Source of the DNA: Citreicella sp. C3M06
Lineage (GTDB): Bacteria > Pseudomonadota > Alphaproteobacteria > Rhodobacterales > Rhodobacteraceae
Assembly: GCF_018860705.1 (NCBI RefSeq)
Contig: NZ_JAHKQA010000020.1
Span: 1-53,355 of the forward strand
DNA length: 53,355 nt
Reading direction: 5' to 3'
The position numbers and the translations under genes were made by a program. The notes below the pieces were generated by a model that was not told the DNA's origin, made no database searches, and was given only the letters and a program-made list of their open reading frames with translations. The number at the start of each line of letters is the position of its first letter. Within the stretch, counting starts at the first letter, position 1. Below, one piece after another: positions 1 through 53,355 of the stretch.

Positions 1-164
1 CCATATTCCTTCGGTGCATCCCGCCAACGCAAGCCATTGCGATTGATGAAAATAATGCCGCTCAAGACGCGTCTATCATCAACCCGAGGCTTCCCGTGTG
101 ACTTGGGAAAGAAGGGAGCCAGACGTGCCATCTGCGCGTCAGTCAGCCAGAAGAGATCGCTCAT
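1..164 (-). pseudogene. IS5-family transposase, N-terminal part (runs off the left edge)
   Basis: The minus strand from an ATG at 164 reads without interruption to the window edge and gives about 54 residues starting MSDLFWLTDAQMARL, then FFPKSHGKPRVDDRRVL and NGLRWRDAPKEYG. This is the typical N-terminus of IS5-family (IS427-like) DDE transposases common in Rhodobacteraceae. Only the DUF4096-like N-terminal portion is visible, so whether the rest is intact cannot be told. It lies head to tail against an IS110 scrap, so the area has received several elements. Confidence 0.8.
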
Positions 165-223
165 ATCACCGCTCCGTTTTCGAAGCCGTGAATCATGCTG
201 GTGCAGCGAAATCAATGCATCCT

Positions 224-329
224 GACCCTAGGAACGTCCCCGGCCGCAAAACCGATGTCAGCGATGCCGGGTGGCTGCGCCAATTGCAAGCTTATGGCCT
301 GGTACGCGGCAGCTTCCGCCCCGATGCAG
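224..329 (+). pseudogene. IS110-family transposase fragment
   Basis: About 35 codons in one plus frame read RNVPGRKTDVSDAGWLRQL and then AYGLVRGSFRPDA. This matches the conserved DEDD-type N-terminal region of IS110/IS1111 transposases (NVPGRKTDVSDA.WL). The match starts abruptly and stops exactly at base 329, where the left terminal repeat of an IS3-family element begins. The downstream part of the transposase does not resume after that element at 1644, so this is a truncated relic. Confidence 0.75.
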
Positions 330-356
330 TGAGCTCCTCCCCGAAAATCGGACAGT
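330..356 (+). repeat. Left terminal inverted repeat of the IS3 element
   Basis: Starts TGAGCTCCTCCCC and ends ATCGGACAGT. It matches the reverse complement of 1617-1643 at both ends, with differences concentrated in the middle. It abuts the IS110 fragment directly. Confidence 0.8.
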
Positions 357-410
357 GACGGAAGCTACAATCCGACGTCTTCTGGTCTCCAAGGACGAGC
401 AGATCAGAAC

Positions 411-1599
411 ATGTCGACGCGCAGGAACCATGACGCGGGCTTCAGGGCTCGCGTGGCGCAGGAAGCGGTGATAGGCGCCCGCAGCGTGTCGATGCTTGCG
501 GCGGAATACGGCGTGCATCCGAGCATGATCCAGCAATGGAAGGCGGCGCTGCTCGAGGGGGCATCGGAGATCTTTGAACGCGGCGGAAAGAAGAAGGCCG
601 AGGTCGACGGGGAGACGCTGCCCCCACTGCACGCCAAGATCGGGTGAATTGGCGGGTGAACGCCATCGACCCGAGAGAACCCGCCAATGCAGTCGCCAAC
701 GATTTTTTTTTGTCACGAGGGCTCACACCCTGGACCGGAAAGCGAGGCGCGGGATGATCGAACGCTCTCACCCCACGCTGTCGGTCGGGGCGCAATGCCG
801 CCTGCTGCCGATCTCGCGGTCGTCATTCTACTTACTGCGCAGCGCAGGGCGAGATCGCAGTGAACCTGGCGCTCATGCAACTGATCGGCCGGCAACTGAT
901 CGACAGGCAATTCTTGGAAACGCCGTTCTACGGCGTCCAGGAGGTGACCCGGCACCTGCAGAGCGAAGGCCACGCCGTGAACCTGATGCGCATCCGGCGG
1001 TTGATGCGGCCGATGCCGATCTACCGGAAGCTCAACACCAGCAAGCCCGCGAAGGGGCGCTGCCCCTGCCTGCTAGCTGGCCTGCGGGTCGATCGGCCAA
1101 ACCAGTTCCTCCCTTCGGGATCATGCTGCGCATGACCTTTCCGGGCAACGGGTGCGCCGACCTCCCCTGTCTGCCGATGCGACGAGGCGTCCTCTCCCTG
1201 GTCGCCATCATGGCTGATTCACCCGGGAGGTGCTGGCCCGGCGCATCCCGAACACGCTGGAGGCGGACTTCTTAAACGAGGCAGTTCACCGCTTTGGCCC
1301 GTCAGAGATCATGAACAGCGATCAGGGCGCACAGTTCACATCCTTCGCCTGGAGCAACCGGCTGAAACGGATCGGTGCCAGAATCTCAATGTACGGGACG
1401 GGCCGCTGTCTCGACAACATCTTCATCGCGCGTCTCTGGCGGTCTGTGAAGGATGAGTGTGCATACCTGCACGCCTTGGGAGACCGGCGCGCAGGCCAAG
1501 GCTGGCGTTGGCCAATGGATCGCTTTCTGCAATCACCAGCGGCCGCCCGCCGTGGTCTACTTTACCAAATCGAAACCGACCGGCAGGGGCAGAGTGTAG
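411..1599 (+). pseudogene. IS3-family transposase orfA/orfB, multiply frameshifted
   Basis: orfA (411-647) encodes a helix-turn-helix protein (MSTRRNHDAGFRARVAQEAV, then AAEYGVHPSMIQQWK) that stops early at HAKIG. The expected continuation (ELAGER) lies in the next frame, as if one base had been inserted. orfB pieces follow in changing frames: MIERSHPTLSVGAQCRLLPI near 754, LETPFYGVQEVTRHL near 915, RIPNTLEADFLNEAVHRFG near 1241, and WETGAQAKAGVGQWIAF then PPAVVYFTKS ending at 1599. The DDE core is damaged. The aspartate of NSDQG is present, but the residue 36 positions further on, where the family has glutamate, is alanine (IARLW). The element is therefore dead by frame and by catalytic residue. 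Confidence 0.88.
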
Positions 1600-1616
1600 C
1601 CTACTCTACACCAGAT

Positions 1617-1643
1617 ACTGTCCAACAGATGGGGTGGAACTCA
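1617..1643 (-). repeat. Right terminal inverted repeat of the IS3 element
   Basis: On the minus strand it begins TGAGTTCCACCCC and ends TTGGACAGT, matching the left end at 330-356 in 18 or more of 27 positions. It marks the right boundary of the insertion. Confidence 0.8.
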
Positions 1644-1769
1644 GAGTTGCACTGTCGAAGGCATTTTACGCCTCGCTTTCAGTGCCGCCGATTTCAAGGT
1701 GCCGGGGGCGAAAGCCTCGACGTTGCCATTTGTGGCAAGCTGGTCCAGTTCGCCTGTGTCACCGGTTGC

Positions 1770-1860
1770 ACCGAGGTCACAGCAGACGCAGTGCTGGTGC
1801 CCGCGTCAGGCCTGATGCTGCTGGGTTGCCGCGCTGCGCCGCAGGGCGCGCAAGGCCTGA
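1770..1860 (+). pseudogene. C-terminal remnant of a VPLPA-CTERM (PEP-CTERM-like) surface protein
   Basis: One frame gives AVLVPASGLMLLG, and directly after it a shifted frame gives VAALRRRARKA followed by a stop at 1858-1860. Put together this is the layout of a VPLPA-CTERM sorting tail: a VPxPASG motif, a short hydrophobic stretch and an arginine-rich end. Such tails mark secreted proteins processed by exosortase-type systems and are frequent in Rhodobacterales. The frame change inside the hydrophobic segment and the insertion sequence just upstream suggest the gene body was lost. No exosortase is in this window. Confidence 0.5.
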
Positions 1861-1885
1861 GGCCTCCTGCGCGATGCAGAAGGAC

Positions 1886-1908
1886 GGGCGGCGCTGAGTA
1901 GGCCGCCC
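1886..1908. terminator. Hairpin between the VPLPA remnant and dnaB
   Basis: GGGCGGC (1886-1892) pairs perfectly with GCCGCCC (1902-1908) over a 9-base loop, followed on the plus strand by TGTTCTT. It could end transcription of the decayed upstream gene, and could also serve dnaB, which ends at 1944 on the minus strand. Confidence 0.55.
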
Positions 1909-1943
1909 TGTTCTTATGGTCGCTCCTGCCTCGAAACGGCGGA

Positions 1944-3434
1944 TCAGTACCCGGCGTCGTCGCCGTTTTGCTGCCACGGCTTCACGAGGTTGCCGAAGCG
2001 GGTGAACTGGCTTTCGAAGGACAGCTCGACCGTGCCGATGGGGCCGTGACGCTGCTTGCCGATGATCACCTCGGCCTTGCCGTGCAGGCGTGACATCTTT
2101 TCCTGCCATGCCGCCATTTCGTCGAGCCGGTCATCCGACGGCTTTTCGCGTTCGGTGTAATATTCCTCGCGGAACACGAACATCACCACGTCGGCATCCT
2201 GTTCGATCGAGCCCGATTCCCGCAGGTCGGACAGCTGCGGGCGCTTGTCTTCGCGGTTTTCGACCTGACGCGACAGCTGCGACAGGGCGATCACCGGGAT
2301 GTTCAGCTCTTTGGCGATGGCTTTCAGGCCCATCGAAATCTCGCCGATCTCCTGCACCCGGTTGTCGGCGGTGCCGCGCAGCAGCTGCAGATAGTCGACG
2401 ATCACCACGTCAAGCCCATGCGTCCGCTTCAGCCGCCGCGCCCGCGCCGCGACCTGCGAAATCGGCAGGGCGGGGGTGTCATCAATGAACAGCGGGCAGG
2501 CCTCGAGCTCCTTGGCGGCATCGACGAAACGGCGGAATTCGCGCTCGTCCATGTCGCCCTGACGGATCTTGTGCGAGCTGATCTCGGACGCCTCGGCCAA
2601 GATCCGGCTCGCCAGCTGCTCGGCGCTCATTTCGAGGCTGAAGAAGCCCACAACGCCGCCGTCGAGCGCGCCTTCGGTGCCATCGGTCTTGATCCCGCGC
2701 CGATAGGCCTTGGCGATGTTGAAGGCGATGTTGGTGGCCAGCGAGGTCTTGCCCATCGACGGGCGCCCGGCAAGGATCAACAGGTCGGACGGGTGCAGGC
2801 CGCCCAGCTTTTTGTCCATATCGGCAAGGCCGGTAGAAATGCCCGCAAGCCCGCCCTCGCGCTGGTAGGCGGCGTTGGCGACATGCACGGCATCGGTCAC
2901 CGCGCGCAGGAAGGATTGAAAGCCGCCCTCGGAGCTGCCCTGCTCGGCCATCTTGTAGAGCGCCTGTTCGGCCTCGACGATCTGCTCGCGCGGCTCGGAT
3001 TTGACATCGACCTTGGCGGCCTTGTCGGCGATGTCGCGCCCGAGCCGGATAAGGTCGCGGCGCACCGCCATATCATAGATCATCTGCGCGTAATCGCGCA
3101 CCGCAAAGCTAGACACCGCCGCCCCGGCAAGGCGCACCAGATAGGCCGGCCCGCCCAGTTCCTTGAGCCCCTCGTCGCTTTCCATGAACGCCTTGAGCGT
3201 CACCGGCGAGGCGAGGTTGTTCTTGGCGATGCGCGCGGCGGCGATCTCAAAGATGCGCGCGTGCACCGGCTCGTAGAAATGCGCCGCGGTCAGAATCGCC
3301 GCGACGCGGTCGTAGACGTCGTTGTTGGTCAGGATCGCGCCCAGCAGTTGCTGCTCGGCCTCGATCGAATGCGGCATCGTGTCGGCCTGATCGATCTCGA
3401 CACCGGTCGCATTGAATACGCTATGATCGTTCAT
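1944..3434 (-). CDS. dnaB: Replicative DNA helicase DnaB
   Basis: A 496-residue protein that unwinds DNA ahead of the replication fork as a ring hexamer. The N-terminal DnaB domain (about residues 20-125, starting HSIEAEQQLLGAIL) is followed by the RecA-like C-terminal domain. The Walker A motif GRPSMGKTS lies near residues 223-231. FSLEMSAEQLASRIL and the Walker B stretch VVIVDYLQLL follow, and SQLSRQVENR and RESGSIEQDADVV complete the DnaB signature. A short extra loop sits between the first ATPase helix and FFSLEM, as seen in alphaproteobacterial relatives. No intein is present. The ATG at 3434 gives full family length. The preceding pyrimidine genes lie on the same strand. Confidence 0.97.
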   Translation of the reverse strand: MNDHSVFNATGVEIDQADTMPHSIEAEQQLLGAILTNNDVYDRVAAILTAAHFYEPVHARIFEIAAARIAKNNLASPVTLKAFMESDEGLKELGGPAYLVRLAGAAVSSFAVRDYAQMIYDMAVRRDLIRLGRDIADKAAKVDVKSEPREQIVEAEQALYKMAEQGSSEGGFQSFLRAVTDAVHVANAAYQREGGLAGISTGLADMDKKLGGLHPSDLLILAGRPSMGKTSLATNIAFNIAKAYRRGIKTDGTEGALDGGVVGFFSLEMSAEQLASRILAEASEISSHKIRQGDMDEREFRRFVDAAKELEACPLFIDDTPALPISQVAARARRLKRTHGLDVVIVDYLQLLRGTADNRVQEIGEISMGLKAIAKELNIPVIALSQLSRQVENREDKRPQLSDLRESGSIEQDADVVMFVFREEYYTEREKPSDDRLDEMAAWQEKMSRLHGKAEVIIGKQRHGPIGTVELSFESQFTRFGNLVKPWQQNGDDAGY

Positions 3435-3598
3435 TGCTCTGCCCTGCCTTGTGCCTGTTCCCGATTGTGCCCCGTACGCTCCCCAGCGGTTCGGCTGCTA
3501 TAAGCCGAAGCGCGGGGCGGAACCAATCTGTATATCTCTGTGGAGAACTGGCGCATAAGCCCGGTATTGCCCGGATCGTGGCGCAGCTCTCGCCGGAT

Positions 3599-3626
3599 AT
3601 CGTAGCAGATTGCACGATTCCCGCAA
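3599..3626 (-). promoter_or_regulatory. Possible dnaB promoter in the pyrE-dnaB gap
   Basis: On the minus strand TTGCGG and TACGAT are 16 bases apart, about 165 bases before the dnaB start, in the 246-base gap after pyrE (3435-3680). The match to the housekeeping consensus is partial, and no other element was seen in this gap. Confidence 0.25.
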
Positions 3627-3680
3627 CATCTGGGGCGGTGTTCAGCGATTCGACGCGGGGGGTTGCCCCGCGCCGCCCGA

Positions 3681-4364
3681 TTAGGATGCGCCGTTTTCCG
3701 CCTGCCATTTGCGCGGGTCGGCAAGGAAGGCTTCGACCGCCGCCAGCGTGGCCGCGTCGAAGCCGCCGCGCGCCTTGGCCTCGGCCAGAACGTCATGCCA
3801 TGTGCACAGGTGGTGCAGCGTGACGCCGTGATCGCCAAGGGTCTTGGTGGTTTCGGGGAAGATGCCGTAGTAAAAGATCACCGCGGTATGAGCGCAGGTG
3901 GCACCGGTTTCGCGGATGGCATCGACAAAGGACAGCTTGGAGCCGCCATCGGTGGTCAGATCCTCGACCAGCAGCACGCGCTGGCCTTCGCTCATCACGC
4001 CTTCGATGCGGGCGTTGCGGCCATAGCCCTTGGGCTTCTTGCGCACATAGGTCATCGGCAGGGCCATGCGTTCGGCCACCATGGCGGCAAAGGGAATGCC
4101 CGCCGTTTCGCCGCCAGCGATGTTGTCGAAGGTTTCGAACCCGGCATTGCGCATCACGGTGACGGTCAGGAAATCCATCAGGGTCGAACGCACTCGGGGG
4201 AACGAATTGGGCTTGCGGCAGTCGATATAGACCGGCGAGGGCAGGCCCGAGGCCAGCTTGAACGGCTCTCCGCCCTCCATGAAATGCACGGCGCCGATTT
4301 CCCACAGCATCCGTGCGGTCAGGCGGGCCATCTCTTCGGGCGAGGGGTAGGACGAGGGGATCAT
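3681..4364 (-). CDS. pyrE: Orotate phosphoribosyltransferase
   Basis: This enzyme transfers ribose-5-phosphate from PRPP to orotate, giving orotidylate, the fifth step of pyrimidine synthesis. The protein is 227 residues. The PRPP-binding signature [18 protein letters not shown], with its paired acidic residues, lies near the middle. Upstream are the substrate-side segments [15 protein letters not shown] and [10 protein letters not shown]. The start is set at the ATG at 4364, because GGAG lies 8 bases before it. A GTG two codons earlier (4370) is less well spaced. The gene follows pyrC on the same strand, with a small uncertain reading frame between them. Confidence 0.96.
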
Positions 4365-4478
4365 GGGCACAACTCCAGCGGCAGGTTTCGCCCCCTCTAG
4401 CCCATATCCACGCCCAAGCGAAAGAGCGTCGGGTCATGGACCATGGCGTTGATCGGAAAAAACCGGCGCGCGGCGCGC

Positions 4479-4868
4479 TCAGCCGTACGAATTGGTCTGC
4501 GCCCAGACCATGCGGTTCGGCACCGGATCGCTGAGCCGGCGCTGCGGCAGATGGCTCCCGCCACAGGTATAGGCCTCCAGCGCGCCGCTGCGGCGGCTCG
4601 CCCAGGTCTGCACCGCGCCGGATTGCGCCTGCGTGTGATGCACCAGCTTGCGCAGCAGGCGCAGGCGCCAGAGCGGGGTGTCATTGGGGGCGTCATACTC
4701 GGCCGCGCCGTCGATGCCTGCCGTGTCTGGAGTGTTGCGGCCGCGACCAGATGCGCAGGAAACGGATGCGCGCGCACGCCACTCATGAAAACGCGCCTCA
4801 CCTGCGGGCAGATGGGCGCGTTTTGCCGGATGTCGGTGAAAGGCCGGGGCGCTCAGAGCACCTGCCAA
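4479..4868 (-). CDS. Hypothetical protein between pyrC and pyrE
   Basis: I do not recognise this protein. The minus-strand frame encodes up to 129 residues, with a coherent C-terminal half ([20 protein letters not shown], then [19 protein letters not shown] and [12 protein letters not shown]) that does not look like random translation. The N-terminal part is less convincing and the ATG at 4868 overlaps the end of pyrC by 16 bases. A second open frame on the same strand (4397-4801, starting [19 protein letters not shown]) has the more natural-looking N-terminus. The gene may therefore be frameshifted or start at a non-ATG codon. The rest of the pyrC-pyrE interval (4365-4478) shows nothing else. 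Confidence 0.4.
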
Positions 4869-5887
4869 TGCAGCGGGAAGCCCGGATCGAAGACCGTGAG
4901 CGGCCCGTCGCCGGTCTCGATCTTTGCCGGATAGCTCACCGGCGCGCCCTTGCGCAGGGTCGTGCGGGCGTCGTTCGGGGCCAGCCCGTAGAAGGCGGGC
5001 CCGTTCAAAGAGGTGAACGCCTCAAGCCGGTCCAGCGCGCCGGCGGCCTCGAAGACCTCGGCGAGGATCGACATGGTGTTGGTCGCGGTGAAGCAGCCAG
5101 CACAGCCGCAGCCGCTTTCCTTGGCCGGGTCAACATGCGGGGCGCTGTCGGTGCCCAGAAAGAAGGTCGCATCGCCCGAGGTCGCCGCCTCGAGCAGCGC
5201 CAACCGATGGCTTTCGCGCTTGGCGACGGGCAGGCAGTAGTAATGCGGCTTGATGCCACCGACGAGGATGTGGTTGCGGTTGATCACAAGGTGATGCGTG
5301 GTGATCGTCGCGCCAAGCGTATCGCCGCCCGAGCGCGCGTAATCGACACCGTCCTTGGTGGTGATGTGCTCCATCACCACCTTGAGGCCGGGGGTGGCGC
5401 GGCGGATCGGATCGAGCACGCGTTCGATGAACACCGCCTCGCGGTCGAAGATGTCGATCTCGGCATCCACGACCTCGCCATGGACACAGAGCGGAATGCT
5501 GGCTTCGGCCATCGCCTCGAGCACCGGGCGCACCTTGTCGAAATCGCGCACCCCGGAGGCCGAATTGGTGGTCGCGCCCGCCGGGTAAAGCTTGACCGCG
5601 GTGACGATGCCGTCCTGCTTGGCTTTAACGACATCCGCAGGGTCGGTCGCCTCGGTCAGGTAAAGCGTCATCAGCGGCGTGAAATCCGCGCCATCCGGTA
5701 CCGCGGCAAGGATGCGCTCGCGGTACGCGACCGCTTCGGCGCCGGTGACCACGGGAGGCACCAGATTGGGCATGATGATCGCACGGCCAAAATGGCGGGC
5801 GCTTTCGGGGGCAACGGCGCTAAGCATCTCGCCATCGCGCAGATGCAGGTGCCAGTCGTCTGGACGACGCAGGGTGATCTCGGTCAT
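4853..5887 (-). CDS. pyrC: Dihydroorotase, class II
   Basis: This enzyme closes carbamoyl-aspartate to dihydroorotate in pyrimidine synthesis. The protein is 344 residues, the usual length of the compact class II (PyrC) form. The metal-binding motif DWHLHLRDG sits at residues 11-19. [10 protein letters not shown] supplies the lysine that is carboxylated to bridge the two zinc ions. [14 protein letters not shown] and the late GTDSAPH give the remaining histidine and aspartate ligands. Start at the ATG at 5887. Together with pyrE just downstream it forms a small pyrimidine gene group. Confidence 0.97.
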
Positions 5888-5985
5888 GAGGGCGCGATAT
5901 CATGGCCACGCGCGCTGGACCAGACGTGTCGATGGGGTGCTGAGGGCGGAAGGGGGCGCTGCCCCCCGCGCGTTGCGCTCCCCCC

Positions 5986-6050
5986 GGGATATTTTGGGCC
6001 AGAAGAAACAGGGGCGCGGGGCTCTGATTTCTTCTGGCTGCAAATATCCC
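5986..6050. repeat. Inverted repeat of the GGGATATTTT type
   Basis: Two 23-base arms, 5986-6008 (beginning GGGATATTTT, ending CCAGAAGAAA) and 6028-6050 (reverse complement beginning GGGATATTTG, same end), face each other over 19 bases. They differ at only about three positions. The element lies between the 5' end of pyrC and the 3' end of the b561-YceI gene. From memory, near-identical sequences recur between genes in many Rhodobacteraceae. It could fold into a long hairpin and stop transcription from the right, but its role is unknown to me. Confidence 0.65.
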
Positions 6051-6092
6051 CGCCGGAGGCCGGCCGGACATCGCGGTCTGGCGCGGCGCGGG

Positions 6093-7289
6093 TCAGTTCT
6101 CGCTGCGGGTTGCGGTCAGGGTCACGCGCAGCTGCACCTCGTATCCAAGTTGCAACGGGTCACTCATGCCGTCGCCAATGGCAAAGTCGCGGCGGTCGAG
6201 CGTGGCGCGGCCGGTCATGGTTGCATTGTCGCCCTCGACGGTCAGATCGAAGGGCAGGGTCAGCGGTATCGAAGCGCCTTTGAGCGCGAGCATTCCCTTT
6301 GCCTCACGGCCATCACCCGTGCGGATGAGGTCGGCTTGGAATGTGGCCGTGGGATGTTCGGTTGCGGCAAAGAAGTCGGGCCCGAGCGCCTGTTGCGTGA
6401 CCGAGCCTAAGGCAAGCGAGGGGATAGCGATCTGCACCGTCACGTGGCCTTCGGGGCCGGGCGTGGCCGCTTCGGTCCAGGCGATGGCGGCGGTCCAGTC
6501 GGCAAAGCTGCCGGTGATTTCAGTGCCCATCTGCATCACGCTGATCGAGAGCGTCCCATCCTGCACCTGCCAGTCTGAAACGGCGGCTTCGAGCTTTGGC
6601 GTCTCGGCAGTGGGGGCGGTGCCGTACAGGCCCGCCGCGGCGCCGCCGCTCAGCAGGGCGATCCATGCTGCGCTGGCAAGAAGGGCGGGCGTTGCGTGGC
6701 CTTTGTGGGGGTGGGGTGTGCCTGCGGACGTACCTTTGGCCATACGGGCAAGGGTGGCGTCGCGGTCGATCAGCGCGTGTTTCAGCGCTCCAGCGATGTG
6801 CAGCGCAAGCGCGGCGACGAGCAGCCATTGTGCGAGGAAATGCACCTCGGCAAAGCTTTTCGCCAGCGTGGGGGAATTGGGCACCAGCGGCAGGTCTTGC
6901 CCCAGGGGCCACCAGATCGGCGCAAAGCCATCGGTTGCCGCATGTTCGATCCAGCCGGACAGCGGCACCAGCACCAGCGCACTGTAGAGGGCCCAATGCA
7001 CGGCTTCGGCCAGCAGGGTTTCGGTGCGTCGCTCCGGGTGCAGAGGCACCGGGCGCGGTTGGCTCAGGGCAAAGCCGATGCGCGCCAGCGCAACGAAGAA
7101 GATGGCGACACCCAGCGTCTTGTGGGCCGAGAACAGCGTGGTCTTGATGGTGATCGCCGCTGCATCCTGCATCGGCCACAGGTGTGCGGCCCATCCTAGC
7201 GGGATCATGAGCGCGATCCCAAGGGCGATCAGCCAGTGAAACAGGCGGGCAATGCCGCCATAGGCGGTGGCGGTGTTGGAAAGGGGCAT
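6093..7289 (-). CDS. Cytochrome b561 - YceI fusion protein
   Basis: A two-domain protein of 398 residues. The N-terminal half is a cytochrome b561 membrane domain. It contains RLFHWLIALGIALMIPLGW, SAHKTLGVAIFF, VHWALYSALVLVPLSGW and HFLAQWLLVAALALHIAGALKH, each with a histidine suited to heme ligation in a four-helix bundle. After a short histidine-rich linker and a fifth hydrophobic segment comes a YceI-like lipocalin domain, probably periplasmic, with the family signature MTGRATLDRRDFAIG near the end. YceI proteins bind isoprenoid or quinone-like lipids, so the fusion may couple lipid binding to electron transfer (inference). The start is the ATG at 7289, preceded by AGGAG. Upstream ATG codons lack this. 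Confidence 0.9.
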   Translation of the reverse strand: MPLSNTATAYGGIARLFHWLIALGIALMIPLGWAAHLWPMQDAAAITIKTTLFSAHKTLGVAIFFVALARIGFALSQPRPVPLHPERRTETLLAEAVHWALYSALVLVPLSGWIEHAATDGFAPIWWPLGQDLPLVPNSPTLAKSFAEVHFLAQWLLVAALALHIAGALKHALIDRDATLARMAKGTSAGTPHPHKGHATPALLASAAWIALLSGGAAAGLYGTAPTAETPKLEAAVSDWQVQDGTLSISVMQMGTEITGSFADWTAAIAWTEAATPGPEGHVTVQIAIPSLALGSVTQQALGPDFFAATEHPTATFQADLIRTGDGREAKGMLALKGASIPLTLPFDLTVEGDNATMTGRATLDRRDFAIGDGMSDPLQLGYEVQLRVTLTATRSEN

Positions 7290-7481
7290 GTCTGGCTCCT
7301 GCGGGCGCGGCATCTGGGTGACAGGATAGGTGCCCGTTTGGCGACGCATGGGCAATTGCGGCCCGGCGCACAGCGGACGTGCGCATCGCGCGAGCGTTGC
7401 GAAACCATGGCAACCCCGTTAATGGAGGCGTCCAACACGGGGCGCAGCGCGCCCGCACCGCAGATGCAGACGGAGGACCCC

Positions 7482-8432
7482 ATGTCGCGAGCGTTCATCT
7501 TTCCCGGCCAAGGCGCCCAGACCATCGGCATGGGCCGCGCGCTGGCCGAGGCCTATCCGGCGGCCAAGGCGATCTTTGACGAGGTCGATGCGGCACTTGA
7601 CCAGAGCCTGTCCTCGCTGATCTGGGAGGGCGATGCCGAAACTCTGACGCTGACCGAAAACGCCCAGCCCGCGCTGATGGCGACCTCGCTGGCGGCGCTG
7701 CGTGCGCTGGAGGCCGAGGGCGTGCAGGTCGACTCTGCCGCCTTTGTCGCCGGGCATTCGCTGGGCGAGTATTCGGCGCTGACCGCTGCCGGCGCGCTGC
7801 GCGTTGCCGATGCGGCGCGTCTGCTGCGCATTCGTGGCCGCGCCATGCAAAGCGCGGTGCCGGTCGGAATGGGCGCGATGGCGGCGCTGCTCGGGCTTGA
7901 TCTTGCCACCGCGCGCGAGGTGGCCGCCGAAGCCGCCGCCGATGGCGGTGTCTGCGCCGCGGCCAATGACAATGATCCGGGGCAGGTGGTGATTTCCGGC
8001 AGCAAGCACGCTGTCGAGCGCGCGGTCGAGATCGCCAAGGCCAAGGGGGCCAAGCGGGCCGTGATGCTGCCGGTCAGCGCCCCGTTCCATTGCGCCCTGA
8101 TGGCGCCCGCAGCCGAGGTCATGGCCGAGGCGCTGGCCGCTGTGCAGATCAAGGCGCCCTCGGTGCCGCTGGTTGCCAACGTGCGCGCGGCGGCGCTCAC
8201 TGATCCGGACGAAATCCGGGCGCTGCTGGTCGAGCAGGTCACCGGATCGGTGCGCTGGCGCGAGTCGGTCCAGTACATGCTTGGGCAGGGCGTCACCGAA
8301 TTCTGGGAAATTGGCGCGGGCAAGGCGCTGTCGGGCATGGTGCGGCGCATCGAGCGCTCTGCTGCCGTGCAGAACATCGGCACGCCCGAAGAGGTGGCCA
8401 AGGTCATCGCGGCGGACACCGCGGCTGAGTGA
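7482..8432 (+). CDS. fabD: Malonyl-CoA:ACP transacylase
   Basis: Loads malonyl groups from CoA onto acyl carrier protein for fatty acid synthesis. The protein is 316 residues, beginning with the family signature FIFPGQGAQ. The nucleophile serine is residue 93 in GHSLGEYSA, and the catalytic histidine is in VSAPFHCALM near residue 204. GQVVISG and EIGAGKALSGMVRR are further family landmarks. The ATG at 7482 has GGAGGA about 9 bases upstream. The frame is open further upstream, but that stretch is not protein-like. It leads the fabD-fabG-acpP group and diverges from the b561-YceI gene across about 190 bases. Confidence 0.97.
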   Translation: MSRAFIFPGQGAQTIGMGRALAEAYPAAKAIFDEVDAALDQSLSSLIWEGDAETLTLTENAQPALMATSLAALRALEAEGVQVDSAAFVAGHSLGEYSALTAAGALRVADAARLLRIRGRAMQSAVPVGMGAMAALLGLDLATAREVAAEAAADGGVCAAANDNDPGQVVISGSKHAVERAVEIAKAKGAKRAVMLPVSAPFHCALMAPAAEVMAEALAAVQIKAPSVPLVANVRAAALTDPDEIRALLVEQVTGSVRWRESVQYMLGQGVTEFWEIGAGKALSGMVRRIERSAAVQNIGTPEEVAKVIAADTAAE

Positions 8433-8454
8433 GACACTATAAAGAGGACGGGCA

Positions 8455-9192
8455 ATGTTCGATCTGACAGGAAAATGCGCGCTGATCACCGGCGCATCGG
8501 GCGGCATCGGCGGCGCAATCGCCAAGGCGCTGCACGGGGCCGGGGCCACGGTGGCGCTGTCTGGCACCCGCGAGGCGCCGCTTCAGGCGCTGGCGGACGA
8601 GCTGGGCGAGCGGGGCTTTGTGCTGCCGTGCAATCTTTCCGACCCCGAGGCGGTCGCGGCGCTGCCCAAACAGGCGGCCGAGGCGATGGGCGCGGTTGAT
8701 ATTCTCGTGAACAATGCCGGGATCACCCGCGACAACCTGTTCATGCGGATGTCGGATGACGAATGGCAGTCGGTCATCGATGTGAACCTGACCGCGACCT
8801 TCAAGCTCTGCAAGGGTGTGCTGCGCGGCATGATGAAGGCGCGCTGGGGCCGGATCGTCAATATCTCGTCGGTCGTCGGGGCCACCGGGAATCCGGGGCA
8901 GGGCAACTATGCCGCCTCTAAGGCGGGCATGGTGGGCATGTCGAAATCGCTGGCCTACGAGGTTGCCTCGCGCGGAATCACGGTGAATGCCGTTGCGCCC
9001 GGATTCATCGAAACCGCGATGACGGACAAGCTGTCCGATGACCAGAAAGCTGGCATTCTGGGGCAGATTCCGGCGGGCCGCATGGGCTCTGCCGATGAGA
9101 TCGCGGCAGCGGTTCTGTACCTTTCCAGCCCTGAATCCGCTTATGTCACGGGCAGCACGCTGCACGTAAACGGCGGCATGGCAATGCTGTGA
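8455..9192 (+). CDS. fabG: 3-oxoacyl-ACP reductase
   Basis: NADPH-dependent short-chain dehydrogenase that reduces 3-oxoacyl-ACP in each cycle of fatty acid elongation. The protein is 245 residues. The nucleotide-binding TGASGGIGG motif is near residues 12-20 and NNAG near residue 87. The active-site set is Ser138 (NISS), Tyr152 and Lys156 (YAASK). The late segment RGITVNAVAPGFIETAM is typical of FabG. It starts 22 bases after fabD, with AAAGAGGA upstream, so the two are probably co-transcribed. Confidence 0.97.
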   Translation: MFDLTGKCALITGASGGIGGAIAKALHGAGATVALSGTREAPLQALADELGERGFVLPCNLSDPEAVAALPKQAAEAMGAVDILVNNAGITRDNLFMRMSDDEWQSVIDVNLTATFKLCKGVLRGMMKARWGRIVNISSVVGATGNPGQGNYAASKAGMVGMSKSLAYEVASRGITVNAVAPGFIETAMTDKLSDDQKAGILGQIPAGRMGSADEIAAAVLYLSSPESAYVTGSTLHVNGGMAML

Positions 9193-9223
9193 GAACGGCC
9201 TTCTTCACGCTGCCGGAAAGCAT

Positions 9224-9251
9224 TTGCCATCTGACACGCGTGTGATATAGG
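9224..9251 (+). promoter_or_regulatory. Predicted acpP promoter with a palindrome in its spacer
   Basis: TTGCCA (9224-9229) and TATAGG (9246-9251) are 16 bases apart, a good match to a sigma-70-type promoter. The spacer contains the perfect palindrome ACACGCGTGT (9234-9243), a position where a repressor would block polymerase. Transcription would start near 9258, giving acpP its own leader of about 155 bases in addition to read-through from fabG. Confidence 0.55.
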
Positions 9252-9267
9252 CCCGCATGGATTAGGG

Positions 9268-9299
9268 CCTCGGGGGTGCGAAGACTCGCGCCCCCGAGG
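9268..9299 (+). promoter_or_regulatory. 14-bp hairpin in the acpP leader
   Basis: CCTCGGGGGTGCGA and TCGCGCCCCCGAGG pair over their full 14 bases (one G-U pair) around the tetraloop AGAC, followed by TTT. Placed roughly ten bases after the predicted start of transcription, it would cap the acpP transcript. For transcripts arriving from fabG it resembles a terminator with a poor T-run. Confidence 0.7.
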
Positions 9300-9412
9300 T
9301 TTGACCCGGACCGACCGGGAAGAGCCGCCCGGGCAACGGGCGACATGAGCCGCCACCCCGGTGGGGCGAGGGCAGAGATGGGCGAGAGCCCGGAAAATTG
9401 TGAGGACGGAAA

Positions 9413-9646
9413 ATGAGCGATATTCCTGATCGCGTTCGCAAGATCGTTGTCGAGCACCTTGGTGTGGAAGAAGACAAGGTGACCGAGAGCGCCTCGTTCA
9501 TCGACGATCTGGGCGCGGACAGCCTTGACACGGTCGAGCTGGTCATGGCCTTCGAGGAAGAGTTCGGGATCGAGATCCCCGACGACGCCGCCGAAACCAT
9601 CCAGACCTTCGGTGACGCGGTCAAGTTCATCAAGGAAGCCTCGTAA
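9413..9646 (+). CDS. acpP: Acyl carrier protein
   Basis: A 77-residue acidic helical protein that carries growing acyl chains on a 4'-phosphopantetheine arm. The attachment serine is Ser37 in the exact motif [10 protein letters not shown]. The surrounding sequence ([20 protein letters not shown]) is standard AcpP. The ATG at 9413 follows GAGGACGGAAA. It is third in the fabD-fabG-acpP order but is set off by a 220-base gap that holds a promoter-like sequence and a strong hairpin. This fits the need to make ACP in much larger amounts than the enzymes. Confidence 0.98.
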
Positions 9647-9672
9647 GAGCCTTTCGGACCGACCGGATTTCC

Positions 9673-9705
9673 AAGGCGGCGCCCCAGCGGGGCGCCGCCT
9701 TTTTT
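9673..9705 (+). terminator. Intrinsic terminator of acpP
   Basis: Perfect 13-bp stem AAGGCGGCGCCCC (9673-9685) with its complement at 9689-9701, a 3-base loop and a run of six T (9700-9705), 27 bases after the acpP stop. Confidence 0.95.
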
Positions 9706-9749
9706 GCGTTGTACCCGGCCGGGACCGGCGCTCGTTCCTGCGGAACATC

Positions 9750-9785
9750 GCCCCGCCCGCCGTCCCGCAGCACATCGGGCGGGGC
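9750..9785. terminator. Second hairpin between acpP and the RTX gene
   Basis: GCCCCGCCCG (9750-9759) and CGGGCGGGGC (9776-9785) form a 10-bp stem over 16 bases, followed by TTT on the plus strand. It lies just beyond the end of the minus-strand RTX gene and may separate the two convergent units. Confidence 0.5.
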
Positions 9786-9790
9786 TTTGA

Positions 9791-12013
9791 TCAGAACAGT
9801 TCGATGTCGGCGAGCAGGGCGTCGGTCGAGGTGATGCCCTCGAGCACGATCGAGCCGTCATACAGTCCGATGGTCAGACTGTCGCCGTCTGTCGAGGTCA
9901 TTGCCTCAAGCGAGGCCTCATCCAGTGTGCCGCCTGTCCAGCTCGATGCCCTGATTCGCAGCAGGTCGGTGCCGAGCTCGAAATCCGTGATGACGTCTAC
10001 GGCTTCCAGCCTGTCGAAGAAGAAAACGTCGGCCCCAGCGCCGCCGGTCAGGGTGTCTCTGCCGTAGCCGCCCTGCAGCGTATCATCGCCCGTGCCGCCG
10101 AGCAGGGTGTCGTATTGATCGCCGCCCTGAAGCAGATCATCGCCGTCACCGCCTTCGAGGGTGTCGTTCCAGTCGCCGCCAAACAGGTGGTTGTCGAAGG
10201 CGTTGCCGATCAGGTGGTCATCAAATCCCGAGCCGATCACGATCTCGACAGAGGTGTAGCTGTCACCGCTTGCGCCACCCGCGTTTATCGATGGATCTTG
10301 CAGGCTGGCCCGCACGCCAAGATGCATGGCGCCTGTCGAGACCGCCACCCCGGCGTAGGATACGGCATCGGCGCCGTCGCCGCCGAAGAAGCTGTCGGCG
10401 CCCGTGCCGCCGATCAGCACGTCGTTGCCATCGCCGCCGTATAGCATGTCATCGCCGTTGCCGCCGCGCAGCAGATCGGCACCCTCGTTGCCGCGCAGGG
10501 TGTCGTTCTGTCGCCCGCCGAAGATCAGATCGTCGCCGATGCCGCCGCGCAGAAGGTCTGCGCCGAATTCGCCGTAAAGGACATCGGCATCGCGGTTGCC
10601 CGCAAGCTGGTCGTTGCCATCGCCGCCGCTGATCGTATCGCTGCCCGCGCCGCCATAGGCCGTATCGTCGCCCTCGTTCGCCGCGATCAGGTCGGCGCCG
10701 CCGCCGCCAAGCAGGGAATCGTCGCCGCCCCAGCCGCGGATGTCATCGTTGCCGTCGCCGCCATAGGCCGTGTCATTGCCCTGATTGCCGGAGAGTAGAT
10801 CGTCGCCGCGCCCCCCAAGGACGGTGTCGTCGCCGATGCCCCCACGCACGGTATCGTTGCCGTCATTGCCGCGCAGCAGATCGTTGTCGCGATGCCCGTC
10901 GATCAGATCGTCGCCAGGCCCGCCCGAGGCGGTGTCGCCGCCCGCGCCCGCCTCGATGGTGTCGCTGCCAGTGCCACCCCAGATGCGATCGTTGTCTTGC
11001 CCGGCGATCAGCAGATCGTCGCCATCACGACCGAGCAGGGTGTCGTTGCCCTCGCGGGCATCAATGGTGTCGTTGCCGCCCAGACCATCCAGCAGGTTCG
11101 GCCGTGCCGTGCCGGTCAGAAAATCATCGGCATCGCTCGCCGAAACGATCGCGGTGAGCAGAACATCAACCAGATCGCTGGCATTGGCGGCGGTCAGCGC
11201 TTCGCCGCCCGTGGCGTTGGCGATGCGCGCGAAATCATCAAGTGCCGCACGGCTACCGCCAAGAGTAATGGTGCTGATCTGTACACGAAGGGGCGTATTC
11301 GATTCCCCGGTCAGCGCCGGAACATCGGAGGCCAATGCATAGACCGCATCCTCCAGCGATTCGTCTTTGGCGCTGGCGTCACCGAAGATAAAGATGCGCG
11401 ACGCGGTTGCGTCGGGCCGCCAGTCGCCAGCGCTTCCATCAAGCGCAAGTTGAAGTCCCTTGAAGGTCAGTTCGGGAAAATCGCCGCCGCCGTTGGCGCG
11501 CAGGGAGTTGATGGCGGCGATGGCCGCAAGCTTGCGGTCTTCGGGATCTGCGTCGTCGGTGAACTCCAGAACCACATCGGTGCCGGGATCGTTGAAGCCC
11601 ACGATGGCGATGCGACTGTCGTAGAGCCCGTTCTCAGGAGCGAAGATGGCATCGAGCAGATCGAGCGCACTCGACTTCACCGCGGCGATGTCATCGTACA
11701 TGCTGCCAGTGGTGTCGACCACGATGGCAATGTCCTGCCCGCTGCGAAGCCCGACCTGCATGTCGGCGAATTCGGCATATTCGACCGAGGTCAGCAGATC
11801 GGTGCCGTCGCGATTCGCGACGCTGTCGGTGATGCGAACCGCGCCGGTGTTAAGGAATTCTACGGTATAGTCGGCGAAATTGCCGCGGTAGACCGAGATG
11901 TCCTCTTGCGGGCGTCCGTCGATGGTGTCGTCGCCGCCAAGCCCGGTGAGGCGGTCGGTGCCGTCGATGCCATTCAGGGTTTCAGAGGCGTCGGTGCCGA
12001 TAAAATCGGGCAT
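9791..12013 (-). CDS. Secreted von Willebrand A / RTX calcium-binding protein
   Basis: A 740-residue acidic protein without an N-terminal signal peptide, as expected for type I (ABC) secretion. It opens with a short RTX-like stretch (NGIDGTDRLTGLGGDDTIDG). A von Willebrand A domain follows at about residues 90-290, with the metal-site variant DTTGSM in IAIVVDTTGSM, and GFNDPGTDVV and FIFGDAS further on. From about residue 305 to 690 run many GGxGxDxx nonapeptide repeats that bind calcium and fold outside the cell, and the C-terminus ends in a typical LADIELF. AAAGGAAATCC precedes the ATG. No transporter genes are adjacent. It is probably a surface or matrix protein, with the ligand unknown. 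Confidence 0.9.
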   Translation of the reverse strand: MPDFIGTDASETLNGIDGTDRLTGLGGDDTIDGRPQEDISVYRGNFADYTVEFLNTGAVRITDSVANRDGTDLLTSVEYAEFADMQVGLRSGQDIAIVVDTTGSMYDDIAAVKSSALDLLDAIFAPENGLYDSRIAIVGFNDPGTDVVLEFTDDADPEDRKLAAIAAINSLRANGGGDFPELTFKGLQLALDGSAGDWRPDATASRIFIFGDASAKDESLEDAVYALASDVPALTGESNTPLRVQISTITLGGSRAALDDFARIANATGGEALTAANASDLVDVLLTAIVSASDADDFLTGTARPNLLDGLGGNDTIDAREGNDTLLGRDGDDLLIAGQDNDRIWGGTGSDTIEAGAGGDTASGGPGDDLIDGHRDNDLLRGNDGNDTVRGGIGDDTVLGGRGDDLLSGNQGNDTAYGGDGNDDIRGWGGDDSLLGGGGADLIAANEGDDTAYGGAGSDTISGGDGNDQLAGNRDADVLYGEFGADLLRGGIGDDLIFGGRQNDTLRGNEGADLLRGGNGDDMLYGGDGNDVLIGGTGADSFFGGDGADAVSYAGVAVSTGAMHLGVRASLQDPSINAGGASGDSYTSVEIVIGSGFDDHLIGNAFDNHLFGGDWNDTLEGGDGDDLLQGGDQYDTLLGGTGDDTLQGGYGRDTLTGGAGADVFFFDRLEAVDVITDFELGTDLLRIRASSWTGGTLDEASLEAMTSTDGDSLTIGLYDGSIVLEGITSTDALLADIELF
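10020..11095 (-). repeat. RTX nonapeptide repeat block
   Basis: Tandem degenerate 27-base units coding for GGxGNDxLx-type calcium-binding nonapeptides fill this part of the gene, interrupted by one non-repeat stretch at about 10200-10370. The DNA periodicity is a consequence of the protein repeat and not a CRISPR or satellite array. Confidence 0.85.
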
Positions 12014-12223
12014 TGGATTTCCTTTTTAAAGTCGTGTCGCCATTGCGAAGAAATTGTTTTTTGCATCGACAGACCGGCCTGCACGTCATGCGCTAGACCG
12101 GTCATTGGCGCGGGCTTTGGGCTTGTGCGGCAGTCCCCGGTCTGCACAATCCGTGGTTGCAGGTTTGCGGAAAACCGCCATCGGTTCAATCTTCTTTGGG
12201 AGAAATACTGGCGAAGGCGGGCC

Positions 12224-13066
12224 TCAGTCGCTGCGCAGCGCTGCCGCGACGAAATCGCCAAAGGCCCGGACCACTGGCGTGGGCCGGGGCGAGGCGCAGG
12301 TCACGGTCATGCCGATACGTGGCAGCGGCGGCAGGCCGTCGCTCAGCACGCACAGATCGGCTGGCACTGCCGCGCCGGTGACCACGCTGATCGCAAGGCC
12401 GGACCGGGCAATGGCCAGCAGGCCGGCGAGCCCGTTGCTGGCATGGGTGACGCGATAGGCCCGGCCCGCCGCATCAAGCACCGCGCGCGCCATGCGGTGA
12501 TCCACCGTTTCGGGACCGGCCAGCGCCAGCGGCAGCGGCTGTGCCTCCAGCAGCGCCGGCGCGCCAATCCAGACCAGCGGCTCGTGGCGCAGGATGTCCA
12601 CGCCTGCGGCTGCACCCGGCACCGATATCAGCGCAAGGTCGATGCGGCGGCGCGCCAGCATCGGGCGCAGCTCGACCGTGGGGGCGCAGACGATCTCGAT
12701 CTCGACATCGGGGTGGTCCTGGCCGTAGCGGCGCAGCAGCGCGGGGAAAAAGGCGGTCAGGTAATCCTCGGGGCAGCCGAAGGACAGCGCCCCGCGCAGC
12801 CCGCGCGGGCGCATCAGCGCCAGCGTCTCGTCATGGGCGGCAAGGATGCGCTCGGCCCCGCCAATCAGCCGCTCGCCCGCCACGGTCAGCGTTACCCCCG
12901 ACCCGGTGCGATGCAGCAAAGGCGCACCGGCAATGTCTTCGAGCTTTTTCATCTGAAGGCTCAGCGCCGATTGCGTGCGCCCAACGCGGTCTGCTGCCGC
13001 CCGGATCGACCCGGCCCGCGCCACGGCGACGAAACTTTTCAACAGCGCGATATCCAGCGTTGCCAT
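12224..13066 (-). CDS. dgdR: LysR-type regulator, probable DgdR
   Basis: A 280-residue LysR-family regulator. The winged helix-turn-helix covers residues 1-60 (LLKSFVAVARAGSIRAAADR, then RTQSALSLQMKKLE). The rest is the periplasmic-binding-protein-like effector domain. The start is placed at the ATG at 13066 (MATLDIALLKSF), which matches family N-termini. An ATG five codons earlier is possible. It is divergent from a dialkylglycine decarboxylase gene across 93 bases. In Burkholderia cepacia the LysR-type DgdR likewise sits divergent from dgdA and represses it, which is the main ground for the name. The 210 bases downstream (12014-12223) hold only the RTX gene's start region. Confidence 0.8.
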   Translation of the reverse strand: MATLDIALLKSFVAVARAGSIRAAADRVGRTQSALSLQMKKLEDIAGAPLLHRTGSGVTLTVAGERLIGGAERILAAHDETLALMRPRGLRGALSFGCPEDYLTAFFPALLRRYGQDHPDVEIEIVCAPTVELRPMLARRRIDLALISVPGAAAGVDILRHEPLVWIGAPALLEAQPLPLALAGPETVDHRMARAVLDAAGRAYRVTHASNGLAGLLAIARSGLAISVVTGAAVPADLCVLSDGLPPLPRIGMTVTCASPRPTPVVRAFGDFVAAALRSD

Positions 13067-13129
13067 ATCAGAAATCCTCAAGTCCGGGCTTTGAAGTATG
13101 AATTATCCTTATTGCGCAGCAAGGCATAG

Positions 13130-14461
<1,332 letters not shown>

Positions 14462-14512
14462 GATCGCTCGAAGGGCGGCGCTAGGGTCCGGCGCAACAAA
14501 AGGAGCGCCGCC

Positions 14513-15961
14513 ATGAGTTTCGATATTCCCCTGCCGTCCGGTCACTACATCGGGGGGCGCCACGTTTCAGGCAGCGAGGCGATCGAGGTGACCTCGCCGT
14601 CGACCGGGGCGGCGCTTGGGGCGATCCCGCTGGCCGATGCCTCGGTGGTCGATGAGGCCGTCAGCGCGGCGCGCACGGCGCTGACATCCTCGGGCTGGGC
14701 AGGGCTTGCGCCGCGGGCGCGGGTGCGCGCCATGCACGCCTGGGCCGACCTGATCGAAGCCGAGGCCGAGACCATCGCCCGGATGGAGGCGGTCTGTTCG
14801 TCGCGCCCACAAGCCGAAGCGCGCGTCGGCGATGTGATGACCAGCGCCGAGCAGATCCGCTTTTTTGCCGAATTTGCCGACAAGGAGGCAGGCACGCTGG
14901 TGCCAACCTCGGACGCCGCCTTCGGGTTTATCGACGATGCGCCCTATGGGGTGATCGGGGCGATCACGCCTTGGAACTTCCCGCTGAACATGGCGGCGTG
15001 GAAGCTGGGCGCGGCGCTGGCAGCGGGCAATGCGGTGGTGATCAAACCATCGGAAATGACGCCTTGGACAACGTCGTATGTGGCAGAACTGTCGGTGCAG
15101 GCGGGTCTGCCCGAAGGGCTGATCAACGTGGTGATGGGCGACGGGCCGGTGACCGGCGCGGCGATCACCGGGCATCCGGGCATCGACAAGGTCAGCTTTA
15201 CCGGCTCGACCCGCGCCGGGGCAGCAATCATGGAAAATATCGCGAAAACAGGCATCAAGCCGATGACGCTCGAGCTTGGTGGCAAGAGCCCGCAGGTGGT
15301 TTTCGCCGATTGCGATCTCGATCACACCGCCGATTGCCTTGTGCGCGGCATCCTGCCCAACGCCGGGCAGTTCTGCGTCGCCGGCTCGCGCATTCTTGTC
15401 GAGGACAGCATCGCCGATGCGCTGGCGGCAAAGCTGCTGGAACGCTTCGCGGCGGTGGTGCCCACCGATACGCTGGCCGACACGGCGGGGTTCTCGCCGA
15501 TCATCTCGGGCAAGCAGCTGCGCCGCATCGACGGCATCGTGCAGGCGGCTGTGACGCAGGGGGCCGAACTGCTCTGCGGTGGCAGCGCGTTCGACCGCGA
15601 GGGATCTTTCTATCGCCCGACGCTGATTTCCGAGGTCACCGAAACCAATCCCGCCGTCACCGAGGAAATCTTTGGGCCGGTTGCCACATTCCAAAGATTT
15701 TCCAGCGAAGACGAGGCGTTGCAGCTTGCTTCTCATCCAACTTACGGGCTGTGCGCGGGGCTGTTTACCCGTGATCTCAGTCGGGCGCTGCGGATCACCC
15801 GCAAGCTGGAGGCGGGCACCGTCTGGGTTAACCGCTACGGGCGCACCCGCGATCACATCCTGCCGACGGGCGGCTGGAAAGCCTCGGGGCTTGGCAAGGA
15901 TCTGGGGCGCGAGGCCTATCACGGCAACCGCCGCACCAAATCGGTGCTGATCGACCTGTGA
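14513..15961 (+). CDS. NAD(P)-dependent aldehyde dehydrogenase
   Basis: A 482-residue member of the ALDH superfamily that oxidises an aldehyde to the acid. The cofactor-side motif ITPWNFPLNMAAWK is near residue 151 and VSFTGSTRAG near 228. The general base is Glu254 (LELGGKSP) and the nucleophile Cys288 (GQFCVAGSR). AAAGGAGCGCC precedes the ATG. It follows dgdA closely and is probably in the same transcript. The active-site neighbours do not single out a substrate. A carbonyl product of the decarboxylase reaction, or a semialdehyde fed into it, is a reasonable guess. It is distinct from the two other ALDHs in this window. Confidence 0.88.
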   Translation: MSFDIPLPSGHYIGGRHVSGSEAIEVTSPSTGAALGAIPLADASVVDEAVSAARTALTSSGWAGLAPRARVRAMHAWADLIEAEAETIARMEAVCSSRPQAEARVGDVMTSAEQIRFFAEFADKEAGTLVPTSDAAFGFIDDAPYGVIGAITPWNFPLNMAAWKLGAALAAGNAVVIKPSEMTPWTTSYVAELSVQAGLPEGLINVVMGDGPVTGAAITGHPGIDKVSFTGSTRAGAAIMENIAKTGIKPMTLELGGKSPQVVFADCDLDHTADCLVRGILPNAGQFCVAGSRILVEDSIADALAAKLLERFAAVVPTDTLADTAGFSPIISGKQLRRIDGIVQAAVTQGAELLCGGSAFDREGSFYRPTLISEVTETNPAVTEEIFGPVATFQRFSSEDEALQLASHPTYGLCAGLFTRDLSRALRITRKLEAGTVWVNRYGRTRDHILPTGGWKASGLGKDLGREAYHGNRRTKSVLIDL

Positions 15962-16470
15962 GCGCCGAACGCACGCTTGTCACCGCGCTTCTGAGCCATG
16001 CCGCGCAGGACGGCATGGGCGAAGCCGTGCCATGGCCCGAGATCGAGGCCGCCATCGGCGCGCTTGCCCATGACCCGATGGCGCCGCGGGCGCTGCGGCA
16101 GGCGCTGCGTGCGCTCAACGACACTGAAACGGCGGAGACCTTGCATGACTGGCTGCTGAGCGAGGTCGCCACCCGCGAGGCCGCCGCCCGCGCCGCCGCC
16201 CGACCGGCGGAAAAGATCGTCGCGCCGATCCAGTCGATCAGTCTTGGCGCCTGCGTCACGGGGGCGGCGCTGGCGCTGGCGGGAACGGTGGGCGTGGTGC
16301 CGGCCGGGATCATGTGCACTGCGGCGCTGTGCTCGGGGGTGGCGGCAAGCTTGTCGCGGATGCGCCTGTCGCGCGCCGAAGACAGCGCCCGCGCCGATGC
16401 CGACGCGATCCGCCGCCTTGCGGCGATTTGTGCCGCAGAGAAGGGAACTCATGCTCCCGAGCGGCGTTGA
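15958..16470 (+). CDS. Hypothetical membrane-associated protein
   Basis: I do not recognise this 170-residue protein. It begins with GTG, overlapping the stop of the aldehyde dehydrogenase by four bases (GTGA), which points to translational coupling. The first 90 residues are helical, charged and alanine-rich. Residues about 93-133 form a hydrophobic hairpin (SLGACVTGAALALAGTVGVV, then MCTAALCSGVAASLS) with three cysteines. The tail is again charged. It may anchor a complex in the membrane, but nothing in the sequence shows a catalytic role. The overlap is the only hint that it works with the dgdA-aldehyde dehydrogenase unit. Confidence 0.65.
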   Translation: MSAERTLVTALLSHAAQDGMGEAVPWPEIEAAIGALAHDPMAPRALRQALRALNDTETAETLHDWLLSEVATREAAARAAARPAEKIVAPIQSISLGACVTGAALALAGTVGVVPAGIMCTAALCSGVAASLSRMRLSRAEDSARADADAIRRLAAICAAEKGTHAPERR

Positions 16471-16523
16471 TCTGGTAATCCGGTGTGCGGGATGCTATAT
16501 ATAGCTCAACAAGGAGGACCTGA

Positions 16524-16718
16524 ATGACCTCATTCGAAATCGCCCTGAGCGTCGGATCGGTGGCTGCGGCCGCACTGTCCATCGGTTACATGGCCCATCT
16601 GCTGCGCGCAAGCGTCCAGCCGGTGCGCGTGTCCAAGGACCGGCTTGATCGGTTTGTGCAGAACGCACCCTATCACCGTCTCGACAAACGCCTTACAGGG
16701 CGCGGCCTGCCGAAGTAA
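16524..16718 (+). CDS. Small single-span membrane protein
   Basis: A 64-residue protein with one N-terminal membrane helix (ALSVGSVAAAALSIGYMAHLL), followed by a basic cytoplasmic or periplasmic tail (RVSKDRLDRFVQNAPYHRLDKR). The ribosome site AAGGAGG is excellent. Just upstream is CTATATATAG (16495-16504), which could serve as a -10 element for a short leader of its own. An intrinsic terminator follows 24 bases after the stop, so it looks like a real, possibly independently expressed small gene. I do not recognise the family. Confidence 0.65.
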   Translation: MTSFEIALSVGSVAAAALSIGYMAHLLRASVQPVRVSKDRLDRFVQNAPYHRLDKRLTGRGLPK

Positions 16719-16742
16719 CGGCATCCGCTGTGCAAACGAAAT

Positions 16743-16766
16743 GGCCCGCCAGTCAGGCGGGCCTTT
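16743..16766 (+). terminator. Intrinsic terminator after the small membrane protein
   Basis: GGCCCGCC (16743-16750) pairs with GGCGGGCC (16756-16763) over AGTCA, followed by TTTGTTGTG. The structure also lies just beyond the 3' end of the convergent patD gene and could act in both directions. Confidence 0.85.
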
Positions 16767-16805
16767 GTTGTGTCTGAAGGCTGTGTCGCGTTCAAAGACG
16801 GGGCC

Positions 16806-18230
16806 TCAGTGGGCGATCATCACATGGCGCGGCACGCTGTAATCTTCCAGCGCGTACATCGACATGTCCTTGCCATAGCCCGATTGTTTCAGCCCGCCAT
16901 GCGGCATCTCGTTGACCAGCATGAAATGCGTGTTCACCCATGTGCAGCCGTATTGCAGCGCCGCCGCCGTTTCCAGCGCCCGCCCGATGTTGCCGGTCCA
17001 GACCGAAGAGGCCAGCCCGTACTGGCTGTCATTGGCCCATATCACCGCCTGTTCGGGCGCATCAAAGCGTGTGATCGAAACCACCGGACCGAACACTTCG
17101 CGCTGCACGATCTCGTCGGTTTGCAGCGCGCCCGCGATGACCGTGGGCTGGTAGTAAAAGCCGCTTCCGGCCCCGGCGCTGCCGCCTGCGGTGACCTCGA
17201 TATGGCTCAGATCGGTGGCGCGCTGCACGAAGCTGGCAACGCGGCCCTGCTGGCGCTGCGAGATCAGCGGCGGGATCTCGTTTTTCGAATCGTCCGCATC
17301 GTCGAACACGATGCTTGAGACCGCCGAAGACAGATCCGCCACCAGCTTTTCATAAATCCCCGAGGCGGCATAGATCCGGCAGGCGGCGGTGCAATCCTGC
17401 CCGGCGTTGTAATAGCCAAAGGTGCGAATGCCCTCGACCACGCGGGCCAGATCGGCGTCGTCGAACACGATGACCGGGGCCTTGCCGCCCAGTTCCAGAT
17501 GGGTGCGCTTGACGGTTTTCGATGCCGCCTGCAGCACCTTCTTGCCGGTCGCCACATCGCCGGTGATCGACACCATGTCGATATCGGGGTGGTTGATCAG
17601 CGTGTTGCCGACGCTGCCACCCTGTCCGGTGATGACATTGACCACGCCGGTGGGTAGGATGCCCGCCAGCACTTCGGCCATCAGCAGCGCGGTGAGCGGG
17701 GTTTGCTCCGACGGCTTCATCACCACGGTGTTGCCGCCCGCCAGCGCCGGGGCCAGTTTCCAAGCCATCATCATCAGCGGGTAGTTCCACGGCGCGATCG
17801 ACGCCACCACACCGATGGGATCGCGCCGGATCATCGAGGTATGGCCGGGCATGTATTCCCCCGCCACCGGCCCGGTCATGTTGCGCACCGCCCCGGCGAA
17901 GAAGCGGAAGACATCGGCAACGGCGGGCAGCTCGTCGCCAAGCGCGGCGTGGTAGGGCTTGCCGGTGTTGAGCGCCTCCAGCTTCGCAAGCTGTTCGGCT
18001 CTGGCATCCACCGCATCGGCGATGGCCAGCAGCTTGGCGGATCGCTCGGCGGGCGAGGTCCGCGCCCAGCCCGGAAACGCGGCGCGCGCGGCGGCGACGG
18101 CGCGCATCACCTGCGATTCATCGGCCTCGGGCACCTGCACGAGCAATTCGCCGGTGCGCGGGTTGAGCACCTGTTCCGGTGCGCCAAGCCCGTCTTCCTG
18201 CGCGCCTGCGATCAGCATTTTGGTCAGCAT
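16806..18230 (-). CDS. patD: Gamma-aminobutyraldehyde dehydrogenase
   Basis: Oxidises 4-aminobutanal, made from putrescine, to GABA. The 474-residue protein matches E. coli PatD (YdcW) across long diagnostic stretches: [59 protein letters not shown] and [14 protein letters not shown]. Glu247 (LELGGKAP) and Cys280 are the catalytic pair. The ATG at 18230 has AGGGAGCC upstream and lies 16 bases past the ydcV stop. An ATG 12 codons earlier would overlap ydcV. The order ydcS-T-U-V-patD is the same as in enterobacteria. Confidence 0.93.
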
Positions 18231-18246
18231 TGTTCTGGCTCCCTGT

Positions 18247-19053
18247 TTATTTTCCGTGACCCGCAACCGTATCGGTGCCGCGGGTCAGCAGCCACGCGCC
18301 AAGGATCGGCGGCAGCGTCACGACAAAAACCACCATCGCGACCACGTTGGTGACGGGGCGTTCGCGCGGGCGGACAAGTTCTTCGAGCATCCAGATCGGC
18401 AATGTCTGCTGCTGGCCTGCGGTAAAGGTGGTCACGATCACCTCGTCAAAGCTGAGCGCAAAGGCCAGCATGCCGCCCACCACCAGCGCCGTGGCGATGT
18501 TGGGCAGGATGACGAAGCGCAGCGTCTGGAACAGGTCGGCACCAAGATCCATCGACGCCTCGGTCAGGCTGCCATGCATCCGGCGAAACCGCGCCACAGC
18601 GTTGTTATACACGATGACCACGCAGAAGGTGGCGTGGCCCAGAACGATGGTCCATGTGCTGAAGGGGATGTCGGCAAGGCTGAAGGCGGATCGCAGCGCG
18701 ATGCCGGTGACCACGCCGGGCAGGGCGATGGGCAGGATCACCAGCAGCGAGATCGTCTCGCGCCCGAAGAACCGCGTGCGCGCCACCGCCGCCGCGCACA
18801 GGCTTCCCAGCAGCATGGCGAGCAGCGTGCTGATGGCGGCGACCTTCAGCGACAGCCCCAGCGCCGCCCAGACATCGGCGCGCCCCCATGTCACCGCGAA
18901 CCATTTCAGCGTCAGGCCGGGGGGCGGCCAGGCAAAGCTCTTTTCCTCACTGGTAAAGGCATAGACAAAGATCAGCAGGATCGGCAGGTGCAGGAAGGCC
19001 AGCCCCAGCCCGGCGGCCAATTTCAACGAGCGGGGGGCGGATTCAGAGCGCAT
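18247..19053 (-). CDS. ydcV: Polyamine-type ABC transporter permease (YdcV/PotC-like)
   Basis: A 268-residue inner-membrane permease with about six hydrophobic helices, starting [20 protein letters not shown]. The EAA loop that docks with the ATPase is [22 protein letters not shown], split across the typical EAA-G spacing. The DEVIVTTF segment in the last third is typical of the PotC/YdcV group. The start overlaps the end of the upstream permease gene by 11 bases. With ydcU it forms the channel of a putrescine/spermidine-type importer, and the patD gene right after it fits putrescine as the substrate. Confidence 0.88.
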
Positions 19054-19945
19054 CGAAGGCTCCCATGCGTTTGGCCAATGTCAGGTAGATCCCCATGATG
19101 ACGATGGGCACCACCGCAAAGGCCGCCGCCAGCGGGATGTTCCCCGCAACCCCCTGAAACTGGTAGACGGCCTGACCGATGAACAGCCGCGAATTGCCGA
19201 TGATCTGCGGGATGATGTAATCGCCCAGCGTCAGCGAAAAAGTGAATATAGACCCGGCCACCACCCCCGGCAGCGCCAGCGGCAGCAGCACATGGGCAAA
19301 GGTCTGCGCCGGATGCGCGCCCAGATCGCCCGATGCGTCAAGCATCGAGGTCGGCACCCGCTCCAGCGCCGCCTGTATCGGCAGCACCATGTAGGGCAGC
19401 CAGACATAGACAAAGACAAGGAAGGTGCCGGTCGGGCTGACCGACAGCGAATTGCCGCCCACCACCGGCAGGGCAAGAAACCCGTCGAGCAGCCAGCCAA
19501 GATGCAGCCCCGAAAAGATCCACGTCAGGATGCCTTCCTTGGCAAGGATCAGCTTCCACGCATAGACCTTGACCAGATAGCTTGACCAAAGCGGCATCAT
19601 GATGCCGAGATAGAACAGCGCCCGCCACGGGCCTTTTGCATAGCGCGCGGCGTAAAGCGCGATGGGAAAGGCGATGATCGCCGCCGCCAGCGTGACGCAA
19701 GCGGCCATCACCGCGGTGCGGATCATGATGTCGATATTGGCGGGGCGCAGCAGCTCGGCATAGGTGGCCAGCGTCAGCTCGCGCGTGACCATACCGCTGA
19801 AATGATCGATGGAGAAAAAGCTCTGCAGCAGCAGCGCCACCAGCGAGCCGACATAGATGATGCCAAGCCACAGCAGCGGCGGGACCAGCAGCAGCGCCAA
19901 CAGCAGGCGCGGGTGGCGCCACAGCCTGTCGGAGAGCGCGCTCAT
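19043..19945 (-). CDS. ydcU: Polyamine-type ABC transporter permease (YdcU/PotB-like)
   Basis: A 300-residue inner-membrane permease with a hydrophobic N-terminus ([20 protein letters not shown]) and six predicted helices. The coupling loop is [21 protein letters not shown], and [22 protein letters not shown] is characteristic of the PotB/YdcU family. Its ATG overlaps the stop of the ATPase gene by four bases (ATGA), so translation of the two is coupled. It pairs with the YdcV-like permease downstream. Confidence 0.88.
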
Positions 19946-20922
19946 GCGCTTCTCATCACGTGCAATGCGCCCGGCGCCCAGCCAAGCGCGACGGTCTCGC
20001 CCTGAGCGGGCAGCGGGTGATGCTGCGGCACCAGCGCGGTGAGGCGCGTGCCCCCGGTTTCAAGCGTGACGCGGGTCGATTGCCCAAGAAAGCTGATCCC
20101 GGTGACGTTGCCCTGCAGCGGGCCCGCGCCAAGCTGAAGATGTTCGGGGCGCAGCGCGGCGGGGTGGGCCTCGCCGGTGAAGGGTTGTGCCATTTCGACT
20201 GGCAGCACGTTGCTGGAGCCGACAAAATCCGCAATAAACGGGGTTTGCGGGCGGAAATACACGTCTTCGGGGGTGCCAAGCTGCATGATGCGCCCGTCGT
20301 TGAACACCGCGACGCGATCGGCCATCGACAGCGCCTCGCCCTGATCATGGGTGACAAAGACAAAGGTGATGCCCAGTTCGCGTTGCAGGCTTTTCAGCTC
20401 CTCCTGCATCTGCTCGCGCAGCTTTAGATCCAGCGCGCCCAGCGGCTCGTCCAGCAGCAGCACCCGTGGTTTCATCACCAGCGCCCTCGCCAGCGCGACC
20501 CGCTGGCGCTGCCCGCCAGACAGCTCGGACGGCTTGCGCGCGCCGTAACCGCCAAGGCGCACCATTTCCAGCGCCGCCTCGACCTGCGCGTGGCGGGCGC
20601 GCCGCGACAGCCCTTTGATCATCAGCCCATAGGCGACATTGTCCAGCACGTTCAGATGCGGAAACAGCGCGTAATCCTGAAACACCGTGTTGACCGCGCG
20701 CTTGTAGGGCGGCAGCGCCCCGACGTCTTCGCCGAAGATGCGGATGCTGCCCGAGGTTGGGCGTTCAAACCCGGCGATCAGGCGCAAGGAGGTGGTCTTG
20801 CCCGATCCCGAAGGCCCGAGCATGGCAAAAAATTCACCTTCGGGGATGGCAAGGTCCACCCGGTCCACGGCCCGCACCGCGCCGTAATGGCGCGAGACCG
20901 ATGCAAACGACACCGCTGACAT
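19942..20922 (-). CDS. ydcT: Polyamine-type ABC transporter ATPase (YdcT/PotA-like)
   Basis: A 326-residue ATP-binding subunit that powers the importer. Walker A is GPSGSGKTT at residues 36-44. The Q-loop is in VFQDYALFPHLNV, the signature is LSGGQRQRVALARAL, Walker B is VLLLDEPLGALD and the switch histidine is in FVTHDQGEA. The C-terminal 90 residues form the TOBE-type domain typical of PotA proteins, with RPEHL near its start. The substrate-binding-protein gene lies upstream on the same strand with a hairpin between. Confidence 0.93.
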   Translation of the reverse strand: MSAVSFASVSRHYGAVRAVDRVDLAIPEGEFFAMLGPSGSGKTTSLRLIAGFERPTSGSIRIFGEDVGALPPYKRAVNTVFQDYALFPHLNVLDNVAYGLMIKGLSRRARHAQVEAALEMVRLGGYGARKPSELSGGQRQRVALARALVMKPRVLLLDEPLGALDLKLREQMQEELKSLQRELGITFVFVTHDQGEALSMADRVAVFNDGRIMQLGTPEDVYFRPQTPFIADFVGSSNVLPVEMAQPFTGEAHPAALRPEHLQLGAGPLQGNVTGISFLGQSTRVTLETGGTRLTALVPQHHPLPAQGETVALGWAPGALHVMRSA

Positions 20923-20940
20923 GGCTGTTTCCTGTGCAAG

Positions 20941-20963
20941 GCCCCCGCGCGTGGCACGGGGGC
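20941..20963 (-). terminator. Intercistronic hairpin between ydcS and ydcT
   Basis: GCCCCCG (20941-20947) pairs with CGGGGGC (20957-20963) over 9 bases. It sits seven bases after the end of the binding-protein gene and has no T-run. Such hairpins commonly protect the binding-protein message, or partly terminate, so that it is made in excess over the membrane parts. Confidence 0.6.
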
Positions 20964-20970
20964 AAGGGGC

Positions 20971-22125
20971 TTAGCGCCCGCCGATCACGCCGATATAATC
21001 CGACACCCAGCGGTAATAGGGCACGCATTCCTCTTGCGAGGCGCAGGCCGCGACCGGGGTTTTCCAGAACTTGATGCGTTCGAATTCAGCCAGGCCGTTG
21101 GCGTCGCAGCCTTCTTGCGTCTGCATCCCCGAGCCATCCGAACAGGCCGAGGGCACCGAGGGCACCGCGCCGAACCAGACGGACAGATCCGATTGCAGGT
21201 TCGATGACAGCGTGTGTTCCATCCATTTATAGGCGCAGTTCGGGTGCTCGGCCTCGGCGTGCAGCATGGTGGTGTCGGCCCAGCCGGTCGCGCCCTCGGT
21301 CGGGATGACCGAGGCCACCGGCACGCCATCGGCCTGCAACAGGTTCACCTGAAACGGCCAGGACCCGGACGCCGCCATGCCTTCGTTCTTGAAATCGTCG
21401 ATCTGGATGAACGCGTCGTGCCAGTAGCGCGACACCAGCGTGCGCTGGGTGCGCAGCAGATCGAGCGCCGCGTCATATTGCGCCTGTGTCAGCTCATAGG
21501 GGTCGGTGATGCCCAGATCGGGCTGGTGGGTCATCAGGTACAGCGCCGCATCGGCAATGTGGATCGGCCCGTCATAGGCCTGCACGCGGCCCTCGTTAGG
21601 CGCGCCATCGGGCAGGTCCATCGGCTCGAACACCACCGACCATGATGTTGGTGCCTCGGGGAAGACCTCGGTGTTGTACATCAGCACGTTGGGCCCCCAC
21701 ATGTAGGGGGTGCCGTAATGGGTGCCATCGACGGTGTGCCATGGCGCGTCCTTGAGCCGGTCGTCGACCTTGCTCCACGATGGAATCAGGTCGGTGTTGA
21801 TCGGCTGCACCCGCTTGCCCGCGATCATCCGCAGCGACGCATCGCCCGAAGCGGTCACCAGATCGAAGCCGCCCTCGTTCATCAGCGCGACCATTTCATC
21901 TGAGGTGTTGGCGGTCTTGACCGATACCATGCAGCCGGTTGCCTCTTCGAAGCTGGTGACCCAGTCGAAGGCGGCGTCGGTTTCGCCGCGCTCGATATAG
22001 CCAGCCCATGCGACGATCGACAGGGCGCCTTCGCCTGTCCCGATCTCGCTCATCTGGGCCAACGACGCGGTGGCGAGCGACATCGCCGCCGTGGTGCCCA
22101 TCAGAGTCCTGAGCAATCTGTTCAT
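20971..22125 (-). CDS. ydcS: Polyamine-type ABC transporter substrate-binding protein (YdcS/PotD-like)
   Basis: A 384-residue periplasmic protein. MNRLLRTLMGTTAAMSLATA with a likely cut after SLAQ is the signal peptide. The mature part begins EGALSIVAWAGYIERGETD and contains FEEATGCMVSVKTANTSDEM and YGTPYMWGPNVLMYNTEVF, as in YdcS-type family 1 binding proteins. The ATG at 22125 has GGGAG at ideal spacing, while the ATG two codons before it is too close. The frame is open further upstream but is not protein-like there. Two cysteine pairs near the C-terminus may form disulfides. The product presumably captures putrescine or a related amine (inferred from patD). Confidence 0.88.
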   Translation of the reverse strand: MNRLLRTLMGTTAAMSLATASLAQMSEIGTGEGALSIVAWAGYIERGETDAAFDWVTSFEEATGCMVSVKTANTSDEMVALMNEGGFDLVTASGDASLRMIAGKRVQPINTDLIPSWSKVDDRLKDAPWHTVDGTHYGTPYMWGPNVLMYNTEVFPEAPTSWSVVFEPMDLPDGAPNEGRVQAYDGPIHIADAALYLMTHQPDLGITDPYELTQAQYDAALDLLRTQRTLVSRYWHDAFIQIDDFKNEGMAASGSWPFQVNLLQADGVPVASVIPTEGATGWADTTMLHAEAEHPNCAYKWMEHTLSSNLQSDLSVWFGAVPSVPSACSDGSGMQTQEGCDANGLAEFERIKFWKTPVAACASQEECVPYYRWVSDYIGVIGGR

Positions 22126-22307
22126 CTTCATACTCCCGCAAGGGCGGGCCGCAGGGTGCCAGCTTTGCCAAGGGGCAAAGGGCAGGGGCGGCGTGGCCCG
22201 GAAATGGCGCTGTTGGTAAGGGCCATGCGGCCCGGGAGGCAGCGCCGCGCCTCTGGCGGGCGCGTGTCGCCGTCTCCGTAATCGCAGCATGTGCCGGTCT
22301 CGCTGCG

Positions 22308-22350
22308 TTCGCAAATTCAATCTTGCGAATGATGTATTCGGAAATTCCGA
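22308..22350 (-). promoter_or_regulatory. Two palindromes before ydcS: probable LysR-type binding sites
   Basis: TTCGCAA (22308-22314) and TTGCGAA (22323-22329) form a perfect inverted repeat over 8 bases. TCGGAAATTCCGA (22338-22350) is a perfect 13-bp palindrome of the T-N11-A form typical of LysR-type recognition sites. Both lie in the AT-richer end of the 230-base gap between the LysR gene and ydcS, upstream of ydcS. The remainder of the gap shows nothing clear. Confidence 0.5.
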
Positions 22351-22354
22351 TAGC

Positions 22355-23263
22355 TTAGCTGCGCAGATGCGCGCCTTGCCCCAGTCGCGCCAGCGAGATG
22401 AAATCCTGCACCGGCGGTGTCAGCGGCAGGCCGCGCCGCCAGACCATGCCGACCTGCACGATCGGCAGCGAGCCCGAAACGTCGCGCGCCTCGATCCGGT
22501 CGCCATCCAGCGACCACGGGCGATAGACCAGATCCGGCAGCAGCGCGACTCCAGCGCCGGTGGCGACAAGGCTGCGCACCGCTTCGACCGATCTGGTGCG
22601 AAAGGCGATCTGCGGGCGGCGGCCAAACGCGCTGAGCAGCTTGACCGCCTCGTCCTCCATCTCATCGACCGACAGCATGATCAGCGGCTCCTGCGCCACG
22701 TCATCAAGTCCGATGCCTTCGCGATCCAGAAGCGGATGTTCCAGCGGCAACCACAGCCGGAACGCCGACACATCAAGGATTTCCGATTGCAGCGCCATGC
22801 GGTCGCGCAGGTTGGAGATCACCATCACCGCCACGTCGAGCTCGCCGCCGATCAGCAGATGTTCAAGGTATTCGCCGCTGTCTTCCTGCGCCGACACCTG
22901 CACCGCCGGGTTCATCCGCCGGTAGCGCGCCAGCAGGTCCGACATGACGTAGCCGGCCATCAGGCTTGTCACCCCGATGTTCAGCCTGCCGGTGGTGCCT
23001 TGTGTCGTTTCAAAGGCGCGGCGTGCGCCTTGCACCTCGGTCAGGATACGGGTGGCGTGGCGCAGGAACTGGTGGCCGCTCTGGGTGATGTCCAGCCCGC
23101 GCGCGTGGCGGTCGAACAGCGTGACGGCCAGATCCGCCTCGAGGTTCTTGAGCGATTCGGTGATCGCCGACTGCGACACAGACAACGCCCGCGCCGCGCC
23201 AATGACCGAGCCGCGCTCGGCCACCGCCACGAAATATTGCAATTGTCTGAGGGTAAACGACAT
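22355..23263 (-). CDS. LysR-type transcriptional regulator
   Basis: A 302-residue LysR-family protein. The N-terminal helix-turn-helix is clear (RQLQYFVAVAERGSVIGAAR, then SVSQSAITESLKNLEADLAV), with FDRHARGLDITQSGHQFL in the wing. The effector domain contains LNIGVTSLMAGYVMSDLL and VATGAGVALLPD. It lies directly upstream of ydcS on the same strand, and the gap between them holds LysR-type palindromes, so control of the ydcSTUV-patD operon is the best guess. Its own start codon lies in a hairpin shared with the end of the edd region. Confidence 0.88.
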   Translation of the reverse strand: MSFTLRQLQYFVAVAERGSVIGAARALSVSQSAITESLKNLEADLAVTLFDRHARGLDITQSGHQFLRHATRILTEVQGARRAFETTQGTTGRLNIGVTSLMAGYVMSDLLARYRRMNPAVQVSAQEDSGEYLEHLLIGGELDVAVMVISNLRDRMALQSEILDVSAFRLWLPLEHPLLDREGIGLDDVAQEPLIMLSVDEMEDEAVKLLSAFGRRPQIAFRTRSVEAVRSLVATGAGVALLPDLVYRPWSLDGDRIEARDVSGSLPIVQVGMVWRRGLPLTPPVQDFISLARLGQGAHLRS

Positions 23264-23296
23264 TCCGGCTCTCCTTGCGGAGAAGCAGAGCCGGAA
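23263..23296 (-). promoter_or_regulatory. Hairpin enclosing the ribosome site of the LysR gene
   Basis: On the minus strand TTCCGGCTCT (23296-23287) pairs perfectly with AGAGCCGGAA (23272-23263). The second arm contains the end of the AAGGAGAG ribosome site and the A of the LysR ATG. A shorter alternative stem (CTCC/GGAG) exists inside. It may lower translation of the regulator or act as a weak terminator after edd, whose stop is 18 bases earlier. Confidence 0.6.
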
Positions 23297-23314
23297 ATCA
23301 GGGCTGGCGCAAGC

Positions 23315-25120
23315 TCAGACGACCACCGCCGCGCCATTCGACGCAAGGCCGACGTTTTCGCGGAAGGCGGCGAACAATTCGCGCCCGACGCCATGGCCAT
23401 TGCCAGTGAGGTCAACAACCACCGGGTCGCGGTCTTCGAAGCCTTCGGTCAGGCAGGACAGGGTACCCGCGGTCGCATCGACACGCACGATGTCGCCATC
23501 GCGCAGTTTGGCCAGCGGGCCGCCGCTGGCTGCTTCGGGCGAGACATGGATGGCGCTTGGCACCTTGCCCGATGCGCCCGACATGCGCCCGTCGGTGACC
23601 AGCGCCACCTTCAGCCCGCGATCCTGAAGCACCGCCAGCGTCGGGGTCAGCGAATGCAGCTCGGGCATGCCATTGGCCTTGGGGCCCTGAAAGCGCACGA
23701 CGACGATGGTGTCGGTGGTGAATTCCCCGGCCTTGAACGCAGCTTTCACATCGTCCTGATCGTGGAAGATGCGGCAGGGGGCCTCAACCACGTGGCGCTC
23801 GGGTGCGACGGCAGAGACCTTCATCATGCCATGGCCAAGGTTGCCGTGCATCTGGCTGAGCCCGCCGGTCTTCTGGAACGGGGCCGAGGCGGGGCGCAGG
23901 ATCTTGTCGTTCTGCGTCTCGCGCGAGGCCGGTTCAAACGTCACCACGCCGTCTTTCAGCTTGGGTTCCTGCGTGTAAAGCGACAGCCCGTCGCCCGCCA
24001 CGGTCTTGACGTCCTCGTGCACGAGGCCCGCATCCAGCAACTCGGCAATCAGGTATTGCAGGCCACCGGCGGCGTGGAAATGGTTCACGTCGGCCAGCCC
24101 GTTGGGATAGACCTTGGCCATCAGCGGCACCACCGAAGAGATCGCATCGAAATCGTCGAGCGTGATCTCCAGCCCGGCGGCGCGGGCCATGGCGGGCAGG
24201 TGCAGCACGAGGTTGGTCGACCCGCCCGTGGCCATCAGCCCGACGATGCCGTTCACGAAGGCCTTGGCATCCAGAATATCGCAGACCGGGCGGTAATCAT
24301 TGCCCAGACGGGTGATCTCCAGCGCGCGCTTGGCGCCGGCCACGGTCAGCGCATCGCGCAGGGGGGTGTTGGGGTTGACGAAGCTGGCGCCGGGCAGGTG
24401 CAGGCCCATAATCTCCATCAGCATCTGGTTGCTGTTGGCCGTGCCGTAGAACGTGCAGGTGCCGGGGCCGTGATAGCTTTTCATCTCGGCTTCCATCAGC
24501 TTGTCGCGGCCGACCTCGCCGGTGGCGAATTGCTGACGCACCTTCGACTTTTCGTCATTGGGCAGGCCCGAGGTCATCGGCCCGGCGGGCAGGAAGATGC
24601 CGGGAATGTAGCCAAAGGTCGCCGCACCGATCACGAGACCGGGCACAATCTTGTCGCACACGCCCAGATAGACCGCCGCATCAAAGACGTTGTGCGACAG
24701 CGACACGCCGGTTGCCAGCGCGATCACATCGCGAGAAAACAGCGACAGTTCCATGCCGACCTGGCCTTGCGTGACCCCGTCGCACATGGCGGGTACGCCG
24801 CCTGCGACCTGCGCCGTGCTGCCCGCCGCGCGGGCGGCATCGCGGATGATCTGCGGAAAGCGCTCGAACGGCTGATGCGCCGACAGCATGTCGTTATAAG
24901 CGGTGACGATCCCGAGATTCGCCGACAGCCCTTCGGCCAGACGGCCTTGATCGTCGCCCATCGCCGCATAGGCATGGGCTTGGTTGCCGCAGGTCAGGTG
25001 GGCGCGGCGCGGGCCTTCCTCGGCGGCGCGGCGCATCCGGTCGAGATAGGTGGCGCGGCGGGTTTCAGACCGGGCCTCGATGGCGTCGGTGACCTTGGCA
25101 ATCGTGCTGTCGAGCGGCAT
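23315..25120 (-). CDS. edd: 6-phosphogluconate dehydratase
   Basis: First enzyme of the Entner-Doudoroff branch, converting 6-phosphogluconate to 2-keto-3-deoxy-6-phosphogluconate. The protein is 601 residues, the family's normal length. Iron-sulfur cysteines are in [21 protein letters not shown] and [31 protein letters not shown] and [19 protein letters not shown] separate it from dihydroxy-acid dehydratase (IlvD). The ATG at 25120 is preceded by AAGGAGAGG. eda is not adjacent. A GntR-like operator lies about 62 bases upstream of the start. A second IlvD/Edd-family gene occurs at 51.4 kb but belongs to another branch. Confidence 0.95.
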
Positions 25121-25181
25121 GAGTCCTCTCCTTGCTGGTCGGCCCTTCACGGGGGCACTGGCATGGGAAACGATCTATATC

Positions 25182-25195
25182 AGTTAGCGGTAACA
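25182..25195 (-). promoter_or_regulatory. GntR/LacI-type operator before edd
   Basis: AGTTAGCGGTAACA matches TGTTAnCGnTAACA, the form bound by LacI-family gluconate repressors such as E. coli GntR, at all but one fixed position. It lies between edd and the divergent RlmI-like gene, about 62 bases before the edd start, where it could shut off transcription in the absence of gluconate. No LacI-type gene is in the window. Confidence 0.5.
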
Positions 25196-25301
25196 GTAAA
25201 GATCTGCACAACGCCCGCTGGATGCGCGCCAGCGCGTTGCCGTTTCTGGCGTCGTGAAATCGCGCTTTCCCTTGATGGGGGCAGCGCGATATAGGGGCGG
25301 G

Positions 25302-26495
25302 ATGAACACATCGCTCCCCACCGTGCGCTTGACGCCGAAAGCCAATGCCCGCGCCCTGCGCCGAGGCTTCCCTTGGGTCTATTCCAACGAGCTGGTGCTC
25401 GACCGGCGCACCAAGGGGCTTGCCCCCGGCACGGTTGCGCTGCTCGAGGATGCCGAGCGCACGCCGCTTGGCCTCGTCGGGGTCACCCCCGGATCGAAGA
25501 TTGCCGGGCGGATGCTGGACCGCAACACCGAGGCGGTCATCGACCGCGCCTGGCTGACCGCAAAGCTGCAAAAGGCGCTGTCGCTGCGCGCCCGCCTGTA
25601 TGATGCGCCGTTCTACCGGCTGGTCCATGCCGAGGCCGATGGCCTGCCGGGCGTGATCATCGACCGTTTTGGCGATGTCGCCGTGGTGCAGCCCAACGCC
25701 GCGTGGTCGGAATTGTTGCTGGACGATCTTGTCGCCGCGCTGGCCGAGGTCAGCGGCGTGACCACCATCCTCAAGAACGCCGGATCGCGGGGGCGTCAGC
25801 TCGAAGGGCTGGATGACGTCAACGCGGTGCTGCTGGGCGATGCGCCCGATGCGCCGCTGCCGGTAGAAATGAACGGCGCGACCTATCTCGCCGATCTGAC
25901 CGGCGGGCAAAAGACCGGGCTGTTCTTTGACCAGCGTGCCAATCAGGCCTTTGCCGCCTCGCTGGCGCAGGGGCAGACGGTGCTGGACGTGTTCAGCCAT
26001 GTCGGCGGCTTTGCGCTGGCGGCGCTGGCCAATGGCGCAATCCACGCGCTGGCGGTGGATGGTTCGGCCCCGGCGCTGGCGCTGGCCAGCGAGGGCGCGG
26101 CGCGCATGGGCGCGACTGATCGCTTCGAGACGCGGCAGGGCGATGCCTTTGACGCGCTGGCGGCGCTGAACGAGGAAAACGCCCGCTTCGGCCTTGTGGT
26201 TTGCGACCCGCCCGCCTTTGCGCCCGCAAAGCCGGCGCTCGAGGCCGGCCTGCGCGCTTATGAGCGGGTGGCCAAACTGGCCGCGCCGCTGGTCGAGGAA
26301 GACGGCTATCTGGTACTGTGCTCGTGCAGCCATGCCGCCGATCTCAGCAGCTTTACCGGTGCCTGCCTGCGCGGCATTGGCCGCGCGGGTCGGCATGCGC
26401 AACTGCTGCACACCGGTTTTGCCGGGCCGGACCATCCGCTGATGCCGCAGCTGGCGGAATCGGGCTATCTCAAGGCGTTGGTCTTCCGCCTGTGA
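25302..26495 (+). CDS. RlmI-like class I SAM-dependent rRNA methyltransferase
   Basis: A 397-residue protein with an N-terminal PUA domain (RLTPKANARALRRGFPWVYS), a middle linker domain and a C-terminal Rossmann methyltransferase domain. YLADLTGGQKTGLFFDQR and VLDVFSHVGGFALAAL form the SAM site. VVCDPPAFAPAK is the DPPAF catalytic loop of the RlmI/RlmK group, which methylates cytosine C5 in 23S rRNA, and VLCSCSHAADL supplies the catalytic-side cysteine. The ATG at 25302 follows AGGGGCGGG. The gene overlaps the following PIN gene by four bases. I recall this pair being conserved in Rhodobacter relatives, but the exact rRNA target is not shown. Confidence 0.88.
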   Translation: MNTSLPTVRLTPKANARALRRGFPWVYSNELVLDRRTKGLAPGTVALLEDAERTPLGLVGVTPGSKIAGRMLDRNTEAVIDRAWLTAKLQKALSLRARLYDAPFYRLVHAEADGLPGVIIDRFGDVAVVQPNAAWSELLLDDLVAALAEVSGVTTILKNAGSRGRQLEGLDDVNAVLLGDAPDAPLPVEMNGATYLADLTGGQKTGLFFDQRANQAFAASLAQGQTVLDVFSHVGGFALAALANGAIHALAVDGSAPALALASEGAARMGATDRFETRQGDAFDALAALNEENARFGLVVCDPPAFAPAKPALEAGLRAYERVAKLAAPLVEEDGYLVLCSCSHAADLSSFTGACLRGIGRAGRHAQLLHTGFAGPDHPLMPQLAESGYLKALVFRL

Positions 26496-27034
26496 AGGTG
26501 CTGCTGGACACCTGCGTCATCTACCCCACGGTGATGCGCGAGGTGCTCCTTGGGGTTGCGGCGCAGGGCGTGTTCGAGCCGCTCTGGTCGGCGCGCATTC
26601 TCGAAGAATGGGCGCTGGCCGCGCGCAAGCTCGGCCCGCTGGGCGAGGTGCAGGCGCGCGGCGAGATCGCGCAGCTGCGCAGCGCATGGCCGCGGGCCGA
26701 GGTGCGCTACAAACCCTCGCTGGAACAGCGGCTGTGGTTGCCCGACCCGTCGGATGTACATGTTCTGGCGGCGGCGATCGACGGCAGCGCCGACATCATC
26801 GTCACCGAGAACGCCAAGGATTTCCCGCGCGGCGTTCTGGCAGAAGAGGGTGTGAGCCGCGTCGATGCCGATGGCTTCCTGCGCGGATGCTATGAGGCCA
26901 GCCCCGAAGCGGTGCGCAGCGCCTGCGACGCGGTTCTGGCCGAAGCTCGGCGGCTGTCTGGCGAAGACTGGACGATGCGCGCCCTGCTGAAAAAGGCGCG
27001 CCTGCCGCGTCTGGGCAAGGCGCTTGAGGCCTGA
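26492..27034 (+). CDS. PIN-domain protein, probable ribonuclease
   Basis: A 180-residue protein with the PIN nuclease fold. The first acidic residue is in LLDTCVIYP and further conserved acids are in LEEWALAARK, DPSDVHVLAAAI and IIVTENAKDFP. The start is a GTG at 26492 sharing four bases with the stop of the methyltransferase gene (GTGA), so the two are translationally coupled. PIN proteins are often toxins, but no small antitoxin gene precedes this one and the partner is an rRNA methyltransferase. A role in RNA processing or quality control is therefore more likely (inference). Confidence 0.85.
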   Translation: MKVLLDTCVIYPTVMREVLLGVAAQGVFEPLWSARILEEWALAARKLGPLGEVQARGEIAQLRSAWPRAEVRYKPSLEQRLWLPDPSDVHVLAAAIDGSADIIVTENAKDFPRGVLAEEGVSRVDADGFLRGCYEASPEAVRSACDAVLAEARRLSGEDWTMRALLKKARLPRLGKALEA

Positions 27035-27082
27035 ACCGCAGCAGGCGTGCCGCATCGAATCGCTTCACGCAGCACATGGATG

Positions 27083-28078
27083 TTACGGCAATGTCGGGAA
27101 ATCGCCCCGGCGATGGGCGGCGACCATGTCGCGCAGTTCGGGCGGGGATATGACCTCGACCTGATCGCCCCATTGATACAGGTGCCACGCCATCTCGACA
27201 TGGCCAGAGGCGGCAAAGCGCACGGTCAGCGCGCCGCTGTCGTCTTCGCTCATGGTCTGATCGGGGTGGAAGATGAATTGCCGGGCCACCGGCGCGGCGG
27301 CAGCGGTGAACCGCCACTCGACCGGGCCGTATTCGGATTCGGAATGGTACGAGCCGAACGCCTGCGCCGAAAACCGCGCCAGATCAAAATCGGGGTCGCG
27401 AGAAAAGCCTTGCCCGGTGATCTTTGCCGAGGCGATGCGATCCAGCCGAAACCGCCGCATCTTGCCGTCCCCCGCCACGGGCCGCGCCACCAGATAGCGC
27501 CGGATGCCCAGCAGCAGGCCATGCGGTTCCAGCAGACGCTCGCTTGGGGTGCCATCTGCCGCAAGATAGCTGATCTCCAATGTGAACGGCGCGCGCAGCG
27601 CCTCGGTCAGCACGCCCAGCGTCTCGAGGCCGGGGTTGACGCGGGGGCCGGGGCGCGAGGCAAAGCCCTGCGCCTCGAGCAGTGCCTCGGCGTCGGCCTC
27701 GGTACGGCGGGCATGGCTGGGGGGCATGGCCGCCAGCAGCCGGTCGCGCAGGACCCGCAGGCGGCGGGCTTCGTCGGGGGCTCCGTCGCGCTCGGCGCGC
27801 TTGACCGCCATGTTGAGCGCGACCAGTTCGCTGTCGCCCATGCTTTGCGCCTGCAACCAGCGCGGATCGTGGCGGGGCATCTGCCAGCGGCGGCGGCGGG
27901 TCTCGTCTTCGGTGATCTCGACCTGCGGGAAGAGCGCCTCGAACGAGCGCATCATGCGCTGCGCGGTGCGGTGATCGCAGCCAAATTCCTCGGTCAGATC
28001 CTGAAGCGCGATGCCGTTGAAACGCGACATCGCCAGTTCGGCAACGCGCAGCAAGTCTGCTGCCTTGGCATAAGACAT
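27083..28078 (-). CDS. WYL-domain transcriptional regulator
   Basis: A 331-residue regulator. The N-terminal helix-turn-helix comprises residues 1-70 (DLLRVAELAMSRFNGIALQ, then GCDHRTAQRMMRSFEAL). A central WYL domain begins near residue 165 (APFTLEISYLAADG) and includes EPHGLLLGIRRYLVARPV, with the usual WYL triad altered. A WCX-type C-terminal domain ends near YQWGDQVEVISPPELRDMV. WYL proteins sense nucleotides or nucleic acid and often regulate DNA repair or defence genes, but no defence genes are nearby. A perfect 15-bp palindrome lies about 120 bases upstream and may be its operator. Confidence 0.88.
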   Translation of the reverse strand: MSYAKAADLLRVAELAMSRFNGIALQDLTEEFGCDHRTAQRMMRSFEALFPQVEITEDETRRRRWQMPRHDPRWLQAQSMGDSELVALNMAVKRAERDGAPDEARRLRVLRDRLLAAMPPSHARRTEADAEALLEAQGFASRPGPRVNPGLETLGVLTEALRAPFTLEISYLAADGTPSERLLEPHGLLLGIRRYLVARPVAGDGKMRRFRLDRIASAKITGQGFSRDPDFDLARFSAQAFGSYHSESEYGPVEWRFTAAAAPVARQFIFHPDQTMSEDDSGALTVRFAASGHVEMAWHLYQWGDQVEVISPPELRDMVAAHRRGDFPTLP

Positions 28079-28197
28079 TTGGGAAATCCCTTGAGATAAT
28101 AATTGCTTGGGGTGCCATCACAGGGTGACATCCTGCGCCACGCTTCTCTGTCTTGGGCGATCTGTCAACAGAGCGTCGACCGGGAAACGGTCAATCT

Positions 28198-28212
28198 GAC
28201 ACAAATTGTGTC
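28198..28212. promoter_or_regulatory. Perfect 15-bp palindrome upstream of the WYL gene
   Basis: GACACAAATTGTGTC reads the same on both strands around a central base. Just to its left is the small hairpin GACCG/CGGTC (28178-28192). In a GC-rich region this AT-rich dyad stands out as a protein binding site, plausibly for the WYL regulator itself. Confidence 0.5.
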
Positions 28213-28402
28213 TAGCGGCGCAGGAAGCGGGCTTTTGCGCCGCAGGTTTGCCGACCAGCCAGAGGCCTGACATGTCACGCCGCTTGTTGCCGCTGCGCAT
28301 TGGAATGGCTGTTTTGCATCAGGCTGGGGAGGAGATCCGGGGCAGCCCGGCCCGGTCGTTGCCGGATCGGCGCGGCTGTCGCGCAAGGCTGCGGCAGCGC
28401 GG

Positions 28403-28465
28403 CGAGCCCCGGATCGCGGGGCTCGGCTGGCGCGCTGACCTGAGCCGGGTTTCACCCTCAGGTCA
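28403..28465 (-). terminator. Two tandem hairpins downstream of the DUF2842 gene
   Basis: CGAGCCCCG/CGGGGCTCG (28403-28425, 9-bp stem) and TGACCTGAG/CTCAGGTCA (28436-28465, 9-bp stem) stand side by side, 15 bases beyond the DUF2842 stop. There is no T-run. They probably end the purA-DUF2842 transcript. The remaining 28213-28402 holds GC-rich sequence with no convincing gene. Confidence 0.5.
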
Positions 28466-28479
28466 GCACGCCGCGCCTC

Positions 28480-28716
28480 TCAGGGGCGTTCGTCGTCGCG
28501 CGCGGCATCGGGGTCTTCGCGGCCGACCCCCTTGAAGATGACCTTGAAGGGGATCGCCCACAGAAAACCGAGGCCGACATAGACCAGCAGTTCGGCCCAG
28601 ATCGGCGGGCGGTCGAACAGTGCCACGACCCGGATGGCCACCGCGATATACAGCGGCAGCCACACCACCAGCAGCAGGATCGACAGGCGCTTGCGGGTCT
28701 TGTGGCTAAGGGCCAT
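28480..28716 (-). CDS. DUF2842 membrane protein
   Basis: A 78-residue protein with two membrane helices (LSILLLVVWLPLYIAVAIRV, then LLVYVGLGFLWAIPFKVIF) and a charged tail (GREDPDAARDDERP). The pattern MALSHKTRKRL, FDRPP and LWAIPFK is that of DUF2842, a small alphaproteobacterial membrane family of unknown function. It starts 13 bases after the purA stop, as it does in relatives, and is presumably in the same transcript. No catalytic residue is apparent. Confidence 0.82.
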   Translation of the reverse strand: MALSHKTRKRLSILLLVVWLPLYIAVAIRVVALFDRPPIWAELLVYVGLGFLWAIPFKVIFKGVGREDPDAARDDERP

Positions 28717-28729
28717 CAGAACGGTGCCA

Positions 28730-30025
28730 TCAGTCTTCGAACGGGTCGGTGACGAGGATGGTGTCGTCCCGCTCGGGCGAGGTGGACAGCAGCGCCACCG
28801 GGCAGCCGATCAGCTCTTCGATGCGGCGCACGTATTTCACCGCAGCGCCCGGCAGATCGTTCCACGAACGCGCCCCTTCGGTGGATTCCGACCAGCCTTC
28901 CATCTCTTCGTAGATCGGCACGCAGCGGGACTGCTGTTCGGTGGCGATGGGCAGGTGATCGAGCACGGTGCCATCCATCTCGTAGCCGGTGCAGATGCGG
29001 ATGGTCTCGAACCCGTCGAGCACGTCGAGCTTGGTCAGCGAGATGCCGTTGACGCCGCTGGTCGCGCAGGTCTGGCGCACCAGCACCGCGTCGAACCAGC
29101 CACAGCGGCGCTTGCGCCCGGTGACGGTGCCGAATTCGCGTCCGCGGGTGCCAAGGCGGTTGCCGTCCTCGTCATCCAGCTCGGTCGGGAAGGGGCCTTC
29201 GCCGACGCGGGTGGTGTAGGCCTTGACGATGCCAAGCACGAAATCGATGGCGGTCGGCCCGATACCGGTGCCGGTGGCAGCTTGCCCCGCGATCACGTTC
29301 GACGAGGTGACAAACGGGTAGGTGCCAAAATCGATGTCCAGCAGCGCGCCCTGCGCACCTTCGAACAGGATGCGCTTGCCGGCGCGGCGCTTTTCATTGA
29401 GCACCTTCCAGACCGGGCCGGCGTATTGCAGCACCTCGGGGGCGATGGCGAGCAGCGACTCGATCAGTGCCTCGCGGTCGACCGGCTCCATGCCAAGGCC
29501 GCGGCGCAGGGCGTCGTGATGGGTCAGCGCCCGGTCGACGCGCGATTCCAGCGTGGCGCGGTCGGCAAGATCGGCAACCCGCACCGAGCGGCGCCCGACC
29601 TTGTCCTCATAGGCCGGGCCGATGCCACGACCGGTGGTGCCGATCTTCGATCCCTTGGCGGCGGCCTCTTCGCGGGCGCGGTCAAGCTCGCCGTGGATCG
29701 GCAGGATCAGCGGGGTGTTTTCCGCGACCATCAGCGTCTCGGGGGTGATCTCTACGCCCTGTTCGCGGATCGACGCGATTTCCTTGATCAGGTGCCAAGG
29801 GTCCAGCACCACGCCATTGCCGATCACCGACATCTTGCCACCGCGCACCACGCCCGAAGGCAGCGCGTTCAGCTTGAAGACCTTGCCGTCGATGACAAGC
29901 GTATGGCCCGCGTTGTGGCCCCCCTGAAAGCGGGCGATTACATCGGCCCGGCTCGACAGCCAGTCCACGATCTTGCCTTTGCCTTCGTCGCCCCATTGGG
30001 CGCCCACGACAACCACGTTCGCCAT
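28730..30025 (-). CDS. purA: Adenylosuccinate synthetase
   Basis: GTP-dependent joining of aspartate to IMP, the first step from IMP to AMP. The protein is 431 residues, standard length. The N-terminal P-loop [14 protein letters not shown] carries the catalytic aspartate. GGHNAGHT has the catalytic histidine, and [14 protein letters not shown] and GEGPFPTEL are further signatures. The GTP-binding stretch [11 protein letters not shown] and [10 protein letters not shown] complete the family pattern. Start at the ATG at 30025, with AAAGGACAAG upstream. Two hairpins separate it from the AEC carrier gene. Confidence 0.98.
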
Positions 30026-30054
30026 AACATCTTGTCCTTTCGGCGTGTCAAACG

Positions 30055-30095
30055 CGCTTCGTATAGCGAAGCGAGGGCGCGGGGGAAAGCCCGCG
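30055..30095 (-). terminator. Tandem hairpins between the AEC carrier gene and purA
   Basis: CGCTTCG/CGAAGCG (30055-30073, loop TATAG) and CGCGGG/CCCGCG (30078-30095) lie between the AEC stop and the purA start. They may end the upstream transcript or structure the purA leader. On the plus strand the second is followed by ATTTT. Confidence 0.4.
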
Positions 30096-30106
30096 ATTTT
30101 GGCGGA

Positions 30107-31042
30107 TCAGGGCAGCAGCTGAAGCCAGACCCAACTGGTAAGGATGCACAGCCCCGTCGCCATCAGCACCGAGGTCGCCGCAACCCGCTTGGCCCGCCCG
30201 TAGAGGTTGGCAAAGACATAGGCATTGACCCCCGGCGCGGCCGCGGCGGTGATGGTTGCCGAGCGCAGGCTGTCGCTCGACAGATCGAACGCGTGGCCAA
30301 GGCCGAAGGCAATGGCCGGATGCACGCCGAGCGACAGCGCGCAGACGAACAGCACCGTCAGCATGTCGCCTTCGGGACGGTAGCGGAACAGCACGCCGCC
30401 CAGCGCGAACAGCGCCGAGGGCAGCGCGGTGCGGATCACCATGTCCAACGCCTCGACCGCCGGGCCGGGCAACGAGATGTCGCCAAGGTTGAACACCACG
30501 CCGATGGCAATGCCGATCACCAGCGCATTGCGGAACATGGCGCGGGCGATGGTCAGCGGCAGGCGGTGCAGCGCGGTACCGCTGGATTTGGCGCGGGCGA
30601 TCTCCATCGCGGTGATTCCCAGCGCGTAGAGCATCGGCGAGTGCAGCGCGATGATGGCATAATTGCCCGACAGCGCCTCGGGGCCATAGGCGCGCTCGGT
30701 GATCGGCAGGCCCAGCAGCAGCGAGTTCGAGAACAGGCAGCAAAAGCCGATGACCACCGCGTCTTCCCAGTCGCGCCCGAAGAACAACCGCGCGCCCGCA
30801 ACCCCGAGGGCAAAGCAGGTCAGCGCGCCGCTGTAGAACGAAATCAGCAGCAACGGTTCGAAATGCGCGCCAAGGTCAAGCTTCCAGATGGCGGTGAACA
30901 GCAGGCAGGGGATGGCGATGGTCTGGGAAAACCCCATCAGCCCGTCGACGGCGCTGTCGGTCAGCAATCCGCGCCAACTGGCCAGATAGCCCGCGCCAAT
31001 CACCAGAAAGACCGGGAGGATGATGTCAAAGAGGGCTTGCAT
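30107..31042 (-). CDS. AEC-family (auxin efflux carrier-like) transporter
   Basis: A 311-residue inner-membrane protein with about ten hydrophobic helices in two similar halves. It starts FDIILPVFLVIGAGYLASWRG, as in PIN/AEC carriers, and contains SNSLLLGLPITERAYG, the conserved polar break in the first half. SALFALGGVLFRY and AAAAPGVNAYVFANLYGR are the second-half counterparts. Bacterial relatives move malonate or other small carboxylates, but the substrate here cannot be told. The upstream region towards the metallo-hydrolase gene contains a nested hairpin. Confidence 0.87.
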   Translation of the reverse strand: MQALFDIILPVFLVIGAGYLASWRGLLTDSAVDGLMGFSQTIAIPCLLFTAIWKLDLGAHFEPLLLISFYSGALTCFALGVAGARLFFGRDWEDAVVIGFCCLFSNSLLLGLPITERAYGPEALSGNYAIIALHSPMLYALGITAMEIARAKSSGTALHRLPLTIARAMFRNALVIGIAIGVVFNLGDISLPGPAVEALDMVIRTALPSALFALGGVLFRYRPEGDMLTVLFVCALSLGVHPAIAFGLGHAFDLSSDSLRSATITAAAAPGVNAYVFANLYGRAKRVAATSVLMATGLCILTSWVWLQLLP

Positions 31043-31064
31043 GGGTCTCGTCCTGCGGAATGGA

Positions 31065-31099
31065 CCCGCCCGGCGTAAAACGCCGCTGCCTCCGGCGGG
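31065..31099 (-). terminator. Nested hairpin between the metallo-hydrolase and AEC genes
   Basis: An inner stem CGGCGT/ACGCCG (31071-31085, loop AAA) lies inside an outer pair CCCGCC (31065-31070) and GGCGGG (31094-31099). It is followed by the AEC start at 31042. It may stop transcription from the tatD-hydrolase pair. Confidence 0.35.
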
Positions 31100-31163
31100 A
31101 AGAGTGGATGGGATAGGGTCTTGAGGGGTGGTGTGGGCGCCGCTGTTGGCCTGCGCCGGCCAC

Positions 31164-31961
31164 TCAGATCGTGTGGTTCAGGACCATGCCGTCATAAGCC
31201 GGGCGGATATGGTCGGGGGTTTCGCGCGCCACCTCGTCGTGATCGAGGTCGATGTGCATATTGGTCAGCACCGCCTCGCGCGGGGCGACGCGGGCGATCC
31301 ATTCCAGCGACAGCGCCAGATGGGCGTGGCTCGGATGCGGCTTGCGGCGCAGCGCGTCGAGGATCCAGCAATCGAGGTTTTCCAGCAGCGGCCAGACCTC
31401 ATCGGGAATGCGGTAGACATCGGGCAGATAGGCCACGCCGCCAATGCGAAAGCCTAGCGCATCGATGCTTCCATGATTGACCCGGAACGGCTGCAGCGTC
31501 AGCGGGCCGCCCTTGCCGTCGATGGTGAACGGCCCGTCGATGCTGTTCAGCTCGAGGATCGGCGGGTAGGGGCTGCCCGAGGGCTGCACGAAGGCATAGC
31601 CAAAGCGCGAGATCAGCGCATCCGTGGTGTCGCCATCGGCCCAGACCGGCAGGCGGGTGCCGGTGTTGAACACGATCTGGCGCAGATCATCCAGCCCGTG
31701 GGTGTGATCGGCATGGGCATGGGTAAAGGCCACGGCGTCAAGCTCGCCAATCCCGGCGCCCAGCAGCTGGCTGCGAAGATCGGGCGAAGTGTCGATCAGA
31801 ACGCGGGTGATGCCATCCGGCCCCAGCCGTTCGATCAGGATCGAACAGCGGCGGCGGGCGTTTTTCGGGTTGGTGGGGTCGCAATCGCCCCAATGCCCGC
31901 CAAGGCGCGGCACGCCGCCCGACGAGCCGCAGCCAAGGATGGTGATGCGCAGATTGCTCAT
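31164..31961 (-). CDS. Metallo-beta-lactamase-fold hydrolase (PhnP-like)
   Basis: A 265-residue hydrolase of the PhnP-like metallo-beta-lactamase group. The N-terminus ITILGCGSSGGVPRLGG and the metal site THAHADHTHGLDD are diagnostic. Further ligands are in VNHGS, AYLPDVYRIP and the late HIDLDH. PhnP cleaves cyclic ribose phosphate, but orphan copies like this one probably act on other cyclic phosphodiesters. The ATG at 31961 shares four bases with the tatD stop (ATGA), which decides the start and shows coupling. The TatD-hydrolase pair is a common arrangement in alphaproteobacteria. Confidence 0.88.
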   Translation of the reverse strand: MSNLRITILGCGSSGGVPRLGGHWGDCDPTNPKNARRRCSILIERLGPDGITRVLIDTSPDLRSQLLGAGIGELDAVAFTHAHADHTHGLDDLRQIVFNTGTRLPVWADGDTTDALISRFGYAFVQPSGSPYPPILELNSIDGPFTIDGKGGPLTLQPFRVNHGSIDALGFRIGGVAYLPDVYRIPDEVWPLLENLDCWILDALRRKPHPSHAHLALSLEWIARVAPREAVLTNMHIDLDHDEVARETPDHIRPAYDGMVLNHTI

Positions 31962-32755
31962 GGCCGCCATGCCGCCGCCTTGGCGAAGAGCCGTTCGAAA
32001 TTGGCTTCGGTGGCCTTGGCGAATTCCTCGTAGGGCAACCCGAAGGCCTCGGCCCCGATGCGCGCGGTCAGCGCGGTATAGGCGGGCTCGTTGCGTCGGC
32101 CGCGGTGCGGGGGCGGCGCAAGGTAGGGGCTGTCGGTTTCCACAAGGATGCGATCCAGCGGCGCGGCAGCGAAGATGTCGCGCAGATCTTTCGATCTGGG
32201 AAAGGCGGCAATGCCGGACATCGACAGGTAAAAGCCGCAGTCCAGCGCCGCGCGCGCCAGTTCGGCCGAGGACGAGAAGCAGTGCATCACGCAGCCATAC
32301 GGCTTTTGCCGGTACGCTTCGGACAGGATGCGCGCCATGTCATCGTCGGCGGCGCGGGCGTGGATGATCAGCGGCAGGCCGGTTTCCTGCGCCGCCTCGA
32401 TGTGAACGCCCAGCGAGGTCTTCTGGATCTCGGCGCTATCGGCGGTGTAGTGGTAATCCAGTCCGGTCTCGCCAAGGGCGACAAACTTGGGGTGCTGCGA
32501 CAGGGCCACCAGCTGATCGACGGTGACCAGCGGCTCTTCGGCGGCGCTCATCGGGTGGATGCCAGCGGCGTAGAACACCGGTTCATTGGCCTCGGCAATG
32601 GCGCGCACCTTGGGCTCGTTGCCCAGCTTGGTGCAGATCGTCACCATGCGATGTACGCCAGCGTCACGCGCGCGGGCGATCGTCGCGGGGAGATCCTCGT
32701 CGAAATCGGCGAAGTCGAGGTGACAGTGGCTGTCGGTGATACGGGGATGGGTCAT
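31958..32755 (-). CDS. tatD: TatD-family metal-dependent deoxyribonuclease
   Basis: A 265-residue TIM-barrel hydrolase. The metal ligands are visible in order: DSHCHLDF at residues 8-15, GETGLDYH, IIHARAADDD, VMHCFSSS and the final VETDSPYLAPPPHRGRRNEP. TatD/YcfH proteins are 3'-5' exonucleases acting in DNA repair or turnover of damaged DNA. Start at the ATG at 32755 (MTHPRITDSHCHLD). An ATG 17 codons earlier has no family support. The gene overlaps the metallo-hydrolase gene that follows. About 120 bases separate it from the B12 operon. Confidence 0.92.
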   Translation of the reverse strand: MTHPRITDSHCHLDFADFDEDLPATIARARDAGVHRMVTICTKLGNEPKVRAIAEANEPVFYAAGIHPMSAAEEPLVTVDQLVALSQHPKFVALGETGLDYHYTADSAEIQKTSLGVHIEAAQETGLPLIIHARAADDDMARILSEAYRQKPYGCVMHCFSSSAELARAALDCGFYLSMSGIAAFPRSKDLRDIFAAAPLDRILVETDSPYLAPPPHRGRRNEPAYTALTARIGAEAFGLPYEEFAKATEANFERLFAKAAAWRP

Positions 32756-32875
32756 GCGGGCTGTCCTTTGCAGCCTTGGTATCGGGGAAGGCGCGGGCAG
32801 GGTCAAGCGGGGGCGCGGCCTTGGGGCGACAGCTTGCTTGGATGCGCCTGAAATCCGGGCCGATGCGTTCGAGGC

Positions 32876-33631
32876 TTAGGGCAGAACGCCCAGCGGATGC
32901 AGCAGCGGGCCATGCGGTGTGTGCAGGATCTCGGCCTTCAGGTGAAAGCTGCGGGCAAGGTTTTCCGGGCACAGCACCTCGGTCGGCAGGCCGTCGGCCA
33001 CAAGGCGGCCCTGATCGAGCAGCAGCAACCGGGTGCAATGGCGCGCCGCCAGCGTCAGATCGTGCAGCGACACCAGCACAGCATGGCCATCCGCCGCAAG
33101 ATCCTCAAACACCTGCATGGTGGACAGCTGCGCGGCGGGGTCGAGCCCGGCGGTCGGCTCGTCGGCGATCAGCAGCGGGGCTTCTTGCGCCAGCGCGCGG
33201 GCAATCAGCGCGCGGGCCTGCTCACCGCCCGACAGCTCGGTGGCGCGGCGCTGGCGAAAGTTGCCCAGCCCCATGCGGGACAAGGCGGCGCTGACGGCGC
33301 GGGCCGAGGCGCTTCCGGCGCGGCTGTCATGGGGCAGGCGGCCAAGGGTCACGAGGGTTTCGACATCAAGCCCCCATGCGATTTCCCGCGCCTGCGGCAG
33401 CCATGCGGCGGCGCGGGCACGGGTCCGTGCGGGCATATCGGCAAGGTTCGATCGGCCATGATGCGCGATCAGCCCCAGCGCGGCGCGCATCAGCGTGGTC
33501 TTGCCCGCACCGTTGGGGCCGATCAGGCCGACGCATTCGCCGGGGGATATGGTCAGGGACACATCATCGACCACCGGGCGCTGGCCGCGCCGGACGGTGA
33601 GGTTTGCGAGGTCGAGCAGGGGGCCGCTCAT
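32876..33631 (-). CDS. btuD: Vitamin B12 ABC transporter ATPase (BtuD-like)
   Basis: A 251-residue ATPase of the iron-siderophore/B12 group. Walker A is GPNGAGKTTL near residue 36, the Q-loop WLPQAREIAWG, the signature ELSGGEQARALIARAL, Walker B LLIADEPTAGLDP, and the switch histidine is in VLVSLHDLTLAARH. The start is set at the ATG at 33631, with GGAG upstream. An ATG seven codons earlier (33652) also has a plausible site. It is the last gene of the riboswitch-controlled operon, 48 bases after the permease gene. Substrate assignment rests on the operon rather than on this sequence. Confidence 0.88.
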   Translation of the reverse strand: MSGPLLDLANLTVRRGQRPVVDDVSLTISPGECVGLIGPNGAGKTTLMRAALGLIAHHGRSNLADMPARTRARAAAWLPQAREIAWGLDVETLVTLGRLPHDSRAGSASARAVSAALSRMGLGNFRQRRATELSGGEQARALIARALAQEAPLLIADEPTAGLDPAAQLSTMQVFEDLAADGHAVLVSLHDLTLAARHCTRLLLLDQGRLVADGLPTEVLCPENLARSFHLKAEILHTPHGPLLHPLGVLP

Positions 33632-33679
33632 GCGCCGCTCCGGGTGTGTCATGTCGAACGCCCCTTCGGGTAAGTCATC

Positions 33680-34654
33680 TCAGACGCCCCTCCGGGTGCG
33701 ATAGATCAGATGCAGGAACAGCGGCGCGCCAAGGATCGCCATCACCACGCCCAGCTTCAGATCGCGGTCTGGCAACACCAGCCGCACCGCAAGATCGGCG
33801 GCCAGCACCATCGCCGCGCCGCCCAGCCCCGAGGCCCAGAGCAGCCGCGCGGGCCGTGCCTTGCACAGCGGGCGCAGCAGATGCGGCACCACCAGACCGA
33901 CAAAGCCGACCGCCCCGGCCACCGCCGTTGCCGCGCCCACCGCCGCCGCCGTGCCCAGCAGCAGCGTCAGCCGCAGCCGCCCCAGCGAGACGCCAAGCGC
34001 CTGCGCCGCATCCTCGCCGAGGGTCAGCGCATCAAGGCCGCGCCCGGTGGTCAGCAGCAACGCGGCGCCAAGCGCGATCAGCGGCGCCGCCAGCGCCAGA
34101 TGTTCCAGCGAACGATCAGCGACCGAGCCCATCATCCAGAACACGATCTCGAAGGTGGCGTAGGGGTTGGACGACAGGTTCAGCGCCAGCGACACCAATG
34201 CGCCCGCCAGCGCCGATACCGCGATGCCCGCAAGGATCAGCGTCAGCGAGCCGCCGCGCGGCCCGGCCAGCAGCAGGATCAGCCCCACCGCGCCGCCCGC
34301 GAACACCAGCGCCATCAGCGGCAGCGCCAGCGAGAACGCCGCCGCCAGCCCGGTCTGAAGCGCGATCACCGCCCCCAGCGCCGCCGACCCCGAAACGCCG
34401 ATCAGCCCCGGTTCGGCCAGCGGGTTGCGCAGATAACCCTGCATCGCCGCGCCCGACAGCCCAAGCGCCGCGCCGACCAGCGCCGCCAGCGCCGCGCGCG
34501 GCAGGCGGATCTGCTGCATCACCATGACATGCAGCGGATCGCCCGCGCCCAGCAGCGCGCGCAGCGGGATCGGCGCATAGCCCAGCGACAACGACGCCGC
34601 CAGCAGCGCCAGCACCAGCGCGCACAGCGCTGCGGCAAGCGGCAGCGGCCTCAT
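33680..34654 (-). CDS. btuC: Vitamin B12 ABC transporter permease (BtuC-like, FecCD family)
   Basis: A 324-residue permease with about ten membrane helices. The FecCD/BtuC hallmarks are LPRAALAALVGAALGLSGAAM near residue 50, NPLAEPGLIGVSGSAALGAV, and GAVGFVGLVVPHLLRPL with the conserved helix before the ATPase contact. LGVSLGRLRLTLLL and GRGLDALTLGEDAA are typical of the coupling region. The ATG overlaps the stop of the binding-protein gene by four bases (ATGA). It works as a dimer with the BtuD-like ATPase to bring B12 through the inner membrane. Confidence 0.9.
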   Translation of the reverse strand: MRPLPLAAALCALVLALLAASLSLGYAPIPLRALLGAGDPLHVMVMQQIRLPRAALAALVGAALGLSGAAMQGYLRNPLAEPGLIGVSGSAALGAVIALQTGLAAAFSLALPLMALVFAGGAVGLILLLAGPRGGSLTLILAGIAVSALAGALVSLALNLSSNPYATFEIVFWMMGSVADRSLEHLALAAPLIALGAALLLTTGRGLDALTLGEDAAQALGVSLGRLRLTLLLGTAAAVGAATAVAGAVGFVGLVVPHLLRPLCKARPARLLWASGLGGAAMVLAADLAVRLVLPDRDLKLGVVMAILGAPLFLHLIYRTRRGV

Positions 34655-35478
34655 TGGGCGGACCGGCGCAGCGCGCGCATTTCGGCCACGGTGTCCAGCG
34701 TCGAGGGCAACCCGCAGATCCAGCCGGCGCTCGGGCCAATCTCGTGCAGCTTGCCGGTGGCTCTCAGCGCCGGGTGTTGCAGCAGCGCCGTGGCCTGCGC
34801 CGGGCTGTCATAAGGCGCGCCCACAAGGATCATGTCGGGCTGCGCCAGCACCAGCCGTTCCAGCGGCAGCGTCTCGCCGGGGGCAAGATCCAGCGCCTCG
34901 GCGATGGTGGTCATGCCAGCGGCGTGCAGGATGTCTCCGGTCAGCCCCTCGCCCGAGGCGGTCTCGTTGAAGGGCAGGTAATAGGCGACCACCGGGCGGG
35001 TTTCGGGCGCATCCGACAGGGTCGCAAGCCGCGCATCGAAATCCGCGACCAGCGCGGCGGCGCGGGCCGGGCGACCCAGCAGCACGCCCATGCGGGTGAT
35101 GTTCTCGCGGATGTCGCTCAGCGAGCGGGTGGGCTGAAAGGTCTCGACCCGATAGCCGAGGCCGATCAGCATTTGCACCGTGGCGCGGGCGGTATAGCTG
35201 CCCGCCAGCACCAGATCGGGCTGCATCAGCGCCACCTGTTCGGCGCTGGCATCGTTGCGCGGCACATCGGCCATCTCTGCGGCCAGCGCGGCGCTGCGCG
35301 GATCATGCGCCAGCGGCGAGACCGAGACCAGCTGCCCCGGCGCGCCGATCAGCCAAGCCAGCTGGTCGGTACACACGTTCAGCGATACGACGCGCGCGGG
35401 CGCTGCCTCGACATCTGCCGCGGCAGCCACCGCGCAAAACAGCGCGGCGGCGAGGGGTATCAGATCAGAACGACGCAC
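34651..35478 (-). CDS. btuF: Periplasmic vitamin B12-binding protein (BtuF-like)
   Basis: A 275-residue binding protein of the BtuF/helical-backbone type. The start is a GTG at 35478, giving VRRSDLIPLAAALFCAVAAA as signal peptide with a cut after AAAADVEA or nearby. It overlaps the end of btuB by 14 bases. The mature protein begins PARVVSLNVCTDQLAWLIG and contains LMQPDLVLAGSY and VVAYYLPFNETASGEG. ERLVLAQPDMILVG forms the second lobe. The frame is open for another 49 codons upstream, but that part only shadows btuB. Position between btuB and btuC supports the B12 role. Confidence 0.87.
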   Translation of the reverse strand: MRRSDLIPLAAALFCAVAAAADVEAAPARVVSLNVCTDQLAWLIGAPGQLVSVSPLAHDPRSAALAAEMADVPRNDASAEQVALMQPDLVLAGSYTARATVQMLIGLGYRVETFQPTRSLSDIRENITRMGVLLGRPARAAALVADFDARLATLSDAPETRPVVAYYLPFNETASGEGLTGDILHAAGMTTIAEALDLAPGETLPLERLVLAQPDMILVGAPYDSPAQATALLQHPALRATGKLHEIGPSAGWICGLPSTLDTVAEMRALRRSAQ

Positions 35479-37333
35479 GAACGCCGAAATACCATGCCCG
35501 GCCCGAGGTCTGATAGTCAGGAATGACCTCGTAATCCGCGTCGAACAGGTTTTCCACCCGTGCCCAGGCTTCCCAGTTGTCGGCAATCTGATAGCCGAAG
35601 CGGGCATTGACCACGGTGAAATCATCGACGCTGTCGGTGCTTGCGGCGCCGTAAGTGTCGGGGAAATCGGCCTTGTGCGTCAGGCTGACCCCGGCGCTCA
35701 GCGCATCGGTGATCTGCGCATCCAGCCCCATGGTCAGATCGTAGCGCGGCACCCGTTGCAGCGGCGCATCGTCATCGTCGCGCGCATCGGTGTAGGTATA
35801 GCCGCCGGTGAGCGACAAACGGTCCGACAACGGCATCGCGCCCGACAGTTCCAGCCCGCGCGACACGGACGTGCCCGACAGCTGGCCATAGCGGCTGGTG
35901 GCGTAATCATATTCGATCAGATCGTCGATGCTGGTGTGGAACACCGTCGCGCCAATGCTCGCCCCGCCCGCAAAGGCGTAATCCGCGCCAAACTCGACCG
36001 ACTGCGAGGTTTCCGGCGTCAGATCCTCGTTGCCATACGAGGGCGAGAACAGCTCGTACATTGACGGCGCGCGATAGCCCTTGGCCCATGCGCCGCGCAG
36101 GGTCAGCGCGTTGGTGGCACGCCACGACAGGGTGGCGCGGCCCGACCATTCGCCGCCGAACTCGGACTGCTCGTCATGGCGCACCGACACGGTGGCATCG
36201 ACATCGGGGGTGATGGCATAGGCCAGTTCCGCATAGGCGGCGGTGTTGCCTGTTTCTTCGTCGCTGTAGCCGGTGCCGTTGCGCGACCAGAACGCATCAT
36301 AGGTGGCGGCGCTGAAATCGGCCGTCTCGATGCTGCGCTCAAGGCCAAAAGACAGGGTCGCCGCGGCGCTGGCCTCCCACGTGCCGCTGTAGGCGGCGAC
36401 ATCGCGGGTTGAGCCGAATTCGTCGCTCCAGCCCACCGCGTCGAAGCTGCGCTCGATGTCATAGCGCGAGAAAGACAGCTCATGTGCGACCGTGCCGGTC
36501 TGCAGCTGCGCATAGGCGCGCAGCGCCCAGCTGTCGGTCTCGAAGCTGCCGCTGCCCGGATCGGTCCAGTCGTTACTGTCGTAATCGCCCGCGCCGTCAT
36601 AGGCAAAGCCGCTCAGCCCAATGCGCAGATCGGGGGTGGCCTGAAAATAGCCGTCAAAGCCGTATTGGTTGGCGGTGTAGCCATCCTCGTCATCGGCGGC
36701 GTCAAGATCGATCGAGCTGAAGCCGTCGGTCGCCAGCCGCGAGGCCGTCACCGCAAGGCCCCAGTTTTCGCCCGCAACGCCATAAGAGGCGGCGGCGTTG
36801 GTGGTGCCAAAGGCGCCGTATTCCACCGACAGCGCGCCGGTCTCGCCGGTCTCTTCGGGGGCCTTGGCAAGATCGATGGCAACGATGCCGGCAATGGCGT
36901 CCGATCCGTACAGCGCCGATTGCGCCCCGCGCACCACCTCGGCGCGGCTGACGCCGCCGGGCAGGATGCCGCCAAAGTTGAAGGCCGCCTGCGTCGACGA
37001 GGCGTCGCTGACCCGGATGCCATTGATGAACACCGGAGCGTATTGATTGGGCAGGCCGCGGATCGACAGCGATGTGGTTGCCCCGGGCGCACCGTTGCGC
37101 ACCACGTTGACGCCGGGCACCCGGTCGAGCGTGTCGGCAAGGCTGGTCTCGGGGCTGGTCTCGATCTGCTCTTGCGTCAGCACGGTGACGCTGCTGCCGG
37201 TGCGCGACAGCTCGGTCGGGGTTTCGCTGGCGTAAAGCGTCAGGCTGGGCAGCTCATAGGCAGCGTTGTCTTGCGCCTGAGCGGCGGCGGCGCTCAGCGC
37301 AAGCGCCGAGACGGTGGCGAGGGCGTGTTTCAT
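35465..37333 (-). CDS. btuB: TonB-dependent outer-membrane vitamin B12 receptor
   Basis: A 622-residue outer-membrane receptor. Signal peptide MKHALATVSALALSAAAAQA is followed by a TonB-box-like LPSLTLYA. The plug domain comes next (LADTLDRVPGVNVVRNG, then LSIRGLPNQYAPVFINGIRV and AEVVRGAQSALYGSDAIAG), then a 22-strand barrel ending in the aromatic terminus WYFGVRASF. The overall size and the compact plug match BtuB. Identity as the B12 receptor is supported by the cobalamin riboswitch 150 bases upstream and by the btuFCD genes that follow. Confidence 0.93.
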   Translation of the reverse strand: MKHALATVSALALSAAAAQAQDNAAYELPSLTLYASETPTELSRTGSSVTVLTQEQIETSPETSLADTLDRVPGVNVVRNGAPGATTSLSIRGLPNQYAPVFINGIRVSDASSTQAAFNFGGILPGGVSRAEVVRGAQSALYGSDAIAGIVAIDLAKAPEETGETGALSVEYGAFGTTNAAASYGVAGENWGLAVTASRLATDGFSSIDLDAADDEDGYTANQYGFDGYFQATPDLRIGLSGFAYDGAGDYDSNDWTDPGSGSFETDSWALRAYAQLQTGTVAHELSFSRYDIERSFDAVGWSDEFGSTRDVAAYSGTWEASAAATLSFGLERSIETADFSAATYDAFWSRNGTGYSDEETGNTAAYAELAYAITPDVDATVSVRHDEQSEFGGEWSGRATLSWRATNALTLRGAWAKGYRAPSMYELFSPSYGNEDLTPETSQSVEFGADYAFAGGASIGATVFHTSIDDLIEYDYATSRYGQLSGTSVSRGLELSGAMPLSDRLSLTGGYTYTDARDDDDAPLQRVPRYDLTMGLDAQITDALSAGVSLTHKADFPDTYGAASTDSVDDFTVVNARFGYQIADNWEAWARVENLFDADYEVIPDYQTSGRAWYFGVRASF

Positions 37334-37481
37334 CCAATCGGTCCTGTCCTTTGCGGCACCGGTCCTGCGGGGCCTGATCTGGTCGTGTCGGTGGAAGTGT
37401 TTCCGCGACGGTTGAACGTCACCACGAACGGACGAAGGACCGTTCCCTCAGGCGCGCCCCGCGCGTGGGGAGGGTGAACAC

Positions 37482-37645
37482 CCTGGCAGGTCTCCTGACT
37501 TGCGGGTCGTCGCGCTGTCCGGGCCTTCCCGGGCCATATCGACCCAGTGGCATGTGTCCGGAGACGCTCGCCGCTCACAGTTGCGGGGGCAGTCGCGGAA
37601 TGTCACCGCGTTCCCTTTTCACCGGGTCACTGACCCGGAACCAAA
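37482..37645 (-). ncRNA. Cobalamin (vitamin B12) riboswitch
   Basis: Read on the minus strand, the conserved core is unmistakable. AAAAGGGAACGCGGTG is followed by ACTGCCCCCGCAACTGTGAG, then the B12 box ATGCCACTGGGT, and AGTCAGGAGACCTGCC closes the structure at 37484. It sits in the leader of btuB, where cobalamin binding would shut off expression. Between it and the ATG (37333) is a GAACGG/CCGTTC hairpin (37426-37445) that could be part of the expression platform. Confidence 0.96.
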
Positions 37646-37727
37646 GCAGAGCCCGCATAGCGCGCCAGAGGGCAGCGCACAAGCTATTTGCCGCATCGCA
37701 AAGCGGTGCGTGGCCTGCATCTAGCGG

Positions 37728-37813
37728 GTTGCCCGGCGCGGGCCGCGACTGCACCGGGTATGCGCGACGAGGATCTTCAGACCCGATCCGGTCTGGATGT
37801 GGCGCCGGGCAAC
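37728..37813. other. Unassigned structured element with 12-bp inverted repeat
   Basis: GTTGCCCGGCGC (37728-37739) and GCGCCGGGCAAC (37802-37813) are exact complements enclosing 62 bases. Inside is a second hairpin CAGACC/GGTCTG (37779-37796) and a further CGCG-rich region that may pair. It lies between the riboswitch's promoter side and the peroxiredoxin gene. The rest of the 37646-37942 interval has no gene that I can support. Confidence 0.5.
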
Positions 37814-37942
37814 AGCGGCGGATCGCCCCGCGCTGCCCCGCGCGTCAGGTTTGCGCCGGGCGGGTAGCGGATATGCATAAAGGTTTGTCCGCTGCACCGC
37901 AGAATTTCGTTAGTTTTGCGCCATCACGAATAGGAGAAAACC

Positions 37943-38485
37943 ATGAAAACGAACGTCAAGCTGCCCGACGTGACCTTCCGCACCCGTGTGCGCGACGACA
38001 GCATCGAAGGGCCGAACCCGTTCCGCTGGCAGGACATGACCACCGCCGATTATTTCGCCGGCAAGCGCGTCATCCTGTTTTCGCTGCCGGGGGCCTTTAC
38101 GCCGACCTGCTCGACCTACCAGCTGCCGGGCTTCGAGAACAATTTCGAAGAGTTCAAGGCGCAGGGCATCGACGAGATCTATTGCCTGTCGGTGAACGAC
38201 AGCTTCGTGATGAACCAGTGGGCCAAGGCGCAGGGCATCAAAAACGTCAAGGTGATCCCCGATGGGTCGGGCGAATTCAGCCGCCGGATGGGAATGCTGG
38301 TCAACAAGGACAATCTTGGCTTTGGGCCGCGCTCGTGGCGCTATGCGGCCATCGTCGACAACGGCGTGATCGAGGCATGGTTCGAAGAACCCGGCCTGAT
38401 GGACAACTGCCCCGACGATCCTTATGGCGAATCCTCGCCCGAGAACCTGCTGGCCCATCTCAAGCAGGCGGTCGCGGCAGAGTAA
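37943..38485 (+). CDS. Peroxiredoxin (Prx5-type redoxin)
   Basis: A 180-residue thiol peroxidase of the Prx5/AhpE-like redoxin family that reduces hydrogen peroxide and organic peroxides. The active-site motif is PGAFTPTCSTYQLPGF, with the peroxidatic cysteine in PTCS near residue 56. YFAGKRVILFSLPGAFTP, IYCLSVNDSFVMNQWAK and RSWRYAAIVDNGVIEAWF are Prx5 landmarks. One further cysteine lies near the C-terminus (MDNCPDDPYG). ATAGGAG is placed 6 bases before the ATG. It is transcribed away from the B12 operon and ends in its own terminator. Confidence 0.95.
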   Translation: MKTNVKLPDVTFRTRVRDDSIEGPNPFRWQDMTTADYFAGKRVILFSLPGAFTPTCSTYQLPGFENNFEEFKAQGIDEIYCLSVNDSFVMNQWAKAQGIKNVKVIPDGSGEFSRRMGMLVNKDNLGFGPRSWRYAAIVDNGVIEAWFEEPGLMDNCPDDPYGESSPENLLAHLKQAVAAE

Positions 38486-38509
38486 CGCCTCTGAGCCACG
38501 TCTTCAGAC

Positions 38510-38542
38510 CCCGCCCGGGCACGCCCCGCGGCGGGTTTTTTT
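38510..38542 (+). terminator. Intrinsic terminator of the peroxiredoxin gene
   Basis: CCCGCC (38510-38515) pairs with GGCGGG (38530-38535), and a run of seven T follows at once. It lies 25 bases after the stop codon. Confidence 0.85.
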
Positions 38543-38815
38543 GTTTTTATGCGCGGGGGCGCTGCGCACGGTTCGCCCGCTGAATACCGCGTTCGGCACG
38601 CTCGATCGGGGCACGCCCCGCCACGGACGAGACGGAATTCCTCTCCATCTGACCGGGCGAGTCCCGCAGGTTTCGCCGACGCTCTTTGCCGATGATCTTT
38701 GGCACGACCCGGCAGAGACCGCAGCGCCGCCGCGCGCAGCGCGTCGCCCGGGCTCTGTGGCCTTGGCACGCCGCGATGCGCCCCAGTGCGTTTTGCAGAT
38801 GCAGAACTGAATTCA
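38543..38815. other. Non-coding gap before the iclR operator
   Basis: About 270 bases with no reading frame that looks like protein, no tRNA and no clear repeat. The base composition changes from GC-rich to AT-richer near 38800, where the regulatory region of the iclR gene begins. Confidence 0.5.
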
Positions 38816-38843
38816 TTGAGAAATTTCCCCTCGAATTTCACAA
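38816..38843. promoter_or_regulatory. Palindrome before the IclR gene, probable operator
   Basis: TTGAGAAATT (38816-38825) and AATTTCACAA (38834-38843) are inverted repeats with one mismatch in ten, separated by 8 bases. Similar AT-rich dyads are bound by IclR-family regulators. It lies about 85 bases before the regulator's start and is the only such site in front of the catabolic cluster. Confidence 0.5.
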
Positions 38844-38926
38844 TGTCGGAACGCAGTCGACGATGACGGTTTTTCTTGCCGAATTTACGACCGCCTGAGA
38901 CAGTGCCCGCAAGAGGAGCCACATAC

Positions 38927-39781
38927 ATGAAACCCCGAGCGGACCGCCGCTATCCGGCCGACTTTGTCGTGACCGGAGACGCGAAAGCCATGCCTGAAAA
39001 GTCGTCGCAGCGGACAATCCAGTCCGTCGAACGGGCGCTGACGCTGCTGGAACTGGTGGCGCGGGAACCGGCGGGGCTGACCCTTTCGGAACTGGCGAGC
39101 GCGGCGGGGCTGAACAGCTCGACCTGTCACCATCTTGCGGCGACGCTGGTGGCGCGGGGCTATCTGCGCAACGACAAGCGCAGTCGGGGCTATGTGCTCG
39201 GCGCGCGCATCCGCGAGTTGCACGAGCTAGAACAGGGCGAACGCGATCCTTCGGTGCTGCTGGCAGGCCCGTTGCAAGAGCTTGGGCAGCGCCTTGGGCA
39301 CGGGGTGCAGATGGCGGTGATGTCGGAAAACGCGCTGATCACCAAGCTGCGCTTTCCCGACCCAACCGGCGAGGTCGAAGAGGCCGACGAGATCGAAAAG
39401 ATGTCCGCCGCCCATGCCACGGCGACCGGCAAGTCGATCCTTGCATGGATCCCCGACACCGAACTGGTGCGGGTGATCTCGGCGCATGGGCTGACGCGCT
39501 ACACCCCGCGCACGGTGACCAGCCTGTCGGGGCTGATCGAGGAATTGCGGCTGGTGCGGCGTCACAAATACGCGGTCGATGACGAGGAATTCCGCCTCGG
39601 CATCTGCTGCATTGGCGCCAGCGTGCGCGATGGCACCGGCGCGGTGGTGGGGGCGATCTCGGTCACCATTCCCGCCGCGATGGCGAGCGAGCCGTATCGC
39701 AAGATGCTCATCGGCGCGATGGTCGCCGCTGGCAACGACTTTTCACGCAAGATCGAAACCGCGACGCGGTTCGGCACCTGA
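38927..39781 (+). CDS. IclR-family transcriptional regulator
   Basis: A 284-residue regulator. The N-terminal winged helix-turn-helix spans about residues 25-85 (QRTIQSVERALTLLELVARE, then LTLSELASAAGLNSSTCHHL and GYVLGARI). The IclR effector domain follows (MSAAHATATGKSILAWIP, GICCIGASVRDGTGAVVGAI, SVTIPAAM). The ATG at 38927 has AGAGGAG upstream and heads the plus-strand catabolic cluster, whose first gene starts 20 bases after its stop. IclR proteins in this setting usually respond to the pathway substrate or an intermediate. Confidence 0.9.
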   Translation: MKPRADRRYPADFVVTGDAKAMPEKSSQRTIQSVERALTLLELVAREPAGLTLSELASAAGLNSSTCHHLAATLVARGYLRNDKRSRGYVLGARIRELHELEQGERDPSVLLAGPLQELGQRLGHGVQMAVMSENALITKLRFPDPTGEVEEADEIEKMSAAHATATGKSILAWIPDTELVRVISAHGLTRYTPRTVTSLSGLIEELRLVRRHKYAVDDEEFRLGICCIGASVRDGTGAVVGAISVTIPAAMASEPYRKMLIGAMVAAGNDFSRKIETATRFGT

Positions 39782-39801
39782 AGAAAGAGGAGGAGACTAT
39801 C

Positions 39802-40968
39802 ATGGCAATGCAGGGCAAGGTGACGACCCACAAGGATTACCCGATCCCCGAGACGATGAAGGCCTGGGTGCTGGGCGATCCCGGCGAGCTGACGCTGGCC
39901 GACAAGCCGGTGCCCAGCCCGGGCAAGGCCGAGGTGCTGGTGCGCATCGACGCCGTGGCGATCTGCGCCACGGATCTTGAGATCATCCACCACGGCCCGC
40001 CCGCGCAGATCCACGGCGGCGATCCGTTCAACAAGAATTTCACCCCCGGTCACGAATACATGGGCACCGTCGTCGCCCTTGGGCCGGGCGTTGATGAATA
40101 TGCCATCGGCGAGCGCGTCACCGTCGAAATCCACGCCGGTTGCGGCCAGTGCAAGCGTTGCCGTGAGGGCATGTACACCTCGTGCCACAATTACGGCAAG
40201 AATTACGGCGATGTCGACAAGGGCCACCGCGCCAATGGCTTCACCACCGACGGCGGCTTTGCCGAATACGCAATCAACAGCGTCAACACGCTGGTGCATG
40301 TCGACGACAGCATGAGTGACGAAGAGGCGACGCTGGTCGTGACCGCGGGCACGGCGATGTACGGTCTGACCGAACTTGGCGGGCTGGTGGCCGGGGAAAG
40401 CGTCGTGGTGACCGGGCCGGGGCCGATCGGCCTTTTGGGGGCGGCGGTGGCCAAGGCGCTGGGTGCGCAGCCGGTGATCCTGACCGGCACCCGCGACAAC
40501 CGGCTTGAGATCGGCAAGCAGCTGGGCGCCGATCATGTGGTGAACGTGCGCAAGGAAGAAAACGTCGTCGAGAAGATCCGCGAGCTGAACGGCGGTAAGG
40601 GTGTCGATTACGTGGTCGAATGCTCGGGCGCGCCGCAGGCGCTGAACGAGGCGGCGCAGATGGTCAACCGGGGCGGGCGCATCTGTCTTGCGGCGTTTCC
40701 GGGCAGCTCGCCCGAGGTGGATATCGCCTATCTGGTGCGCAACAACATCTACCTCTACGGCATCCGGGGCGAGGGCAAGACCGCGACCCACCGCGCCGAG
40801 GCCTTCATGCGCCAGAAGCGCTTCGATGCCACGCTGATCCACACCCATACTTTCCAGATGGAAGATCTGCCCGAGGCGCTGCGCTACGCCAAGGACCGTG
40901 TCGAAGACGCCATCAAGGTAGTGGTCAAGAACAAGCACGCCGAAGCGCAGCGCGTCGCCGCCGAGTAA
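39802..40968 (+). CDS. Zinc-dependent alcohol dehydrogenase (MDR family)
   Basis: A 388-residue medium-chain dehydrogenase/reductase. Catalytic zinc ligands are Cys in AICATDLE and the His-Glu pair in TPGHEYMGTV. The structural zinc loop is GCGQCKRCREGMYTSC. The Rossmann motif VVTGPGPIGLLGAAVAKALG binds NAD(P). It has an extra N-terminal 17 residues and an insert (NYGDVDKGHRANGFTTDG) near the zinc loop, resembling L-threonine/sorbitol dehydrogenase-like enzymes. In this cluster it probably oxidises a hydroxyl group of the substrate, or a primary alcohol whose aldehyde goes to the Mo enzyme (inference). Confidence 0.9.
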   Translation: MAMQGKVTTHKDYPIPETMKAWVLGDPGELTLADKPVPSPGKAEVLVRIDAVAICATDLEIIHHGPPAQIHGGDPFNKNFTPGHEYMGTVVALGPGVDEYAIGERVTVEIHAGCGQCKRCREGMYTSCHNYGKNYGDVDKGHRANGFTTDGGFAEYAINSVNTLVHVDDSMSDEEATLVVTAGTAMYGLTELGGLVAGESVVVTGPGPIGLLGAAVAKALGAQPVILTGTRDNRLEIGKQLGADHVVNVRKEENVVEKIRELNGGKGVDYVVECSGAPQALNEAAQMVNRGGRICLAAFPGSSPEVDIAYLVRNNIYLYGIRGEGKTATHRAEAFMRQKRFDATLIHTHTFQMEDLPEALRYAKDRVEDAIKVVVKNKHAEAQRVAAE

Positions 40969-40978
40969 CCGCGCAGGG

Positions 40979-40997
40979 GGCGCGGGATATCCGCGCC
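40979..40997 (+). terminator. Hairpin after the alcohol dehydrogenase gene
   Basis: GGCGCGG and CCGCGCC pair over GATAT, 11 bases past the stop codon, without a T-run. It sits in the only gap over 100 bases (40969-41084) in the first half of the cluster and may stabilise or partly terminate the message. Confidence 0.4.
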
Positions 40998-41084
40998 TCT
41001 GACCCCTTGTTTCGACCCGCAGCCGACGCCACGGCTTTGGCACGCGGGGCCGCTGATGCCGACTGATCGAAGAGGTGCAGTCCC

Positions 41085-42002
41085 ATGCTGACCTACGATG
41101 CCTATCACCGACCGACCTCTCTGCCCGAGGCGCTGCGCCTCTGGCGGGATGCGCCCGAGGGAAGCCGGCTGGTTTCCGGCGCGACCGACCTTCTGCCTGC
41201 CGCCCGCGATGGCCGCCTTGGAGATGTCCATCTGCCCGCGCTTATCGACCTGACCGGGGTCACCGAGCTGCGCGGCTATGATTTCGCCAACGGCCATGTC
41301 GCGCTGGGGGCCGGGACGGTCTATCAGGATTTCCTGACCGACCCGGTGCTGCGCCGGGCGCTGCCTTGCATGCCTTATGTGTCGATCTGGTTCGCCGATG
41401 ACCAGATCCGCGAAACCGCCACGCTTGCGGGCAATCTGGTCAACGCCTCGCCGGTGGCCGATGGCACACCCCCGGTGGTGGCGCTGAACGGGCTTGTCGA
41501 GCTTTCCAAGCTTGACGGCGATGCCATCACGTCGCGCCGGGTGCCGGTGCGTGACTTCATCACCGGGCCGGGCCGCACCGTGATCGCGCCGGGCGAAATC
41601 ATGACACGGGTCTTTCTTGATACCTGCTACGGCTATGGCGGGGCGTTCCAGAAGGTCGGCCAGCGGCGCTCGCTGGTGATCTCGGTCGCCTGCTGCGCGG
41701 CGCTGGTCAAGCTCGACGAAAGCGGCCGGGTGTTCGAGGACGTGCGCCTTGCCCTTGGCGGGGTCGGTCCGGGGCCGATCCGGCTGGACGATTCCGAACG
41801 GATGCTGCGCGGCGAGCCGCTGTCCGAAGAACTGATGCAAGCCGCTGCCGGGTTGGCGGCGGAGAAGGTCGCCTCGCGCTCGCGCCGGGACTACCGCCGC
41901 GACGTGGTGGTCAGTTTCGTGCGCGCCGCCCTGTCGGAAGCGCTGAGCAATGCCGGGGCCAAGGCTCCGCTGCAAACCATGGAGGACATGGCCAATGTCT
42001 GA
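41085..42002 (+). CDS. FAD-binding subunit of a molybdenum hydroxylase (CoxM-like)
   Basis: A 305-residue FAD subunit of the xanthine dehydrogenase/CO dehydrogenase family. It passes electrons from the 2Fe-2S centres to NAD or another acceptor. The PCMH-type FAD site includes GSRLVSGATDLLPAARDG near residue 25 and ALGAGTVYQDFL. RETATLAGNLVNASPVADG is the second FAD motif. The C-terminal domain follows from about residue 175, with SRRDYRRDVVVSFVRAAL at the end. It overlaps the next gene by 8 bases. Confidence 0.92.
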   Translation: MLTYDAYHRPTSLPEALRLWRDAPEGSRLVSGATDLLPAARDGRLGDVHLPALIDLTGVTELRGYDFANGHVALGAGTVYQDFLTDPVLRRALPCMPYVSIWFADDQIRETATLAGNLVNASPVADGTPPVVALNGLVELSKLDGDAITSRRVPVRDFITGPGRTVIAPGEIMTRVFLDTCYGYGGAFQKVGQRRSLVISVACCAALVKLDESGRVFEDVRLALGGVGPGPIRLDDSERMLRGEPLSEELMQAAAGLAAEKVASRSRRDYRRDVVVSFVRAALSEALSNAGAKAPLQTMEDMANV

Positions 42003-43908
42003 GACCAGGATCACCTGCGAGGTCAACGGCCGCAAGGTCGCCCGCACCGTCGCAACCCATAAACGCCTGCTTGATCTGCTGCGCGACGATCTCAACCTGA
42101 CCGGCACCAAGGAAGGCTGCGGCGCCGGGGAATGCGGCACCTGTTCGGTGTTCGTCGATGGCAAGCTGGTGAAATCCTGCCTTGTGCCGGCGGCCCGTGC
42201 CGAGGGCGCGCGCATCGAAACCATCGAAGGGCTGGCGGGGATGGGCCCGCTGACCCCGGTGCAAAAGGCGTTTCACAAGACCGGCGCCAGCCAGTGCGGC
42301 TATTGCATTCCCGGCATGGTGATGGCGGCGACCAACTGCCTGCGGCTCAACCCCGAGGCCGATATCGACGAGATCAAGGAGCGTATGGGCGGCAATATCT
42401 GCCGCTGTACCGGCTATACCAAGATCCTCGAAGCGGTGGAAATCGCCCGTGACGTGATCGCCGGGCGCCGCCCCGAGGGCGATCTTGATACCGACGAGCC
42501 GCTTGGCGACAGCTTCATCGGCCACAACGTGCGCCGCATCGACGCCCCGGCCAAGGTTACCGGGCGCCTGCGCTATGCCGCCGACATGAAACTGGTCGAC
42601 ATGCTGCAGATGCAGGTGCTGCGCAGCCCGCATCCCCATGCGCGCATCGTTTCAATCGATACCTCTGTCGCCGAGGCGATGGAGGGGGTGGAATGCGTCA
42701 TCACCGCCGCAGATGTGCCCGGCAAGGACGGGTTTGGCGTGTTTGTGCATGACCAGCCGATCATGGCGCGCGGCAAGGTGCGCCATGTCGGCGAGGCGGT
42801 TGCCGCCGTTGCCGCCGAGGATTTGCTGACCGCCCGCCGCGCCGTCGCCGCGATTAAGGTCGAATATGAACCGCTGCCGGTGATCGGCACCCCCGAAGAC
42901 GCCATCGCCCCCGGCGCCCCGGTGATCCACGATTACGCGCCAGACAATGTCGTCAAGCATATCCCGCTGCGCAAGGGCAACCCCGAGGCGGGCTTTGCCG
43001 AGGCCGACCTGATCATCGAGGACAGCTTCAGTACGCAATCGGTAGAGCACGCCTACCTTGAACCCGAGGCCGGGGTGGCCTTTGTCGATCACGACGACGT
43101 GGTGACGGTGCATTCGCCCAGCCAGAACATCACCCATCACCGTCATATGCTGGCCGACATCCTTGGCCTGCCGATCAACAAGGTGCGCATGGTGATGTCT
43201 GCGGTGGGCGGCGGCTTTGGCGGCAAGGAAGACATGATCTATCAGGGCATGCTGGCGCTTGCGGCGATCAGGACCCGCCGCCCGGTGCAGCTGAATTTCA
43301 CCCGAGAGGAAAGCCTGATCGCCTCGGCCAAGCGGCATCCGTCCAAGGTCAGCTACAAGATGGGCCTGAAGCGGACCGGCAAGATCACTGCCATCACCTT
43401 TGACATGCTCTCGGACGGGGGCGCCTATGGCATGAGCTCCGAAGGGGTGATGCGCAAGGCGGCGATCCTGTCCTGCGGGCCTTACGAGGTGCACAACCTT
43501 CAGGTCGATACCCGCGCGGTCTATACCAACAACACGCCGTCGGGCGCGTTCCGCACCTTTGGCGGCATGCAGGCGCAATTCGCCACCGAAAGCATGATGG
43601 ACATCGCCGCCGAGGCGCTGGGCATGGACCCGTTCGAATTGCGGCGCATCAACATGTACCGCAAGGGCTCGATCACCCACACCCAGCATCGGCTTGACCG
43701 CGCATCGCTCGACATGGTGCTGGATGCGGCAGAAACCGCCAGCCGCTGGGAGAGCGGCGCGCCGAACGTGCGCGGTGCGGCGCGCAGCGACATGGGCGGC
43801 CCGGATACCCGCCAGCCCTGCACTCTGGGCGCGCGCATCGTCGCCGAGGCAGCGGACCTGTCGCAGGGCGATCATCCAACCAAGGCATCGACGGAGGCGG
43901 CAGAATGA
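41995..43908 (+). CDS. Molybdenum hydroxylase: 2Fe-2S domain fused to the N-terminal half of the Mo subunit
   Basis: A 637-residue composite protein. Residues 1-160 are a complete 2Fe-2S subunit with eight ligands: Cys42, 47, 50 and 62 (plant-type cluster) and Cys101, 104, 136 and 138 (QCGYC and CRC). After a short linker, residues about 170-637 are the first half of the molybdopterin subunit. RIDAPAKVTGRLRYAADM opens it, then VEHAYLEPEAGVA, GGGFGGKED near residue 405 and FRTFGGMQAQFATE. The chain stops at the boundary between the two Mo-subunit halves, and the rest is on the next gene, which begins within this stop codon (ATGA). In the usual layout the 2Fe-2S and Mo subunits are separate and the Mo subunit is whole. 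Confidence 0.92.
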   Translation: MSETRITCEVNGRKVARTVATHKRLLDLLRDDLNLTGTKEGCGAGECGTCSVFVDGKLVKSCLVPAARAEGARIETIEGLAGMGPLTPVQKAFHKTGASQCGYCIPGMVMAATNCLRLNPEADIDEIKERMGGNICRCTGYTKILEAVEIARDVIAGRRPEGDLDTDEPLGDSFIGHNVRRIDAPAKVTGRLRYAADMKLVDMLQMQVLRSPHPHARIVSIDTSVAEAMEGVECVITAADVPGKDGFGVFVHDQPIMARGKVRHVGEAVAAVAAEDLLTARRAVAAIKVEYEPLPVIGTPEDAIAPGAPVIHDYAPDNVVKHIPLRKGNPEAGFAEADLIIEDSFSTQSVEHAYLEPEAGVAFVDHDDVVTVHSPSQNITHHRHMLADILGLPINKVRMVMSAVGGGFGGKEDMIYQGMLALAAIRTRRPVQLNFTREESLIASAKRHPSKVSYKMGLKRTGKITAITFDMLSDGGAYGMSSEGVMRKAAILSCGPYEVHNLQVDTRAVYTNNTPSGAFRTFGGMQAQFATESMMDIAAEALGMDPFELRRINMYRKGSITHTQHRLDRASLDMVLDAAETASRWESGAPNVRGAARSDMGGPDTRQPCTLGARIVAEAADLSQGDHPTKASTEAAE

Positions 43909-44972
43909 ACGCGATCACTCAGACCAGCGCCGACACCCGGCGCAAGCGCGGGCGGGGCATGGCGGCAAGCTGGTACGGCATCGCCCGCACCGCGACCATC
44001 GACCGGGCCGGGGCCTGGGCCGAGATCGACGATGGCGGCACCATCAAGGTGGTCACCGGCGTCACCGAGATTGGCGAGGGCATCCTGACGGTGCTGGCGC
44101 AGGTCGCCGCCGAGGAAACCGGCGCGCGCCCCGAGGATGTCACCATCGGCGACAACGACACCGCCCGCTCTCCCGAGGCGGCCCATGCGGGCGCCACCCG
44201 GCAGACCTACATGATCGGCAATTCGGTGGCACTGGCCTCGCGCGAGGCGCGCAAGATGCTGTTCGAACAGATCGCCGAGCATTGGGACACCCCCGAAGAC
44301 AGCCTGCGCGCCTTCAACGGCGAGATCTGGGTCGAGGGCAGCAACCTGCGCATGACGCTGTCCGAGGCGGTGGCGATCTGCAAGGGGCGTGGCGTGGTGC
44401 CGGTGGGGGCAGCAAGCTTTACTGCCCATGGCACCGGGCTGCACCCGGTGGATGGCAAGGGCAGCCCGTGGCAGACCTATGTCTTCGGCACGCAGGTCGC
44501 CGAAGTCGAGGTCGACACATGGACGGGCGAGGTGCAGGTGCTGGGCATCTGGGCCGCGCATGACGTGGGCCGCTGCATCAACCCGCGCGGCGTCGAAGGC
44601 CAGATCGAAGGCGGCGTGGTGCAGGGGCTGGGGCAGGCGCTGATGGAGGAGCACATCTGCGAAGGTGGCCACCCGACCACCCATGGTTTTGCCAAATACA
44701 TCCTGCCGACGGCGCTGGATGTGCCGCAGATCAATTGCATCATCGTCGAAGACGAGGACCCGACCAGCCCCTTGCGGGCCAAGGGCATCGGAGAGCCGGC
44801 TCTGGTGCCGACCTGTCCGGCGATCATGAACGCCATCTATGACGCCATCGGCGTTCGGATGAAATCTTTGCCCGCGACACCGGAAAAGATCCTCGCGGCG
44901 CTTCGGATGCCGCCCGGAGGAGGGGCGCGCATCACTTGGAACAACCGCCCGGCGGGGGAAACCTTGACCTAG
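43905..44972 (+). CDS. Molybdenum hydroxylase: C-terminal half of the Mo subunit
   Basis: A 355-residue protein equal to the second half of a xanthine dehydrogenase-type Mo subunit. RGRGMAASWYGIARTATI leads in. GVTEIGEGILTVLAQVAAE and AHAGATRQTYMIGNSVALA bind the cofactor, and the catalytic glutamate is Glu297 in AKGIGEPAL. The start overlaps the preceding gene by four bases, and a 14-residue linker precedes the conserved part, so this looks like a true split rather than a sequencing slip. The active site must be completed between this chain and the N-terminal half. Nicotinate dehydrogenase of Eubacterium barkeri is a known case with the Mo subunit in two pieces. Confidence 0.92.
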   Translation: MNAITQTSADTRRKRGRGMAASWYGIARTATIDRAGAWAEIDDGGTIKVVTGVTEIGEGILTVLAQVAAEETGARPEDVTIGDNDTARSPEAAHAGATRQTYMIGNSVALASREARKMLFEQIAEHWDTPEDSLRAFNGEIWVEGSNLRMTLSEAVAICKGRGVVPVGAASFTAHGTGLHPVDGKGSPWQTYVFGTQVAEVEVDTWTGEVQVLGIWAAHDVGRCINPRGVEGQIEGGVVQGLGQALMEEHICEGGHPTTHGFAKYILPTALDVPQINCIIVEDEDPTSPLRAKGIGEPALVPTCPAIMNAIYDAIGVRMKSLPATPEKILAALRMPPGGGARITWNNRPAGETLT

Positions 44973-44978
44973 GGCGGT

Positions 44979-45012
44979 GCGGTGCCGCGGAACTGGAGAG
45001 CCGCGGCACCGC
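44979..45012 (+). terminator. Strong intercistronic hairpin before tctC
   Basis: A perfect 12-bp stem, 44979-44990 with 45001-45012 (core GGTGCCGCGG/CCGCGGCACC), and a 10-base loop, in the 72-base gap between the Mo-enzyme and transporter genes. There is no T-run, so partial termination or protection of the downstream binding-protein message is more likely than a full stop. Confidence 0.65.
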
Positions 45013-45044
45013 CCTATCGACCAATCAACAGGGAGGAGAGGAAG

Positions 45045-46007
45045 ATGATTTTCAAGGCCACGATGAAAGGTGCCCTTGCGGCGCTTGCCACCGTCTCGAT
45101 GCTGGCGCTTCCGGGCGGCGCTCGGGCGGACTACCCGGAAAAACCCATCGAGATGACCATCCTGTTCGGAGGCACCGCGAACACCATCGCGCAGCTTCTG
45201 GCCGAGTTGATGTCGCAGGAACTGCCCGAGCCGGTGGTGCCGGTCAGCCGTCCCGGCGGCGGCGGCGCGGTGGGCTATAGCCATGTCGCGGCGGCGCGCC
45301 CCGATGGCTACCAGCTGGTGTGGAATTCCAACTCCATCAACACCGTCACCCATACCGGCCGCGTGCCGTTCGACTATACCGCCTTTGCCCCGATCGCGCG
45401 GATCTCGGTCGAGACCCCGGCGCTTGGGGTCAATTCCGATCGCGGCTGGGCGTCGCTTGATGATCTCAAGGCCGCGGCGATGGCGGGCAAGCCGCTCAAG
45501 GTCGGGATTTCGGGCAAGGGATCGTTCACCCATCTGGTGTCGGCGGCGCTGTTCGATGCCATGGGGATCGCTGACAAGGTCATGTATATCTCCTACGGCG
45601 ACGGCAAGGCGCCGGTCGAGCTGATGGCGGGGCGCATCGACGCCGCGATCCAGTGGCCGGGGCAGTTCTCTTCCTACATGCAGAGCGGCGAGCTGAAGGT
45701 GCTTGCGGTCACCGGGGCCGAGCGCATCGAGGCGCTGCCCGACGTGCCCACCGCCGCCGAACAGGGCGTCGATGTCGATATCACCATGTGGCGCGGTCTT
45801 GCCGCCCCCGCGGGCACCCCCGAGGGCGTGATCGCCGCGCTTGCCAAGGCCGCACAGGCCGCCACCCAGACCGACCAGTTCAAGGCGGCCACGGGCACAC
45901 TGGGCTTTACCGCCGCCTATATGGGGCCGGAACAGTTCGGCGCGCTGATCAAGCAGGACGACGAGTTCTACGGCGCGCTGCTGGGCGAGCTTGGCATGGG
46001 CATGTGA
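45045..46007 (+). CDS. tctC: TctC-type periplasmic carboxylate-binding protein
   Basis: A 320-residue binding protein of the tripartite tricarboxylate transporter family (Bug superfamily). Signal peptide ALAALATVSMLALPGGARA is followed by the mature start DYPEKPIEMTILFGGTANTI. PVSRPGGGGAVGYSHVAAA, ARPDGYQLVWNSN and WPGQFSSYMQSGELKVLAV are family landmarks. The usual aspartate-mediated carboxylate site lies in the first-lobe loops. The ATG at 45045 has GGGAGGAGAGGAAG upstream. The hairpin just before it may raise its level relative to the membrane parts. Confidence 0.92.
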   Translation: MIFKATMKGALAALATVSMLALPGGARADYPEKPIEMTILFGGTANTIAQLLAELMSQELPEPVVPVSRPGGGGAVGYSHVAAARPDGYQLVWNSNSINTVTHTGRVPFDYTAFAPIARISVETPALGVNSDRGWASLDDLKAAAMAGKPLKVGISGKGSFTHLVSAALFDAMGIADKVMYISYGDGKAPVELMAGRIDAAIQWPGQFSSYMQSGELKVLAVTGAERIEALPDVPTAAEQGVDVDITMWRGLAAPAGTPEGVIAALAKAAQAATQTDQFKAATGTLGFTAAYMGPEQFGALIKQDDEFYGALLGELGMGM

Positions 46008-46028
46008 GCAGGCGGGGGGATTGGACAG

Positions 46029-46529
46029 ATGACTGACAGACACAAGGACCTGATCTTCGGAGGGCTGCTTCTGGGCCTCGGGCTGACATGGACCGGGCTG
46101 GTCTGGTCGACCATCCCCCCGGCCTTCGATGCCTACAGCATCGGCCCACGCGCCTTTCCTCTGACGCTTGGGTTCATACTGGTCGGGCTTTGCATGGTGC
46201 TGCTGGTGCACCGCGCGGCCCGCGAACATGACAACAGCGGTACCGACGTGCCCGCTGAAACGGATACGGCGCTGAGCCGCCGCATCATGTGGCTGCCGCT
46301 GGCGCTGATCACCGTGGAAATCTGCGCCTATGGCTTTTTGCTCGACAAGATCGGTTTCCTGCTCGCGACGCCGCTGGTGATCCTTGCGATCCTCGCTTTG
46401 AACCTGCGCTGCGGCAAGCCGAAGGTGCTTGTCGGGATGGCGCTGGGCGTAACCGTGGGCTGCTGGCTGATCTTCGACAAGCTCATGGGCATCCACCTGG
46501 CCAGCGGCAGCTGGATCAACCTCGGATAG
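46029..46529 (+). CDS. tctB: TctB-type small membrane subunit
   Basis: A 166-residue protein with four membrane helices: LIFGGLLLGLGLTWTGLVWS, RAFPLTLGFILVGLCMVLL, LPLALITVEICAYGFLL and a pair around ATPLVILAILALNLR and GMALGVTVGCWLIFDKLMG. This is the fold of the small TctB subunit, which helps hold the large TctA channel. YSIGPRAFPL is the most typical stretch. It lies between tctC and tctA, as in all such operons, 8 bases before the tctA start. Confidence 0.9.
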   Translation: MTDRHKDLIFGGLLLGLGLTWTGLVWSTIPPAFDAYSIGPRAFPLTLGFILVGLCMVLLVHRAAREHDNSGTDVPAETDTALSRRIMWLPLALITVEICAYGFLLDKIGFLLATPLVILAILALNLRCGKPKVLVGMALGVTVGCWLIFDKLMGIHLASGSWINLG

Positions 46530-46536
46530 GCCAATC

Positions 46537-48036
46537 ATGGATATGTTTTTTCACGCGGCAATGCTCGCGCTCGACCCCTGGGCCATCGGAGCGGTTGGCC
46601 TTGGGACGCTGGTAGGGCTGATCTTCGGCTCGATCCCGGGTCTGACATTCACCGTGGCGCTGGCGCTGGCGCTTCCCATCACCTTTTCGATGGACAGCGT
46701 GCCGGCCATCGGCCTGCTGCTTGGCACCTATATCGGCGGCATGACCGGGGGATCGGTCTCTGCCATCCTGCTGGGCATCCCCGGCACACCATCCGCCGCC
46801 GCCACCGTGCTTGACGGCTATCCGATGACCAAGAAGGGCGAGGCGTCGATCGCCCTTGGCACGGCGGTCATCGCCTCGGTCTTTGGGGGGATGTTTTCGC
46901 TGATCGTGATGATCGTCTCGGTGAACCTTGTTTCGAAACTGGCCATCGGCTTTGGCCCGGCCGAGATCTTTGCCCTCGTGGTGTTCGGCCTGTCGACGAT
47001 CTGCGGGCTGTGCGGCGGCTCGATGCTCAAGGGGCTGATCTCCGGGGTGCTCGGGCTGATGATCATGACCGTCGGGCTGGACCAGATGGAAGGCGTGCCG
47101 CGCATGACCTTTGGTTCGGTGAACCTGCTGCAGGGGGTGAACCTGCTGGTGGCGATGATCGGCCTGTTCGCGGTGCCCTTCATCATAGAGGCCTGCTCGG
47201 GCCATATGGAGACCAAGCACAAGCGTATGGTCCGGGTACGGGCAGAACTGCCGTCGATCCGGCTGCTGCTGGGGCGGTTCTGGCTGATGCTGCGCTGCTC
47301 GGTGCTGGGCACCGGCATCGGGGCGATCCCCGGCACTGGCGGCGCCATCGCCTCGTTTCTGGCCTATGATCACGCCCGGCGCACATCCAAGACCAAGGAG
47401 AGCTTCGGCAAGGGAGAGCTGGACGGCGTCATCGCCCCCGAGGCGGCCAACAACGCCGTCACCGGCGGCACGCTGATCCCGCTGCTGTCGCTGGGCATTC
47501 CGGGCGATCCGGCCACGGCCATCGTGCTGGCGGGGCTGATGATCCACGGCATCACGCCGGGGCCGGCGCTGTTCATGAACCACGCCACCGAAGTCTACGG
47601 CATGTATGTCGCGGTGGCTGTCGCCTATGTCTGGGTGCTGGGGCTGCAACTGCTGGGCATCCGCCTGTTCGTCCATGTGCTGAAGATCCCGCGCGATCTG
47701 CTGGCCATCGGGGTACTGGTGCTTTGCGTCATCGGGGCGTGGTCAGTGCGCAACTCGGTCTTCGACATCTACGCCATGGCGGCGATCGGGGGGCTAGCAT
47801 ACCTGTTCATCGCGCTCGAGGTGCCGATCACGCCGATCATCCTTGGCATGGTGCTTGGCCCGACCATCGAAAACGAGTTCCGCACCGCCATGATGCTGTC
47901 GGGCGGCAGCTGGGACATCATCTTCACCTCTCCGCTCGCCATGATCTTCCTCGGCCTCGCAGCGCTGATCATCGTCCTTCAGGCGATTTCGGAACTGCGG
48001 GTCCGGCGGTCCAACCAACAGAAGGTAAACGCATGA
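46537..48036 (+). CDS. tctA: TctA-type large membrane subunit
   Basis: A 499-residue permease with about twelve helices that forms the transport path of the tripartite tricarboxylate transporter. Hallmarks are GTLVGLIFGSIPGLTFTVAL near the start, LGTYIGGMTGGSVSAILLGIPG, TPSAAATVLDGYPMTKKGEA, GAIPGTGGAIASFLAYDHAR and LGIPGDPATAIVLAGLMIHG. It couples substrate uptake to an ion gradient. It shares four bases (ATGA) with the following thiamine diphosphate enzyme gene, so transport and metabolism are tied at the level of translation. Confidence 0.95.
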   Translation: MDMFFHAAMLALDPWAIGAVGLGTLVGLIFGSIPGLTFTVALALALPITFSMDSVPAIGLLLGTYIGGMTGGSVSAILLGIPGTPSAAATVLDGYPMTKKGEASIALGTAVIASVFGGMFSLIVMIVSVNLVSKLAIGFGPAEIFALVVFGLSTICGLCGGSMLKGLISGVLGLMIMTVGLDQMEGVPRMTFGSVNLLQGVNLLVAMIGLFAVPFIIEACSGHMETKHKRMVRVRAELPSIRLLLGRFWLMLRCSVLGTGIGAIPGTGGAIASFLAYDHARRTSKTKESFGKGELDGVIAPEAANNAVTGGTLIPLLSLGIPGDPATAIVLAGLMIHGITPGPALFMNHATEVYGMYVAVAVAYVWVLGLQLLGIRLFVHVLKIPRDLLAIGVLVLCVIGAWSVRNSVFDIYAMAAIGGLAYLFIALEVPITPIILGMVLGPTIENEFRTAMMLSGGSWDIIFTSPLAMIFLGLAALIIVLQAISELRVRRSNQQKVNA

Positions 48037-49910
48037 TGCTGGACAAGAATGACATGCCCGCCGCCGAGGCCACGCGCAGCCGCGCCATCCGCCTTGCCTC
48101 ACAGGAGTTCGACACCGCCTTTCCCGGGCAGGGCGTGCTTGAGCTGACGCTGTCCGAGGCGCTGGTGGTGGCGCTGATGAAGCAGGGGGTGCGCACGTGG
48201 TTTGCCATCTTTGGCCATGGCTCGACCGATCTGGGCGAGGTGCTGCGGGTCTATCATGAGGAAGGCGCGGTGCAGGTGATCAACTGCCGCAACGAGGTCG
48301 AGATGGCCCATGCCGCCACCGCCCATGCCTGGGTCACCGGGCAGACGCCCGCGGTGGTGACCTCGATCGGGCCGGGGGGCTTGCAGGCCATGGCGGGCTC
48401 CCTGGCGGCGGCGTCGAACGGGGTGGGGGTGTATCACATCTACGGCGACGAGACGACGCGGGGCGAGGGCTACAACATGCAGCAGGTGCCCAAGCCGCAG
48501 CAGGGGGTGTTTGGCCAGATCGGCGCGCTGATGGGGCAGGCCTATACGCTGCATACCCCCGGTGCGTTGCGCGAATGCATGCGGCGCGGCACGGCTTGCG
48601 TGCACCATCCCTACAAGGCGGGGCCGTTTTACATCCTGCTGCCGATCAACACCCAGCCGGCGCTGACGCAGCTCAACCTTGCCACGCTGCCCGGCAAGCA
48701 GGACGTGCCGCCGGTCGTCCCGGTGGGCGCGGCTCTGAGCGAGGCGGCAGCGTTGATCCGGGGCGGCACGCGCGCGGTGATCAAGGCCGGGGGCGGCTGC
48801 CGCAAGCATTCCGAAGCGCTGCGCCGCTTTGCCTGTGCCATCGGCGCGCCGGTGGTGCTCTCACCGGGATCAACCGGGGTTATGATGGACGGGCATGTAC
48901 AGAACATGCATGTCGGCGGGTCGAAGGGATCGATCAGCGGAAATTTCGCCATGCAGGGGGCCGAGCTGGTGATCATCGTCGGCTCGCGCGGGGTCTGTCA
49001 GGCGGATTGCTCGGGGATTGGCTATCCGAATGCGCGCGCCGTCATCAACATCAACGGTGATCTTGATGATCTGACCCATTACGCCCGCACCACGGCGCTG
49101 CCCGGCGATATCTCGGCGGTGCTGACCGCGCTGCTGTCTGCGCTGGGCAAGGACACCGGGCGCGATGCCCGCAGAAACTGGCTGCGTGATTGCGAGGCGA
49201 AAAAGGCCGAGTGGACCGCCTTCAAGGCTGCCCGCATTTCAGGCGCGCCCATCGCCGATGTGGTGTGGAAAACCCCGGTGCTGACCCAGCCCGCCGCCAT
49301 CCACGCCGTTGCAAGTTTTGCCAAGGCGAAGGGCGCGGTGAAATTTTTCGATGCGGGCGACGTACAGGCCAATGGCTTTCAGATCGTCGAAGACGACAGT
49401 CCGACCGAGACCGTCACCGAAACCGGGGCGTCTTATATGGGCTTTGCCGCCTCGGCGCTGCTGGGGCTGGCCGGGGTCAAAGACGCGCCCTATGGCGTCG
49501 CCTTCACTGGCGATGGCTCTTTCATGATGAACCCGCAGGTGTTGATCGACGCGGTGGAACATGGCGTGCGCGGCATGATCGCGCTGTTCGACAACCGGCG
49601 CATGGCGGCGATCACCGATCTTCAGCTCGCCCAGTACGGGCGCGCGTTCAAGACCAACGACAGCGTTGCGGTCGATTATGTCGCGATGGCCGGGGCGGTC
49701 AGCGGCGTCAAGGCGATCTGGGGGGGCACCACCCGCGAAGAGCTGGATGCGGCGCTAAAGGCGGGGTTCGCCCATGACGGGCTGAGCCTGCTGCACATCC
49801 CTGTCTATGCCGGGCGCGATCCGCTCGCGGGTATGGGCGCCTATGGAAACTGGAACGTCGGCAACTGGGTCGAAGACGTGCAGGCGAAATACCTGCACGC
49901 CACGATCTGA
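48033..49910 (+). CDS. Thiamine diphosphate-dependent enzyme, IolD-like
   Basis: A 625-residue ThDP enzyme with the three-domain layout of the acetolactate synthase/IolD group. The N-terminal pyrimidine-binding domain carries the catalytic glutamate in INCRNEVEMAHAATAHAW and IGPGGLQAMAGSL. The middle domain includes ELVIIVGSRGVCQAD. The C-terminal domain has the cofactor signature GDGSFMMNPQVLIDAV through to FDNRRM. IFGHGSTDLGEVL resembles IolD, which opens a cyclic 1,2-dione in inositol breakdown, more than acetolactate synthase. No other iol genes are present, so the reaction is unknown. Cleavage or decarboxylation of a 1,2-dione or 2-keto acid is plausible. The ATG at 48033 overlaps tctA. 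Confidence 0.85.
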   Translation: MMLDKNDMPAAEATRSRAIRLASQEFDTAFPGQGVLELTLSEALVVALMKQGVRTWFAIFGHGSTDLGEVLRVYHEEGAVQVINCRNEVEMAHAATAHAWVTGQTPAVVTSIGPGGLQAMAGSLAAASNGVGVYHIYGDETTRGEGYNMQQVPKPQQGVFGQIGALMGQAYTLHTPGALRECMRRGTACVHHPYKAGPFYILLPINTQPALTQLNLATLPGKQDVPPVVPVGAALSEAAALIRGGTRAVIKAGGGCRKHSEALRRFACAIGAPVVLSPGSTGVMMDGHVQNMHVGGSKGSISGNFAMQGAELVIIVGSRGVCQADCSGIGYPNARAVININGDLDDLTHYARTTALPGDISAVLTALLSALGKDTGRDARRNWLRDCEAKKAEWTAFKAARISGAPIADVVWKTPVLTQPAAIHAVASFAKAKGAVKFFDAGDVQANGFQIVEDDSPTETVTETGASYMGFAASALLGLAGVKDAPYGVAFTGDGSFMMNPQVLIDAVEHGVRGMIALFDNRRMAAITDLQLAQYGRAFKTNDSVAVDYVAMAGAVSGVKAIWGGTTREELDAALKAGFAHDGLSLLHIPVYAGRDPLAGMGAYGNWNVGNWVEDVQAKYLHATI

Positions 49911-49926
49911 GCCACGGGAGAAAAGC

Positions 49927-51375
49927 ATGTATCACGATCTGAAACTGTATATTGGCGGCGACTGGCGTCCCGCCTCTGACAATGGCACCAAGCCGGTCAC
50001 CGATCCCGCCACCGAGGATGCGCTGGGCCTGATCGCCGTCGCCACCGAGGCCGATGTTGCCGATGCGCTGAATGCCGCGCAGGCAGGGTTCAAGGCCTGG
50101 CGCGCCACCGGCCCGTGGGAGCGCGGGGCAAAGCTGCGCCGGGTGGCCGAGATCCTGCGCGCCGATGCCGACCGCATTGCCATGCTGATGTCGCTTGAAA
50201 CCGGCAAGCCGCTGGCCGAGGCCAAGGGCGAGACCAATGCCGCCGCCGATCAGTTCGAATGGTACGCCGAAGAGACGAAGCGTATCTACGGCCAGACCAT
50301 CGAAAGCCGCACCCCCGACAGCCGGATGCAGGTGATCTATCAACCGGTGGGCGTTGTCGCGGCCTTCAGCGCGTGGAATTTCCCGGCGCTGCTGCCTGCC
50401 CGCAAGATCGCCGCCGCGCTGGGCGCGGGCTGCGCCATCATCGTGAAACCGGCAGGGGAAACCCCGGCTTCCTGCGCGGCGCTGGTGCAGGCCTGCCACG
50501 ATGCGGGCATCCCGGCGGGAGCGGTCAACATGGTGACCGGCCATTCCGGGGCCATCGCGGCGCAGCTCATCGGCTCGCCCATCGTGCGCAAGGTCTCGGT
50601 CACCGGTTCTGTGCCCATCGGCAAGGAGATCCTGCGCCTTGCCGCCGATGGCGTGAAGAAGGTGACGATGGAGCTGGGCGGCCACGGCCCGGTGCTGGTG
50701 TTCAACGACTTTGATGCCATCGCCGCCGCCGAAACCTGCGCCACCACCAAGTTCCGCAACTGCGGGCAGGTCTGTATCTCGCCCACCCGCTTTTACGTGC
50801 ACGAGGCCAGCTACGAGGCGTTTTCCACCCGCTTTGCCGAGGTGGCAAAATCGCTGAAGATCGGGCGCGGCACGGATGATGGCGTACAGGTCGGTCCGAT
50901 GGCCAACCGGCGCGGGCTGGAGACCATCCGCCGCATGACGCAGGACGCGCTGGACAAGGGCGCGCAGTTGCTGGCGGGCGGCGGTACCCCTGCGGGCGCC
51001 AACAAGGGGTTTTTCATCGAGCCCACCGTGCTGGGCCAGGTGCCCGACGATGCGCTGGTGATGACCGAAGAACCCTTTGGCCCCATCGCCCCGATCACCA
51101 CCTTTCGTGACTATGACGAGGTGATCGCGCGGGCCAATGCGCTGCCCTTTGGCCTTGCGGGCTATGTGTTCTCGAACGATCTGCGCATCGCGACGCGGGC
51201 CTCCGAGGATCTTGAATGCGGCATGATCGGGGTCAACGAGATGCTGCTGGCCACCGCCGAGGCGCCCTTTGGTGGCATCAAGGAAAGCGGCATGGGCCGC
51301 GAAGGCGGCGCGCTGGGCATCAAGGATTACCTCGATGCCAAATACATTCGCACCAAACTGGGAGCCATCGCATGA
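49927..51375 (+). CDS. NAD(P)-dependent aldehyde dehydrogenase, semialdehyde type
   Basis: A 482-residue ALDH close to succinate-semialdehyde/2-ketoglutarate-semialdehyde dehydrogenases. AFSAWNFPALLPARKIAAAL and VSVTGSVPIGKEILRLAAD bind the cofactor. ELGGHGPVLVF supplies the general base, FRNCGQVCISPTRFYV has the nucleophilic cysteine and EAPFGGIKESGMGREGG is the GabD-type end. GGGAGAAAAGC precedes the ATG, and its stop overlaps the dehydratase start (ATGA). With a sugar-acid dehydratase next to it, oxidation of 2-ketoglutarate semialdehyde or a related product is the leading idea (inference). Confidence 0.9.
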   Translation: MYHDLKLYIGGDWRPASDNGTKPVTDPATEDALGLIAVATEADVADALNAAQAGFKAWRATGPWERGAKLRRVAEILRADADRIAMLMSLETGKPLAEAKGETNAAADQFEWYAEETKRIYGQTIESRTPDSRMQVIYQPVGVVAAFSAWNFPALLPARKIAAALGAGCAIIVKPAGETPASCAALVQACHDAGIPAGAVNMVTGHSGAIAAQLIGSPIVRKVSVTGSVPIGKEILRLAADGVKKVTMELGGHGPVLVFNDFDAIAAAETCATTKFRNCGQVCISPTRFYVHEASYEAFSTRFAEVAKSLKIGRGTDDGVQVGPMANRRGLETIRRMTQDALDKGAQLLAGGGTPAGANKGFFIEPTVLGQVPDDALVMTEEPFGPIAPITTFRDYDEVIARANALPFGLAGYVFSNDLRIATRASEDLECGMIGVNEMLLATAEAPFGGIKESGMGREGGALGIKDYLDAKYIRTKLGAIA

Positions 51376-53078
51376 GCGACAAAGAACAGGGCCTGTCGCG
51401 CGGGCTGACCAATTACGGCGACCGGGATTTCTCGGTCTACCTGCGCAACAGCTTTGCCTCTTCCATGGGCTACAGCCGCGACATGCTGAAACGCCCCATC
51501 GTCGGCATCGCCAACAGCTTTTCGGGATTCAACAACTGCCACCGGCATTTCCCCGAACTGCTCGATGCGGTGAAACGCGGGGTGCTGATGGAAGGCGGGC
51601 TGCCGATCGAATTTCCCACCATTTCATTGGGCGAGGTGTTCCTGTCGCCGACCTCGCTCAAATTCCGCAATCTGATGTCGATGGACACCGAGGAAATGGT
51701 GCGCGCCCAGCCGATGGATGCGGTGGTGCTGATGGGCGGCTGCGACAAGACGGTGCCAGCGCAGCTGATGGGGGCGGCCTCGGCCGATCTGCCGGCGGTG
51801 CAACTGGTGGCGGGGCCGATGATGACCTCGCGCTATCAGGAAGAACGTCTGGGCGCCTGCACCGATTGCCGCCGCTTCTGGTCGAAATACCGCGCCAAGG
51901 AGGTGACGACAGAACAGATAAACGACATCGAGGGGCGGCTTGCCACCACCTCGGGCACCTGCGCTGTGATGGGCACCGCCTCCACCATGGCCTGCATCGC
52001 CGAAACGCTGGGCATGTCGCTGCCGGGCACGGCGGCGATTCCGGCGGTGCACGCAGACCGTCTGCGCGCGGGCGAGGAATCGGGGCGCGCCGCTGCCCGG
52101 ATGATCCTGAACCCGATCAAACCGTCGCAAGTCATGACCGAAAAATCGGTGGAAAACGCGCTGCGGGTGTTGCTGGCGTTGGGGGGCTCGACCAACGCCA
52201 TCATTCACCTGACCGCCGTGGCGCGCCGTCTTGGCATCCCGGTGTCGCTGCAAAAGCTCAACGAGCTGTCCGATACGACGCCGGTGCTGGTGAACCTCAA
52301 GCCGGTGGGCAGCAATTACATGGAAGATTTCTTCTTTGCGGGCGGCGTCGGCGCGGTGCTGCGCGAGCTGAAGCCGCTGCTGCATCTCGACACGCTGTCG
52401 GTCACCGGCCAGACCCTGGGCGACCGGCTGGAGCAGGACGAAGGCTGGGTGGATCGCCGGGTGATCGCCAAGGCCTCCGAGCCGCTGGAGCCGCAGGGCG
52501 GGCTGGTGGCGCTGTTCGGCAATCTTGCGCCGCGCGGGGCGATCCTCAAACGCTCTGCCGCCGACAAGACGTTGTTCGAAAAAGAGGGGCGGGCGGTGGT
52601 GTTCACCTCGCTGGCCGATCTTGCAGCGCGGGTCGATGACCCGGATCTGGACATCACCAAGGACGATTTCATGGTGTTGCAGAACGCTGGCCCCAAAAGC
52701 GAATCCGGCATGCCCGAGGCGGGCTACCTGCCGCTGCCGCGCAAGATCGCGGAGCAGGGCGTCAAGGACATGGTGCGCATTTCCGATGCGCGTATGTCGG
52801 GTACGGCCTTTGGCACCATTGTGTTGCATGTCGCGCCCGAGGCCTCGGTCGGTGGGCCGCTGGCGCTGGTGCGCAACGGCGATCGCATCAAGCTGTCGGT
52901 CAAGGAGCGGCGCATCGAGCTACTGGTCGATGATGCCGAACTGGAAAGCCGCCGCGCCGAGTGGGTCAGCGACAACGTGCCGCCCGAGCAGCGGCGCGGC
53001 TATGACCGGCTTTATGCATCCGAGGTGATGCAGGCGGACGAGGGCTGCGATTTCGCCTTTCTCGGGCCGGTGGACTGA
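51372..53078 (+). CDS. IlvD/Edd-family sugar-acid dehydratase (arabonate dehydratase-like)
   Basis: A 568-residue iron-sulfur dehydratase. Its pattern follows the L-arabonate/D-xylonate dehydratase branch rather than true IlvD or Edd: GRPIVGI-like KRPIVGIANSFSGFNNC, MGGCDKTVPAQLMGAASADL, SGTCAVMGTASTMACIAETL, LGGSTNAIIHL and ARMSGTAFGTIVLHVAPEA. The three cysteines that hold the cluster (in NNC, GGCDK and SGTC) are present. It would remove water from an aldonate to give a 2-keto-3-deoxy acid. The start overlaps the aldehyde dehydrogenase by four bases. The true substrate is probably a sugar acid or hydroxy acid brought in by the TctCBA transporter. Confidence 0.9.
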   Translation: MSDKEQGLSRGLTNYGDRDFSVYLRNSFASSMGYSRDMLKRPIVGIANSFSGFNNCHRHFPELLDAVKRGVLMEGGLPIEFPTISLGEVFLSPTSLKFRNLMSMDTEEMVRAQPMDAVVLMGGCDKTVPAQLMGAASADLPAVQLVAGPMMTSRYQEERLGACTDCRRFWSKYRAKEVTTEQINDIEGRLATTSGTCAVMGTASTMACIAETLGMSLPGTAAIPAVHADRLRAGEESGRAAARMILNPIKPSQVMTEKSVENALRVLLALGGSTNAIIHLTAVARRLGIPVSLQKLNELSDTTPVLVNLKPVGSNYMEDFFFAGGVGAVLRELKPLLHLDTLSVTGQTLGDRLEQDEGWVDRRVIAKASEPLEPQGGLVALFGNLAPRGAILKRSAADKTLFEKEGRAVVFTSLADLAARVDDPDLDITKDDFMVLQNAGPKSESGMPEAGYLPLPRKIAEQGVKDMVRISDARMSGTAFGTIVLHVAPEASVGGPLALVRNGDRIKLSVKERRIELLVDDAELESRRAEWVSDNVPPEQRRGYDRLYASEVMQADEGCDFAFLGPVD

Positions 53079-53089
53079 AGGGACAGAGC

Positions 53090-53355
53090 ATGAAGATAGG
53101 GACGCCGAAGGAGCTAGTGCCTGGTGAGAACCGGGTGGCGCTGACGCCGGAGTCGGCGCGTGCGTTGCACAAGCTGGGGCATGAGTGTCTGGTTGAAAGC
53201 GGCGCGGGCGTTGCGGCGGGCTTTTCCGACGCCGCTTACAGCGATGCGGGGGTGACGGTACTCGACAGTGCCGAGGCGCTGTATGAGCAGGCCGATGTGA
53301 TCGCCAAGGTGCAGCCGCCGAGCGACGCCGAGGTCGACCGGCTGACAGAGGGCAA
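53090..53355 (+). CDS. pntA: NAD(P) transhydrogenase alpha subunit, N-terminal part (cut by window edge)
   Basis: The first 88 residues read MKIGTPKELVPGENRVALTP, then LHKLGHECLVESGAGVAAGF and QADVIAKVQPPSD. This is the N-terminus of PntA and the related alanine dehydrogenases. The spacing favours PntA, which with PntB moves hydride between NADH and NADPH at the expense of the proton gradient. It starts 11 bases after the dehydratase stop with GAAGGGACAG upstream, so it is probably co-transcribed with the catabolic genes and would rebalance their cofactors. Alanine dehydrogenase cannot be ruled out from this portion alone. Confidence 0.8.
   Translation, partial: MKIGTPKELVPGENRVALTPESARALHKLGHECLVESGAGVAAGFSDAAYSDAGVTVLDSAEALYEQADVIAKVQPPSDAEVDRLTEG

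Follow-up and report, generated by a model that had tools for sequence, protein, structure and literature searches.

Gene content and layout of the locus

The window, meaning the whole 53,355-nucleotide stretch of DNA analyzed here, contains 11 plus-strand genes at positions 38927 to 53078. They encode an IclR regulator, a zinc-dependent alcohol dehydrogenase (Zn-ADH), a molybdenum (Mo) hydroxylase specified by three genes, the TctCBA importer, a ThDP enzyme, an aldehyde dehydrogenase (ALDH), and an IlvD/EDD dehydratase. Families were assigned using Pfam and NCBIfam, and the features are as follows.

38814..38845, no strand: imperfect palindrome 5' of iclR, possible IclR-type operator, overlapping a promoter-like hexamer
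38927..39781, plus strand: IclR-family regulator (Pfam HTH_IclR, IclR_C)
39802..40968, plus strand: zinc-dependent medium-chain dehydrogenase, threonine dehydrogenase/inosose dehydrogenase-like (Pfam/NCBIfam)
41085..42002, plus strand: FAD-binding subunit of a molybdenum hydroxylase from the xanthine dehydrogenase family (Pfam)
41995..43908, plus strand: [2Fe-2S] domains joined to the N-terminal Mo-subunit half (MoCoBD_1; Pfam)
43905..44972, plus strand: C-terminal Mo-subunit half (MoCoBD_2), containing the GIGEP Glu (Pfam, alignment)
44979..45012, plus strand: stable hairpin separating the Mo genes from tctC, which may serve RNA processing or stability
45045..46007, plus strand: TctC solute receptor
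46029..46529, plus strand: TctB
46537..48036, plus strand: TctA (family search)
48033..49910, plus strand: ThDP-dependent enzyme, presumed to cleave C-C bonds, common to all variants compared
49927..51375, plus strand: aldehyde dehydrogenase of the succinic/ketoglutaric semialdehyde type, retaining the two arginines that contact substrate
51372..53078, plus strand: IlvD/EDD sugar-acid-type dehydratase with three cluster cysteines and the subfamily motif ACTDCRR
53090..53355, plus strand: 5' portion of a gene from the pntA/alanine dehydrogenase N-terminal family, truncated where the contig stops

The 11 genes are packed with overlaps of 4 to 8 bases, as an earlier note on this DNA had described: the Mo genes overlap by 8 bases (41995-42002) and 4 bases (43905-43908), tctA and the ThDP gene by 4 bases (48033-48036), and the ALDH and dehydratase genes by 4 bases (51372-51375). 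Two wider gaps separate adh from the Mo genes (116 bases) and moL2 from tctC (72 bases), the latter containing the hairpin at 44979-45012 (z -3.4). The palindrome at 38814-38845 is a plausible candidate for an IclR operator; the same palindrome was not found upstream of the iclR genes compared in relatives. TctC, TctB, and TctA are all encoded, as in a complete tripartite tricarboxylate transporter. The gene following ilvD had been called a transhydrogenase; its AlaDh/PNT N-terminal family holds, but the gene is present only as an 88-codon fragment ended by the contig end. A pntA/alanine dehydrogenase homologue starts approximately 20 to 200 bases past ilvD in five related loci (L019, L025, L033, L050, and L100).

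Conservation and module exchange around the ThDP gene

The earlier note had proposed that these genes act together and had suggested a neighbourhood search for the same set in other genomes. We compared the loci of the best 80 relatives of the ThDP protein by score, among the matches listed, several of these loci being cut by contig ends, and counted a partner gene if it shared the strand of the ThDP gene, was no more than 10.5 kb away from it, and exceeded a set identity. The wider genome samples overlap these loci (G1013/L055, G029/L022, G040/L040, G085/L084, and G880/L079). All seven catabolic genes (adh, three Mo genes, thdp, aldh, and ilvD) were found in 24 of the best 80 loci and in identical order in 24/24. 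Because this many relatives hold all seven genes in one order, the operon is more than a chance assembly, and the proposal of a conserved catabolic unit was borne out.

The loci differed in their entry module. One entry module was ADH plus the Mo hydroxylase (Mo in 38/80 loci) and the other a Gfo/Idh/MocA oxidoreductase (29/80), and the two were never found together (0/80; Fisher 9e-12, for loci that are not independent). Among the 46 loci with full flanks, 25 carried the Mo module, 17 carried Gfo/Idh, none carried both, and 4 carried neither. In a ThDP tree built by a quick method, 26/29 Gfo/Idh-entry rows fell into one group of 27, in whose remaining row an entry module was not detected, and the ADH/Mo and Gfo/Idh rows alone required three changes. 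Since the Gfo/Idh rows cluster in this way, the statistics on exclusivity suggest more independent events than there were. A few ADH/Mo loci carry an amidohydrolase gene and a cyclase-type gene at some distance downstream.

Three exits were also seen in the best 80 loci, namely ALDH (42 loci), Gfo/Idh with an α/β-hydrolase (7 loci), and an RpiB-like isomerase (6 loci), and no locus had two of them. Each would suit a 2-hydroxy-aldehyde, which could be oxidized, converted to a lactone and hydrolyzed, or isomerized as an aldose to a ketose. ALDH and IlvD co-occurred in 40 of the best 80 loci. Only Gfo/Idh and ThDP genes were found in 12/80 loci, only ADH, Mo, and ThDP genes in 3/80, and a ThDP gene with no partner in 4/80; part of these loci are cut by contig ends. 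The lack of a visible exit in these loci counts against the pathway preferred below. The ThDP family and its partners span marine, soil, and gut-type lineages, the gut bacteria holding the gene set in part, and the substrate is thus probably common in nature. The exchangeable modules are built-in clues that make discovery of this substrate directly testable.

Conserved residues and family relationships of the enzymes

The ThDP protein has the N-terminal, central, and C-terminal domains of its superfamily, with GDGS and DN in 81/81 rows and a conserved Glu, which we take to be catalytic, in 80/81 (one gap). Its best NCBIfam model is IolD (TIGR04377), and the earlier note had stressed an IolD-like enzyme that oddly lacked other inositol genes. 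This emphasis did not hold: the protein scores 150.5 bits where the cut-off is 715 and ranks only fourth among six IolD-model matches in its own genome, three other ThDP genes scoring higher, and the genome (96% complete) has 0 matches to the IolE model TIGR04379. We therefore rejected membership in the IolD/inositol family, and, given this rank and the absence of IolE, the lack of other inositol genes is no puzzle. The "IolD-like" label to be expected from best-match annotation is thereby corrected.

The same scores bear on a cyclitol route, in which the ThDP protein would be a true IolD-like ring-opening hydrolase and the ADH would act like the inosose dehydrogenase IolM. In its favor are the IolD match (150 bits), IolM as third model for the ADH (201 bits), Gfo/Idh neighbors in relatives that match IolG best, albeit far under its cut-off, and a xylose-isomerase-like TIM barrel in some relatives. 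We consider this route rather improbable, with IolD and IolM scores that fall well short of the curated thresholds (715 and 450), three ThDP genes elsewhere in the genome that fit IolD better, no IolE, and an importer of the carboxylate type. In comparison with myo-inositol catabolism, the partner genes also differ. Another member of the ThDP family, cyclohexane-1,2-dione hydrolase (PDB 2pgn), is a candidate analogue if a 1,2-diketone is cleaved hydrolytically; its phmmer score to the operon enzyme (38 bits) lies under those of acetolactate synthases (up to 63 bits).

The Zn-ADH falls below the curated cut-offs for L-threonine dehydrogenase (222 versus 458 bits) and IolM (201 versus 450 bits) and is 70-74% identical to copies in three Clostridia-type loci (L091, L093, and L094). 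Its own genome has a paralogue (72%) on contig C60, followed by a DHDPS-family gene with no ThDP or Mo genes there, and 71-73% identical copies lie near a different Mo enzyme in two other genomes, so members of this ADH subfamily also occur outside the operon. These second copies had been sought as clues to the substrate, and the ADH paralogues gave none.

The Mo hydroxylase has the [2Fe-2S], FAD, and both Mo-cofactor domains of the xanthine dehydrogenase family and a conserved Glu in its C-terminal half. This Glu of GIGEP, presumably catalytic, is kept in 35/35 rows, and a Glu and Lys pair in the N-terminal half, which we take to match xanthine oxidase positions 802 and 880, is kept in 38/39 (one gapped). 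This pair is more like that of purine and nicotinate hydroxylases than that of aldehyde oxidoreductases, making a sugar-acid role for this enzyme odd and counting against the pathway preferred below. It would instead suit an N-heterocyclic carboxylate route, with the Mo enzyme hydroxylating a ring as nicotinate dehydrogenase does and the remaining enzymes degrading the opened chain. The Glu/Lys pair agrees with this route, as does the carboxylate-type importer. Among chains that align over the Mo domain alone, nicotinate dehydrogenase is moreover the best solved match (311 bits across 396 residues), and it likewise has two Mo-binding subunits (PMC10331938). The Eubacterium barkeri enzyme (NdhFSLM) is a close match in the N-terminal half and spreads Mo binding over two polypeptides, whereas in the operon one protein combines the [2Fe-2S] domains with the N-terminal Mo half. 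However, the Mo subunits are fused in three loci, which suggests a separate origin of the split, and a Gfo/Idh oxidoreductase takes the place of the whole Mo and ADH module in 29/80 loci, 18 of these 29 with a sugar-type ABC transporter. Annotation of the operon genes with Pfam and NCBIfam revealed no other nicotinate-pathway genes, and no amidase, deaminase, or ring reductase adjoined the ThDP gene among the selected neighbor proteins scanned against family libraries. We regard the heterocycle route as quite unlikely; the enzyme does provide a new setting for a divided Mo subunit.

The ALDH scores 507.8 bits against the succinic semialdehyde dehydrogenase model TIGR01780 (cut-off 646). Its Arg159 and Arg277 match Arg163 and Arg281 of AbKGSADH by spacing and are both present in 43/43 rows, as in the SSADH/KGSADH type, while only 1/12 other ALDH matches in the genome has both and 11/12 lack the pair. 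Docking of AbKGSADH assigns substrate-contact roles to these arginines (PMC5385487), and by analogy with this relative they may bind a carboxylate in the operon enzyme. They may also reflect inheritance, as the SSADH-like subfamily has them too, and the polar Asn159/Gln160 pair of AbKGSADH is Leu-Leu here, which counts against the preferred pathway. In the IlvD/EDD dehydratase, the three Fe-S cysteines, mapped on Cys59, Cys127, and Cys200 of the Rhizobium enzyme, are kept in 48/48 rows and the Ser of SDARMSGT, in the catalytic Ser region, in 46/48 (two gapped), placing it in the IlvD/EDD family. It exceeds the cut-off of the broader PRK06131 model (811 versus 539 bits) and falls short of the L-arabinonate dehydratase model NF009559 (688 versus 882 bits). 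Solved sugar-acid dehydratases of this family use acids with C2 and C3 hydroxyls (PMC9795676).

A proposed pathway and the order of its reactions

We propose that the genes, iclR included, form a single conserved catabolic operon centered on the ThDP enzyme. Gene content, gene order, module exchange, and conserved residues are observed; the order of reactions, the nature of the aldehyde, and the type of ThDP chemistry are inferred from them. TctCBA would import a carboxylate, and the Zn-ADH and split Mo hydroxylase would carry out two two-electron oxidations, giving either a 2-keto compound or a dicarbonyl. Next, the ThDP enzyme would break a C-C bond, either decarboxylating a 2-keto acid or hydrolyzing a 1,2-diketone, to yield a carboxylate-bearing, uronate-like hydroxy-aldehyde. 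ALDH would oxidize this to a polyhydroxy diacid, and IlvD/EDD would convert the diacid to a 2-keto-3-deoxy diacid or tartrate directly to oxaloacetate. We favor this reading as the best explanation, while giving the full scheme somewhat short of an even chance. In its favor are the constant gene order, the mutually exclusive entry and exit modules, the ALDH arginines, the C2 and C3 hydroxyls in substrates of solved dehydratases, and the aldolases of genome G1013 described below. Counting against it, IlvD occurs without ALDH in 7/47 loci, and a lactonase as exit would fit a C4 semialdehyde less well than a C5-C6 uronate.

The earlier note had envisaged dehydration followed by ThDP cleavage and semialdehyde oxidation. 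In such a scheme, of the Weimberg or butanetriol type, IlvD would form a 2-keto-3-deoxy sugar acid, which the ThDP enzyme would decarboxylate (or another dehydratase would produce ketoglutaric semialdehyde), and ALDH would act last. Engineered butanetriol routes use these steps, and ALDH and IlvD are nearest to SSADH/KGSADH and sugar-acid dehydratases, respectively. Yet the ThDP gene occurs without ilvD in 33/80 loci, including 6/6 isomerase-exit loci, although some of the 33 are cut by contig ends, and for this reason the order ThDP, ALDH, IlvD is the likelier one. Moreover, no 2-keto-3-deoxy-pentonate dehydratase was found among the selected neighbors scanned. Dehydration first is therefore unlikely, if less so than the cyclitol and heterocycle routes. 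Of the earlier note's reading, import, oxidation, the ThDP enzyme, aldehyde oxidation, and dehydration stood as a conserved catabolic unit; the IolD emphasis did not, and the reaction order is the less likely one.

Like Weimberg/Dahms-type oxidative non-phosphorylative sugar-acid pathways, the operon combines a sugar-acid-type IlvD/EDD dehydratase with an SSADH/KGSADH-type ALDH; unlike them, it lacks a lactonase and a 2-keto-3-deoxy acid dehydratase and adds the ThDP enzyme, the Mo hydroxylase, and TctCBA. None of the curated models tried names the pathway, and no description of this gene combination was found in the literature searched (open-licence PMC papers), in agreement with the earlier view that no named pathway has it. 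It is probably a new pathway built of known enzyme families. More speculatively, and with a low probability, it could shorten keto or uronic sugar acids by one carbon: ADH and the Mo enzyme would turn a hydroxyketone end into a 2-keto acid, a new family of ThDP decarboxylases would release CO2, and ALDH and IlvD would pass an aldarate to central metabolism, with Spirochaetes, Clostridia, and aerobes having a common ThDP hub and swapped entry and exit modules.

In the preferred pathway, cleavage of longer diacids would fall to a GarL/HpaI-type aldolase whose gene lies outside the operon. KDPG-type, DHDPS, HpcH/HpaI, and FAH families were sought in two genomes. In one of them (G1013, with the catabolic genes in 1.2 Mb), no PF01081 aldolase was found and the single DHDPS-family gene passes the dapA cut-off, while one HpaI/GarL-type aldolase is present, scoring under the cut-offs of both models.

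Operon layout and family assignments

Eleven genes, all on the plus strand and arranged head-to-tail, occupy positions 38927 to 53078. Family searches assigned them as follows.

38927-53078, +: whole operon, with iclR as its first gene
After iclR, +: Zn-ADH (adh)
After adh, +: FAD subunit of a xanthine-dehydrogenase-family enzyme
41995-44972, +: [2Fe-2S]/Mo-N-half fusion, then Mo-C-half (xanthine-dehydrogenase family)
After the Mo genes, +: tctC, tctB and tctA
After tctA, +: ThDP enzyme (thdp), ALDH (aldh) and IlvD/EDD dehydratase (ilvD)

The tight packing described in the earlier note was borne out: overlaps of 4 to 8 bases join the Mo genes, tctA to thdp, and aldh to ilvD. Gaps of 116 and 72 bases lie 3' of adh and of the Mo genes, respectively, and the latter, which precedes tctC, contains a stable hairpin without a T run (44979-45012, +). 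Judged from sequence, a single transcript likely covers the whole operon. Among relatives, the Mo-tctC gap folds strongly in locus L033 too, and no such folding was found in loci L018 and L020. The downstream gene previously called a transhydrogenase is of AlaDh/PNT type and is interrupted by the contig end at 53355; homologues start approximately 20 to 200 bases 3' of ilvD in loci L019, L025, L033, L050, and L100. Immediately 5' of the operon is a redoxin/AhpC-family gene (37943-38485, +). A TonB-dependent receptor gene (35465-37333, −) is closely preceded by a cobalamin riboswitch (37468-37660, −; 135.9 bits), and the window encodes a second IlvD/EDD-family protein (23315-25150, −) with 31% identity to the operon dehydratase.

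The earlier note had considered an "IolD-like" ThDP enzyme without inositol partners particularly odd. This oddity disappears, as the enzyme scored 150 bits on the IolD model against a cut-off of 715, ranked fourth in its own genome behind three other ThDP genes (188, 184, and 165 bits), and IolE is absent from the genome; an inositol operon was thus rejected. The operon proteins also fell under every cut-off of the L-arabinonate dehydratase, threonine dehydrogenase, IolM, and SSADH models. A second ADH (72% identity) is encoded in the same genome (locus L114, G000:C60, 9701-10780), followed by a DHDPS-family gene and a frame that looks Gfo/Idh-like by eye; no ThDP or Mo genes were found near it.

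Conservation and exchange of partner genes

We compared the 80 best-scoring relatives of the ThDP protein among the matches listed, with their flanks, to all window proteins. The proposed neighbourhood analysis showed that the seven catabolic genes (adh, three Mo genes, thdp, aldh, and ilvD) recur together in 24 of these 80 loci, in identical order in all 24, and the operon is a conserved unit. Going by record titles, loci with the complete set include Rhodobacterales, Rhizobiales, and Burkholderiales kin as well as strain HIMB114, a member of SAR11. The operon is rare per genome and broad in taxonomic range, given that the ThDP gene occurs in 11 of 295 sampled genomes of the window's own family and 7 of 385 of the class, its own genome counted each time. 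Among the ten other family genomes, seven carry this operon (including L103, where the contig ends before the Mo genes), two carry the version in which Gfo/Idh is combined with ALDH and IlvD, and in the last the ThDP gene has a Gfo/Idh gene as its only partner. The six other class genomes comprise two with the ADH/Mo version plus ALDH and IlvD, three with a Gfo/Idh neighbour, and one (L139, near a contig end) with neither beside the ThDP gene.

The ThDP locus is modular, with partners exchanged as units; the ThDP gene is central in this comparison because it served as the query. For entry, that is, the genes presumed to act before the ThDP enzyme, Mo genes were present in 38/80 loci and ADH in 37/80, always together with Mo, while the alternative, a Gfo/Idh/MocA oxidoreductase, was present in 29/80. 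Mo and Gfo/Idh entry never shared a locus (0/80), and the 46 fully flanked loci comprised 25 with Mo, 17 with Gfo/Idh, none with both, and 4 with neither. Most Gfo/Idh-entry loci cluster together in a tree of ThDP enzymes, which points to few independent events. A TctC-type gene accompanies 32 of the 38 Mo loci, the Mo locus L094 has a DASS carrier, and a sugar-type ABC transporter is represented by its solute-binding protein in 18 of the 29 Gfo/Idh loci. In L092 and L095, whose record titles name Deltaproteobacteria and Spirochaetes, an SCP-2 sterol-carrier-type domain forms part of the Gfo/Idh polypeptide as a fusion.

Exit, presumed to follow the ThDP enzyme, takes three forms: ALDH (42/80 loci, 40 of them with IlvD), a second Gfo/Idh type with an α/β-hydrolase (7/80), and an RpiB-like isomerase (6/80), the last accompanied by a two-gene transketolase in three loci and a dihydroxyacetone-kinase-type gene in one. 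No locus among the 80 combined two exit types. Additional partners were a xylose-isomerase-like TIM barrel (9/80) and a metallo-β-lactamase-fold protein (5/80). Some loci depart from this scheme: only Gfo/Idh stood beside ThDP in 12/80 loci, only ADH and Mo in 3/80, and no partner in 4/80, some of these 12, 3, and 4 loci ending at contig ends.

The enzymes belong to known families. In line with the earlier note, which knew of no named pathway with this combination, no description of the pathway was found in the open-licence PMC literature searched. Within that literature, there appears to be no account of the gene combination, of the exchange of modules, or of the ThDP subfamily.

Conserved residues and proposed mechanism

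In the Mo enzyme, the GIGEP Glu is kept in 35/35 rows and a Glu/Lys pair in 38/39, the remaining row being gapped. The pair presumably corresponds to Glu802 and Arg880 of xanthine oxidase; the two aligned aldehyde oxidoreductases carry other residues there. The Mo subunit is split into two proteins, one per cofactor domain, in 34 of 38 loci (as at 41995-44972 in the window), fused in three (L036, L091, and L094), and ends at a contig end in one. Nicotinate dehydrogenase likewise has two Mo-binding subunits (PMC10331938).

By score, the ALDH falls among the dehydrogenases of succinic and ketoglutaric semialdehyde, though it does not reach the cut-off of either. According to a report on the Azospirillum enzyme, Arg163 and Arg281 touch the substrate, and Arg281 binds the succinic semialdehyde carboxylate in docking (PMC5385487). 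By spacing, these correspond to Arg159 and Arg277 of the operon ALDH, both kept in 43/43 aligned rows, the window's included. The genome has 12 further ALDH matches (E up to 1e-30), which served as a control: both arginines were present in one SSADH-like protein, the first alone in another, and neither in ten, one of which has a gap at the second position. IlvD retains its three cluster cysteines in 48/48 rows and carries the motif ACTDCRR, the second Arg being present in 46/48; at this site, cysteine and an Arg pair are both missing from the two best solved relatives.

We tentatively propose, at somewhat under an even chance, that the ThDP enzyme yields a carboxylate-bearing 2-hydroxy-aldehyde, which ALDH converts to a diacid for IlvD; the loci without a visible exit lower our confidence in this mechanism. 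Release of a 2-hydroxy-aldehyde, by either decarboxylation or hydrolysis of a 1,2-diketone, would account for all three exits jointly: ALDH would oxidise it, the Gfo/Idh-hydrolase pair would oxidise it by way of a lactone, and the isomerase would convert it to a ketose on which kinase and transketolase could act. The two arginines of ALDH point to a carboxylate on the aldehyde as well, which would make it uronate-like. The resulting polyhydroxy diacid would pass to IlvD, which, were it tartrate, would give oxaloacetate directly.

Candidate steps after IlvD

The fate of the IlvD product was considered in G1013, a relative with a 1.2-Mb genome in which the catabolic genes are present. Searches of this genome returned no tctB match and no KDPG/KHG-type aldolase. 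It encodes a single DHDPS-family protein, which scores above the dapA cut-off, a single FAH-family protein, and a single HpaI/GarL-type aldolase, which lies under the cut-offs of both models; the name GarL refers to a 2-keto-3-deoxy diacid.
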